NCBI GenBank assembly: GCA_030280995.1
Contig: JASXTE010000002.1
Coordinates: 41,438,683-41,502,682, forward strand
Direction of reading: 5' to 3'
DNA: 64,000 nt
Source: Hemileia vastatrix
Lineage: Eukaryota > Basidiomycota > Pucciniomycetes > Pucciniales > Zaghouaniaceae
Position numbers and translations under genes: made by a program. Shown piece after piece: positions 1 to 64,000 of the stretch (its first letter is position 1; every line of letters starts with the position of its first letter). The notes beneath the pieces were generated by a model. That model saw only the letters and a list, made by a program, of their open reading frames with translations, ran no database searches and was not told the origin of the DNA.

Positions 1-1444
1 AAGGATTAATAAAAAATTTTCCTCCAAAGTACCAAAATTCTTTGAGTAAGGGAAAGATTTCCATTGAATATGGTTATATTTATTACAGGAGAAAAATTAC
101 CAATATCATTGTTATTCCTCCTACCATGAAAGAAACCATCTTAAAACTTTGTCCTGATGATTTATTAGAAGGACATTTTTATCATAACAAAGCCATAATC
201 AGAATAAAAAACACTGCTTGGTGGGCTAATATGTCTGAGGACACTAAATTATATGTTGAATCTTATGAATCTTGTAAAAAATCTGAAAGATTGACAGGTA
301 AAAGAGCAGGATTGTTGCAACATATTGAAGCACCTGATGCTCCTTTGAAAATCACAATATGGATTTTGTCACTGGTATTCCTGTAGCAGGTAAAGACAGT
401 TATAACTCTTGTTGGGTAATAGTGGATAGATTTACCAAAATGTGCAAATTTATTCCAACCACAATAATGTATCAACTAATGAATTAGATTTCTTATGGTG
501 GTCATACATGTTTAATATTTTTCAATTTCTAAAATCCATTGTCTCTGACAGAGACTTAAAATTTACATCTGAATTTTGGATGTCTTTGATTGATCTTTGT
601 GGCTGTGAGTTGAAATTATCTACAGCTCACCATCCTCAGACTGATGGTCTAGCTGAAAGAATGATTCAAACTCTGGAAGATATGATTTGAAGTTATTTTG
701 CCTTTGAGTTAGAATATAATGACAATGAAAGATTTACTCATGACTGGGTTACTCTATTTCCAGGTCTTGAACTTGCTTATAATAGCACTGTTCATTCTGT
801 ATCTTAGAAAAAGCCTTTTGAGCTTTGGTTAGGTTATGTCCCAAACACTCCTGCTCAAATTCTTAATAATAAATTACCAAAGTTGGAACTACACCCTCGT
901 GTTAATTCTTTTATGCAAATGCAACAGCTATGCAGAAAACATGCTCAAAGCTGTATTGAAAGGCATTTTAATAAGAAAAGAAAAGATAGGATAAATCCCA
1001 TAAATTATTCAACTTTAACAAGGGTGATGAGGTGTTGATATCTACTTTCCATTTCAATCTACAGGGAAACAACAAATTAAAAGATCCTTTTGTGGGACCA
1101 TTTGTTTTTAAAAGAATGGTTGGAGATAATGGAGTAAAGGTTGTATTGTATTCTCCATATGATAGAAAACATCCTGTTTTCCCCATTTCTATGCTTAAAC
1201 CTTAGACTTCTGACAGTGACTTATTTCCCAAAAGAAGGGAAGACCTAAGGAAAACCCTCAGGAAGTCACAGAAACTTCAGAAATTGATAAAATTCACAAT
1301 GATAGAATTATCACTTCTGAAAGAGGTATTGAATATTTATTGAGATATAAATACCAATCATTTGAACATGGTGCATGGATAACTGGCAAGGAGATTTTAA
1401 ATATTCCTACTCTGTTAAAAAAGTACAAAAAGAAAAAATCTTAG
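1..1444 (+). pseudogene. Ty3/Gypsy chromovirus fragment: integrase plus C-terminal chromodomain
   Basis: This is the 3' part of a Gypsy polyprotein, open to the left of the window. Reading across frames one finds, in order, a degraded H2C2 zinc finger (about 150-290; the first His and first Cys are lost), the integrase core with DFVTG (362-376) and VDRFTK (422-439), the second catalytic Asp in SDRDLKFTSEFW (about 535-579), the third acidic residue in LAERMIQTLE (about 649), a GPFVFKRM-type integrase tail, and a chromodomain (about 1282-1440) with IEYLLRYKYQSFEHGAW and a terminal LLKKYKKKK helix before a TAG stop. The C-terminal chromodomain defines the chromovirus branch of Ty3/Gypsy. At least two frame changes and stops at about 690 and 807 make it dead. 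It is a different family from the element at 6639-49050, whose integrase has no chromodomain. Confidence 0.85.
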
Positions 1445-1655
1445 CATTTTATTTTTATTTTTTTAGAGTGAGGAAGTGTCAGCCAGGCTATACCAGGAGC
1501 CCAGAAAATTATATGTTAATAATCATCTGAACATGATGCATGAATATCTGGAAATGAAATTTCTAACATTCATACTCTGTTAAAAAAGTATAAAAAGAAA
1601 AAATCTTAGCATTTTTTTTGAGTGAGGGAGTGTCAGCCAGGCTGTCTGAGGAGTC
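1353..1655 (+). repeat. Imperfect tandem duplication of chromodomain tail and LTR start
   Basis: Bases 1353-1500 (end of the chromodomain, stop, purine tract, first ~25 bases of the LTR) recur as a diverged, partly deleted copy at 1523-1655. Both copies contain the CTGTTAAAAAAGTA block, the AAATCTTAGCATTTT block and a TGTCAGCCAGGCT LTR start (1477 and 1631). The intervening ~20 bases look like LTR sequence. Confidence 0.75.
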
Positions 1656-2916
1656 CAGTTAATTGTTATAATACTTTATTGAAATCATAAAAGGGAATTA
1701 CACTATGTATTTTATCTATTTAAAATAATATATTTTATTGAACAATAAAGTTATATAAATATTTTATAAAAAAGTAAAATAATTATTATATTCATTTTAT
1801 TATTAAGTAAAGTACTTATTACATAAAAATATATTATATTATATAAAATCATGGCGCATTTTTATGTATTTAATATCTATAAATTAATCATTAATTATTT
1901 ATAAATATATATTGTAAGTGTAAGGATAAATTTAACTTATAATGTAATTAGAATTTAATTAATAAAATTTATATATACTAAATACAAATTTTCTTATATT
2001 ATTATCCATAAATATTGGGTGCATTTTTTGACCCTTAATTGTGTCAGAAAAATTATTAAATAATTAAAAACACTTATTTAATAAAATGGTATTAAATTTT
2101 CACTTTAAATTAGAAATATCATTAAATTAATAATTTGTTTAATTTAAACTGGTCATTAAATTAATTAAAAAGTTAAAACAATTAATTAAATTTTCTTTAT
2201 ATTGGGTTAAATTGATTACATAAATTTTGGTGTGAAAATAATTTTATTTGTTTTAATTAAACCCTTTCTATCTTAATTTAATATCTGTTTTTGTATTTTT
2301 TTATCACAGTTCTTATGTTTCATACTCACTTAGCTAATTATTATATTAATTTAATGTTTTGAGAGTTTATTGTGGGAAAAATATTTTCTTACTCACAGGT
2401 TTAGTTTACTGTTTCATATTTTTCTCTTAATTTTTATGTTTCAATTACTCTTTTTTTTTCTTGTCTCACACTATTATTCTTTTGTATATAAACATTTATG
2501 GCGCTTAAGAGGTTTTCCTTTCCTATAAAAAAGCCTTGGAAGTCCCCTTTGGCAGGTATTACTTACATTATCATACAAAACTTATATAACTTTTATTATT
2601 ACTTTTTATGACATTACACGTCCTCTAAAAATATTATGTAAATAAATTAACGGTTGCTTTAAGTCTGTTAGTAATTATAGTTGATATTTAAGAATAAATA
2701 AAATTACTTACTTGTTCATTTTTCCCTATTAAACCAGTACTTTTTGTCATGTCAATACTCACAAATTTGTCATTGCATTTTCTTTTTAAATAGTTACTTT
2801 AATCTTTTATTTTTGTTATTACATTCTTCTTCTTATTATCTCTTTAATCTCTCTCTTCTCCTTCTTCCTCTTTTCTTCTTCCTCTTCTTCTCCTTCTTCT
2901 AGACAACCGGCCAACA
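1477..2916 (+). mobile_element. 3' LTR of the chromovirus fragment
   Basis: A purine tract (GAGTGAGGAAG, about 1466-1476) precedes TGTCAGCC, the expected position for a 3' LTR; a second copy of the start lies at 1631. The right end is placed at CCAACA (2911-2916), because the sequence from 2917 on (ATATTGGTATG) is shared with 36284 onward, where no LTR is present. That makes the LTR about 1.29-1.44 kb with TG...CA ends. Inside are a TATA-like element (TTTGTATATAAAC, about 2480) and a long pyrimidine-rich run (about 2820-2900). The 5' LTR is outside the window, so the ends are inferred. Confidence 0.6.
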
Positions 2917-4234
2917 ATATTGGTATGAAATTATATTTAAGTGTCCTTGAAAAACTATTGAATTTAAAAAAAATCTTTTTATCAGGTTCAAATATTTTGA
3001 AAAAGAGAATTTTCTCTAAATATTTATGATCTATAGTTTAGCTTGTTGTATTTTGATTCATATTTTATATTAATTTTTTTAATACTTTTACATTCATGTA
3101 TAGATATCAAATTTCATTCAATAATTTGGAAAAAAAGATATTTAATTCTTTCTAAGAAAGTAAACAAAGAAATGAAAGCAACCAGGTCATTCATTATCAA
3201 AAAAAATTTAATATTATTTTTATAAATATAAAAAAAACCTTTTTAGACTTCCATCCTTCTTGTTAATCCTTAAATGTCAATAATAGGTTATTTAAATGTT
3301 ATTTTTCTTTTAAAATTTAAAGTAAATTAAGTTCTACTTACATCTACCTCAATAGATCAAGGTCAATAAAGATGTATCTACAATCTTTTTCTAAATTTTT
3401 AAGATTCATTCAACTCCAAGAAAAAAGAAATATCCATCCACAACTTTAAAAATTAATTCATTGGATAAATATTCAAACACTTTAAAATAGAATTCAATTT
3501 GATTGTGTTATATTTATTTTTTAATATATTGAGGTTCACCCTCTCACAAAAGTAAAAGCTTTTTAATAATTATCAATATTTTATTATAATATAACAAAAT
3601 TTACTTAAAAATGATGCAGAAGTTTCTATTTTACATACTTTTTTTTATGGATTTAAAAAACAAATTAAATTTGATATATAGAAATATCATCATATAATTC
3701 TGCTTTTGAAATTCTGAATCTGAAGCAAAGAATGATGATGAAAGCTAAGTCAAGATTTAAAAGGAAATTGAAATTGAAATTAATTAAATATTCCTCTTCT
3801 ACAAGGCAAATCTTAATCTGGAATTAATTTTTATTGGAGATCTAAATTGATTAAAAGATCCTTTATTCTCAATATACTTTATTTTTATTTATTGATTTTT
3901 TCACTTCTACTTTTGCAGTTACATGGTTCACTAAAATATAATTATATGATGAAAAATGTTCAATGTATCAAAAATAAATCACAAGTAACACTAGTGTAAA
4001 AATTTCAGTAAATTTAAGATTGAAAAATGGCACTAAATTAATTCAAGTTAGATATGAAAGTAAATAATGAATGAATCAAAGAAAAAATTAATATTTAATT
4101 ATCCATTAATGAATTTTTTATTTTTATTTTTACTTAAATAAAAAAATACATGGTTTTAATTTACTTATTAATAAGAAAAAACTTATTTCAAAAATTAACA
4201 ATTTTTTGATATTTGTAAAAATAATATTAATAGT

Positions 4235-4495
4235 CACTATGCAATATAGGGGGTGTACCTGCTAGCAAGTCCCCCACCTGAACTTAGATAGAACTCAGAT
4301 GGAACTCAGACTGAAATCATATTAAACCCATACTGAACTATACTTGAACATTCACCTAAAAATGTTCTTCTGAGTGGTTTTCATCCCTGGTTGTATGGTT
4401 CCTTTGTCAATAGCTCAATGTGTGTTCAATTTGTGGTGAGTTTGGGACCAAGGTTGCGGACTTGCTAGCTAGTCTGCCCCCCATATTGTGTGGTG
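4235..4495 (+). mobile_element. CACTA-like MITE copy A
   Basis: A 261-bp element with 5' end CACTATGCAATATAGGGGG and 3' end CCCCCCATATTGTGTGGTG, which are imperfect inverted repeats of about 38 bp. It is flanked by AGT (4232-4234) and AGT (4496-4498). The paralogous site at about 37874-37885 reads AATAGTACAGATC without the element, which proves the insertion and the 3-bp target duplication. The subterminal region carries GAACTCAGA-like motifs repeated every 10-12 bp, as expected for CACTA-type transposase-binding repeats. No coding capacity. Confidence 0.9.
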
Positions 4496-4793
4496 AGTAA
4501 AGATCTATTTATGATGATGAATATGATCTTTTAGGAAGAATTTTTAAGATATTGCATATTTTTAGTTTCCATTTGCAATAATTAAACAAGTTAAAAAGCT
4601 ATATTGTCTTTATTATATTTTTTATATTATATTTTATTTTACTTGTTGCAATGATAATTTTTTATTGTATTATTATTTTTCAATTTTCAACTTCATTTTT
4701 CTTGATAATTTAATTGTTTTAGGTTTTTCACCAGATTATACATAATCATCAGCTTCTTAAAGATTTTTTATGAAAGTGTGTAAATATATCATT

Positions 4794-5043
4794 CACTATG
4801 CAATATAGGGGGTGGACTTGCTAGCAAGTACTCAATCTGAACTCAGATGGAGCTCAGACTGAACTCATACTGAACCCATAATGAACTCTACTTGAACACC
4901 CACCTAGAGCTGTTTTGCTGAGTGGTTTTCATCCCTGATTTTATGGTTCCTTTATCAATAGCTCAATGTGAGTTCAATCTGTGATGAGTTTGAATCCAAG
5001 GTTGCGGACTGGCTAGTAAGTCCGCCCCCCATATTGTGTGGTG
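4794..5043 (+). mobile_element. CACTA-like MITE copy B
   Basis: Same family as copy A, 250 bp, flanked by ATT on both sides (4791-4793 and 5044-5046). The empty site in copy 2 (about 38173-38178) reads AAATCATTCTACC. The left TIR keeps a GCTAGC-centred palindrome; the right one is slightly degenerate (GGCTAGTAAG). Confidence 0.9.
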
Positions 5044-5242
5044 ATTCTACCACTAAACTAAAACTATACCTGTAGAATAAAATCACATTTTTACCTATCA
5101 CTACTTTATGGTCTTTTAATTTTTTATTAACATGTATATCAGAATATTTTTCTTTATTTAAATTTTAAATGTCTTTAATAACATTAAATATATAGTAATT
5201 CACTAAAAAAAAAATTATTTTTGTTAAATCAGTCTATTCATT

Positions 5243-6382
5243 GTACTTAGAAAGTTTCATTATAAAAAATTTGCATCTTTCTAACTTATCCTTTATATCT
5301 AATTACTCAGAAATATCTATTTCAAACTCTTGTAGTTTTTTAAATTTTTTGAAAAGTCTTGTACTAATTTGAATAGAAGAGCCAAGGCAATTGAATCCAC
5401 CAATTCGGTAACATTGTGAAGTGAAATGATTAAGAAGGTTTGCTGGTCATAGAATTGCTGTGATTCCATTAATGGCCTCCATGTCTACTTTGCAAGCAAT
5501 TTCAGGAAAATGAAGCTTTCCACCTTTTTGATTTTGTTGATTAGAGTTATAAAATTGATGAATAGAATTTTTCTCAGTGTCTTTAGGCATGAAAAGTGCA
5601 AATGTATACTTGCTATGGTCTGATTCATGGTGAGTACTACTTGAAAACCCATTTCCATTTGAGCCTGTTTTCCAAGTAACATTTCCAGAAAATGGTTCCA
5701 TTTCTTGATCATTAAAATTTTCTCCAAACCTAGGGATTCCAAGCTTTTGACAGAGTTTTACTGCTTCTTGATACTTAACATAAGATATATTTTGATAAAA
5801 AAATTTAAAGAATAACTCTATTCGCTTCATGCAACAAACATACTCTTCCAAATCTAAGGGCTTAAAAGCATATTGACCTAAAAAAGTAATTAAAATAATA
5901 GAAGATTAAAACTATTCATAAATAAAACTATTTGATACTTACAAATCAATAGAGACTTTTCCCTATCTAAACACCAACCACCAACAAACATATTACCAAA
6001 TTCTCCACCATTTTTATGAGCTTTATTTTGAAAAACTCAATTTTCACAATAAAAAAAATCTTTGATGCACTGAATTGTTGCTTCAATCATGTTTAATTGA
6101 ATGTGATCTTCAATAGAAATTTTTTTCACTATCACACTTGGAATCAAGGAGCAGACTGGATGGAAAATATAACAGCTAGAATTCAAAATAAAATACCATT
6201 CTGGATTATTTAAATTTTTTACAAAACTCCCAGAAAAATATTCTTTTATATTTCCATCTGTCTCAATACCATAATTTTTATCCATAATTAATGCATTCTT
6301 TATGTTTTTTGCATGCTGGTTGTTTGATTTTTTTTACTCAGTGGTGATTTTTCCTTATAAACAAACTTTGTGAAGCCTGCAT
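5243..6382 (-). pseudogene. Decayed paralogue of the Tet-like 2OG-Fe(II) oxygenase
   Basis: Aligns with the intact gene at 38373-39511. The start codon position (6382) and the intron position (about 5880-5945) are conserved, but the N-terminal CGA codon has become TGA (HHR to HH-stop), and a TGG in the C-terminal core has become TGA (about 5447-5449). Both are C:G to T:A changes visible by direct comparison with the paralogue. There are also indels in the Lys-rich N-terminus, and the normal stop region is altered. The iron-binding HxD reads HHE here, so the catalytic site would be changed even without the stops. Non-functional. Confidence 0.8.
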
Positions 6383-6638
6383 CTTGCAGTGTAGTGGATA
6401 AGAAATTAATTTGATTACAAAATAAATAAATAAAAAGTGAAAAAGAATTCAATGTTTAAAAATAAGGCCTTAAAAGTAATCATTATATTCTTAATATTAA
6501 GTAAAAAATCATATCCAACATGCATGTAGAAAAAATGAGTATTAGCTACATTTAAAATATTAATCAAGTATTTGGAATTGAAGCATCATTTTATTGCTTA
6601 AAAGTATAGTATTATATCATATTTGTTGGGAACACAAT

Positions 6639-7745
6639 GTGGTCTTCCAACATTGGCAGGGGCCTTTGTTGTGTGATTTGGCACTGTTTGTGTATGTCTT
6701 AATTGACATCTGTTAGGGAATTTGGTATTTTTCTGGTTTTATTCCGTGGATATTGGGTCTGCGGGTATGTGGGTACTATCATTGGATAGCCCTGGTTTTT
6801 CTCTATATTTTATGTCCTGTAGACATTTTTCATATTCTGAGTTTTAAGGGGTCATTTCCTCATTTTTCATTTATAAAAGATTGCTGTTTAATTTTGTTTT
6901 TTGTGTTTTATGGGCTAACCTTAAGTCTTAGGGTTAAGTGCTTAGTACCATTGGATAGAGCTAATTTTTCTCTATATTTCATGTCACAATGATGTTATAG
7001 TGAAATTCCGTGTTTTAAAGGTTTTAGTAGTTGTAGCTAATTTTTCTAAGTAGATTAGTGGTTTTTATTGATTTTCTGGCTTCAGGGAGGCCGGGCCGCT
7101 TCAGGAAGGCTGGGCCGCTTCAGGCGGCATCTCCAACGTTGGGTGGCCCGCCCGCCTCTGTTTTAGGAGGTTGGGGAGCCCTCCAGGAGGGTTTTTTATG
7201 CAATTTGGCAGGTACAGGCGCCAGATTGGTGGGTGCGCATGGGCTCTTAGTGGTCTGTGTGTACATAGTGAATAAGAAAGTTTGGGGCAACCTTAATCAT
7301 CATACAACCATCCGGAGGTGATATCATTGTTCCTCACTCAGTTTTCACTGTTTTCTGGCCACAATTGGCTGTGTTTGTTGCAAGTGAGTTCTTCATTTAA
7401 CTTAACTTTAGCAACTGTTTTCTCTGTTATAGTCTTGCAAGCTATAGCAAGTATTATTGCTGTCTCTGGTGTGGATTTGCAGCCTACATCAAGTATTTTT
7501 GCTGTCTCTGGTGTGGACTTTGTTCTACATTTCAGTTCTTTGGTCTGGTAGTCTATCTGGGGACTACTTTCTTGGCTCATCAAGCAGTCAAGTGTGTTAA
7601 AAAGGGGCTTTAGAAAAACAGGAACCAACTTACTTTAGCAAGTAAATCTCACTCTATTTTTCTAAAGGGACAGGGAATTTTCTCTCTGGTTTTTCTCCAA
7701 CTCCCTTGGTCAAGGCCTATAGCTAGTACTATAGGATTGTCTACA
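6639..7745 (+). mobile_element. 5' LTR of the Ty3/Gypsy retrotransposon
   Basis: About 1.1 kb from TGTGGTCTTCC to GGATTGTCTACA, nearly identical to 47958-49050. The few differences include an 18-bp GC-rich tandem duplication (about 7081-7118) absent from the 3' LTR. It contains a TATA-like box (TTTATAAAAG, about 6870) and a GC-rich island at 7087-7157. The left flank is copy 1 of the outer repeat; the uninterrupted site in copy 2 is near 39765. The target duplication is probably ACGAG, clear on the right (49051-49055) and mutated on the left. Confidence 0.9.
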
Positions 7746-7749
7746 TTTC

Positions 7750-7766
7750 TGGCACCCAACGTGGGG
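7750..7766 (+). other. Primer-binding site
   Basis: TGGCACCCAACGTGGGG starts four bases after the 5' LTR. It differs by one base from the retroviral-type PBS TGGCGCCCAACGTGGGG that pairs with tRNA-Lys(1,2). A fungal lysine tRNA is therefore the likely minus-strand primer (inference). Confidence 0.75.
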
Positions 7767-7836
7767 AAGAACTTGCTAGTTCTTTGGAATCTCTGTTTTC
7801 TTTGGCTGGCTCTTTTTGGTGTTTTGGACTGGAGGA

Positions 7837-9539
7837 ATGGCTTCTGGTTCCTCTATTCCTGTGGTGACTGTCAGTGGGGGGAATGGTCCTCCTTCTGTGA
7901 TGGTTAGGGAGTGTGTGAGGATTAAAACTTGGGATGGTACCAAGTTTAATGGGGAGGATGTCAAGTGATTTCTAGAGAAGTATGAAACTGCTTCTGGAGT
8001 GGATGGTGCTTCCTACCTGGACATGGTGAAGCAGATTATCTTCTTCATTGGTGATAGGTCAGTGGAGAAGGAGATTGTGGCCATGTCTGGCTACAAGAAG
8101 ATGGATTGTAAATTGTTGTGTAGGGAAATGGTGGATAGATGGGGTGTCAGGTTCACTATGGTGGGTCTGAACAAGGTTGTCAGTGAATGGCATTCTTATG
8201 GTGGTGAGGGTAACTTACATAGTTACAGGAAGTTTCTGCTACAGTTTGATCCTGTGGTGAAATATTTGGTGGAAGTGGAGGAGCTGGCTCATGAAAATGC
8301 TGCCAAAGATGTTTTTTGGTCTGCCCTGGCTAGAGATGTCAGGATGGATGCGTTTAAGAAGTTGTCAAGAAAGGAATTGATGAAGACTCTTTCTAATGGG
8401 GATCAGAAGTTGCATGCCTTGGATAAGGTGAAGGAGGCTGTTGAGGCCCATTTAAAGTTATTGGCTGTGGACACCTATCAGGAGGGGTGTGCCAAGTATG
8501 TCAGCAAAGCCAGTGAGGCTTTGGCTGAAGATGAAGTTAGGGAGAAGAAGGAGGAGAAAAAATTGGTGCAGGTTTCCAAACAGGAGAGGGACCCAATGGT
8601 GGAGAAGTTGGCTGATCTGACAAAACAGCTGCACATTTTTGTCCAGGAGGCCAAGAAGGTTAATAGGGCACCTTCTCAGCCAAGAGATTTTGAAAGGAGG
8701 GCTGGTAGGAGTGATCCTTGGGTTTGCTCTTATTGCAGTAGGAGGGGTCACAGGTCCAATGATTGCTGGGCACTGAACAGAGATGTGTCGGAAGGAAAAG
8801 TGGAGTTTGATGGCAGGATTTTTAAGTTCCCTGATGGTTCCTTTGTGAAGCCCAGTGAGGGGCAGGCTCCTGTTGATTTGGTCAGGAGAAGGGGTGGTCT
8901 CAATCAAAGGAGGCCAAGGTTTGAGGAGATTCCTGATTAGGGAAAGTCTTCTGTTAAGGTAGATGAAGACGTCAAGGGAAAGGGGAAGGAGGTCAATAAG
9001 GTCTCTTTTTCTACTTCCTTTGGTGGTTTGGAGTTGTATTCTTGTGGTGGACATTCAAGTGGTGAATGCTTGGCTGGTGTTTTTGATGTGGAAGCAGGAA
9101 AGGTGGGTAGGCCTAAGAGCAGTTCTCAGGCCCAACCAAAGCCAAATGCTTCAAAGGGTGATCCTAAGCTGAGTGCAGCTAGGAAGAGGTACAGCAAAGA
9201 GGAGCTGTACAAGATGCAGAAGGGTATGGCTGATATGGGCCCCCCTAGTTTTGGTGCATTGGACCTGAATGGTGAGTGAATGCCAATGGAGGTGGATTCT
9301 GACTCGGAGGAGGATGTCCCTTTGGCTTCATTGCCAAAGCCTGTTGGAGTCAGAGGTTCTGGTGAGGGATCTGGTTTGGTTCCTGTTAATGGTAAATCTG
9401 TTGGTGGTGCTGGTCCTCAAGAATCTTCTAGGACCAAGGTGGTGAAGCAAAGATCTCACTTTGAGAGGCCAGTAGTGTCTCCAGTAGTGTCTTGTCAAGT
9501 TAATGTTATGGACTCTGTCCTGGAAAGGATGAAAGGATG
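7837..9539 (+). pseudogene. gag: Gag-like capsid/nucleocapsid region of the retrotransposon
   Basis: The reading frame starts at ATG 7837 (MASGSS...), 92 bases after the LTR. A retrotransposon capsid-like helical region follows (about 7930-8500), then a Lys/Glu-rich linker and one CCHC zinc knuckle, C-x2-C-x4-H-x4-C, at 8725-8766 (CSYCSRRGHRSNDC). The same frame continues through a Ser/Gly-rich spacer with an acidic patch (DSDSEEDVPL, about 9295). In-frame stops sit at 7966 (TGA where Trp is expected), 8938 (TAG) and 9277 (TGA). An 8-base direct repeat, GAAAGGAT at 9523-9530 and 9531-9538, shifts the frame before the protease. The knuckle is intact, but the copy cannot make a full product. 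Confidence 0.8.
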
Positions 9540-10240
9540 AACCAGGGTCAGGTTTCCCTATCTTATGGGGAATCGTATGCTATCAGTCCAGGGTTGGCTG
9601 ATAGGCAGAAGAAGTTTTTGACCAGGAGAAGGTTGTCTTCTGGTGAGGTAGAATACATTTGTGATTCTTCTGAAAAGTTTGGTGAGGGGTTGGAAACTCA
9701 TTTTTCTTCTCCTCTGGGATATGTCAATGTCACTCTGAATGGCAGGGAGGTAAGGGCATTGGTGGATTCAGGTTCTCAGATAAACCTGATTTCTTTGTTT
9801 GAGGCAACTCATATGGGCCTCCCCATCAAAACTGGTATTGGTGGGAATTTGAGAGGGATCGGTGGCCATGTCACTGAATTGGTTGGAACTTCAGAGTTTG
9901 TGAAGTTAGATGTTGGAGGAGCCTCAGGGAAGGTTCATTTTTACATTGCTAAAGGTAATGTAAAAGCAGTTTTGGGCGGGCCATTCTTGATGGATTTTCA
10001 GGAAAGAATTGGTTATTAATTTGATTTGGGAATCAGTTTGGAGTTGACTGGTGACGACGAAAGGAGGCTTCACATGAGGTTGTCATCCCCTGGAGAGGAT
10101 GGTTGGGAGACTAGGCCTGTTTTATCTTCAATGTGCCAGTGCATGGACTGCTGCAGGAGAAGGAAGGAAGTGGGTGCTGCCTCTGGTTTTTTGGAGTGCG
10201 GCTCAGGCTCTATTGAGAGTCTTTCTTTTTTAGAGTAATA
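9537..10240 (+). pseudogene. pro: Aspartic protease region of the retrotransposon
   Basis: Contains the retropepsin signature ALVDSGSQINLIS with the catalytic Asp codon at 9765, followed by a GIGGHVTELVGTSEFVKLDVGG flap-like stretch and the second hydrophobic motif VKAVLGGPFLMDF. These are the usual elements of a Ty3-type protease. An in-frame TAA at 10017 interrupts it, and the frame then continues through a short Cys-rich stretch (CQCMDCCRRRK) to a stop at about 10237. It lies one frame away from gag because of the 8-base duplication upstream, and in another frame from pol downstream. Confidence 0.75.
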
Positions 10241-13200
10241 AGGGCTGATCACCCTAGTGCTACAACCTCTCCCCGAGATGAGGAAATCCCAGGTTGTAGT
10301 AGGTCAGCTCCCTTGGAGATATACCAAGTGGATTTTCAACTTTCTCTTTTTAATGTTTCTCTTCTCTGCAAGTATTCATCAAGTTTTTTATCAAGTCTCT
10401 GTTCTCTCTAAAGATTCTTAATTATTTTTAATTCAAGTTCAAAGAAAAAGATTGGTTATATATCTTTATTGAAAGATATGCGGAAAAGTTTTGGGGCGGT
10501 GAGATTGGGGTCTAAAAGTAAGTCCTCCCAATTGTGCACCGCTAGGGTTTCTTCTACACCTTTCAAAAACATTACCTGGGCCACACCTGTGAGCATTGGG
10601 GAAACCCCTGGTTATTTTTGTAGGTCAGAAGAAAACTTAAGAAAAGAAGATAAAAATTTCAAGATAATTCATGAAAATCAAGAAAAAAATCTGAAGATAA
10701 TGAAGAAAGAAGACGCAAAATATTTTTGTGAAGATCATCAAGATCTATTTTTGGGCCTCCAGCATGAGGTTAAACTGCAGAAAATTTTGAAGAGAGAAGA
10801 TCATCAAAATCAATTTTTGGACCTCCAGCATGAGGATAAACTGCACAATTTTAGAAAATGTGATTCAGAAGATGAATCAAGATTTGAAGATTTGGAAGTT
10901 GGAAGTGAGGATGAAGATGTGAAATTGCGGAAAAGTTTTGGAGTGGTGAGATTGGGGTGTAAAAGTAAGTCCTCCCAATTGTGCACTGCTAGGGTTTCTT
11001 CTACACCTTTCAAAAACATTACCTTGGCCATACATGTGAGCAATGGGGAAACCCTTGGTTTTTGTTCCAGGTCTGGTGGTGAAGAATTCCTGAAGATCCC
11101 TCAAGTTGAAGGTGGAGCGGCAAAGTATAAGAAGGTAGCGCAGAAGATTAGGCCTGTCAATGAGCCTATGCCTGTGGGCTTGAATCTGCCTTTAAAGAGA
11201 CCTCCTTTGTCAAGAGATCCTTACTGTACTTCTTTGGTGAAGAATCCTCCAGAATTTTTAGAGAAGGCTAGGGTGACCGTGAAAAGATTGAAAGTTGTTA
11301 ATTTTGGTCCTGATGGGTGGTTGTCTGAGGAAGAAAAGAAGTTGTTGTTGCATATTATTGTGCTAAGGGAAAAAGCGGTGGCATTTGTTGAGGAGGAAAG
11401 GGGTGTATTGAAGCACTCTTATGGGGAACCTTACTTGATTCCTGTTTTATGTCATGAACCTTGGCAAATCAAACCTATTCCGATTCCAGCCGCTATTCAA
11501 GAGGATTTTGTAGAGATTGTTAGGGAAAGAGTCAGGACTGGGTTATATGAACAATCAACATCCAGTTACTCAAGTCCGGTGTTGTGTGTAAAGAAGCAGA
11601 ATGGAAAGTTGAGGATGTTTCATGATCTTAGAGCCTTGAATAGAGTCACTGTCAAGGATGCTGGTATGCAGCCAAGTGCAGAGGATTTTGTTGAAGCTTT
11701 TGCTGGAAGGGTGTGTTATGGTTTGGGTGATATTATGGGTGGTTATGATGAGAGGGAACTACATACGGATTCAAGGCCTCTCACAACTTTTGAGACTCCT
11801 TTGGGAAGATTTCAGCTCACTAGGTTGCCTCAAGGAGAAACTAATTCAGTGGCAGTTTATCAATCACAGGTGGCTTGGATTTTTCAGGATGAGGTTCCTA
11901 CTCATGCTGGTATTTTTATTGATGATGGTGGAATTAAAGGACCATCCACTGACTATGGTAATGAGGTGTTATCGGAGAACCCTGGAATAAGGAGGTTTGT
12001 GTGGGAATATGCAATAACTCTAGAGAGAGTGTTGTTTAGGATTGAAGAGGCTGTTTTGACCATTTCAGGGTCAAAATTCTGTTTTTGTGTTCCTGCTTTG
12101 GAAATTCTGGGTCATGTGGTATGTAAAGAGGGAAGGATTATGGCGAAGAAGAAGATCAATAAAATTCAGTCATGGCCAAGGCCTAAAAATACTACTGAAG
12201 TCAGAGGATTTTTGGGTGTATGTGTATATGTCAGGATTTTCATTAAGGATTTTTCTTTGTTGGCTTCACCTTTAAGGAGGTTGACCAGAAAAGATGCAGA
12301 TTGGTAATGGACTGAGGAGTGTGAAGAGGATTTTCAGAAGCTGAAAAAGGTTGTTGGTGAAGATATAATTCTTCACAAGTTGGATTATGGTGCTGGTGCT
12401 GGAAAAATGTATCTGGAAGTGGACTCAAGCTATATTGCTTCTGGTGCTGTTTTGTCTCAGGAAGATAAAAATGGGAGGGTAAGGCCAGTAAGGTAAGAGT
12501 CTGTGGTTTTTAATGAGGTGGAATCTAGGTATTCTCAACCTAAGTTGGAATTGTGTGGCGTAGCTAAAATTTTAAAGAAGATACAGACGGTTTTGTGGGG
12601 GCAGCATTTTGAGCTGCAGGTGGATGCAAAATCTTTGGTTCAGATGATCAATACACCTAGTCTTCCAAATGCTCCAATGACTAGGTGGGTGGCATTTATT
12701 CAACATTTTTCTTTTGACCTGGTACACAAACCAGGTAAAACTTTTACTATGCCTGATGGGTTATCAAGGAGGCCACCTACAGATGAGGATTCTGATTCTG
12801 AAGAGTTTGAAAAAGATGTTCCAGTGATTAGGGCCAGCACAAAGGGTGCTGAGGATTTTTCTTTCCTCCCCCATGAGGCTAAACTGGACGATTGTTCTGA
12901 CCTCTCCCAAGAGGCTAAACTGGTTGGATCTGATCTTGATACTGGTGATCAGGATATTTTCGTTGATGAAGATGGAGTTGTTGTTTGGGACAGCTCAAAA
13001 TTGAAAAAGGGTGTTTTTGTTAGTGAACTGGATTCTCACAAGGTTCAGTGGAAAGAGAAGGACGTGCCAAAATATAAGGATTGGTGTCCTGGTTGGGCTT
13101 CTCAATTGGCTCATGTTCACACTGGTGATTTTGATGAAAGATTTGTACCCTTGGATGTTGTTTTGTTGGATTTTGAAGATGAGACCTGGGGTCAATCTGG

Positions 13201-14458
13201 GTTTTATTTTATTTTGGTAGAATATCTGTTGACCTTGGAGAATCCAGATAGTTGTGATGATGATACTTGTTTGAAAATCATGAAGAAGAGTCCTGGATTT
13301 TATGTGTCAGGAAGGCGGTTGATGAGAAGGAGACATCCTAATCCTCAAGTGGTGGTGACTCAGAAGAAGGGTCAAGAATTGGTTTTGAAGTCTTTGCATG
13401 AAGACCTTGGTCATAGAGGCTTTGGGGAGACTTATAGAAGAGTAGAAGACAGATTTTGGTGGCCGGGTATGAAGTTGGCTGTGCAGGGTTGGGTTCAATC
13501 TTGTGAAGAATGTCAAAGAAAAAGTCACTTGAAACCTAAAGAGATGGGCCGTGCTACTGGTGAATCAACTGTTTTTGGAAGGGTCTGTCTGGATGCTGTC
13601 CATATTAAAGAGGGAAGGTATAAATACTTGATTGTTGCGAGGGATGATTTGTCTGGTTGGGTTGAGGCAGTGCCTCTAGTTAATTTGACTGCCAAGAATG
13701 TGGCAGAGTTTTTGAAGAAGGAGTGGATTTATAGGTATGGGTTGATGAAGTTGGTGACTGTTGATGTTGGGCCAGAGTTTGGTGCCGAATTTAAAGAAGC
13801 TGTGGCTAGTGTTGGTTCTAGGGTTAGAGTGGCTACACCGTATTATCCTGAAGCTGAAGGCATGGTTGAAAGAGGCCATCAATTTATCAAGAATGCTTTG
13901 GTGAAGATGTGTGGAGATAGTGCCGAAAAGTGGAGGCATTATTTACCCTTGGTTTTATTTGCTGATAGGGTCACTGTGATGAGGACAACTGGCTATTCTC
14001 CTTATGAGCTAATGTTTGGTCAAAAAGCCGTTCTACCAGTGGACTTGGAAGCTGTCTCTTATCTTGGAATTGATTGGGATGACGTGCACTCAACAGAAGA
14101 TTTGCTCTGTGCCAGGATGCAACAGTTGGAATGTAGAGAGAAATGTCAAGAGAAGGCATACTATAGGATGATGAAGATTAGGAATCAATCAGTCAGATAC
14201 TGGGACAAGAAGTTAGCTCATAGAATCAGGAATCCCTTGAAACCTGGTTGTTTGGTTTTGGTGTATAATAGAAGTTTTGAGAGTCAGTGGGGCAAAATGT
14301 TTGCTGACAGATGGAATGGACCTTACAGAGTCAGGTCTCAGGAGTCTGGAAGTTCTTATGTTTTGGAAGAGTTAAATGGTGCAGTCTTGAAAAAGAGGGT
14401 GGCTGCAGACCAAGTGAAGAGGTTTTATCCCAGAGGCACTAGGCATGAAGAAGATTGA
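10241..14458 (+). pseudogene. pol: Pol region: reverse transcriptase, RNase H, integrase
   Basis: One frame runs from about 10241 to the TGA at 14458, interrupted by TAA at 10409, 12305 and 12494. After a ~250-residue variable N-terminus comes the RT: YSSPVLCVKKQNGKLRMFHDL, the first catalytic Asp in LGDIMGGYDE, LPQGETNSV, and the active site FIDD (11915-11926). RNase H follows (YLEVDSSYIASGAVLSQ, then QPKLELCGV and QVDAKSL). The integrase has an H2C2 finger (about 13395-13515), then catalytic D at 13592, D at 13763 and E at 13868, a DDX35E spacing. GDFDE-type acidic linkers separate RNase H from integrase. The order RT-RH-IN without chromodomain fits a non-chromoviral Ty3 lineage common in basidiomycetes. 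Catalytic residues look intact, so decay is recent relative to the neighbours. Confidence 0.9.
10475..11075 (+). repeat. Internal direct repeats in the N-terminal part of pol
   Basis: About 145 bases at 10475-10615 are repeated in the same frame at 10925-11070 (both encode RKSFG.VRLG.KSKSSQLCTAR and SSTPFKNIT). Between them lies a second repeat: GLQHEVKL and DLQHEDKL units about 60 bases apart (10755 and 10815). The RT domain begins only after the second copy, so the repeats lengthen a non-catalytic linker. Confidence 0.85.
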
Positions 14459-15848
14459 CTCCGCAATGAGGATAAATACGGACCATTCTTTAATTTTTTT
14501 TTTTTTTTGTGGTGATGCTATGCATCTGTTTGTTGGAATTTTTTTTTAGAGGGTACCCATGGGTGGGGCTTCTAGATTTGACCTTGGCAAGTGTGGGGGT
14601 GACTGATAGGCTGGCTGCTCTATCAATAGTTACCCCAGATTGTCTGTTTCCAACCCTTTCTCTTAATTTGGTTGAACCCTAGTATTGGTTTATTTTCACA
14701 GGTTTTAGTCCTCTATGACTTTAAACTGGAATTTCCTTTGGTTTTCAAGTGCTGGTCTCTTCACTCTTATTGGTTTTGGTTTTTTTGTGTTGGATGTTGT
14801 GTTTTTGTTAGAAGGTACCCAGGGGGGGCTTCTAGATTTTATTTTGGCAAGTGTGGGGGTAACTGATGAGCTGGCTTCTCTGTAGAACAGTTACCCCAGA
14901 ATGTCTGTTTCAAGTCTTTGTTTTTCCTAGTTGAATTCTTGTTCTGTTGTTTATTATTCAGGTTTCAAGTCCGCTATGACTTTAATCTGGTTTGGAACTA
15001 GCTTCTTTATCTTTGGTTCTTTCAGATTGGTGGTGGATCACTGGTGGTCTCCCATCATTTTTACTTATTGGAGGGAGCCCACCCAGTGATCATTTATATG
15101 GATCAAACTTTCCCTTATTGGACCATCTATGGAGCTGGACTGTCTTTGATTTTGCAGTTATGTTTTTATTAGATAGCAGTTTTAGATTGTTTTCTTTTTT
15201 CTCTTTTTTTCTTTTAATTTTTTATGGGGGTTGTTTAAAATTATAAAATCAAAAATATAGGGTGTTACCACATCAGGGTCACCTGGATGTGGGCAAGCAT
15301 TGGTGGAGAAAGGCTCATCAATTGGCCAGTCAATGCTATTTTATTTTTATTTATTATTTATTTCATGTGTTTCTGTGTTTCATTATTTTTGTTATCTTCT
15401 GAATTTCTAAATTTTTTGAATTTTGTTTTCTACTAACCATTTAAAAGAATTAATTGTGTATTCACATCAAGGTGCACTTGGATGTGGGTAAGGTATCAGG
15501 GGATCAGCTCATCAATTGGCTGGGGGATACCATTTGTATTATTTTTTATATTTTATTTTATTTCATTTATGTTATTTCATTTAATTTTATTTATTAATTT
15601 TTAATCTTAGTATATTAGTAGATACAACAAAAAAAAAAAAAAAAAAAAAAAAAGAAAATTCTGAAATTATTTTTTATTAATTTTTTTATATTATTATTAT
15701 GTTTCTAATCTTTTGCAGGAGCTCATTGTCTGGATGATGAAGCTTCTGGAGGCTGGTCCGGATTGTGATGACATTTTTGGTTTTTGTTGGGATTGTGGGA
15801 AGCACTGTGTTCTTTGAAGTGCATCCTGCTGGAGAGATTATAGGGATT
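14459..15848 (+). repeat. Retrotransposon 3' untranslated region with repeated modules
   Basis: Non-coding on the plus strand. One module (GGGTACCCATGGGTGGGGCT ... GGCAAGTGTGGGGGT ... AGTTACCCCAGA, about 95 bp) occurs at about 14550-14645 and 14812-14905, and again beyond the giant insertion at about 46968-47060. Each is followed by a TATGACTTTAAACTGG-like motif. A different pair occurs at 15266-15342 and 15463-15537 (ATCAAGGTGCACTTGGATGT ... GCTCATCAATTGGC). A 23-26 base A-run lies at about 15629-15653. Confidence 0.8.
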
Positions 15849-17292
15849 TTAATGGTCAGGGATTGGATTAGAGGGAAGTTCAGAGGAGGAAGAAGAAGAG
15901 GCAGGATTGGAGGGCTGGAGGGTGTGTTTAATGATCCTAGACGTTTTCCAGTGGTCGTCCAGTAGGCGCTTTCTCAGGGATTTTTCAAAGTTATTCAAAG
16001 GTCCATGGAGGGCAAAGGCTTTTAGCATGTTGGAACACATGGTGCTTAGGTTTTTCTTCATGTCTCCAAAATCCAGGGTCAAGGAAGCTTCAAGAGGTTG
16101 GCCAACTCCAATAATAGATTCAGGAGGAGGGGTGCCAACTAGACAAGAAGAATTGGATCAGTAATTGTTTTTGTTGAAGAAATGTAATAATTAATTTGGT
16201 ACTTACAGATTGGAAGCTCATAAAATCTGTAAGAAGCTGGGATTTGGATCTCTGATGATTTTGTAATGGTTATAGTGGGTGGATCAACTAGGGAAAGATA
16301 TGGATTCTCATGGTCTTCCTCTGAAGGATCCTGAGAAGGTGAACTGGGATGCTGAGGTTCCTGGGGCCTACTTGGAGCAGTGAGATTGTGGTTGTTGTTG
16401 TGGTTGTTATCTCTGTTGGATTCAGCTGGAGGAGGTGCTGGTGATGGAGTACCAGGGTTGTTAAAGGATGGAGCAGGAGAGGGGGATTTGGAAGCAGACT
16501 GCTCTTTTCTGGATGGAGAATTTGAAGAGATGTAACTGTCAGAAGAGTAGTTGGCTGACAGAGGAGAGGTGTAGTTTCTTTGTCTTAGTTGGGGACGAAG
16601 TTTTTGTTGTGGAGAAGTTTGTGGTGTTCTGGTTTCTTCTTGGGGTTCTCTGACAGTTCTCTTAGAAATCTGGGAAATTTTGGTGTTTTTGAATTTTGGA
16701 AGGGTGGATTGCATTGCTCTGGAAGCAGTAGGAGGTAGTTGGGTTGAGTTGTTGTTGTTGTCTGGATGAATTTGGCTGTTTTCTGGTTGTTTTTGGAGGT
16801 TTTGGCCCTGATTTTCAATGTTTGGTGAGGCGGGCGGGCAGCCCGACGTCGGCCGGGCCGCCTGGACGCGGTCTAGAAGCCTGGGAGTTGATTTTGAAGA
16901 TTTGGAGCCAATTTGGCGGAGATAAAAGCAGTTTCTTGTGAGGCTAAGGCTGGTCTTTTGGGAAGAGTGCGGGAAGCTGAGCTTCTGGATCTTCTGGAAG
17001 GAGCAGAAGATAGAGAGGAAGAGGAAGGACAAAGCTCTGGGGATCTGGTAGGGGATCTGGAGATGTATTTGTGAAAAGGAGAAGGCGGAGGAATAGGGTA
17101 GTTGGAGTCTCTGTCACATCTTTTCTTTTTGGAATAACAAGAGTCACAAGCCCTGTTGTAGAATTTGGATTCAGGATTTGGAAGAGTGAAGGTGCAAGGT
17201 CTGCACATGTGGATGCACTGTTTGCAGGCATAGTCCTTGGGAGCAGTGAAGAAAGGGAGAGTAGAAGGGTTAACATAAGGAGATCCAGCCAT
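15849..17292 (-). pseudogene. Antisense accessory gene 1 with Zn2Cys6-like half motif (retrotransposon-borne)
   Basis: On the strand opposite gag-pol. ATG at 17292 (MAGSPYVNPS) starts a Cys-rich N-terminus: C-x2-C-x4-C-x2-C, then ACDSCYSKKKRCDR, which matches the CxxC-x6-C half of a fungal binuclear zinc cluster, with basic residues inside. A long Ser/Pro/Asn-rich disordered region follows (about 17050-16280). A 68-nt intron (16139-16206; GTAAGT...TAG) joins in phase to a C-terminal exon ending at 15849 (LTLDFGDMKKNLSTMCSNML...). Between the Cys-rich start and the disordered part the frame changes once within 16873-17032, where both frames are open: either an indel or an unseen small intron. 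The same gene plan recurs at 47269-47909. A DNA- or RNA-binding role is possible, not shown. Confidence 0.65.
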
Positions 17293-17434
17293 GATGTGTG
17301 GTGAGAAAAGATGATGAAAAGGGATAGGAGGAAATTTTAGTCAGTGATGGGTAGATGATGAAGTGAAAGTGGAAATTCAGCAGGTTGGCTGTAGAGGTGT
17401 GCTGCATGAAATTGGCTGCATCCATTTTATGCGA

Positions 17435-17660
17435 AATTCGGTCAGTACATCAAGACTCTAAACTGAAAAAGCTATGGTATCAAGTCAGTCCATCAAGATT
17501 TTAAACTGAAATCTGGTTTCTGTTAGTCCTCCAAGACTTTAAACTGGCTGGTTTCAATATTTTATCAAGGCTAGTCTGTCAAGACTTTAAACTGAACACT
17601 GTGTTAGTCCCCCAAGACTTTAAAATGAGGGTTGTAAGTCCCTCAAGACTATAAACTGAG
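17435..17660 (+). repeat. Short repeats CAAGACTTTAAACTGA in retrotransposon 3' region
   Basis: Six or seven spaced copies of a ~25-base motif, (A)GTCCCCCAAGACTTTAAAC followed by TGAGGG, about 30-50 bases apart. Three more copies lie at 47128-47213 on the far side of the giant insertion, supporting that both flanks belong to one retrotransposon. Confidence 0.8.
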
Positions 17661-17668
17661 GGAAAAGT

Positions 17669-17707
17669 CTCCACGGGAAATCAGGGGGTGAACTGCTAGC
17701 AGTTCCC
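17669..17707 (+). repeat. Left terminal inverted repeat of the giant element
   Basis: About 39 bp pairing with 46891-46929. It contains GGGGGTG followed by the perfect 16-base palindrome GAACTGCTAGCAGTTC. This CAC / G-run / GCTAGC-palindrome layout is shared with the ~250-bp MITEs. Confidence 0.85.
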
Positions 17708-18438
17708 TCTTTTTGAAACTTTCAGGAGGAGGTTGGGAAATCGTTGAGGAAATTTTTTGAAAGAATTAGGAAACTGTTTTTAAATTATATGAAAAAATTT
17801 TGAAAAAAAAGTTGGCCCTAAATTGAGCCTCAATTTATCCCTTCTTGAGCAGAGCTTTGGATTTAAGTTGAGCATCAGTTGGAACGAACTTGAGCAATGG
17901 TTGAGCCACAACACTTAACATACCATAATATTCAATTTTATATATAGATCCATTTAATGTTGGGAGGTCAGGTTTGATATAAGTAGAAATATCTTAAATG
18001 ACACATAGTATACTAGTTCTAGAATATTATTTCAATTATCAATTTTATTTCCGCAAATATATAAAAAAGAATACTATTTAAGTCCTTTTTAAAAACTTTA
18101 TTAATAAAAATATAACTCTGTAAAAATATTTGCACATAATTTTAAATTTTCTAGACAAAAGTTGATATTGAGCCCTTATCAATAGAAATTTCTCATTGTT
18201 CCTTGGAATAAAAAAGTATAAGACAATGTTCAAAAAATTTAATGTAGGAGAAAAAATATTTATATATTTTATAAGGGGAAAAAATAGTAATGTATTTTTT
18301 AAAAAAATTACACTATTAAAGAAACTAATTTTAATATATTGGCACAAAACTTAGGCTCTAAAATAATGCACTTTTTTTAATTATTTATCTGTATTTAGTT
18401 ATTATTAAAATGTGAGTCAACATTAATTATTAACATAC
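17708..18438. other. Left subterminal region, non-coding
   Basis: No gene. Five TTGAGC motifs occur within 17823-17910 (followed by CT, AG, AT, AA, CA). The right end has the same motif inverted (GCTCAA at about 46705-46720), as does the related element at 60238 onward. In CACTA elements such subterminal repeats bind the transposase; that role here is inference. The rest is AT-rich. Confidence 0.6.
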
Positions 18439-18567
18439 ATGAAAAATTCAATTTTGAATACTCATCCAATATTATATATATTCTCTACTTTATTCTCTTT
18501 CAAAACTTTTCTCTCACCCTCTCTTTCTTTAAACTACCACCATCACCATAAAATTCATTTAATTAAA

Positions 18568-20997
18568 ATGTCAAATTTAAGATGCATTGGACAATTCTAT
18601 TTAAATTTTAAACCTATTTTTCCAAAAGAAAGGTCTGTATTTGATGAAGTATCCACTCCAGTTATTATGCAACGAGGAAGATCTTTAGTTCCTGTTTTTG
18701 GATTATTCAAAGAAGGAGAAGAAAAACCTATTGGTGATCTTTCTAATGAACAGAGCAGCCAAATTGGACAACTACTTGGAGAAATTGGATCTGGATCTCA
18801 AATTTTAACTGAGGAAAGGGCTTTAAATCCCCAAATACCTTATTATTTTTGCTCTTACTTGGTTCTCCTATTAAACAGGCAGTATAGAATTTGTGGCCTC
18901 CTTTTTTGTTTGACTGATTTTATTATTCAGGCTAAAGAAGAATTTCTAAATGCTCAAATTGATTTGACACCGATTCCACACTACAATCCAACCATCTTCT
19001 TCAATATTCCTCATTCTTGTATTCACATAACTTCTAAAATTTCTGGGACAAGGGATAATCAAATGGAAAATCTATCTATACGTGGTATGAAAACAACTCT
19101 GAAAACGCATCAGATTCAAGCTATCAATTTTATGATAGACAATGAAAATAACTTATCCGAAAAGTTAGAAAACCTGTGGAGGCATGCAGACAACAGCTGG
19201 CTGAGAGTGGGTTTTAATAATTATTATGAACAATTTCTTGAAGAAAAGTTATCCTCTGCAAGAATTGGTTCAGTTCTAGCTGATGATATGGGCTTGGGAA
19301 AGACCCTCTCAACTCTTAGCCTAATTACTGCAACTCAAAGTGAAGCCAGACGATTCCAACTCTTGGGTGGTGGACAAGAGAAAGATAGGACATCAGCAAC
19401 TCTCATCATTTGCCCACTTGCAACATTATCAAACTGGGTCAATGAAATAAGAATTCACTTTGAAGATAATGCACTACCTTTCAAGGTTCTTTATGGGAAG
19501 GATTCAAAGAAAATTAATTTTGAGGAGCTTCAGAACCAACAAGTTGTTTTGACTACCTATGAGACAGCAAGTCCATCTTCTTCAAAGAAAACTCCTCAAC
19601 CTATTCCGCCAGTAACTCATAGACTCATTTGGTACAGAATAGTTTTAGATGAGGCTCAGTAAGCATTCATTTGAATTACTAATAATTTTGAACATAATAT
19701 TATAAAAGCTGATGAAATGTTTAACATAATTTAAAAGTTTAATCAAGAATCCCCAGTCGCACAAGAATCAGAATATATTGGCCTTGGAGGCTGAGTATCG
19801 ACTATGCTTGACAGGGACACCACTTCAGAACCGGACAACTGATCTTCAAAGATTTATATCATTCCTCAGAATCGAAAGATGGCAAGAAAACTGGTTGTGG
19901 ATTAATTTTCTTATGAATGGCTTAAACAGAGGAAGCTCTAGCTCAATAAAATCGATAAATACTCTCATGAATGTCATATGCCTGCGGAGGACAAAAGAAG
20001 CAATCTTATCACTTCCTCAAAGAATTGAGCAAGGAATATCTGTAGAATTATCAGAACCTTGGCACTTAAAACTTACGAAGCTTCAAGAACGTTTTTCTGA
20101 GTATTATGGGCCTTCTTGAAACACCAACCTCCCTTGGGACTCAGCTGAGTTTCTCCGAGAACTGTCAATTTTATGGCAATTTTGTAACCACCCTGTCTAC
20201 GAAAACCCAGATCAACCTCCAACATTTCCTTTCACATGGAAAAATTCAGCAAAGATTATACATCTAATCAGTCTTTTAGAAATTTTCTTAAGGGGAGAAT
20301 GGGGGATAATTTGTCCCAAGGCTGTTATATTATCAGAATATGCGGAGTTTTTGGAAATGTAAGGAATTCTATTAATTATCTCAATAACTTATTTTTAGCT
20401 TAAAAAACATTTCAATATTCTATCCATTGAAACAGTATAAAAAAGGCTTTAGATGACCATGGAATTAGCTACACAGAGCTTGTAGGAAAGTTGAGCATGA
20501 AAAAAAGGGATGAAAATGTGGACAAATTCAAAAATGATGAAAGATGTCAAGTTTTGCTTGGTACAATCAAGGCTGCAGGAGTTGGAATAGACTTGAGGTG
20601 TGCACAAAATGTATATATAATGGTAAGTCAAAGAGTCTTATATTGAAATAGAAAAGGTTGAAAAGAGAATTTGTTTAAAATATTGAAACAGGAGCCTAAT
20701 TGGAATCCAGCAGTTGAACAGCAAGCAGTTGATCGTCTGTATAGAATGGGCCAACAAAATGAAGTTCATGTACTCAAGTATTTTGTTAGAAGAAGTATTG
20801 AATTCAGCATTTATAAGATACAAAGAAAAAAGATTGAGCTATCAATGTATGTGAAATTTTCTTTATATAAAGTTGCATCATAGCTAAAAATATTTATCTG
20901 TTCTAATTTTTTAAGGTTAAGTGTCCCAAACATTGGAAACGAAGAATATGAGATTGCTAGATTATTGATTAGGGAATTCATCAATAACTCACATTAG
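18568..20997 (+). pseudogene. SNF2-family ATPase/helicase, five exons, one nonsense codon
   Basis: Exons 18568-19658, 19738-20358, 20436-20622, 20692-20846, 20916-20997; the spliced length is exactly 712 codons. Motif I is ADDMGLGKT (residues 238-246). Motif II DEAH (361-364) is recreated only by splicing: exon 1 ends GAGGCTCA and exon 2 supplies T. Motif III is LTGTPLQN, motif V is in GVGIDL, motif VI is QQAVDRLYRMGQ (643-654). The layout resembles the Rad5/Rad16/HLTF branch, but no RING finger is seen; the first ~180 residues are unrecognised. Such proteins remodel or translocate on chromatin in the nucleus. ATG 18568 is preferred over in-frame ATG 18439, because a TATA-like stretch and a CT-rich leader (18470-18530) lie between them. 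The only lesion is TGA at 20117-20119. Its 3' end overlaps the convergent gene by 17 bases. Confidence 0.85.
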
Positions 20998-22098
20998 AAT
21001 TTGAAATTTGTTTAAGTATGTAGGAAATGTTTATTGGGGCTTGACAATTAAGAAGTCTTAATTGTTGAGGATTAAGAGAAGCGAGATATAATAAAGAATA
21101 GCAGTCACTTGGCAAACCCCTGGGGACTGGAAAAGAATTAAAGTGAGTCTTGATTGAGGATACCAAATTTAATCTATCATATAATGCCAAGTTCTTAAGT
21201 ATTTCTCCTGAATAAGAGGAAGATTCTCGGATTTGAATGTGTTTCTGTTCAAGATTTCGTGCAAGTCTTGAGAATTCTTCAGATCTACATGGCAATAAAA
21301 TCCGCTTAAAAGAACCTTCATCATCAATTTCGGTGTCTGAGCAACATTTGACGTTTTTGAAAAGATTCTCATAGGTTTCACCACTTGGAAGTTGTTTAAG
21401 AAGGTGAGTTCTGTTAAAAGAATTCTGAAAAAGATTGTCAAATTTATATAAGCTTGTGTAAAAAAAAAGATAAAAATATTAGTTCTTACTTTCGTTTTTA
21501 ATTTATTTTTATACTTTCTTATTTTAACTATTTCACAGAAACTATCAGAATCTTTTCCGAGTCGTAATTTATCAGCATAACCTATAAACCAGCGGTGAAG
21601 AACACCTATTTGATTTAGGTAGGAAATATGAGTAGAGTCCATTGAATAAGAAACCAAATAATTATTTTCCAAAGCTTTATCCTAGTGCTTAATGATAATT
21701 TTTGCCAAAACTTGATTCCACTCGTGAAACCAATCAAGATTCCAAGCAAACTTTTTTCCAGGAAAGTTTCATTGAAGAAGAAAGTGGATAAAAGCATTGT
21801 GGAATATAGAAGGGATTTGTTCAGAAACACGGTAATTTCGTTCAGGATATGGCAAATTAATATCAATGTTGAGAGAGCTTATATTGAGCAATGAAAACCT
21901 ATGTAGTTGCTCTTCGGTGGGGTTCAGCTTCCATTCATTAGACTGAGGTGAAATATTCAAAAGCACACGACAGAAATTGTAAATAGACCTGCAAAAATGA
22001 GAAGTTGATCAAGGGAGTATCTCATTGAATCTTTTATTTAGTACACGGGTATTAGGAGGTATTTTTCCCTGAGGAAAATAAGAACTAGAGCTCATCAT
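20981..22098 (-). pseudogene. Unknown transposon-borne gene, convergent with the SNF2 gene
   Basis: ATG at 22098 (MMSSSSYFPQGK). Exon 1 is 22098-21490, then a 65-nt phase-0 intron (21425-21489, GTAAGA...CAG), then exon 2 is 21424-20981: 351 codons in a consistent frame. Three in-frame stops interrupt it: TGA in ILP-stop-STSHF, TGA in FLLQ-stop-NFPGKK, and TAG in IIKH-stop-DKALEN. No frameshift is needed. Visible features: aromatic-rich FPGKKFAWNLDWFHEWNQ, and a Leu-rich C-terminus (LYLASLNPQQLRLLNC). I do not recognise a family. Its divergent promoter region (22099-23173) is shared with the transposase gene. Confidence 0.6.
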
Positions 22099-23173
22099 AT
22101 ACGTTATGAAAAGCAAAATGAACAAAAATATAAAATTTTGAAAGGATATGGCAACAAAAACACTACTATAATAAATTTTTTATTTTGAAAATAGGTAATA
22201 ATGAAGAGTTGAGTGGACGGACAGATGAGCTTTCTCATGAATATCTTTCTCTATAAAATATGGATATCTATGTATGTTCATAATTAATTCAAAAGGAAAT
22301 AACTCAGCTGTAATAGAAAATTATTGCATGATAAACGGGTAAAAATATAATGGAGAATCATTTTGATTTTCCAACTTATTTTGATAATATTTTAATGCAA
22401 ATAATGACCTTATTTGAGCTTGTTGATTGTGCTGACAAACTTATTTTAAAAATTAAGATTAACAACTTATTAGTATGTATATATTTTATTTACCAAGATT
22501 ACTCGGAAACCATACCAATTTTTCAGAGTTTGGAATTAGCAACTTAATGTAAAAATTCTGTTTTATGGATTCTGGAAGCTTTACTTTGATTACCTCTTAG
22601 ATTTGAAAATTTTAAAATAATATATTTTGTTGAAAAAATATTTATTTTTCAAACTGTAATTCTATATTGTGAAAAATAAATATTATAAATTTTTTTATAT
22701 CTTATAGTGATTATTAGTGAAAACCTTTCTGTTACTTGGCAGAATTTTATTAATTCAGGTGATTTCAGAAAAAAAAAACGGCAACACTTAAATAACTTTA
22801 TTATTATAAATTAAATGGTATTATTTTGATTCAAGTTATATCATAGTTTCTCCTATATTTAAAAATGCGATCAATTTATATTCTCTTATAGTATTATGCT
22901 TTGTGCAAAATAAGCTGTTTGATAAACATGTATGCAACATTGTAAAATGTAGCGAGTCTGAAACATTTTTCTGATGCACAGTATGGATACCTACTTAATG
23001 CATGGTTGATCTGCATGAAAAAAACATTCAAAGAAATCCATGGTAACCAACTTTTTGATAAACTTCTTGAGACGTAAAAATTAGCTTATTTTAGTAAGTG
23101 CTTTACAATAAATAAATAGTTTTTTCAATTGCTACCATCCAGTAACATATTTCTTATATCCAGAAGTCTTAAA
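22099..23173. other. Divergent intergenic region
   Basis: Lies between the minus-strand unknown gene and the plus-strand transposase. AT-rich; no convincing ORF, although a 65-codon open stretch exists at 22350-22547. It presumably holds both promoters; I see no distinctive motif. Confidence 0.5.
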
Positions 23174-26100
23174 ATGCCACCATTTTTTGCATTTGTAAAT
23201 GTAAAGAGCTTGGATGTTCATCAAGAAAGCATCAGACCTCATTGGGAAGCTTTGAAGTTGGTGTAGCTTTCAAAACATCTCAGTCATACTCCAAACATGA
23301 AGAGGAAAGAAATCGCAAAGCACAGATGGTTGGTACATCCAGCGCTTCACCTAACTTAGGATCCAACATCCCAGATCTTGTAAGACATCAATATTTTTTA
23401 AATAAAGAGAAGTTATGTTTCAATTAATCTCTATTTTTTTCTTTGCTTAGGGGAAGCCTGTTTTGGAAACAATTCAATCTCTACCACGGTCAAACAATTT
23501 GAATTTGGAAGAGCCTTATAGCCAAAAGATAATGTGGCAAGCAGCAAAACTTTATCTTATCCATCATTTAAGCAAAGAAGGTTCTGCTGAATTTTTGCAT
23601 GATGAAGTCAACAAACTCAAACTTCTTAGTGACATAGGCAAACTAGATACTAGCAGAATCATCATCCTGATTCCCCTTTCTATAGAGACAGTTTTTAGTC
23701 AATTGCAACTCAATCCATTATTTGTCACCAAGACATGCTGTGCTCAGTGCTTTGCTCTTTATGAGTATATCCCCAAACACCAAACATCAATCTTATCTTG
23801 TACTCAACCTTTTTATTCATCCTCAAAGGGCTATTTGAAAGATTTAGGACAGAGAGAAGAAACTGTCAATTGTGATGAAAATTTGTATTTGGCTAAGTAC
23901 AAACAAGAAGAAGCAATCTACGATCCTCGTAAAACATTTCATCAAAACAGTTTGGTTGAATGGCTTTCAGGAAAGTTTAAACTAATCAAATTCGAGACGC
24001 TGATTGAGAAAAAAAATGATTTTCTAGAAAACATGGAAAGGGATTTCATGAAAGATGTATATGATGGTTTTGTATGGAAAAATTTTCCAGATATTTCTAC
24101 AACTCGAAATAGAAGTGTCAATGGATATACAAAAACCCAAGGTAATTTAATTTTTAGTTTATATGTTGACTGGTTTAGGCCGGGTGGCAATTGTATTGGA
24201 GGTCATAAGAAATCTGTGGGTAATATCTTGTTGGTGTGTATGAACTTGCCTACAGAAGATCGATACAAAACCAAAAATCTATTTTTGTATGCTATTATTC
24301 CCGGTCCAACTGAGCCAACGAGTGAACAAATAAATCATCTTCTGAAGCCTCTTGTCGATGAACTAAAGACTCTATGGGATGGCATATTTATTGAAAAACA
24401 CCTCACTATCCACAGGGCCGAAAAATAAGGGCTGCATTATTCTCTTTAATAGGAGACATTCCAGTGATGCGAAAGATTGCTGGTTTTGTAAGTCACTCAG
24501 CCACTAAGTTCTGCTCTGTCTTTCATATTTCAAAAGATGAAATTGGTGAGCATCAAGTCGAAAAATTTTCCTTACGTACTCATGAGGATCATATGCACTG
24601 GGCAGAGAAGTGGAAAAAGTGCCAGTCACATTGGGAGTGGGTATCTATTGTTAGGAGTCATGAGGTTCGATGGAGCGAGCTAAATAACCTTGTATATTGG
24701 CAACCTACGGAATATTGCTCAATTGACTTGATGCATTCACACATGCTTGGAAATCTTAAAGATCACAGTCTAACTTTTTTTCTAATACAAAATGCCGCAA
24801 TCAACCTAGAAAAAAAGCTGACAAAGGAAAAAAATTGGCATATAAGAAGAGAAGATGATGATGGACGTTCTGATATATTTCTAAATAAGCAATATAAAAA
24901 ACGTAGAAGCAGCTTAATCAGCACTGATGCCGATAATATTGAACCAGTGGGGCGGCAAAAAAGACAATGATATACAAGTACAATGAGACGGTCACAAACA
25001 TATCTTAGAATGGATAGTGGAGGAGCTGAATTGGAAGGATCAAGCAGCCGGACAAAGTCATCAAGTTCTGAACATCACTTTCAAACCTTAGAGTTTGGCT
25101 CCGAACATGCTTCTGAAAGTGGAAGTCGAAATTCAACCTATAACTTAAGGCAAAAAAGTATCAGTATATCCGAAAGTGAAAAATCTAATTCATCCGTTGA
25201 GACTATTAGAAGTAAGGAAGATAAAAAGAGGGGCAAAGAGAAAGAAAGTGAAAGAACTAAGAATCCACGATTGTCAGCCACTGAGCTAGAGGCAGTGTGG
25301 AATGTGATAGAGCAAACAAAAAAACCTTCCTGGATTTCATGAGTGCCAAAACAAGTAGGATCTAAAAAGTCAGGTTCCCTCAAAGCTGCGGAGTGGCATG
25401 TAATTTATACTGTTTACTTTCCTTTGTCACTTATCCCCCTTTGGGTAGAAAAATTAAATCAAGCCGAGACATCCGTGACGTCAGACCACAAACCTAGAGA
25501 ATATTATCTTCTCAAATCACTCACCACTTAAAGTTCAATTACCAACTTTTTGACTTTAAAAAATGTGTCTGCTGATAAAGTTGATGAATTAAAACAACTT
25601 GTATTGGAGTATTGTAACTGCTTGGAAGAAGGTTGGAAAAATATCAGCTTTAAGCCAAATCTTCATTTCACTCAACATTTTCCAGAAATGATTAAACGTT
25701 TTGGTCCACCCGTAGGTATGGCTACTTGGGCTGCTGAAAGATTTAATGGTATATTATTGGAAATTCCAAACAATCATCATCCAGGTATTTAGTTTGGTAT
25801 TTGGGCGCTTAAAAATGCAAATGAGCTAATTTATTTTTATTGAACATAGAAGAAATACCACGGACCATGCTCAAGCAATGGCATCGGAAGTCTAGGGTAT
25901 TGGAACTAGGTGAAGCTGAAGATGATGCTCAGTATGGATCTAATATTAAAAAAATTGAGTAAAATACAAAAAAAAGACATTTCCATTTAACTGAGGCATT
26001 ATTTACAAAATGGGTAAGGGCACGCTTAAGAAAAGAGACATCTAAACGGGATTTGTTACCATCAGAGAAGGTAGGAGACAGGGTAGTTGAAAATATAGCA

Positions 26101-26467
26101 AGCATATTGGTCCATGGAAAGCGTTATAGGACTCATGAACAGAATCCTGGGAATTCTACCATTGAATTCTACTTTGGAAAAGATAGTCAGTTTGGGCATA
26201 TTGATCAGCTTTTTAGTTCAAAGGACGATAATAAACAAGTCTATCTAATCGTTAGTCCATTTAAAGAGCTTATACCAGAAGATACAAAAAAGGATCCCTA
26301 TGAGGAGTTTCCACAAGTGCATTGCCGTTTAGTAAGAGTAGAAAAAGCGACACAAAGTGTGGTAAATCAAGATTCAATTATTGGACATGCCGCCACTTTA
26401 CAGCATTAAAGGGGAATGTTTGGAATAAAGTACAATGTTATCACTGCTGTTGGACTTCAGACACTAG
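23174..26467 (+). pseudogene. tnp2/Plavaka-like transposase (CACTA class), decayed
   Basis: The first exon (ATG 23174) has a Cys-rich start (ICKCKELGC) that needs a one-base correction in a T-run. An intron at about 23379-23459 leads into the main body from 23460. Diagnostic stretches of the fungal tnp2/Plavaka family are present in order: CCAQCFALYEY, FSLYVDWFRPGGN (Asp near 24168), GIIPGP-type AIIPGPTEPTSEQINHLLKP, then after a one-base frame change near 24420 RKIAGFVSHSATKFCS, RWSELNNLVYW and the hallmark SIDLMHSHMLGN. Further on come HFTQHFPEMIKRFGPP and AERFNG, an intron (about 25789-25849), and a C-terminus with SPFKEL and DPYEEFPQVHCRL. In-frame stops are at 24968, 25340, 25529, 25959-region and 26407. 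It would cut and join the CAC-type ends of this element and its MITEs. Not functional now. Confidence 0.85.
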
Positions 26468-26959
26468 TAAGTAAAAAATTAAACAACATGGACATTTTAT
26501 TTTTGTTAATATGGTCGAAATTATTTAGGATTGGTAAGAATTTGGAGGATTTGGAAAGTTTGTAATAGATCTTTGGAACAGCTAGATGTAAGATTAATAA
26601 ATAAAACTTTTTGAGATGTTGCCTAAATGTTTAAGAAAACAATAACAAGGGCATTCTTTACGGTTTAGAAACCCTGCTATTAATGAGTGACATTTTATTG
26701 TAAATGTAATTTCAACTAAAAGGAATTCAATGTACTATACAAAGTCTACCTATACTTGAAAAATATTATAAATAGTTCAGAACCAGGGTTGAAAAATCTA
26801 AGGACCATATTTTTCAAGCCAATAAAACTGAGTTTTCAACTAATTTTTTCGCTTGAATATTTTATTCATTAAACTCACAATTAAAATGTATAACTAATTT
26901 CTCTTTAATATTATCTTGTCTATATTCTGAAAGTTAATATTTTTTTTATAAAGCACAGA
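26468..26959. other. Intergenic, promoter of the next gene
   Basis: AT-rich; no ORF. A TATAAAG sequence lies at about 26948, only a dozen bases before the ATG at 26960, so it may be leader rather than the TATA box. Confidence 0.4.
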
Positions 26960-28649
26960 ATGTCTAATACTGGTGATGCCATGCAGGTTGATCCTCCATT
27001 AGAAAGTAATGTTGGAGTGCAAAATAATCCTCCCCCTCAAAATCCTAGAATGCCTCCATCAGGTCCTGCTCCCCCTGAAAGACCAAGTGAAAATCCAGGT
27101 AAACCCTAACCTCCTCCTCAGTCTTCATCAGATGTCCAAATTTGATCAAATGATTGCTCTTTTAATATCACAAATACAGATGGTTGATCTGCACCTGGTA
27201 ATTTTCAGCAGGAAGCTTAAAGTGTAGGTAATGATTGGGCTAGTATGTTGTTGAATCAGTTTCTTGGAAGCGGTGGGGGATCCACTTCTACTAACCCAGC
27301 CGCAAGTACCAGTGGACCTGGTGAGTAAACTTTTTCAACATGCTTTTATGTTTTAAAATAGGTTTACCAATTTTTATTTTCAAAAATTTGCAGTTAATCC
27401 CTCTCTTATAATTCGAGCTACTGATCAGCGCAGAATACTTGATGCTGAGTCACTTCAAAATGACTGAAAATTGCGAATGGTTAGAAGCATAGTTACGAGG
27501 TGTGATGTACCAAGGAGCTCAGATTCTATTAACCCAAATATCTATCACTTTTTGAAGTTCTGTCTTGGTGGACCCATTAATGTATCTGAGTTTCCTATAG
27601 GCCCAACAAATGAAGAACTTACATATTGGAAAAATTGGCATGATTACAAGCTATTGACGATTGAAACAGCATTAAAACAGGTTCAAAACACACCACAGGC
27701 AACTTCAGCTGATGATCGTCAATTTATTTTAACAAATACTGCTATATTCTTACGTTCCAAAATTCATCTACCAACTTTTATTTCAACACCTGAGCCCCGA
27801 GGACTAAAGGGAGGAGCTGCTGTACCGATCTCTGTAAAACAGCATTTGGAACGAGAGCTTCAAGAGAAAGGATTTCGTCGACTCACTTTTGATTGGAACT
27901 GTCAAAATTTTTCTGAGTCACTATGGAATCAAGTAATGGGGAGTGTAGTATCAGACCATTGTACTAAGTGGCTCTCAACATTGAAAAATATTGATTCAGC
28001 AAAACTCAGGTTTACACCAATCATCATCGAGCAATGGGTGGTCAACAAGGGAAAGGAGATTCGAAAGATGGCTGGTCAAAACTGTGAGGTGATTGAGGCA
28101 AGTAGAAAGGAAAAGAGATCAAGAGCACAGATAAAGAGTTATCAAACAAAGGTATTTATTCAAAGCATAATAATTAAAGAAAGTCTATTACTAATTTGAT
28201 TTGATTTTAGATTTCAAAAAACCGCTACGACATTGCAAGAAAAAAGTGCTTTGATCAGCCAGGCTTTGTAGCACTTTTTCATGATACAAGTCTCATGTCT
28301 GATTTAGAAGAAGCCCCACCAACCAGAAGAGAATTGTCCTAAACGAGTAGTTCCTGGATGGAGAAATACAAAACTTGATGAAATTTTAGATAAAATGGAC
28401 AACTTGACTAAAAAGACGGCCCATTCAAATGTTGAAAAGGCTTCAATGAAGAAACTTTATGATCGCTCAACTAAAAAGACAGCTTCAACAGATGGTATCT
28501 TGAATGTGCCCAAATTTCTGCCAAAAAACTGCTATTCACCTGGATATTTAGTAAATTTGTTGGTTAATGAGAGGAAGTTACTTTATGTTCGAGAAGATAT
28601 AGATTTTGCCAAAGTTAATGAAGCACTAGATCGAGCAGCAGCACCTTAA
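26960..28649 (+). pseudogene. Second transposon gene, unknown, Pro-rich N-terminus
   Basis: ATG 26960 (MSNTGDAMQVDPP) opens a Pro/Asn/Gly-rich N-terminus. One frame can be followed through an intron at about 27322-27393 into a ~240-residue conserved-looking body (27394-28151; PNIYHFLKFCLGGPINVSEF, TAIFLRSKIHLPTF, HLERELQEKGFRRL), a second intron (about 28152-28210), and after one frame change near 28340 a C-terminus (PGWRNTKLDEILDKMDNL, LPKNCYSPGYL). Five stops in the first third (KP-stop, QI-stop, DG-stop, EA-stop, ND-stop) all fit CAA or CGA with C changed to T. I do not recognise a named family. Its position behind the transposase suggests the accessory protein (TnpA-like) of the element. 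Confidence 0.6.
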
Positions 28650-29380
28650 ATTTTTTACCCAACTGGTAACCATGTACATAGAGTGATAGTAATCATTTTT
28701 TAAATATAACATTATTATTCTTTCTTATAAAAAATTCCAATTGATGTATAAGATAAACGAGAGCAAAAGAATTAAATATTTTAAAATTATTGAGCATAGA
28801 AAAACATATATATATTTTTGTAAAACTTTAAGACATGATAAACGTTTTGATTAAATAAATGTGAAATTTTTTTATGCACAATAAATGAACTTAAAATAAA
28901 TTAAGTTGAATCTCTTCTCAGATACTTACTACAAGATCAAATTAAAGCCTAAAACAAGAATAGAATTAGATTCTAAATTTCAATTAAAAATACCTGTTTT
29001 TCAATAATTATAATTTCTTTTTTATTGGCTAAACGCCACCAATGATAAGTATAAAAATACACATGTGAAAAAAAAAATGAAAGTGAACACCTTCCCTCAC
29101 CAAAAAAGAGAGATCATTAAAGGCACTCAAAAATCCATTACCATAGTTAATAAACTAAATATATACAAAAAATTAAAGCATTCAAACGATGGGAATTTGT
29201 TTACACAAGGATCTTAAGAAATTTTTATTTTTAAACTTCACTTTTCGCAACAATAATTGAAAATTATTAATCATTAAAAACCAAAAAATCATCAATTTAT
29301 ATTTGGTTTTCATGCCTTAAAAAATAAAAGAGGCTTTAATAAAATGTAATTGATAAACATACTTCAGTAGAATTTAAGTA
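28650..29380. other. AT-rich spacer, nothing recognised
   Basis: No ORF or motif of note; it ends abruptly at the first half-palindrome of the array. Confidence 0.5.
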
Positions 29381-31993
29381 TTGTGCTGGACACTTTGGCC
29401 AAGACCAGTGACTAAAAATTGCAAGGAAAACCAAAAATCAATAGGCTATAAAAGGAAGTTTATTGATGGCATCAAATTATTTTTTGGTAAAAGTGTCCAG
29501 CACAAGTTCGGTTGAACTTATGCTAGACACTTTTCCAATTTGAAGTTGGTGAGGTGTATGTTTTTTTAAGAGAAGTGAGGTGTTCCTCATAAAAGTGTCC
29601 AGAACAAGTTCGGCCGAACTTGTGATGGAACTTTTACTAAAAAAAAAAAATGATGCTATCAAATATGTTCATGTTATAGCCTAATTTTTTTTTATTTCCT
29701 TGAAGTAATAAGTTACTTTCCATGACCAAAGTGTCCAGCACAAATTTGGCCGAACTTATGCTAAACACTTTTATAATTTGAAGTTGGTAAGGTGCATGTT
29801 TTTTTAAGAGAAGTGAGGTTTTCCTTATAAAAGTGTCCAGCACAAGTTCGGCTGAACTTGTGCTGGACACTTTGGCCAAGACCATTGACTAAAAATTGCA
29901 AGGAAAACCAAAAATCAATAGGCTATAAAAGGAAGTTAATTGATGGCATCAAATTGTTTTTTGGTAAAAGTTTCCAGCACATGTTCGGCCAAACTTATGC
30001 TGGACACTTTTCCAATTTGGAGTTGGTGAGGTGTATGTTTTTTTAAGAGAAGTGAGGTGTTCCTCATAAAAGTGTCCAGCACAAGTTCGGCCAAACTTGT
30101 GATGGACACTTTTACCAAAAAAAAAATGATGCTATCAAATATGTTCATGTTATAGCCCAATTTTTTTTATTTCCTTGAAGTAATAAGTTACTGTCCATGA
30201 CCAAATTGTCCAGCACAAGTTCAGCCGAACTTATGCTGGACACTTTTATAATTTGAAGTTGGTAAGGTGAATGTTTTTTTAAGAGAAGTGAGGTTTTCCT
30301 TAAAAAAGTGTCCAGCACAAGTTTGGCCAAACTTGTGCTGGACACTTTTACCAAAGACATTAGATAGCATCAATTATCTTCATTATATGGGCTGTTTTTA
30401 TTGGTTTTCCTTGCAATTTATAGTCACTGTTCTTGGCCAAAGTGTCCAGCACAAGTTCGACTGAACTTATGCTGGACACTTTTCCAATTTGAAGTTGGTG
30501 AGGTGTTCCTCATAAAAGTGTCCAGCACAAGTTCGGTTTGGCTGAACTTGTGCTGGGCACTTTTATAAGGAAAACCCCACTTCTCTTAAAAAAACATGCA
30601 CCTTACCAACTTCAAATTATAAAAGTGTCCAGCATAAGTTCGGACAAACTTGTGCTGGACACTTTTACCAAAAAAAAAAATAGATGCCATCAATTAACTT
30701 CCTTTTATAGCCTATTGATTTTTGGTTTTCCTTGCAATTTTTAGTCACTGGTCTTGGCCAAAGTGTCCAGCACAAGTTCAGCCAAACTTATGCTGGACAC
30801 TTTTCCAATTTGAAGTTGGTAAGGTGTATGTTTTTTTAAGAGAAGTGAGGTTTTCCTTATAAAAGTGTCTAGCACAATTTCAGCTGAAATTGTGCTGGAC
30901 ACTTTGGTCATGGACAGTAAATTATTAATTCAAGGAAATTAAAATAATTAGGCTAGAAAATGAAGATATTTGATGGAATCAATTTTTTTTGGGTAAAGGT
31001 GTCCAGCACAAGTTCGGCCAAACTTGTGCTAGACACTTTTATGAGAAAAACCTCACTTCTTCTAAAAAAACATGCACCTTACCAACTTCAAATTGGAAAA
31101 GTGTCCAGCATAAGTTCGGCCGAACTTATGCTGGACACTTTGGCCAAGACCAGTGACTAAAAATTTCAAGGAAAACCTAAAATCAATAGGCTATAAAAGG
31201 AAGTTAATTGATGGCATCAAATTGTTTTTTGGTAAAAGTGTCCAGCACAAGTTTGGCCGAACTTGTGCTGGACACTTTTATAAGGAAAACCTCACTTCTC
31301 TTAAAAAAACATGCACCTTACTAACTTCAAATTATAAAAGTGTCCAGCATAAGTTCGGCCGAACTTGTGCTGGACACTTTGGTCATGGACAGTAACTTAT
31401 TACTTCAAGGAAATAAAAAAAATTAGGCTATAACATGAGCATATTTGATAGCATCATTTTTTTTTTGGTAAAAGTGTCCATCACAAGTTCAGCCGAACTT
31501 GTGATGGACACTTTTATGAGGAACAACTCACTTCTCTTAAGAAAACATACACCTCACCAACTTCAAATTGGAAAAGTTTCCAGCATAAGTTTGGCCGAAC
31601 TTGTGCTGGACACTTTTACCAAAAAACAATTTGATGCCGTCAATTAACTTCCTTTTATAGCCTATTTATTTTTGATTTTCCTTGCAATTTTTAGTCACTG
31701 GTCTTGGCCAAAGTGTCCAGCATAAGTTTGGCCGAACTTGTGCTGGACACATTTACCAAAAAACAATTTGATGCCATCAATTAACTTCCTTTTATAGCCT
31801 ATTGATTTTTGGTTTTCCTTGCAATTTTTAGTCACTGGTCTTGGCCAAAGTGTCCAGCACAAGTTCAGCCGAACTTATGCTGGACACTCTCCTAATTTGA
31901 AGTTGGTAAGGTGCATGTTTTTTTAGGAGAAGTGAGGTTTTCCTTATAAAAGTGCCAAGCACAAGTTTGGCCGAACTTGTGCTGGAAACTTTA
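29381..31993. repeat. Array of ~22 palindromes with three reshuffled spacer types
   Basis: A near-perfect ~45-base palindrome (half-site AAAGTGTCCAGCACAAGTTC, centre GGCC, then its reverse complement) recurs at about 29489, 29591, 29728, 29829, 29967, 30068, 30203, 30303, 30439, 30514, 30621, 30760, 30861, 30995, 31097, 31234, 31336, 31470, 31572, 31715, 31845 and 31949; a half-unit opens the array at 29381. Spacers are of three kinds: A (~92 b, contains CTATAAAAGG), B (~57 b, AATTTGAAGTTGG) and C (~90 b, ATGATGCTATCAAATATG). Up to 30350 the order A-B-C-B repeats twice in one orientation (period ~475 b). After that, single spacers are inverted or reordered, with every switch at a palindrome. 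Apparent short ORFs here are translations of the repeat, not genes. Confidence 0.95.
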
Positions 31994-33291
31994 CTCAAAA
32001 CAGTTTGATGGATTCAATTTTCTACATATTCCTTACCATGGTCTTTTGGTAAAAAGGGAAACCTTTAGCTATTGGTAGTTGATTTGAGTATATTATGAGT
32101 AGTTGATATTTCCATTTTAATGTAAAAGTGTACAATATTTTTTGCGATTACCAGTAATTTATTTCCCTCAATATTTCTAAGATATTGGTTATAATTTTTA
32201 TAACACCTATTTCTAATATTCCTCTTTGATTTGATTATTTTTTTTAGTCCTGATTTAAAGGTTTTTACTATTTTATCAACCAAGCTTTACATCAATGTAA
32301 AAAATACCCTGATTAATCCTGCTATATTTTTTTGACTGTTCCTATTCAATAATAGCTCAAGTTAGAAACATATATCCATTATCTATTTTCTTTTTCAACT
32401 TAGTTATCTCAGTGGAAAGTGTTCATCAATTACTATTGAATGATGTTTACAGTACGTAACCTTGTACAAATCTGTAAACTACTTTAAAAAAATTGTGACT
32501 TTGGTAGTTGGTTATTGGATTTTATATGGCAATAATTTCAAATAATTTTATACTTTATTCATATGCTAAGATTCTTAAGTGTTTCTATTTCTGATTTATT
32601 ATATCAATTTAACTTTAACTAAGTTTAGACTAAGTTTGTGCCACGGGGTGTCAGCGCAGCCCAAACGAGCTCCTATCATAGAATAAATTAATTTTTTTTA
32701 ATAATTTTATATAATACTATTTAGTGTTATTTTTTTTATCCCCTTTTTTTAAATTATCTTTTTCCTTTGTTTTTGTCCCCTATTTTTTATAACACATAAA
32801 GATGCCGAAATTTTCAATAATAGATCCCTTTGTCATGTTGCATGATGTCGATATTTAAAATATAATTTAAATATTTAAATTAGTTAAACTTATATTCTCA
32901 ACTATTTACCCTTTGCAATTATCAAATTGTAAATTGGACATTTTCTTTGTTTGTCATCCTTTTAAGTTCCCAATGTTTATGTCTAGTTACTTCCCTTTTA
33001 CTATTAACCCCATTATTATCATCAGACTATTTTACAATATGCTCGCTAGCTTGATGACATTGTAAAAGAACCCCTATCAAAAACCTGCTTCTGGTAATAT
33101 ATAAACCCTCTTGTTTAGTACCACATTTCTCAATTCGTTTATTTAACTCAATTTTACTACTATTATCTTTTGGTTATAACATTTATCTGTGTTAGTACAG
33201 CTTGAAAATACAAATAGCAATATATATTTTTTATCTCTTTATTATCTTGATATAAGAATTTTTTATTTTTTTCAAGTAATAAGTCATTAAA
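31994..33291. other. AT-rich intergenic region
   Basis: No coding sequence supported. A TATA-like ATATATAAACC at about 33098 probably serves the gene starting at 33292. An isolated GC-rich patch lies at 32640-32672. Confidence 0.45.
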
Positions 33292-35685
33292 ATGCCTCGT
33301 GATAAACAGACACCTCCTTTATGTAAGATCTATTGCTTTATCTCTTATATCTTCTTAGACTAACTTTTCTTTTCCATTAATATATTTGATATATTAGCAC
33401 CAAGTAGTTATTTGACAAAATCTCATCAGCATCTTCGATTCGAATCCTTCAAACTCAAGAAACAACCACCTCTAGGCATGTCTCCAAACCCCCCTTCTCT
33501 TGCCAATGAAAGGAATGAAATTACCTGATCTCAATATGGCAAGATACTTGAGTTTGCTAAAGGCAAAACTGAAGAACTACTGTCAACTCTTAGCGAGAAG
33601 CCTTTGCCATCTTATATTTTAAATGCCTACAACAATGTGCTTGAATACATTGATGACCTAGAAAAATGTAAGTAATTATTTTATATTAAAGTATTTAAAC
33701 TCAGAACAATAAATTATGGACACTTTTTCTTTAAAACTTATTCAAATTCAGCTTATGATAAAGGTATCATTCCTCCTGATGATGTCATTATCATCAAAGA
33801 TGATTATGATAATGAAATACCTGATGCTGAAGGCTATGCATCAACATCTCGAGGGGGAGATAAGACTATTCTTCGGCGTTCAAAAAGAATGAGACTTTCT
33901 AGGGGCTCTAGTTATGTCAGTGCTACTAAAACTCCTCCTGCCAAGGATTCCTCTTACTCAGCATCTCAAAAATCCAAACAAACTAGCCAAAATGTGTCGA
34001 AAGGGTATGTTATTTCTTTCATGAGTAATATAGCAGTCAATTTTATATTAGTGTTTAAAGCTATCTTCAAATTGTTTACTTTCTTATTTATTATTTCTTG
34101 TCTTTTTCTTATCTTTTAATCCAGCTCTAAAAACAACAATCACTCCAAAGCGTCAACTAATAGCGAATCTTTCTCTAATGAAGAAGAAGTAGAAGAAGAA
34201 GATGATGATGAAGTTTCAAAATATGAAGCTTCTCTAACTCAAAAAGATGATGAAGCTACTTCTGCTGATGAGGTTGAGAAAAAACCGAATGAAGAAATCG
34301 ATCCACCTAGCCAACCACAAAAAAATTCTTCAAGTTCAAAGAAACAGCTTATAGTTGCCGTATCTTCAAAATCTAAAATTGAAATTCCCCAAATCCTACG
34401 GTCTCTATCATCATCAATAAAAATTTCTAATAACTCCCTTCCTTATACTCCAACAATGATTGGAAACTCAAAATTACAGAAGCAAATAGCTGAAATTCAT
34501 CGATTTTTTGAAGGTAGAATCAATGGTCAAAAGGTACTTAGGGCATGGCCAGAAATCGATCAGTTATTTGAAATCAGTTTTTCTGCTTCTCTTGAAAAGA
34601 CACATGAAATTTGGCACAAATTCAATTTTCTATGGATGAAATCTGCTCATGACGAAAGGCTTACAAAAATTAATGAACTCTGTATGTATCACTTAATTGA
34701 AGTTGGATAATTTATTTTATGATAACTAATTGTTGTTAATTTTTTAGCTTTGGATTTTCTTAATGTTGACACTTCTTGAAAATTTGGAAAATTTTTGTAA
34801 CTCTGAAGAACCAAACTCAAATAATCTTTCTCCATTTAAGAAGACTGATCACCCTTAATCATCGATGATACGCATGCTATCAAGACTAGTTAGCCCAACT
34901 GCTCACCAGCGTTCTTTTTGGGCATCCCTTGTTGCATCATCTCTTTATCTTGCTTCTCAAGAGTTTACCCTTCCTGCTGAAGAATCCAACTTCAATCCAG
35001 ATTGTCCTATTGAACGTGCCCTACATATTCTAGCCCGCCTTACACATCTTAAAAGCAAAGTTCCCGATACATTCAACAGCTCAACATCACAGTTAATTGC
35101 TGCAAATTTTTCAATCACTCCCCTATGCCAAATTAGAAACATAATAATCGAAGTCATAATTTCAATAATTATTTTAAAATCTAGAGAGGCTGCTGCAAAT
35201 ATAACTCAAGCTGAAAGCAAGAAACGACAACGTTTGAGGAATAAAAAAAAACAACAGATATGCAGCAATTTGATGAGTCTCATAATGATTCTATTCAGAA
35301 GATGAATCAAGAATATGCACACCATAAATATCAATCATTTACTTTTTACTTGGTTGATGGTGTTTGTCGATTATTTCTTTCCTCACAGGACCACCGGCTT
35401 GTGTCAGCTTCAGACTGCTTAGAATTCATAACACAACTCGGCCTCCTTAGAAAATACTGTGATAATAATAATCTGGGCGGTGAAAAAATCTGGAAAAACC
35501 TTAATTTTTATATCTTTAATATTATCAAACCCTTAATAGATAAATCTGGGCCTATGCCACTTAATTTTAATACTCCCACCATAAGCCATATTGCTAAAGA
35601 AATGGTAGCTGATTTTCTTGATTATTGGAATCTTATTAAGCCGAATTCTTCATTTTTCTCTATTGTTGACGTAATTAATACATAA
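33292..35685 (+). pseudogene. Unknown acidic protein gene of the giant element, five exons
   Basis: Exons 33292-33322, 33398-33667, 33752-34004, 34125-34681 and 34748-35685, all with GT-AG introns. Exon 3 has a basic cluster (LRRSKRMRLSRGSS). Exon 4 has a strongly acidic run (about 34190-34220, Glu/Asp) and a Ser/Lys-rich linker, then a structured-looking segment (QKQIAEIHRFFEGRINGQ, KTHEIWHKFNFLWMKS). Exon 5 contains SFWASLVASSLYLASQEF and a Leu-rich end. A TGA in exon 2 (EIT-stop-SQYG, CGA context), stops near the start of exon 5 and at 34856, and a frame change in the A-run near 35250 inactivate it. No family recognised; the acidic and basic tracts suggest a nuclear protein, which is weak inference. 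Confidence 0.55.
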
Positions 35686-36283
35686 TCCTACTTCATGTAA
35701 ATATATACTTTATCCTATTGCTACATTATTTTGTGTAACTCAAATTATTTATTTATGTAAGATTTATTACCAAATCTGAATAAAGATGCTTAAACTATCA
35801 ATAAATATTATTGTATAAATTTCTTACACCTTTTTGCTATTCAGTAAATATTATTGAAATAATCATAACTCAAAATCATGATGGATCAAAAATTTGAAGA
35901 AAAATTAAGAATACATTATAAGTCATTTTTCTCATAACACTATATATTTCTTTAAGATGGCAATACATCTTAGCATTTGTCGCAAATTTTAAGATAATAA
36001 TTACAAAAAATTGAAACAGTTTTCTATCAATTCTTTTCAACATGTTAAAAAGTTAAAAATATTAAGTGTAATGAATTTTTGCTCACAATTCATCAAAGCA
36101 TTTTCTTAAGTAGACTTTTCTAAATCTAATTTCTATAATTTCTAGGTGCATAATTATCTTAATTATACTAAGTATTCTCTATGAAAAACTCCTGGAAATA
36201 ATATTCAATTCATTTAATAATAGTAACATATATATGTACCATGATAAAATAATATCTAGACATTTAAATAATGAGAAGCCATC
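35686..36283. other. AT-rich spacer before repeat copy 2
   Basis: No gene seen. The homology with copy 1 begins at 36284. Confidence 0.5.
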
Positions 36284-37367
36284 ATATTGGTATGGAATCA
36301 TATTAAAGTGTCTTTGAAAAACTAGTTAAATTTAAAAAATATCTTTTTATCAGTGTCAATTATTTTGAAAAACAAAATTTACTCTACATTTTGATGATCT
36401 ATAATTTAGCTTGCTGTATTTTGATTCATATTTTATATTGATTATTTTTTACACTTACAGATTCATGTATAGATATCAAATTTTGTTCAATAATTTGGTA
36501 AAAAAGATATTTAATTCTTTCTATGAAAGCAAAAAAATAAAAGAAAGCAACTAGGGTACTCCTTATTAAGAACTTAAAAATATTATTTCTATAAATATTA
36601 AAACAAACCCTTTTTAGATTTCCATCCTTCTTGTTCATCCTTAAATGTCAATAATAAGTTATTGAAATATTATTTTTCAAGTAGAATTTCATATGAATCA
36701 AATTCTACTTACATCTACCTGAATAGATCAAGGTCAACAAAAATATATCTACAATCTTTTTCTAGGATTTTAAGATTCATTCAACTCCAATAAAAAAGAA
36801 ATATTCATCCCAAACTCTAAAAATTAATTCAATGAATAAATATTCAAACACTTCAAAATAAATTTCAATTTGATTGCGTTATATTTATCTTTAAATATAT
36901 TGAGGTCCACTCTCTCACAAAAGTAAAAGCCCTTTAATAATTATTAATATTTTATTATAATATAATAAAATTTACTTAAAAATGATGTAGTAGTTTCTAT
37001 TTTACATACCTTGCTTTATGAATTTTTAAAAAAAAATTCAATTAGATATATAGAAATATCATCATATAATTCAGCTTTTTGAACTCTGAACCTTAATTAA
37101 AGATAGATGATAAAGGCTAAGTCAAGATCTACAAGGAAATTTAAATTCATATTAATTAAATATTCCTCTTCTACAAGGCAATTTTTAAAATTAGAATTAA
37201 TTTTTATTGGAGATCTAAATTGATTGATAGATTCATTATTCTCAATATATCTCATTTCCTTTTATTGATTATTTCAATTCTACTTTTTCAGTTATATACT
37301 TCAATAAAATATAATTATATGATGAAAAATATTCAATTTATCAAAAAATAAAATCACAAGTCACACT

Positions 37368-37627
37368 CACTACGCAATATAGGGGGTGGACTTGCTAGCA
37401 AGTCCCCAACCTGAACTCAGACTGAACTCAGATGGAACTCAGACTGAACTCATACTGAACTCATACTGAACTCTACTTGAAGACCCACAAAAACTGTTAT
37501 GCTGAGTGGTGTTCATCCCTGATTGTATGGTTCCTTTGTCAATAGCTCAATGTGTGTTCAATCTGTGGTGAATTTGAGTCCAAGGTTGCGGACTTGCTAA
37601 CAAGTCCGCCCCCCGTATCGCGCGGTG
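37368..37627 (+). mobile_element. CACTA-like MITE copy C
   Basis: 260 bp, ends CACTACGCAATATAGGGGG and CCCCCGTATCGCGCGGTG, flanked by ACT (37365-37367; 37628-37630). The empty site in copy 1 (about 3990) reads AACACTAGTGTA. The left TIR contains the perfect palindrome GGACTTGCTAGCAAGTCC. Confidence 0.9.
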
Positions 37628-38372
37628 ACTAGTGTACAAATTTCAGTATATTTAAGATTGAGTAATGCCACTAAATTAATTAAAGTTAGATATGAAAGCA
37701 AATAATGAATGACTCAAAGAAAAAAATTAATATTTAATTTTCCTTTAATTTATTTTTTATTTTTATTTTTACTTAAATAAAAATAAAATAATACATGGTT
37801 TTACTTTATTTATTAATAAGTAAAAACTTATTGCAAAAATTAGCAAATTTTTAATATTTTTAAAAATAATATTAATAGTACAGATCTATTTATGTTGATG
37901 CATATGATCTTTTAGGAAGGATTTGTAAGATATTGTTTATTTTTAGTTTCCATTTGCAATAATTAAGCAAGTTACAAAGCTATATTTTGTTTCTTATATT
38001 ATATTTTATTATATTTTATTTTACTTGTAGCAATGATAATTTTTTATTGTAATATGATTTTTCAATTTTTACATCCATTTTTTTGATACTTTTATTGTTT
38101 TAGGTTTTTCACCAGATTATAAATAATCATCAGCTTCATAAAAAGTTTTTATAGACATGTGTGTAAATAAATCATTCTACCACTAAACTAAAACTATACC
38201 TGTACAATAAAATCACATTTTTACCTATCACTACTTAATGGTCTTTTACTTTTTTTATTAATATGTAAATCAGAATCATTTTCTGTATTTAATTTTTCAA
38301 TATCTTTAGTAGCATTAAATATATAGTGATTCACTAACTTTCTTTTTTTTTTGTTAAATCAGTCTTTTCATT

Positions 38373-39511
38373 TTACTTAGAAAGTTTCATCATAAGAAAA
38401 TTACATCTTTCTAACTCTTCATTTATATTTAAGTACTCAGAAATATCTATTTCAAACTCTTGGAGTTTTTTAAATGTATTGAAAAGTCTTGTACTAACTT
38501 GAATAGAAGAGCCAAGGCAAGTGAATCCACCAATCTCATACCATTGTGAAGTTAAATGTTTAAGAAGGTTTGCTGGCCATAGAGTCGCTGTGATGCCATT
38601 AGTGGCCTCCATGTCTACTTTGCAAGCTATTTCTGGAAAATGAAGCTCTCCGCCTTTTTGACGTGTTTGATTTGAGTCATAAGATTGATGAAGAGAATTT
38701 TTCTCAGTGTCTTTAGGTATGAAAAGTCCAAATGTATACTCGCTACGGTCTGAGTCACAGTGAGAGCTATTCGAAAACCCATTTCCATTTGAGCCTGTTG
38801 TCCAAGTAACATTGCCAGCAAATGGTTCAATTTCTTCATTGTTAAAATTTTCTCCAAACCCAGGAATCCCAATCTTTTGACAGAGTTTTACTGCTTCTTG
38901 ATACTTAACATTAGATATATTTTGATAAAAAAATTTAAAGAATAATTCTATTCGCTTCATGCAACAAACATACTCTTCCAAACATAAGGGCTTAGAAGCA
39001 TATTTACCTATAAAAGTAATTGAAATAATAATAGATTAAAACTATTTATAAATAAAACTATATAATACTTACGAATTAATAGAGACTTTTTCCTATCTAA
39101 ACACCAACCACCAACAAACATATTACCAAATCCACCACCATTTTTATGAGCTTTATTTTGCAAAAGTCGATGTTCACAATAAGAAAAGTCTTTGATGCAC
39201 TGAATTGTTGCTTCAAGCATGTTTAATCGAATGAGATCTCCAAAAGAAAATGCTTTCACTATAACACTTGGAATTGAGGAGCGGATCGGATGGAAAATAT
39301 AACAGCTAGAATTTGAAATCAAATACCGTTCTGGATTAACTAAATTTTTTACAAAACTCCTAGAAAAATATTTTGCCCTCTTTCCATCTGTCTCAACACC
39401 ATAATTTTCAAGCATAAGTAATGCATTCTCGATGTTTTTCACATTCTTTTTGTTTGATTTTTTTCCTCGGTGGTGATTTTTCTTTATAAACAAACTTTGT
39501 GAAGCCTGCAT
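38373..39511 (-). CDS. Tet-like 2OG-Fe(II) oxygenase, apparently intact, two exons
   Basis: Exon 1 39511-39073, intron 39008-39072 (GTAAGT...ATAG), exon 2 39007-38373: exactly 358 codons with no stop, so 357 residues. The N-terminus is Lys/Asn-rich (residues 8-26). The C-terminal half shows a double-stranded beta-helix pattern: SSHCDSDRSEYTFGLFIP, where HxD is the likely iron ligand pair; KGGELHFPE; NGITATLWPANLLKHLTS with the distal His; then GGFTCLGSSIQVSTRL. This order matches the Tet-like 2OG-Fe(II) oxygenases found in large numbers in basidiomycetes, related to TET/JBP enzymes that oxidise 5-methylcytosine. The actual substrate cannot be read from sequence. The decayed paralogue lies at 5243-6382. 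Sits inside repeat copy 2 within the giant element. Confidence 0.65.
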
Positions 39512-39765
39512 CTTGTAGTGTAGTAAATAAGAAATTAATTTAATTCAAAAATAAATAAATAAAAGTGCAAAATAATGCAATGGTTAAAAATAAGGCCTCC
39601 AAAAATAATCATTATATTCTTAATAATAAATAAAAAATCATATCCAACATGCATGTAGAAAACATCAGTATTAGCTGCATTTAAAATATTAATCAAGTAT
39701 TTCGAATTAAAGCTTCATTTTATTGCTTACAAGTATAGTATTCTGCCATATGCATTTGGCACACG

Positions 39766-41015
39766 AGATTCAACTATACCCTAAACATAAACAATTAAAT
39801 GTGAAGCTTAAATCCAATGTCCAATTATTATGATAAATACAGCAATAATACATAAGTATCTGTTGATGCTTTATTTAATTTTTCTCCATATATCAATAAT
39901 ATATCAAACCGCCAGAAATCCATAATTTATAATGTTGAAAGGTATAGTTTCCTTAAACAAGAATCAACTATACCTCTACCATTAATAGAATTACAGGAGG
40001 CCAATACAATAAATTATTGATATGTAGAAAAAAATTGATCACATACACATGTGGATACTATGATTTTTTATTTTATTTAATTATTTAATATATAATGATT
40101 GAGAATAATAAAAAGTTTAAAAATTAAATAGTGAAAAAAAGATATTCTTACTTGAAATTTAAAAAAAATCCTTTGGTAGGAGTTGATTGATTGATAAATG
40201 GACAACTAATCTGTTAATTATAATTTTTAGGAATAGATTATTGTAGAAAAATAAGTATCATTTTTATTGAATGAAAAAAATAAAAAGAGAAAGACAAACC
40301 AAAATAAAATTTGGATGCTAACCAAAAATTAGCTTTTTGATGATACTATGACAAGTTAGAGATCAAGCTGCCAAGAGTTAAAAACAATCATCAGTTCTAA
40401 TGTTTTTTTAAAGAGATTAAGAAGGAGAGTAAAGTACTAAAAATCTAAGTTAGTAATCTGTAAACAAGTTACTTTGGTGGCAAACCTAATGATTGAGAAA
40501 AATGGACTCCCTAAAAGTTGTACTTATATTTAAAGTGAAATTAATATTTTTACTTAAGAAACAAGTATAAGGGACAAACCAGAATAAAAAACTATTAAGT
40601 GAAACAGATGGAATGCTAATAATTATAATAACCTGTCTCTTCTAAGTTGAAGGAGAGAAGTAGAAAATTTGCCACTCGGATGAAAATTCGCTTACAGTTT
40701 TGCGTATAGAAACATGCAAGTTACTGAAGCCGGTTGCATGGCATGCAGTGACTTGCATAAGGCATATATGCAACAGGTTTTTACACAGCAATATATTGTA
40801 CAAATGATGACTAAACATTTTCACATGCTTTTAATTAAAACTTACATATTGTTTTTACAGCTTATTTTTATAGGGTTTCACAAAGTATAATTCGAGGAAC
40901 CAAAGCCTCGGATAGTTTCACACGGATGCAATTAATATTTACATTCACTTATTTTACAAATTCAATCCACTTATCCATATTATTTGTTCACATAAGGTTG
41001 GAAAACTAACCTTCA
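39766..41015. other. Non-coding part of repeat copy 2, includes the retrotransposon's empty site
   Basis: At about 39760-39775 the sequence TTTGGCACACGAGATTCAAC is continuous, whereas in copy 1 it is split by the LTR retrotransposon (left flank ending 6638, right flank starting 49051 ACGAGACTCAAC). At about 40390 it has the empty site of MITE E (ACAATCATCAGTTC). Otherwise AT-rich, no genes. Confidence 0.75.
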
Positions 41016-41276
41016 CACTACGCAATATAGGGGGTGGACTTGCTAGAAAGTCCTCAACCTGAACTCAGATGGAACTCAGATGGAACTCAGACTGAACTCA
41101 GACTGAACCCATACTGAACTCTACTTGAACACCCACCTAAAACTGTTCTGCTGAGTGGTGTTCATCCCTGATTGTATGGTTCCTTTATCAATAGCTCAAT
41201 GTGTGTTCAATCTATGGTGAGTTTGGGTCCAAGGTTGCGGACTTGCTAGCAAGTCCGCCCCCCATATTGTGTGGTG
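41016..41276 (+). mobile_element. CACTA-like MITE copy D
   Basis: 261 bp, ends CACTACGCAATATAGGGGG and CCCCCCATATTGTGTGGTG, flanked by TCA (41013-41015; 41277-41279). The uninterrupted site in copy 1 near 51745 (ACCTTAAGCTGTTATGG) has no element. Confidence 0.88.
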
Positions 41277-41589
41277 TCAGATGTTATGGACCAATTTTTT
41301 ATCACTTATTATTTTTTGCCACTAAGTTGACATTTGGCTACAAAAGAGTTAACAAGCAAGTATGCTTTTCTGAAAAACAATCTACACACAAAATCTTTAT
41401 TCTTATATTTCAAACATTTTAAAACTGGGCATTTAAGTTTTGGCATTTAAAAATATCCAATACCTCTTTTTTTGGCTTTGATTTTTTATTATGCACATAT
41501 ACATTTCACACTGTCAAAAAACTAATGGCAAATGGCATGTAAAAGAGTAGCGCAAATTTAAATGTATATCAACTTTAATATTATTTCTT

Positions 41590-42245
41590 ATTAATTCAAA
41601 CCATCCAGGCTCGCCCTGACTGGTAGTTTATTTTTATAGTAGCCAATGTTACTTTAAGAAACATTGGCTTCTCAAATCTCACCATCAAGCCTCCCAGCCA
41701 GTGGTATCTGGCTGGGAGATGCGAAAATCAGTTTGAAACCAAATTCCCTTGTAGCGACTTTGGTTGCTTTAAAAAAAAACTTGCAGCCAGTTTATTACTG
41801 GCTGCAAGTCAATAATATAAAAAAAAAAGCGAGCAAAGTTGCTGCATGCAACTTCGCTCGCTTTTAAACTCACAATCTTGCAGGCAGTTTTAAGATGAAA
41901 AAAAAGTTATTGCAACCAAATTCACTTGTAGCCACTTTGGTTGCTTTAAAAAAAGACTTGCAGCCAGTTTATTACTGGTTGCAAGTCAATAATAAAAAAA
42001 AAGCAAGCGAAGTTGCTGCATGCAACTTCGCTCGCTTTTAAACTCACAATCTTGCAGGCAGTAATAAACTGCCTGCAAGATGTATTATAAAATTGGCCAA
42101 AGCCACTTTTGGTGGCTTTGGCCATTTTTTTTTTATTTTTTTATTAAACGTTGCCAGCTTAAAGCTGGCAGCAATTTATTTTTTATATTTCAATCCCGAT
42201 CCACTTCCTGTGGCTCGGGTTCTTTTTTTTTATGTAATTATAAAT
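41590..42245. repeat. Cluster of about nine different hairpins
   Basis: Consecutive stem-loops with unrelated stems: GCCAATGTT/AACATTGGC (41643-41669), CTCCCAGCCAG/CTGGCTGGGAG (41692-41719), CTTGCAGCCAG/CTGGCTGCAAG (about 41780), AAGCGAG...CTCGCTT around GTTGCTGCATGCAAC (about 41829), repeats of the last two (about 41957 and 42003), CTTGCAGGCAG/CTGCCTGCAAG (about 42052), GGCCAAAGCCAC/GTGGCTTTGGCC (42095-42123), GCCAGCTTAAAGCTGGC (42153-42169). Runs of A or T separate them. No protein coding is plausible. The same module is present as three tandem copies at 52060-53460 in copy 1. Confidence 0.9.
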
Positions 42246-42501
42246 TACTACAAGCTAGGCTTCATCTTTCTGGTAGTGTTATCTGACATTTGAAAGCTTG
42301 AAAAAAACATTATATGAAATAAAAAAAGCATATTCTTTGATATATTAAGAATTATGAGTGGTAAAGGATTGATGAAGGGATTAATGGCTCAAAAATAAAA
42401 TTGGCCATTGCTGATAAGGAGAGTTCTAGAACAATAGAGATTATCTATGAAAATTATATGGGATGGAGTACATTAGGGCATCTCAAACTTGATCAAATAC
42501 G

Positions 42502-45500
42502 CCACATAAACACACCACAAAAAAATTACCAAACACACCATCAGAAAATGAAATACACCTGCCATGGACAGGTGTATTTTGATGGTGTGTTTCGCCTCAA
42601 ACAAACCTTCTTTTGGTAAAAAAAGCCATCAAAACACTTTTCTCCTTCATCTTGATTAGTCAGCAATAGGTACAGACAAGCCATCTCTTTAGATTCTTTT
42701 CCGCCTAATTCTTAAGGGCTTATTATTCAACATGTGAAAAACATGACTTCCCACCACTTAAGCAGCCACTTCATCATACACTCACCCTTAGTCTTAATCA
42801 CCATTCACTAAAATTCCTCTTTCAGTCCATTGTAAACTAGAAATAACTGCTACCACTCTAGCCCTGGATCTATTGGTTAACTCAGATACCAACTCCAATG
42901 CTGAAATTGACTTGGCTTACATGTGTGACATGATGAAGAATCACTAATTATATTCCAGAACACTTTCCATACAACACCAACCACAATTTAACCTTGAGGT
43001 TCTTTAAAGCATTCCTTAAATTAGCTTTAAACAGATATTTTGCACAACCTTGCCTCGATTTCTCAGTTACTTGAACTGATAAAATATCACTCAATTTTCA
43101 GAAATGATTCTTGTTGTTCATAAAGAGATCCTCCTATTCAAATCTGTGTTGCACTTTGTCATTTTAGTTCAAATTGAAATGGTGGCACATTTACCCATCT
43201 TGAAAACCTCTTCCAGATCAGAGATGGAAATAAATATTTTGATTGTAAAAAAATACTTTGAATCTCTCTTATATACATTGAATGCTTCTACTCTTGCTAT
43301 TTTTTAGGATTCAAGTTAATTAAATGTTTTGTATTTAAATTATAAGTAATGTTTTTCTCCATATCTACTTGACTAAAATTCATTCTGGATTTCTATTAAT
43401 AATTTGGTTAAATATGGTTTTTCAACAGCTTCATTAATCAACACTTATGCACAAGATACATAAATTAACAAATTTTATTTTTCTAAATCTAGAAATTTGG
43501 CAATACCCTCCCCTGAATTTCACTATATTAGGGGGTGGTGATTGCCATTTTTTTCATGTCAAAAAATTTTTTTATGTCTGAAAAAAAAATGGCAATACCT
43601 CATCCTGAATTTTACTGTGGGAGGGGGTGGAGATTGCCATTTTTTTTCATGTCAAAAAATATTCATGTAAGAAAAAAAAATTTACAATACCTCCCCCTGC
43701 AACTTACTGTGGGAGGGGGTAAAGATTACCGAATTTTCATTTTAATTTCATAAATTCTTATATAAATCAATAAAAAAATATAATCAGCCAAGTAAAAGTA
43801 ATGGGATTCACAATTCCACCTGCTAATGATTTCAGATGTGACCAAAGCCAAATAAATCATATGACAAGCAATTTATTGACAATTCATCCATTCAATAAAA
43901 ATAAATAATTAAATGAACAAATTTATACAGCAGCAAGGCTCAATTGCACAAACGTTTTATTTGATTGATTATATTTAATAATTGATAATTTAAAAATTTA
44001 TGAAATAAAAATAAAAAAATGGAAAATCTTCTAATTACCCTATTTGGAACCCCTCCTTAAGGATTTACTATAAGTAGGGCCCTTCCCCCTTGCTTTACTT
44101 ACCTGGTTTATCAGACTTTGGTTGATCTGGAATGAAAAACAAAAATGAGTAAGTGCTTCACAAGATTCCAAAAAAATGAGAAAATTTTTTACAAGATATC
44201 AAACCAGGAGTTTCCTTGGTATTTTGATGATTATTACTTGGATTTTTGATTGATGATTATGCTGAGAAGAGTTCCAAATAGATTTGATGATACCATCTCC
44301 TGAAAAAAATCCAAAACATAAACAAATCAGGGAAAAAAATGCTTTATAAAGAAGAAAAATTGAGGAAACAAATGATAAAAAACAGTTGAGGAATTGACAT
44401 ACCTTGGGAGTGGTACAATGAAAAGTATCAGAAAAAACATGCATATTACAGAATATCAAAATTCAAAAATTTAAATTAGTTTACATAAAAAGACTCAACT
44501 TTAAAAGTAGATATCTCAGAAATTTCTGAGCCAAAATTGATTATGCTTTATGGAAATGAAATTCATGCCTATAGAGAACCTGTAATCAAAATAATGTGGG
44601 ATTTGAATGAGCTAAAATTCATCAAATGTTAATATTCATCTTCATAAAAAAATTACAAAATAGGAAGGACTCATCCAAAACTAATATTTAGCTGATCAAA
44701 TCAGAGCCAAAAGACTGAAGTATTATTTGAAATAGATTGCATAAGCCCTATATGCATATTATGCAACATTGAACTTAAAAAATGTAAATTAGTCTATGAA
44801 ACAAGATTCAACTTTGGAAGAAGTTATCTGAGCAACCACTAGACCAAATTCAACACCATTTTCTGGAAATAAAATAAATGATTCTTTAGATTCTTCCAAC
44901 AAAAGAATATTTCATTTAAAAAACCCTAACCCTATTTCTGACCTTTTATTTTTGACTTAAAAGAAAATCAAAAAAGGGTTATAAAAATTAAAGTCAGGTA
45001 TTATCAATGGTCTAAAAAGATCTATTTTAGCTACCAATGTTATTTATAAGTATTATATTTGTTCCAGAGTAAGACCTACTTGAGAAGATTAAAATAAAGT
45101 TGATAAAAGTTTGAGCCAAGTAAATAATAAATATCTCATTAACCAGTGAGCCAAATCAGATGTTGCTTGGTGGATAAGAGAGCTAGGCTTCTGTAGAACC
45201 TTCTTAAAAGTGGAAATGTGATTTGAGAAAACAAAAAAAGAAATAGAAAAAAAAAAAAAAAATTCAGAAAAAGAACTTCAGTTAAAATTGAAAAAAATAT
45301 GGTGGGAGGATGACTTACCTGATGAGATGTCTTCAAAGATGTAAAAGGACCAGATAATAGTTCAGGAAGTGATGGATAAAAAAATAGAAGAAAAGTTAAG
45401 GAAGTGAGAGAAGATGAATAAAAGGATATGAAAGATCATTGAAAAACAGAAAGAATGAAAAATTATGCAATTTCTGAAATATCCAACTTCATGTTGAGAT

Positions 45501-45947
45501 GATTAACCAAAATGAATGAGGAAGGGAAAAATTATGCTTTCAGTGAAAATTCAAAATAAAGGTTAATATGCAAAAATAAAATAAAACCAAGTGGAAAGTA
45601 CATGCAACTTGATCATTTTGAGAGCATGAAAAAAGGATTTAAAAGCGTTGTATTGAAAATTTTGTAGTGTTCTTGGCATGATGACTGAGTTTTGAGGATA
45701 TAAATTTGTTCAGGAATTGTTGATAAAGAAAGTAATGAAAAGCTCAAAATTTACTGGGGCACCATGTGTAAAAATTTGTTTCAAAAAAGTGGGTTGGGAA
45801 AGATGTGATGTGTGGTGAATTGGGAGGATCTTTAGATTGGTTGCCTGTGCTGTGGTTGGAAAATTTTCACTAAAGTAGGACATATTTGACCCCATGTTTA
45901 TAATCTCATGTACCAAATCAGCCATGTTTCATGGTGTGTTTATGTGG
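42502..45947. mobile_element. 3.4-kb element with 16-bp TIRs, possibly PIF/Harbinger-like (copy in repeat 2)
   Basis: Perfect 16-base inverted ends CCACATAAACACACCA (42502-42517) and TGGTGTGTTTATGTGG (45932-45947). Just inside the left end is a compound hairpin (about 42533-42596) nested from AAACACACCATC and AATACACCTG with their complements. A decayed transposase-like ORF lies at about 42770-43310. On the minus strand, an ATG at 45925 close to the right end and conserved splice donors (CAGGTAAGT at about 45310 and 44105) hint at a second, multi-exon gene that I cannot assemble. No clear target duplication: the left flanks of both copies match, but the right flanks differ. Confidence 0.6.
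43495..43735. repeat. Three tandem ~75-base hairpin units
   Basis: Each unit runs from GGCAATACC(T)CCCC to GGGGGTGG(A)GATTGCC, i.e. an imperfect stem of about 18 bases, with TTTTTTCATGTCAAAAAAT between units. Copy 1 has two units at about 55150-55305. Confidence 0.75.
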
Positions 45948-46890
45948 TGGTTTTCAAATGAAATCCACCAGGCATATTTGTTCAAGTTTAAGACCCCCTA
46001 TTAAAAAGTAGATGGGTAGAGGAGGAGGAAGAGATCCTTAAGAAGATGAATAAAATATTACTTTCAAAATTTTTTACAGATAAATATTAAATTGAAATAA
46101 ATTTTGTAAATATTTTTGTCATTATATTGGTTTCCACTTTTAAATGCAGTTACTATTTCACATGTACTCATACCAAAACTTGGGAAAGTGATTTATATAA
46201 GCATTAAATATTTAAAAAGGAAAACTTGCATATTAATTTCCATAAAAACCTTTCATGTTATACACTTTAAGGACTATTTTTATTTTTATTTAAATATAAA
46301 TATTTCTTTTAGTTGATTTACTGAAGATTTTATTTTCGATAGCCTGTAGGTATTATATTTTTGGTAAAATTTAAAAAATTATACAAAATTTAGTTTTGCA
46401 AAGACTTAACAGATTAGAAGTGAGAAGTGACTATAATCTTTTTAAATTTTGAAAATAAGAATGGCATTAGTTATTTCAATTCCTATAGTTATTAATATTT
46501 GTGATCAAAAAATTTGCTAAATTTATTTATTGTTACAATTATGTAGTAAAAGATATTATTATTGTAAATTAATTTTACTTTCATAATTTTATGGTTTATC
46601 TTTTGAATGCAAAGTAATGATTAGGTATGTTAAAGAATAATTTTCTTCCTCTAAATTGATAAAAATATTGTATATTCAAAAGCTTATGTTGGATCAATGT
46701 GTGCTCAAAGTGTGCTCAATGAAGGATAAAATCATTGTTATAGTTGATCAACTTATGCATAACTTGAGATCAGTTGAGGTTCATTTTTGGACAAATCTGA
46801 GAATAAATGTAAATCTAACTCTAATTTGCTTATGTTTATAAAGTATTCATAAACCTGGCATAATTAAGGGACAATCTAAATTTCAGGAGA
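45948..46890. other. Right subterminal region of the giant element
   Basis: No gene. The last ~230 bases before the right TIR are about 90% identical, in reverse complement, to 60277-60500, defining a family end beyond the TIR itself. GCTCAA motifs (46705-46720) mirror the TTGAGC cluster at the left end. Confidence 0.6.
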
Positions 46891-46929
46891 CGGGATTGCT
46901 AGCAATTCACCCCTAGATTTCCCGTGGTG
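46891..46929 (-). repeat. Right terminal inverted repeat of the giant element
   Basis: Pairs with 17669-17707; contains ATTGCTAGCAAT, a perfect 12-base palindrome. Followed by the AGT target duplication. Confidence 0.85.
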
Positions 46930-47957
46930 AGTTTTTGTTGTTGGAGTTGGTTTTGAAAGATTGGTGGAGGGTATCCACAGAGGGAGCCTCCGAATTTAGA
47001 AAAGGCAAGTTTGGGGGTAATTGATGGGCTGGCAGCTCTATTCACAATTACCCCATAATGTTAGTTTTTTCTCTGTGTCTTAATGTGGTTGATCTCTGGT
47101 TCTGGGTTTATGATTTAGTTTTTTTGAGTCCCCCAAGACTTTAAACTGAGGGTTTTTGAGTCCCCCAAGACTATAAAATGAGTATGGTCCCCCAAGACTT
47201 AAAACTGAGGGTTGTTTGTGGTTACATCCTATAGAGGGTTTGGTCAATTTTTCTTTTCTGGATCAAACTCAAGTACTAGTGGAATTACAGAGGGAATCAA
47301 GAGATGAAATGAAGTGTTCAGAATTAGCCTTGAATTGGTGAATGAGGTGTCTTCTGTTCTCAATGTCCTGTGGATCTCTAGCAGGAGTGTATTGGAAGTA
47401 GTTAAGCAGAAGTTGCTTCTGTTGTGATGTGTGTTGTTGGAACTTGGCCTTGATAGTGGGCAAGTGCGTTGGTGTTGGTCGTGAAATGGATCCTACATTG
47501 TTATCATCACTATCAGAAGAGGAAGGAACTGAGAAGTTATCAGTTTTAAAGTTGAAGGAAGGAATTAATATTCTTTACCATCATATCGAAAAGGGATGGG
47601 GGAACTAGTTGTTTTATGGGTTGTGGCACTCTTCTGGGAAGTATGGAGCTTTTTGACTAATCTGGGTATCAGGATGGATGGCCTAGATCTTTTGGTGCTG
47701 GCAGAAGAAGGACCAGGCTGAGGTGGAGGTGAATCTGTTGCAGAACAAAGTGGACCAGGTCTGTGGCAGGTCTTCTTTCTGGAGTGGCAGACATCGCAGG
47801 ACGTTCTGTATGGATGGACAGGTGGTGTCATGGCGCAGATTAAATTATTGTCGATGCAGTATTGGCAGGGGCCCATTTCAGAGGCAGATTTGGGAAGGAG
47901 GTTAAACATGGTGGTTGGATGAAGAAAGAATGCGGACATTCTCAATTGGAGGGAGGA
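46930..47957 (+). mobile_element. Remaining 3' region of the Ty3/Gypsy retrotransposon
   Basis: Continues the retrotransposon interrupted at 17668. It has a third copy of the ~95-bp module (46968-47060), three CAAGACTTTAAACTGA-type repeats (47128-47213), antisense gene 2, and ends in a purine-rich tract (TTGGAGGGAGGA, 47946-47957) directly before the LTR, as a plus-strand primer should. Confidence 0.85.
47269..47909 (-). CDS. Antisense accessory gene 2 with Zn2Cys6-like half motif (retrotransposon-borne)
   Basis: ATG 47909 (MFNLLPKS), exon 1 47909-47579, 50-nt intron 47529-47578 (GTAAAG...CAG), exon 2 47528-47269: exactly 197 codons with no internal stop. The N-terminal Cys cluster is C-x2-C-x6-C followed by TSCDVCHSRKKTCHR, parallel to ACDSCYSKKKRCDR of antisense gene 1. 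A Ser/Pro-rich stretch, a Ser/Asp-rich patch (VPSSSDSDDNN) and a Gln-rich C-terminus follow (FQQHTSQQKQLLLNYFQYTP). It starts 49 bases from the 3' LTR, so an antisense promoter in the LTR could drive it. The open frame reaches into the LTR to 48029, but the ATG at 47909 avoids the overlap. Function unknown; the motif suggests zinc and nucleic-acid binding. Confidence 0.6.
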
Positions 47958-49050
47958 TGTGGTCTTCCAACAATGGCAGGGGCCTTTGTTGTGTGATTTG
48001 GCGCTGTTTGTGCATGTCTTAATTGACATCTGTTAAGGAATTTAGTATTTTTCTAGTTTTATTCCGTGGATATTGGGTCTGCGGGTATGTGGGTACTATC
48101 ATTGGATAGCCCTGGTTTTTCTCTATATTTTATGTCCTGTAGACATTTTTCATATTCTGAGTTTTAAGGGGTCATTTCCTCATTTTTCATTTATAAAAGA
48201 TTGCTGTTTAATTTTGTTTTTTGTGTTTTATGGGCTAACCTTAAGTCTTAGGGTTAAGTGCTTAGTACCATTGGATAGAGCTAATTTTTCTCTATATTTC
48301 ATGTCTCAATGTTGTTATAGTGAAATTCCGTGTTTTAAAGGTTTTAGTAGTTGTAGCTAATTTTTCTAAGTAGATTAGTGGTTTTTATTGGTTTTCTGGC
48401 TTCAGGGAGGCCAGGCCACTTCAGGCGGCATCTCCAACGTCGGGCCGCCCGCCCGCCTCTGTTTTAGGAGGTTGGGGAGCGCTCCAGGAGGGTTTTTTAT
48501 GCAATTTGGCAGGTACAGGTGCCAGATTGGTGGGTACGCATGGGCTCTTAGTTAGTGGTCTGTGTGTACATGGTGAATAAGACAGTTTGGGGCAACCTTA
48601 ATCATCATACAACCATCCGGAGGTGATATCATTGTTCCTCACTCAGTTTTCACTGTTTTCTGGCCACAATTGGCTGTGTTTGTTGCAAGTGAGTTCTTCA
48701 TTTAACTTAACTTTAGCAACTGTTTTCTCTGTTATAGTCTTGCAAGCTATAGCAAGTATTATTGCTGTCTCTGGTGTGGATTTGCAGCCTACATCAAGTA
48801 TCTTTGCTGTCTCTGGTGTGGACTTTGTTCTACATTTCAGTTCTTTGGTCTGGTAGTCTATCTGGGGACTACTTTCTTGGCTCATCAAGCAGTCAAGTGT
48901 GTTAAAAAGGGGCTTTAGCAAAACAGGAACCAACTTACTTTAGCAAGTAAATCTCACTCTATTTTTCTAAAGGGACAGGGGATTTTCTCTCTGGTTTTTC
49001 TCCAACTCCCTTGGTCAAGGCCTATAGCTAGTACTATAGGATTGTCTACA
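47958..49050 (+). mobile_element. 3' LTR of the Ty3/Gypsy retrotransposon
   Basis: 1093 bp, TGTGGTCTTCC to GGATTGTCTACA, about 97% identical by eye to the 5' LTR. The right flank (ACGAGACTCAAC) is the continuation of repeat copy 1. ORFs inside are shared with the 5' LTR and are not genes. Confidence 0.92.
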
Positions 49051-49484
49051 ACGAGACTCAACTACAGCCTAAACATAAACAATTAAATGTGAAGCTTAAA
49101 TCCAATGCCCAGTTATTATGATAAATACAGCAATAAAACATAAGTATGTTTTGATGCTTTATTTAACTTTTCTCCATATATCAATAATTTATCAAATCAC
49201 CAGAAATCCATCATTTATAATGTTGAAAGGTATATTTTCTATAAACAATAATCAACTATACCTCTATCATATTAGAATTATAGGAGGCCAATACAATATA
49301 TTATTGATATGCAGAAAAAAATTGATCCCATACACATGTGAATACTATAATATTTTATTTTACTTTACTATTTAATATATAATTATTGAGGATAATAAAA
49401 ATTTTAAAAATGAAATAGTGAAAAAAGGATATTCTTACTTGATATTTAAAAAAAATCCTTTAGTAGCAGTTGATTGATTGATAA

Positions 49485-50671
49485 TGTCAGTGTGTGCTAG
49501 TATTTAAGTATGATTTAATAGTAAATATTAATGGTCCTACTACTTATTTTTAAATGATTTAGTGATTTAACCTCAGGGGAAGACTAATAAAAAAGTTATT
49601 CTCAATCCAAACTCATAATACTCGAATTTTATGCATGTTAGTGGTGGAAAATAGAATAATAAAATATAGTTATAGCTTATATAAAGATAATATAAATTTA
49701 TAAATGCTTTATAATATATTTATATATGATAAAAATTGTTTTATAATGTTTTTTTAATGTGTAGTAAGTAAGTGATTGATAATTGTCCAATAACCCGTCA
49801 AAATCCTCCCTTACTTATACCAAAAAATTCACTGGAGTGCAAAGACCTTCAATCCAGATGATGTCACTGCTATCCCTGGAAATTACAGCACTGTGAGTGC
49901 CAATAACCTCCCCATGGGGTCTACTTCAAGCATTTTCAACAACCAGACCTCCAGTAAGGACCCTCCATCACAATTAATGATATCACAGACCCATACCATA
50001 AATAGAATAAACAGATAAAGGTGGATACCATAAAGAAACAGGTAAAATAACTCATCAAAAGAGTATAAAGTGAAACCCAAAGCATATAAAAGAGCCAAAT
50101 TAGCTTTAAAAGCCCCCAATAAAATCCCCAAACATCTATATTAACCCAGTTATCTAATCCCAACCCATAAATCTGTGAAAATCAATCCAAGGAAGCAAAT
50201 TAAGTCATCCAAACTAGATATATGCACCTGAAATAGGTTTATATGCTTGTGTAGGCGTTGTGAGTCCACTGAATACTTCCATATGACCTAAAATAAGCAG
50301 AAAAATAAAGTTTATAGGCTTTTAAGAGGTTAAAACCCACTTATAGACCTAAATATACATAATATAACTACATATTTCACTGAATATGAGGTTTATGTAT
50401 ACATATAAGCTTATTCATGTCTATAATTACTTAATATTAATTAAGATAAGTATATTATGACTCCATTAACACCTTAATAAGTATTATTAGGGTATGGATA
50501 AACTATTTACACTACCATAAGTCATATAATAGTGTAATAATTATATATATATGTATTATAACCATATATATAAGTATTTTAACCCTATTTTAAATTATAA
50601 TCTTAATGTAATTAAGATTATCTTATTTTAAACATAAGAATTAAACAGTCCTGGAGATACCTAGGCTGAAA
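49485..50671. mobile_element. 1187-bp insertion with 5-bp target duplication, probable solo LTR
   Basis: GATAA flanks both sides (49480-49484; 50672-50676); the empty site in copy 2 (about 40191-40197) reads TTGATAAATGG. Ends TGTCAG and CTGAAA are near-complementary (TGTCAG/CTGACA with one change). No coding sequence. A 5-bp duplication and TG start fit an LTR left by recombination. Confidence 0.7.
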
Positions 50672-50870
50672 GATAAATGGACAACTATTCTGTTAATTTT
50701 GATTTTTAGGAATTGATTTTGTAGAAAAATAAGTATCATTTTTATTGAATGAAAAAAAGAAAAAGAGAAAGAGGAAACAATATAAAATTTGGATTGTAAC
50801 CACAAATTAACTTTTTGATTATACTATGACAAATTAGAGATCAATCTTCCAAGAGTTAAAAACAATCATC

Positions 50871-51120
50871 CACCACACAATATGGGGGGCGGACTTGCTA
50901 GTGAGTCCGTAACCTTGGACCCAAACTCACCACAGATTGAACACACATTGAGCTATTGATAAAGGAACCATACAATCAGGAATGAACACCACTCAGCAGA
51001 ACAGTTTTAGGTGGGTGTTCAAGTAGAGTTCAGTATGAGTTCAGTCTGAGTTCCATCTGAGTTCCATCTCAGTTCAGGTTGAGGACTTGCTAGCAAGTCC
51101 ACCCCCTATATTGCGTAGTG
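50871..51120 (-). mobile_element. CACTA-like MITE copy E (inverted)
   Basis: 250 bp in opposite orientation to the other four, starting CACCACACAATATGGGGGG and ending CCCCCTATATTGCGTAGTG, flanked by ATC (50868-50870; 51121-51123). The empty site in copy 2 near 40390 reads ACAATCATCAGTTC. Confidence 0.9.
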
Positions 51121-52059
51121 ATCAGTTCTATTTTTTATTTTTAAAGAGATTAAAAAGGAGAGTAAAATACCAACAATCCAATTTAGTAATATGTAGACAA
51201 GTTACTTTGGTAGAAAATATAATGATTGAGAAAAATAGATTCCCTAAAATTTTAACTTATATTTAAAGTGAAATTAATATTTTACTTAAGAAACATGTAT
51301 AAGGGACAAACCAAAATAAAAAACTCTTAAGTGAAACAGATGGAATGCTAATAATTATAATAACCTGTCTCTTCTAAGTTGAAGGAGAGAAGTAGAAAAT
51401 TGGCCACTTGGATGTAAATTTGCTTACATTTATGCATATAGAAACATGCAAGTTACTGAAGCCTGTTGCATGGCATGCAGTGAATTCCATAAGGCATATA
51501 TGCAACAGGTTTTTGCACAGAAATATATTGTACAAATGATCACAAAACATTTTAACATGCTTTTAATTAAAACTTACATATTGTTTTTACAGCTTCTATT
51601 TATAGGGTTTCACAAAGTATAATTCAAGGAGCCAAAGCCTCAGATAGTTGCACACAGATGCAATTAATATTTACTTTTACTTTTTTTTCAAATTCAATCC
51701 ACTTATCCATATCATTTGTTCACATAAGGTTAAAAATCTCACCTTAAGCTGTTATGGACACATTTTTTATCACTTATTATTTTTGTTGCCACTAAGTTGA
51801 AATTTGGCTACAAAAGAGTTAACAATCAAGCTTATATTTCTGCTAAAAAATCTGCACACAAAATCAGTATCCTAATATTTCAAACATGTTAAAACTGGGT
51901 ATATAAGTTTTGGCATTTAAAAATTTCCAATACTACTTTTCTGGCTTCAATTTTGTACTATGCACATATACATTTCACACTGTCAAAAAATTAATGCCAT
52001 TTGGAATGTAAAAAAGTAGAGCAAATTTCAATATCTCAGTTCTCATATTATTTCTTATT

Positions 52060-53460
52060 AATTCAAACGAGCCTGAAGAACCTAGCTGGTGGTTTACATT
52101 TAATAGTAGCCAATTTTGCTTAAAGCAACATTGGCTGCTTGAATCTCACCTTAGAACCTCCCAGCCAGTGGTATCTGCCTGGGAAATAAAAAATAAATAT
52201 ATTGAAACCAAAGTGGCTTGTAGTGACTTTGGTTGCTTTAAAAAAATACTTACAGACAGTTTTAAACTGGCTGATAGTCATTAAAATAAAAAAAAGTGAG
52301 AAAAGTTTCTGCATGCAACTTTTCTCGCTTTTAAAGACAAAATCTTGCAGGCAGTTTTAACTTCCTGAAATATGTATTATTAAATTGAACAAAGCCACTT
52401 TTCGTGGCTTTGGTTAATTTTTATTATATTTTATTAAACACTTCCAGCTTAAAGCTGGTAAAAATTTTATTTACTTATTTTCAAACCTAAGCCACTACCT
52501 GCAGCATGGGTTTTTTAAATTATGTAATAATAAGTTTCTACCAGCCAGGCTCCCCCTGGATGGTTGTTTATTTTTTATAGTAGCCAATTTTTTTTAAAGA
52601 AAAATTGGCTGCTCAAATATCACCTTAAAAACTCCCATCCAGTGTTATCTGGCTGGGAGATGCAAAAATAAGCTTTCAACCAAACTCACTACAAGCAACT
52701 TTTTTTGCTTTATTATCTTACTTGCAGCCAGTTTATAACTGGCTGCAAGTCATTAATATAAAAAAGAAGCAAGCAAAGTTGCTGCATTCAACTTTGCTCA
52801 ATTTTAAACACAACATCTTGCAGGCAGTTTTAAACTTCCAGCAAGATTAATTATTAAATTTCCCAAAGCCACTTTTAGTGGCTTTGTTCATTTTTTTTTA
52901 TATTTTATTAAACGCTTCCAGCTTAAAGCTGGCAGAAAATTTATTTATTTATTTTAAAATCTGAGCCACTTCTGTGGCTTGGGGGGTTTTTTCATTCAAT
53001 CTTAAATCACTTCCAGCCAGGCTCCCCCTGGCAGGTAGTTTATGTTTTAAGAAGAAAATATTTCCTTAAGCAAAATGGATGCTTAAACATGACCTAAAAC
53101 TACAACCTCCCAGCCAGTTTTATCTGGCTGGCAATGCAAAAATGAGCTTGCAACCATAGTAACTAAAAGCGACTTTGGTTACTTTAAAAAATACCTGCTG
53201 CCAGTTTTAAACTGGCTGCAAGTCAAAAAAATTTTTAAAAAAAAGAAAGTGAAGTTTCTGTATGTAACTTTGAATGCTTTTAAGCACAAAATCTTGCAGG
53301 CAGTTTAAAACTATCTGCAAGATTTATTATTAAGTTTACCAAAGCCACTTTTAGTGGCTTTGGTGAATTTTTTTTATTAAGCGCTTCCAGCTTTAAGCTG
53401 GCTGCAAAAAATATTTTTTTTTCAAACCCAAGCCACTTCCTGTGGCTTGGAGTTTTTTTT
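52060..53460. repeat. Three tandem ~475-bp hairpin modules
   Basis: The same ordered hairpin set as 41590-42245, repeated three times; the CTCCCA stem starts at 52158, 52632 and 53107, a period of 474-475 bases. Stems have drifted, with compensatory-looking pairs (for example GTGAGAAAAGTT...AACTTTTCTCGC in the first unit). Copy 2 has about one and a half units. Confidence 0.85.
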
Positions 53461-53875
53461 ACCACATACCAAGTAAGATATCCTTGATGGGGATATCAAG
53501 TCTGAGTGGGGGATATTTTAGTAAGGGACATAAGGTCAGAAAAATAATCGTAAGAAAAGTAATTGAAAAAAAATCAAGTGTGAGAAAAATCACTTGCAAC
53601 CATGAGATTTTTTTTTTCCAAAAAAAATTAAAAAAAGGTAAAAAAACAGAAAAAAAAGAAAAAAATTAAAAATTGTTTTTTTAAGAAAAAAAAAAAATTC
53701 CTATGGTTGCAACATATTTTTCTTACACTTATTTTTCAAGAAAAATTTTTTTAGCACATATTTTCTTTACACTTATTTTTCTCCCACATATTTTTCTATC
53801 CTTATGTCACTCCCTAAAATATCCCCAAGACGCAATATATATCCTCATCAGGGATATATTACTTGGTGCATAGTG
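53461..53875. mobile_element. ~0.4-kb TIR element (third MITE type)
   Basis: Present in copy 1 only. The left end CACATACCAAGTAAGATATC and right end (reverse complement) CACTATGCACCAAGTAATAT form an imperfect ~35-bp inverted repeat, each with an internal hairpin (GATATCC...GGGATATC type). It sits in a T-run, so the 3-bp TTT duplication is plausible but not provable. The interior is A/T homopolymer-rich with TTGCAACCAT / ATGGTTGCAA inverted. Confidence 0.65.
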
Positions 53876-54152
53876 TTTTTTTATCTAATTTTAAATCACT
53901 ACCAGCCAGGCTCCCTCTTTCCGGAAGTGTTATCTGAAATTTGAAATCTTTAAAAAAATATTAAAAGAAATATAAAATGCATATTCTTTGATATATTAAG
54001 AATTAAGAGTGGCAGAAAATTGATGAAGGGATTAGTGGCTCAAAAATATAATGGGCCATTTCTGATAAGGAGAGTTCTAGAGCGATAGATATATTCTATG
54101 AAAATGAGATGGGATAGAGTAAATTAGGGGTTCTCAAAATTTATCAAATATA

Positions 54153-57100
54153 CCACATAAACACACCACAAAAATAGTAACAAACATGCCATCAGAGAAT
54201 GAAATAAACCTACCCTGGACAGGTGTATTTTGATGGTTTTTTTGACCTCAAACACACCTTCTTTTTGGCAAAGAAAAGCCATCAAAACACTTCTCTCCTT
54301 AATCTTGATTAGTCAGCAATACATACAGACAAACCATCTCCTTAGATTTTTTTCACCTGATTCTTAAGGGCTTATTGTTCAACATGTGAAAAACGTGACT
54401 TCCCACCACTTAAGCAGCCCCTTCATCATACACTCACACTTAGTCTTCATCCCCATTCACTAACATGCCTCTTTTAGTCCATCATCAACTAGAAATCACT
54501 GCTACTACTCTAGGCCTAGATCTATTGGTTACCTCTGATAACAACTCCAATGGTGAACTTGACTTGGCTTACATGTGTGACATGCTGGAGAGTTGCTACT
54601 TATATTCCAGAACACCTTACATACAACACCAACCACAATTCAAACTTGAGGGTCTTTACAATATTCTTGTAACTAGCTTTAAACAGATATGTTTCACAAC
54701 CTTTCCTGTATTTCTCAGTTTACTTGAATTGATAAAAGATAACTCAATTTTCAGAAATGATTCTTGTTGTACACAAAGAGATCCTGCTATTCAAATATAT
54801 GTTGCACTTTGTCATATTATTTCAAATTGAAGTGGCGCCACATTAACCCTTCTTGAAAACCTCTTCCAGATCAGAGATTGAAATAAATATATTGATTGTA
54901 AAACAATTCTTTTAATCTCTCTTATATACATCACATGCATCTACTCTTGCTATTTTTTAGGATTTCAGTTGATTAAATTTTTTGTGTTTAAATTATAAGT
55001 AATTTTTTTCTCTGCATCTACATGACTAAATATTATTCTGGATTTCTATTAATAATTTGATTTAATATGGTTTTTCAACAGCTTCATTAAAAAAACCGTA
55101 TGCACAAGATACATAAATTCAAAAATTTTATTTTTCTAAATATAGAAATTTTGCAATACCCTCCCCTGCATTTTAGTATATTTGGGGGTGGGGATTGCCA
55201 TTTTTTTCATGTCAAAAAATATTTTTATGTCAGAAAAAAAATATTTGTGTCAGAAAAAAAAAGGCAATACCTACCCCTGCAATTTACAGTGGGAGGAGGT
55301 AAAGATTACCAAAATTTCATTTTAATTTCATAAATTCTTAAATAAATCAATCATAAAAGATAATCAAGCAAGTAAAAGCAATAGGATTCACAATACCACC
55401 TTCCAATGATCTTATTCATGACCAAAGCCAAAGAAATAATATGAAAAGCATTGTATATAGAATTAATCCATTCAATACAAATAAATGATTAAATAAAAAC
55501 ATTTATACAGAAGAAAGGCTTGATCCCACAAAAGTTTTACTTAATTGATTATCTTAAATTACTGATTATTTAAAGATTTATGAAATAAAAAAAAATTGAA
55601 AATCTTCTAATTACCATATTTAGAGCCCCTCCCTAAAGATTTACTTGAAATCAACCCTTCAACCCTTGCTTTACTTACCTGGTTTATCAGACTTTGGTTG
55701 ATCTGGAATCAAAAATCTAAATGTGTAAACATTTCACAAGATTTCAAAAAATTAGTAAATTTTTTACAAGATTCCAAACCAGGAGTTTCCTTGGTAGCTT
55801 GATGATTATCTCTTGGATTTTTGATTGATAATTATCCTGAGAATTGTTCCAAATAGATTTGATAATACCAATTCCTGAAAAAAATACAAAACATCAACAA
55901 ATTAGGGGAAAAATGATTTATATAGAAGAAAAATTGAAGAAAAAAATTATAAAAAAAAGTTTAGGAATTTAAATACCTTAGGAAGGGTACAATGAAAAGT
56001 ATCAGAAAAAATATGCATATTACAGAATATTGAAATTCAAAAATGTCAATTAGTTTACATAAAAAGACTCAATTTAAAAAGTAGATATCTTAGAAGTTTC
56101 TGAGCCAAAATTGATTCTTCTTTCTGCAAATGAAATTCATGCCTCTAAAGAACCTGTAATCAAAATAATCTGAGATTAAAATGAGCCAAAATTCAGCAAA
56201 TGTTAATATTCATCCTCATGAAAAAAAATCACAAAATAGGAAGGACTCATCCAAAACAGATATTTAGCTGAAAAAATCAGATCCAAAAGCCTGAAGTATT
56301 ATTTGAAATAAATCACATAAGCCCTATATGCATATTATGCAACATTGAACTTAAAAAATGTAAATTAGTCTATGAAACAAGACTCAACTTTGGAAGAAGA
56401 TATCTCAGAAACCACTGGACAAAATTCAGTGCTTTTTTCTGGAAATTAAAGACATGCTTCTGGAAAGTCTTACTTAAAAAGGATTTTTTATTTAAATAAC
56501 CCTAACTCTATTTGCTACTTTTTTTGGACTTAAAAGAATATCAAAAAAGGGTTATAAAAATTAAAGCCAGGGATTATCTATGGGCTAAAAAGTTCTATTT
56601 TAGCTACCTATTTTTTTTTAAGTATTTTTTTTGCTCCAGAGTAAGAGGTAACAGAGAAGATTAAAATATATTTGATGGAAGTTTAAGCCAAGTGAATGAT
56701 AAATATTTCAACAACCAGTGAGCCAAATCAGATGTTTCTTGGTGGATATGAGAGACAGGCTTCTGGAGAACCTTCCTAAAAAATAAAAGGTGATTTGAGA
56801 AAACAAAAAAAGAAATAGAAAAAATAAAAACAGCAAATTCATAAAAAGAACATCAGTTAAATAGAAAAAAAGATGGTGGGAGAACAACTTACCTGATGAG
56901 ATGTCTTCAAAGATGTAAAAGGACCAGATAGAAGTTCAGGAAGTGATGGATAAAATAAATAGAAGAAGATTTAAGGAAATGATAGAAGATAAATAAAAGG
57001 ATACGAAGGATCATTAAAAAACAGAAAGAATGAAAATTCATGTGATTTCTGAAAATATGAGACTTGATGTTGAGATCATAAACCAAAATGAATAAGGAAG

Positions 57101-57526
57101 GGAAAAAATATGCTTTCAGTGAAACTTAAAAATAAAATTCAATATACAAAAATAAAATAACAAAACCAAGTGGAAATTACATGCAACTTAATAATTTTGA
57201 GAGCATGAAAAAAGGATTTAAAAAGGTTGTGTTGAGACTTTTGTAGTGTTATTAACAGGATGACTGAGTTTTGAGGATAGAAATTTGATCAGGAATTGTT
57301 GATAAAGAAAGTAATGAAAAATGAAAAACTCCCTGGGGAACAGTGTGTAAAAATTTGTATCAAAAAAGGGGGAGGGGAAAGATGTGATGTATGGTGAGTT
57401 GGGAGGATCTTTGTATTGGTGGGCTGAGCGGTGGTTGGAAAATTTACACTAAAATAAGATTTATTTGACTCCATTTTTATAATGTTAGGTACCAAATTGG
57501 CCATGTTTCATGGTGTGTTTATGTGG
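54153..57526. mobile_element. 3.4-kb element with 16-bp TIRs (copy in repeat 1)
   Basis: Same element as 42502-45947 with the same perfect 16-base TIRs (54153-54168; 57511-57526). It holds the better-preserved transposase-like ORF at 54465-54830. Confidence 0.6.
54465..54830 (+). pseudogene. Transposase-like fragment (PIF/Harbinger N-terminal type?)
   Basis: 121 codons from ATG 54465. The stretch CFTTFPVFLSLLELIKDNSIFRNDS followed by QRDPAIQIYVAL resembles the region before the DDE domain in fungal Harbinger/DDE_Tnp_4 transposases (F..L...I..D..F.N.S...Q.P...Q..VAL). Downstream, GGTFTHLENLFQI-like sequence in copy 2 (about 43180-43215) would be the following helix-turn-helix. Only weak, pattern-level similarity; the rest of the transposase is unrecognisable. 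Confidence 0.4.
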
Positions 57527-58160
57527 CAGTGTAGGTAGACTCTTACAGTTGCCTTGCTGTAAGCAGAAGACAAAGGAGTTAGATAAACCGTAGAAAACCC
57601 TGTCCTTCTCAGTAAAATAAGTGATTCTCAAATAACTAAGCTTACTAGTCTACTTGAATTGATTTAAAATATAGATGAAACTCTGATTTTATGAACACTT
57701 ATTTATATTTAGAAGTAGCAGCTGTTTGAAAAGAAATACTGATGACAAAAATTAAGGTGTACTAGTGAAAGATCTGAAAAGATAGACTTATATATTTTTA
57801 TGAAGATTTTATTTTAATGATTTAAAAATAAAAAAAAGTCCCTGAGATGGAGAACTTTCCAATGATACCCTATATGTGATGAAAATATAATTTTTGTGTT
57901 TTATTTCAAAAGTATTATAAAATATAAATTTTATAAGGGTATTATAATTTATTTAAATTTGTTGTTATATGTTAAAATTTATTAAGTCTCCAAAAAGACT
58001 CTCAATATCAAAACTAAAAGACAACAAAAACCTGTATAAGACTAAGATTCCCCCTTCTATCTGATTCTCCTACTCCAGAACTTTCCAATAATACCCTACA
58101 TGCATAGGATCTACAATAACTATTGATCTAACAAGCATAATAAATTCTAACAAAATTTTT
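57527..58160. other. AT-rich region, nothing recognised
   Basis: Unrelated to repeat copy 2. A GAACTTTCCAATRATACCCT block occurs twice (57852 and 58078). Confidence 0.4.
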
Positions 58161-58164
58161 CCAC

Positions 58165-58440
58165 AAAATTCAAACTTTTCTGCAGTGACCAAACTTTTCA
58201 CTGGTGATCAGACTTTTCTACAGTGACCAAAATTTGCACTGGTGATCAGACTTTTTTACAGTGACCAAACTTTACCACAGTGCCAAGACTTCTCTGCAGT
58301 GACCAAAATTTGCACTGGTGATCAGACTTTTCTACAGTGACCAAACTTTGCACTGGTGATCAGAATTTCCCATTGTGAGAAAATTTTGCCACAATGAGTT
58401 GTTTTTGCCATAATGAGCTAATTTTGCCATAATGAGTGTC
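58165..58440. repeat. Minisatellite of ~40-base and ~20-base units
   Basis: Alternating AACTTTTCTGCAGTGACC and AAAATTTGCACTGGTGATCAG half-units give about four 38-40-base repeats (58165-58370), followed by four ~20-base units of TTTTGCCATAATGAG. Confidence 0.85.
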
Positions 58441-59348
58441 ACCGGAGGACCTACGCACAAGGCCAAGGGTGTTCCTGGAAGTGAGATGGAGGGAGTAGTT
58501 TAGAAACTTATTCAAAGCACAGAGGAAATTTTCAAGGAAGTGATTCAAAGATGACTTGAAGGAAGAGCTACTGCTTCGAGATATGTTTGATAAGAATTCT
58601 AATATAGTTTAAAGTTAATATTAATATTCTTAAGATCTCACAAAGGGTTGGAAACTCAATAATCAAAGATTTAGGATTTAGAAATGATTACTGAGAAAAA
58701 ATAAGGAAAGATACAATAATAATGATTTAACCTGAAGCTTTACCACTATTAACTATATATACATTTTATAATTTAATTCTAAAGAAATATTGAACCAAAA
58801 TCCAACCCCTTTTATATCCATTACTCCTCCTTGCATTGACCTCATATCCATCCATCATTCCACACACCACAGACCATCAAAAGTACACCTGTTACACATG
58901 GAACCTCCTCACTAACATCAGTTAACCCTGCAATCCTCCACTAACCATCCCATCCATGCTCACTATCCCTGTTAATAACCCACAGATACTTAATAAACCT
59001 TTTGAGGAATATTACATTAAATATTGCGCTGTGAGTCGCTTATCAAAGAAAAGACTAAACACACTATTGAGAGATTTACTAATTTAGATTTAAAGTTTAG
59101 ATTAGCGCAGTTGAATATTGAGTACACAATGGAAAGTCACAGTTTCTATGTAGAATTGTTTTCTGCGCTTTGAGTATGGATTTAGACCTCTGTATTATTG
59201 ATTTAATGAGCTGCTTTTGCCTCGAGTGTCACATGGCGTGTGACAGATGCCCGGGTATAAAACGCAAGCTCCATTGAGCGTGAGACATATTCTTCCCACA
59301 CTAATTTCTCTGACTCCTTCACTTATTAATTATTATTTTTCTTGTATT
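58441..59348. other. Intergenic / promoter-like region
   Basis: No gene. TATAAAACGC at about 59257, followed by a CT-rich stretch, forms a plausible core promoter ~90 bases before the ATG at 59349. Confidence 0.4.
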
Positions 59349-60065
59349 ATGTCAAAATGCTCTATTTCAACTCCCAAGCCTCCACACCCCAAAGCAGATG
59401 GTGGAATCGTTACATGGAAATATTCCCAAGCATGCACAGCCCGCAAATCAATGGAGTATTTTTGCATTGAAAGCACGGTCACATGAGGTCCTCACCAGAA
59501 ATGTGAGTTTTGACGCTGGAGATGGGTGAAGTGTGATGCTCTCTCAAAAAATGAGGACATCGAGTGAAGATTTACCAAGCCAAAGTACTGGGTAATCCAG
59601 AAGACCAAAGAGGTGGTCAAAGACATTTGAAACGTGCCGGTCGGGGACAATTGTTTGACAGAAGAAGTTGAGGAAGAGGTAGAGGATACCGTGGCAACTT
59701 GGGTAACCCAAGCCACAGGTAGAAAACAAGGGGTGGAAGAGGAGGTGGATGAACTGGTTGAAGAGGATGAGGATGAAGTTCATATCTCAAACCAGACTCC
59801 GAAGAAGCGGCAGATGATCATCAAAGATGATGAAGAGGAGAAGGAAGTGAAAGTAGAGGTCACCCTGAGGCTATTCTTAGAGCCTGACCCTGTTTTCAAA
59901 GTAGGTCTGCCTTTTCTCGTTTCAAGATTATATTACTGATGACTGTATGTTTTTAGAATTCAGATGTCATTGTGGAAGCTATGCCATTGCTTCCAATTGA
60001 GGCAAGTCACTTGGCGGTTGATTAGAGGGAGGATAACAAGGAAACCCTTGACCAGGTATGGTTGA
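59349..60065 (+). pseudogene. Decayed gene for an acidic protein
   Basis: ATG 59349 (MSKCSISTPKPPHPKADGG) leads, after frame changes, to a long frame from about 59517: WRWVKCDALSKNEDIE-stop-RFTKPKYWVIQKTKEVVKDI-stop, then an acidic coiled region (59634-59900; EEVEEEVEDT, DELVEEDEDEV, KDDEEEKEVKVE). A candidate intron is 59901-59954 (GTAGGT...TTTTTAG). The two internal stops are TGA where CGA would restore Arg. Family not recognised; probably another transposon-borne ORF. A new element starts 170 bases downstream. Confidence 0.45.
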
Positions 60066-60237
60066 AGAAGCCTTGAAAGGGTCAATGAGCTTGATTCATG
60101 AATAATTTAAGTGATGAGATTGACAAAATTGTCAATGCCGCCTCCTTTGATGTGGCAGAAGAGTTACTGGAGATTGGGGAAGTGGTACTGGTAGGAGAGG
60201 AGGAGGTATTTGAAAAATGCAGGAAGGAAATAAGGGT

Positions 60238-63200
60238 CACCACGGGAAATCTAGGGGTGAGTTTCTAGCAATCCCCTCTCTTGAAATTTAGAGTGTCCCT
60301 TAAATATTCCAGGTTTATGAATACTTTATAAATATAAGTAAATTAGAGTTATATTTACATTTATTCTCAGATTGATTATAGACAGAATATCAACTGATTC
60401 CAAATTATGCACAAGTTGATCCTCCAGAACTTGATTTTGGTCCTCTGATGAGAACAAATTGAGCACAAATTGATCTAACCTAAGCTTATGCATATATAAT
60501 AATTCAGGATACTTTCTCTATTAAATTTGATAATAATAAAAAATATTGATGAATTTATATAAAAAAAATTATTATGTAAGATATTAAATTATAAATTTAG
60601 GCATCATAGGAGGGCACTTAATAGAACTTAATTATAATATGTGACACCTTAATACTGTATCACGCAGTTTGAAACATTTAAAACAAAATGAGTCATGATG
60701 GGCAATGAAATTGCTTGGACAGACTCTTTCAAAATTAATACTGACCATAATACACAGGTATGAAACCTTGGCATCTATCCAATAAAAGATTTTCCTTCTG
60801 ATAAATGGATTTTTCTCATTTACTACCTGCTAAAAAGTGTCCTTCTGAGGTTTGTCTGACCTTCAGGGGGGTAATTTGGCCACATCACACTACTTCTATT
60901 TCCATGATTGAACAAAAAATCCTCCTCCTTCCCATCTAAAGAGTTGATCTCATCTGACTGTGGCTGATCAAAGGGGTCCACCACAAGTTTAGCCAAAATT
61001 TTGGTGAACACTTTTTTGATGGATAGTGACTAACTGGTGATTTCTGAAATTGTCCACCTCAAGTTAGGATAAACTTCAGGAGGATAAATTTATTATGAAT
61101 ACCATTTAACTGAAGAATACTTTTGCCCTAGCTACTCTGCATCATAAAAGTGTCCAACTGAGGTTTAGCCATAATTCAGGTAGACACTTTTGGAAAGGCA
61201 CAGTCTGATGGGTTTAATATCTATATATGGCAATAAGTATCAGTTTTTAATCAACATGGAACTAGAATTAATTTAATATGGCCAAATTGTCCACCTGAAG
61301 TTTGGCCAAAATACAGGTGGAAATTTTTATGAGGATTACTTGATGAAATGAAGAAGACTTGCAATTACTTTCCATCATAAAATTTTCAAACTTAAGTTTA
61401 TCAAAAATTGTGGTGATACTTTTGCCAGATCTAGTCATATGGGATCAACTCTCTATATGGCAATGAGAATCAATTTTTAGTCAATCATGGCATTAGAAGT
61501 AATTTTATATGGAAAAACATTCCACCTGATTTTTGGCCAAAAATAAGTTGAAAATGTTTATGAGGAATACTAGATTAACTAAAGAAGACTTGCACCCTAC
61601 TACTGTCCATCATAAAAGTGTCCACCAGAAGAATTCTCAAACTTGTGGTTGACACCTTTGGCCTGATCCAGCCATATGGGATCAATTCTGCATATGCAAA
61701 TGAGGATTTAATTTGGTCAATCATGGTACTAGAAGTAATTTGATATAGATAAAGTGTCCAACTAAATATTGGAAAAAAATCAGTTGAAAACTTCATTTAG
61801 TTTTTCAAAAAATCAAATTAAGTAAAATTTTATTCCTGATGATGCCCATTTTATCCGACACCTCTTCTGTGCCTTGAAAGTAGCCATTTAGCTTGAATTT
61901 GGAATTTCATATAAAATCCCTATTATTCAACCTATTACTTTTTATCCCTTTTTTTTCTTTTAGATATCAATTAATTTTATGTAAAACAAATCATTTTCAT
62001 AATTTTTTATCTGTATTTAATAGAATTATTAAAGGTTTAACATCACCCTGTAAGCATTTGGCTCATGTTTTTTTGCTATACTAATAAAAATAATAATATA
62101 CTGGTAACAAAAAATTGATCAAATGATAAAATATTAATAAAATAGAAAGATCAAATACCAGTTGCACTGAAGAAGAGCTGCACCCTAGATACTCACCATC
62201 AAAAAAGTGTCCAGCACAAGTTTGGCCGAACTTTTGCTGGACACTTTTGTTCAGTTGAAGTCATATGAGATCAATTCTCGCTATGGCAATGAAAAAAATT
62301 TTTTGGATAAAAAACTTCACTAGAAGTAGTTTTACATAGCCAAATTTTCTACCTAGATTTCATCCAAACCACAGGTGCACAATTTTTTATCTTTGAATAA
62401 AAGTCACTTTAGTACAATTTATCCCTGATGGCTCTCATTCGCTTGAACACCTCTACTGGCCTTTGATAGTAGGAATATTACTTGGATTTCTTTTTTCATA
62501 TTTGATCCCTTTAACTTAACTTTTTATTCCTAATATTGCTTTTGGATATCAATTAATAATTTTTAAAATAAACTATTTTCATATTTTTATACATTTATTT
62601 AATAATATTATAAATGGCATAACATCACCTGGTATGCATTTGGCAAATGAGTTTTTTCTATACTTATAAAATTAATAAAATAATGGCGACCAAAAATTAA
62701 TTAAATGATATTAATGAGTGAGGAAAAAATATAAAATACCAGTAGACATGTTTGTAAGAAATACTAGATGAACTGAAGAAAAATTCTACCCTAGCTACTC
62801 TCCATTATAAAAGTGTCCAGCACAAGTTCTGCTGAACTTGTGCTGGACACTTATGGTCAGGTGCAGTCAGATGGGAGCAATTCTCTCTATGGAAATGAAG
62901 ATAAATTTTTGATATAAAATTACACTAGAAGTAGTTTGATATGACAAAATTTTCATGCTGAAGTTTTGGTAAAGCTCAATGGGATTTTTTTTTTATTTTT
63001 AAAAAAAAGAAAATTTAGTGCAAGTTTAGCCCTGATTGTTCTAATTTAATTCAACATCTCTTTTTTCTGTTTATGGCAGGAATTTAACTTGGATTTTAAT
63101 TTTCATCTTTTATTTCTTTTATTTTACTTTATTCCTCTCATATTGCTTTTAAATAGAAGTTTATTTTTTGTAAAATAAATCATTTTCATATTTTTTTACC

Positions 63201-64000
63201 TTTATTTAATAATATTATAAAAGGTGTAACATCACCCAGTATTCATTTGGCACACAATTTTTGCTATACTGATAATATTAATAATAAAATGGTGACAAAA
63301 AATTAATCAATTGATAAATATGAGTGAGGCACAAAGATTTAATAACAGTGGAAATGTTTATAAGAAATTTCAGATGATTAAAAATGACTTGCACCCTGGC
63401 TACTCTTCATGATAATAGTGTCCAGCACAAGTTTGGCCAAACTTGTGCTGGACACTTTTGGTTGCATGAGGTCAGACACAATCAATTCTTTTTATGGAAA
63501 AGAGACTGAATTATCACTCCATCATTACACTGAAAGTAGTTTTATATAGACAAATTGTCCCCTGAAAGTTTGTCCAAACCTAAGGTAGACAATTTTTTCC
63601 TTTGGTAAAAAGTAAATTTGATCCATGTTAATCTATGATGGTGCCCATTTTTTCTGAAGCCTCTACTGGCTCATGATAGCAGAAATTATACTTAATATCT
63701 TTATTTCATGTTTGATCTCTTTGATTTTAATCCTACCCTTTTATTTATCCTTTAGCTTTTAAATATCAATTTTATTTTGATAAAACTGATAACTTTCACA
63801 TTTTTTTATATTTATTATATTATATTATTAAAATTGTAAAATCATCCAGTTTACATTCATTACACATTTTTTTGCTATACTAAAAACATTAATAATATAA
63901 TGGTGACTAAAAAATAATCAAATAATAAATATGGATGACACAGAAAGATCAAATACCCATAGACATTTTTAAAATGAATATAAGATTAAATGAAGAAGAC
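60238..64000 (-). mobile_element. Partial second member of the giant element's family, inverted
   Basis: Starts CACCACGGGAAATCTAGGGG with a degenerate GCTAGC palindrome. The first ~260 bases match the reverse complement of the giant's right end (46670-46929) at about 90%. It continues beyond the window; no gene is seen within it. The interior to 64000 is occupied by repeats. The 3-bp flank GGT cannot be tested. Confidence 0.65.
60830..64000. repeat. Degenerate ~606-bp tandem repeats, each centred on the array palindrome
   Basis: Strong palindromes at 62203-62249, 62809-62854 and 63414-63460 are 605-606 bases apart, each preceded by GCACCCTAG(C/A)TACTC. To the left, weaker versions occur at about 60970, 61146, 61286 and 61612, with GTGTCCA(C/A)C half-sites. 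The palindrome core is the same as in 29381-31993. The spacers carry recurring blocks (GGATCAATTCT..TATGG, TGCATTTGGC). Small ORFs here are not supported. Confidence 0.85.

Follow-up and report, generated by a model that had tools for sequence, protein, structure and literature searches.

The closest described systems are transposons of rust fungi. As set out in the main text of Kojima 2025 (PMC12730594), the TET+ EnSpm (CACTA) transposons of Puccinia striiformis have CAC..GTG ends and generate 3-bp duplications, related EnSpm families occur in other rusts, including Austropuccinia psidii, and TET genes are proposed to have been transferred passively between transposons. We analysed a stretch of 64,000 nucleotides of the Hemileia vastatrix genome (hereafter "the window"), which contains a transposon of about 29 kb, element A. 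Like the P. striiformis elements, element A has CAC..GTG-type ends, a 3-bp duplication, a transposase similar to that of Plavaka, and an internal TET/JBP gene. It differs from them in its SNF2 gene, a term with zero occurrences in the main text of PMC12730594, and in its 29-kb size, which is not met in that text. Our search of the literature on the topic found no CACTA-type element with an SNF2 gene. The preliminary description of this locus knew of no described family with this gene set; as far as the main text of PMC12730594 and the literature on the topic extend, that statement holds for the SNF2 gene and fails for the Tet-like gene. The presence of Tet on such transposons has already been described; what seems to be new in element A is the addition of SNF2.

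Two other groups of transposons bear comparison. Plavaka elements (PF18759) resemble element A in their CMCT-type transposase and TET cargo, and the Plavaka match in element A is below threshold (9e-5). The TET+ families of Plavaka belong to PlavakaB, in Agaricales, and Plavaka ends read TGT..ACA or CATCA..TGATG, as compared to CAC..GTG in element A. The KDZ elements (Dileera, Kyakuja, Zisupton) with TET/JBP are likewise fungal DNA transposons bearing Tet-like genes, but they have a 7-8-bp duplication and another transposase, whereas element A has 3 bp and a tnp2 transposase. Consistently, no KDZ transposase was matched among the scanned frames of element A, which matched Transposase_21 instead. 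In terms of function, the Arabidopsis VANDAL element with VANC, which Kojima 2025 also cites, encodes its own anti-silencing protein. VANDAL elements are a different transposon class and are not known to carry SNF2 or Tet.

Element A is a single insertion into a retrotransposon

The boundaries of element A and the surrounding sequence are as follows.

17669..46929: element A, about 29 kb, delimited by its ends, the duplication and an empty site
17669..17706, plus strand: left terminal inverted repeat, from alignment to the right end
46892..46929, minus strand: right terminal inverted repeat, from alignment to the left end
17666..17668: target site duplication AGT, left copy (AGT stands once in the uninterrupted retrotransposon)
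46930..46932: target site duplication AGT, right copy (the same single AGT)
6637..17668, plus strand: host LTR retrotransposon, left half (LTR 6637-7745)
46930..49050, plus strand: host LTR retrotransposon, right half (LTR 47957-49050)

When the left end (from 17669) is aligned with the inverted right end (from 46929), 32 of 38 bases are identical. This match alone is not decisive, because 3 of 200,000 random segment pairs drawn from the inverted-repeat-rich element A also scored 32. The right end is GTG, while the left end is CTC in element A; this is the sole mismatch in the first 14 bases, and the other listed copies match from base 3. The empty site is provided by an uninterrupted relative of the host retrotransposon, located about 31-18 kb to the left of the window. 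In this relative, sequence matching 6638-17668 (93%) is followed immediately by sequence matching 46930-49056 (95%), with one AGT at the junction as compared to two in the flanks of element A. Element A is thus a real single insertion of a CACTA-like transposon, as the preliminary description had proposed from matching terminal repeats, an AGT duplication and the two halves of one retrotransposon; all three stand, and the terminal repeats are moreover ends common to the family among the listed genome copies.

Gene content of element A

18427..20997, plus strand: gene for an SNF2-family ATPase, containing introns and broken in element A, start probably at 18568 (Pfam)
20984..21681, minus strand: two overlapping open frames, doubtful gene (frame list)
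23173..25789, plus strand: CACTA/Plavaka-like transposase gene, several frame breaks in element A (Pfam)
~26960..28649, plus strand: gene X, unknown protein, downstream of the transposase (open frames; common to copy B)
29381..32027: palindromic repeat array, units of ~137, 236-239 and 475 bases
~33340..35676, plus strand: gene Y, unknown acidic protein, several exons (from 34309 on common to copy B)
37368..37627: 260-bp CACTA-type MITE with the 3-bp duplication ACT, missing in copies B and L053
38373..39511, minus strand: Tet-like 2OG-Fe(II) oxygenase gene, 357 aa, open in element A (Pfam)
41016..41276: second MITE of the same family, missing in copy B

Five genes are supported (SNF2, transposase, X, Y and Tet), one fewer than the "at least six" first counted; the minus-strand frames at 20984-21681 matched no Pfam family above the cut-off. 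The three genes with recognizable products had all been read correctly from the sequence. The SNF2 gene matches PF00176 in two exons (6e-27 and 2e-18) and Helicase_C (PF00271; 2e-8). Both SNF2 lobes are present in element A, with the DEAH box only across an inferred intron and the frame broken. The transposase matches Transposase_21/tnp2 with 2e-9 (37.3 bits against a cut-off of 28.6), and the sub-threshold Plavaka match lies downstream. Three residues in its broken frames, D (24168), D (24455) and E (25736), were picked out by eye and resemble catalytic residues, and the likely place of the C(2)C motif, judged without an alignment, reads C-x-x-F in element A. Gene Y contains at least one in-frame stop.

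The Tet-like gene consists of two exons (39511-39073 and 39007-38373). Its product matches Tet-like PF20515 with 5e-21 and contains HxD at residues 229-231, with H297 downstream, so that a Tet-like gene with HxD..H lies inside the element as in the TET+ EnSpm transposons of rusts. A PDB sequence search with one Tet exon returned no match. The stretch 37368-41276 was considered as an LTR element around Tet and rejected: the 260-bp repeats have CACTA ends, each is missing at the matching place in copy B, and they are MITEs of one family.

An older copy carries four of the five genes

As noted in the preliminary description, the Tet-like gene of element A lies within one copy of a repeat; 36284-45947 recurs in the window in two pieces.

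2917..6635, plus strand: copy B piece matching 36284-39764, with a broken Tet on the minus strand
49051..57526, plus strand: copy B piece matching 39763-45947

Does this repeat represent a separate element? That 36284-45947 recurs as one block between differing flanks (2917-57526) would suit a 9.7-kb Tet element that inserted into element A and made it an accidental composite. However, the block borders at 36284 and 45947 show no convincing inverted repeats in either copy, copy B continues to the left past an inserted stretch with Y, X and the transposase, and many copies have SNF2 and Tet some 20 kb apart. A nested Tet transposon was consequently rejected, and we assign the composite reading next to no probability. 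The repeat belongs to copy B, which from its sequence is an older, ~13%-diverged copy of the element, split by retrotransposons and with its transposase, X, Y and Tet in the same order as in element A. Since so diverged a copy keeps this order, the gene set of element A is not a one-off. The SNF2 gene of copy B was not reached in 40 kb plus a 7-kb piece leftward, where retrotransposon sequence was met instead.

Element A belongs to a high-copy family

We compared five queries (left end, SNF2, transposase, Tet and right end) with the 748-Mb genome, whose size, GC content (33%) and Tet-like matches (at least 150) fit a rust fungus, and considered the best 40 places for each, element A included. 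Among these, all 39 non-self rows of the left end begin at query base 3, and all 40 rows of the right end reach the last base. Such exact termini are therefore the ends of a repeat family. Every one of the 40 SNF2 places is full length and 97-100% identical, as is every one of the 40 Tet places (96-100%), and the 40 transposase places are 95-100% identical.

The 200 listed places form 105 same-strand clusters, of which 53 (element A included) hold at least two parts, 10 hold at least four, and 3 hold all five. There were no order violations, and no opposite-strand pairs within 40 kb. In 200 trials of random placement, multi-part clusters numbered 1.0 on average and 6 at most. Therefore, with 53 multi-part clusters in one order and strand against about one by chance, the copies constitute one high-copy family. 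SNF2, transposase and Tet thus co-occur between ends of this type in the same order among the best-40 lists, the pattern for which the preliminary description had proposed a test. Both ends are listed for seven copies, element A included; five of them span 27.3-29.6 kb, and two about 38 kb.

Where does the SNF2 gene lie in these copies? It follows immediately after 17 of the 40 listed left ends, and does so in 17/17 clusters that list both parts. The SNF2 stretch that contains a stop codon in element A occurs stop-free at 79 exact genome places (control, 0), and the best 40 listed SNF2 copies include only 10 of these. When the 79 places are added, SNF2 is found within 40 kb of 31/40 left ends, and upstream within 60 kb of 27/40 Tet places. 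Moreover, all five sampled SNF2 copies have the Tet neighbourhood at the expected distance (four inside the gene, one beside it), 96.5-98.8% identical. Taken together, there are 109 distinct SNF2 places, and for 56 of them at least one other listed part lies on the same strand no more than 60 kb away. The other 53 have no further listed part within that distance in the best-40 lists, a result that the depth of these lists can explain; SNF2 genes outside such elements are also possible. A separate, better-scoring SNF2 repeat family, which is not that of element A, falls within 60 kb of the best-150 Tet places in only one of 93 rows (the rows listed, minus 16 top rows, two rows of one C531 gene, and second-exon rows).

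The constant position next to the left end raises another reading, in which SNF2 is part of the transposition machinery, acting in chromatin or strand exchange like Rad54 or Rad5, and silencing concerns Tet alone. By sequence, the nearest proteins of solved structure are weak matches throughout (5e-6 to 1e-3); a Rad54-family helicase and RAD5 are among them, but so are other SNF2-type proteins. To our knowledge, no CACTA element requires an SNF2 protein, which speaks against this reading, and we regard it as improbable.

A putative anti-silencing gene pair

On balance, we lean toward the view that element A is a member of a large, recently amplified CACTA/EnSpm family (~27-30 kb), in which SNF2 and Tet would serve as an anti-silencing kit; such a role is plausible. 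In working copies, the Tet-like enzyme would oxidise the element's 5-methylcytosine, and the SNF2 ATPase would shift nucleosomes or other bound proteins, which may give the transposase and Tet access to methylated, packed DNA. Jointly, the two proteins would sustain the expression and mobility of the family. Element A has an open Tet frame but breaks in SNF2 and the transposase; it is probably dead, and may have been mobilised by proteins from another copy. More tentatively, and with some doubt, we propose a two-part self-protection, in which SNF2 may open the element's own chromatin while the Tet-like oxygenase erases or alters cytosine methylation on the element, thereby allowing the family to multiply into very many near-identical 29-kb copies within a genome that mutates methylated cytosines away.

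How intact are the genes of the family? Tet stretches of four other copies were compared with element A; of their 37 coding substitutions, 32 change an amino acid or else create or abolish a stop, with changes common to several copies counted more than once. In these stretches the frame is cut short by two premature stops and broken internally once, and the Tet stop codon of element A is not common to copies L051, L052 or B. No selection on Tet can be seen among the sampled relatives from the recent burst. The SNF2 gene of L055, the only copy read other than A, is also broken. In the transposase stretch, 30 of the 39 listed non-self rows are longer than element A by net one base, which fits a frame change private to element A.

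These results bear on two further explanations. CACTA elements pick up other genes, and SNF2 and Tet could be passengers, captured and carried without helping the element. We consider this rather unlikely. In its favour, there is no purifying pattern in the sampled Tet stretches, SNF2 and the transposase are broken in element A and SNF2 in L055, and the main text of PMC12730594 reads the movement of TET between transposons as passive transfer. However, the order is kept in the 53 multi-part clusters and in the diverged copy B (SNF2 not seen there), the 79 places lack the SNF2 stop of element A, and its Tet frame is still open. Overlapping with the passenger explanation, amplification could have occurred in trans, driven by another intact family or copy when the genes were mostly dead already. 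In favour of this, stops occur in the sampled SNF2 and Tet copies although the copies listed are 97-100% alike; the 79 stop-free places and the extra base in most transposase rows, suggestive of a break confined to element A, argue against it, and we consider it unlikely.

If the SNF2-Tet pair works as we infer, the family would be a transposon that encodes a remodeler as well as a demethylase-type enzyme, and would provide a high-copy natural system for testing how transposons beat fungal DNA methylation. It would also bear on the reasons why some fungal genomes of this kind are swollen to hundreds of megabases and contain Tet-like genes in very large numbers. Tests on the family are made easy by the mapping of its ends, its gene order and many near-identical copies.

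Gene-poor relatives

Among elements with related ends, Tet loci near A-like ends on contigs C194 and C631 were considered as family copies and rejected; in both cases Tet lies just outside a gene-poor element of about 10 kb. The preliminary description had raised the matter of copies with such ends that lack these genes. Three gene-poor elements of ~9-10 kb were found, one of which begins in the window.

60237..64000, minus strand: gene-poor relative with similar ends, continuing to +69515 beyond the window

The ends of these elements resemble those of element A at only 73% and 83-85%, so that they look like relatives and not copies of its family.

Element A is a single insertion

The retrotransposon that hosts element A has an uninterrupted relative at -30769 to -17712 in window coordinates, which aligns with 6638-17668 and then directly with 46930-49056. 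The AGT present on either flank of A occurs only once at the matching junction of this relative. This empty site demonstrates that A, a CACTA-like transposon, entered as one insertion, as the preliminary description had proposed. In the alignment of both ends, 32 of the 38 terminal bases match in inverted orientation. Since A itself is full of inverted repeats, and 3 of 200,000 random segment pairs drawn from it also gave 32 matches, its ends are supported chiefly by the empty site and the family data. The window corresponds to C338:41438683-41502682, and its GC content is 33%. The anatomy of A, which we consider almost certain, is as follows.

Features of element A (window coordinates)
17669-46929: element A, defined by TIRs, flanking AGT and the empty site
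18427-20643, plus strand: SNF2 ATPase (Pfam: lobe 1, 6e-27; continuation, 2e-18; Helicase_C, 2e-8)
20984-21681, minus strand: open frames, a doubtful sixth gene
23451-24425, plus strand: transposase (Pfam Transposase_21, 2e-9)
about 26960-28649, plus strand: gene X, multi-exon
29381-32027: palindromic repeat array
about 33340-35676, plus strand: gene Y, multi-exon
minus strand: Tet-like oxygenase (Pfam PF20515, 5e-21)

Immediately downstream of the Transposase_21 match lies a sub-threshold Plavaka match (Pfam, 9e-5). The Pfam scan gave no family above the cut-off for X and Y. At least six genes had originally been counted; SNF2, transposase, X, Y and Tet stand, and the sixth is doubtful.

Element A belongs to an amplified family

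The window's own assembly (747.6 Mb, 791 contigs) was searched with five DNA queries, and for each the best 40 of 562-2073 first-look candidates were scored, A being one row per list. The best-40 rows for SNF2, Tet, the left end and the right end are each 96-100% identical. They are full length, except for left-end bases 1-2 (39 rows) and right-end query base 1 (one row): all 39 non-self left-end rows begin at query base 3, and all 40 right-end rows extend to the last query base. The transposase query yielded 41 rows, of which 40 were used (95-100%; in one, the match covers 1314 of the 1517 bases); the remaining row, a second piece of one copy with 187 bases at 88%, was dropped.

When those of the 200 places from the five best-40 lists that share a contig and strand were joined across gaps of up to 40 kb, they formed 105 clusters, including 53 with at least two parts, 10 with at least four and 3 with all five. 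The 52 single-part clusters are expected when only the best 40 of each list are counted. In 200 trials of random placement, multi-part clusters averaged 1.0 and never exceeded 6, as compared to the 53 observed. Within these best-40 clusters, there are no order violations and no opposite-strand neighbours. Both ends are listed for seven copies, A included, with lengths of 27.3-29.6 kb in five of them and of about 38 kb in the other two.

Of the 40 best SNF2 copies, 19 have a place from the best-40 Tet list on their own strand and no more than 60 kb away, against 0.26 expected. The stop-free form of the short stop-bearing SNF2 stretch of A occurs as an exact match at 79 genome places (control, 0), to which 10 of the best-40 SNF2 copies belong. 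With the set thus enlarged to 109 distinct SNF2 places, SNF2 is found within 40 kb of 31 of the best-40 left ends, and upstream within 60 kb of 27 of the best-40 Tet places. A same-strand partner part is present within 60 kb for 56 of the 109, and for the other 53 there is none among the matches listed. In all five sampled SNF2 copies (three also among the best-40 Tet rows), the Tet neighbourhood occupies the predicted place, inside the gene in four and just beside it in one, at 96.5-98.8% identity. Copies of the TIR family lacking these genes, or the genes lying mainly outside such TIRs, had been named as contrary outcomes; neither appears among the matches listed. The structure and insertion of A, the family, its order and its amplification are directly established.

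A second SNF2 repeat family, scoring better than that of A, accounts for 93 of the first-exon rows among the matches listed. Its frames are mostly open (about 608-630 aa), with near-identical scores, and it seldom neighbours the best-scoring Tet genes, with 1 of the 93 rows lying within 60 kb of one. All 150 Tet-like (PF20515) places scored, the best 150 of 10849 first-look candidates, exceed the cut-off, and open frames of 300-400 aa are common among them.

Coding state and possible function

The SNF2 gene of A is interrupted by a stop codon in frame and apparently also by a frame change, and the transposase of A contains a frame change and several stops. The family may be mostly dead already and moved in trans. 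The SNF2 gene of another locus, L055 (98% identical), shares the stop and frame change of A and adds one private stop. A net +1 base relative to A in 30 of the 39 non-self transposase rows of the best-40 list would fit a frame change private to A. The two-exon Tet gene of A has an open frame of 357 aa, in which HxD occupies residues 229-231 and a later histidine lies at 297. Neither the loci L051 and L052 nor the older copy B share its stop codon, and the protein of the family may thus extend slightly further.

SNF2 and Tet may also be passengers, or SNF2 may help in transposition. Four sampled 400-base stretches reaching into the Tet genes of other copies contain 37 coding substitutions, of which 32 alter an amino acid or create or abolish a stop (raw counts, in which substitutions common to several copies are counted more than once). 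The same stretches hold two premature stops and an internal frame break, and the raw counts give no sign of selection on Tet during the recent burst.

SNF2 ATPases shift nucleosomes or strip bound proteins, and from its family membership that of the element would be predicted to do likewise. The Tet-like enzyme would, by the same reasoning, oxidise 5-methylcytosine, as does the fungal Tet-like enzyme CcTET, as cited by Kojima (PMC12730594). Together, the two could open and demethylate the element DNA, in trans for all copies. We hold the chances of this anti-silencing mechanism to be evenly balanced. It overlaps with the passenger, transposition-help and dead-family readings, so that their likelihoods do not sum to one, and the present data do not separate them.

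Copy B, an older and broken-up copy

The repeat of 36284-45947 noticed in the preliminary description indeed recurs at 2917-6635 and 49051-57526, and these pieces are parts of copy B, a copy of this element that is older than A. Leftward of the window, B matches A 34309-36288, 26131-29634, 22759-24908 and 22334-22760, in order, with LTR-retrotransposon sequence separating the pieces; the host retrotransposon of A is one of those that interrupted B. These matches inside and left of the window indicate that B has the transposase, X, Y and Tet in common with A. The divergence is about 13% over the three genes compared, and the Tet gene of B is broken, with the HxD aspartate gone. In the B pieces left of the window, compared with A 23380-24910, 26900-28700 and 34300-36290, G-to-A and C-to-T changes relative to A outnumber the reverse ones; over the transposase the counts are 33 G-to-A against 20 and 25 C-to-T against 14. 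Such an excess is what the decay of methylated cytosines would produce.

Comparison with published elements

Iyer et al. 2014 reportedly gave the first description of Tet with KDZ transposons. According to the main text of Kojima 2025, EnSpm transposons of Puccinia striiformis carry Tet and have CAC..GTG ends, 3-bp duplications and a Plavaka-like transposase, related families exist in other rusts, Austropuccinia psidii among them, and Tet is proposed to aid escape from methylation-based silencing (PMC12730594). Element A fits the kind described there. SNF2 has no occurrence in that main text, and our literature search, conducted mostly outside subscription papers, found no description of a transposon-borne SNF2 gene. 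The preliminary description knew of no family with this gene set; its Tet part is already represented by the published Tet-carrying EnSpm elements. What appears to be new here is the pairing of SNF2 with Tet, along with the size of 29 kb and the high copy number documented above.

Gene-poor relatives and MITEs

Three elements of about 9-10 kb with A-like ends look like gene-poor relatives, judging from their ends, which match those of A at 73% (left) and 83-85% (right). Each has one frame of at least 100 aa, which is low-complexity and similar across all three. Five 260-bp MITEs, short non-autonomous elements of CACTA type, are also present.

Gene-poor elements and MITEs
60237 to +69515 (window): gene-poor element
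contig C194: gene-poor element
contig C631: gene-poor element
37368-37627: MITE
41016-41276: MITE
4234-4499: MITE
4793-5044: MITE
50871-51121: MITE

The MITEs start with CACTA, finish with GTG and have a near-palindromic TTGCTAGCAA core close to their ends. The comparison of A with B reveals a clean empty site and a 3-bp duplication for four of the five, and a mutated site for the fifth. CACTA-type movement has clearly been active in this genome.

The repeat arrays of A (29381-32027) and of the gene-poor element at the right (61047-63997) share stretches of about 45-50 bases with an identity of up to 98%. At C194:30791870 (L023, L039) and C631:24959619 (L010, L045), gene-poor elements with A-like ends have other Tet-like genes just beyond their borders. 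A frame that appears Harbinger-like by eye lies close by on C194, an arrangement also found in the published PHISTA elements.
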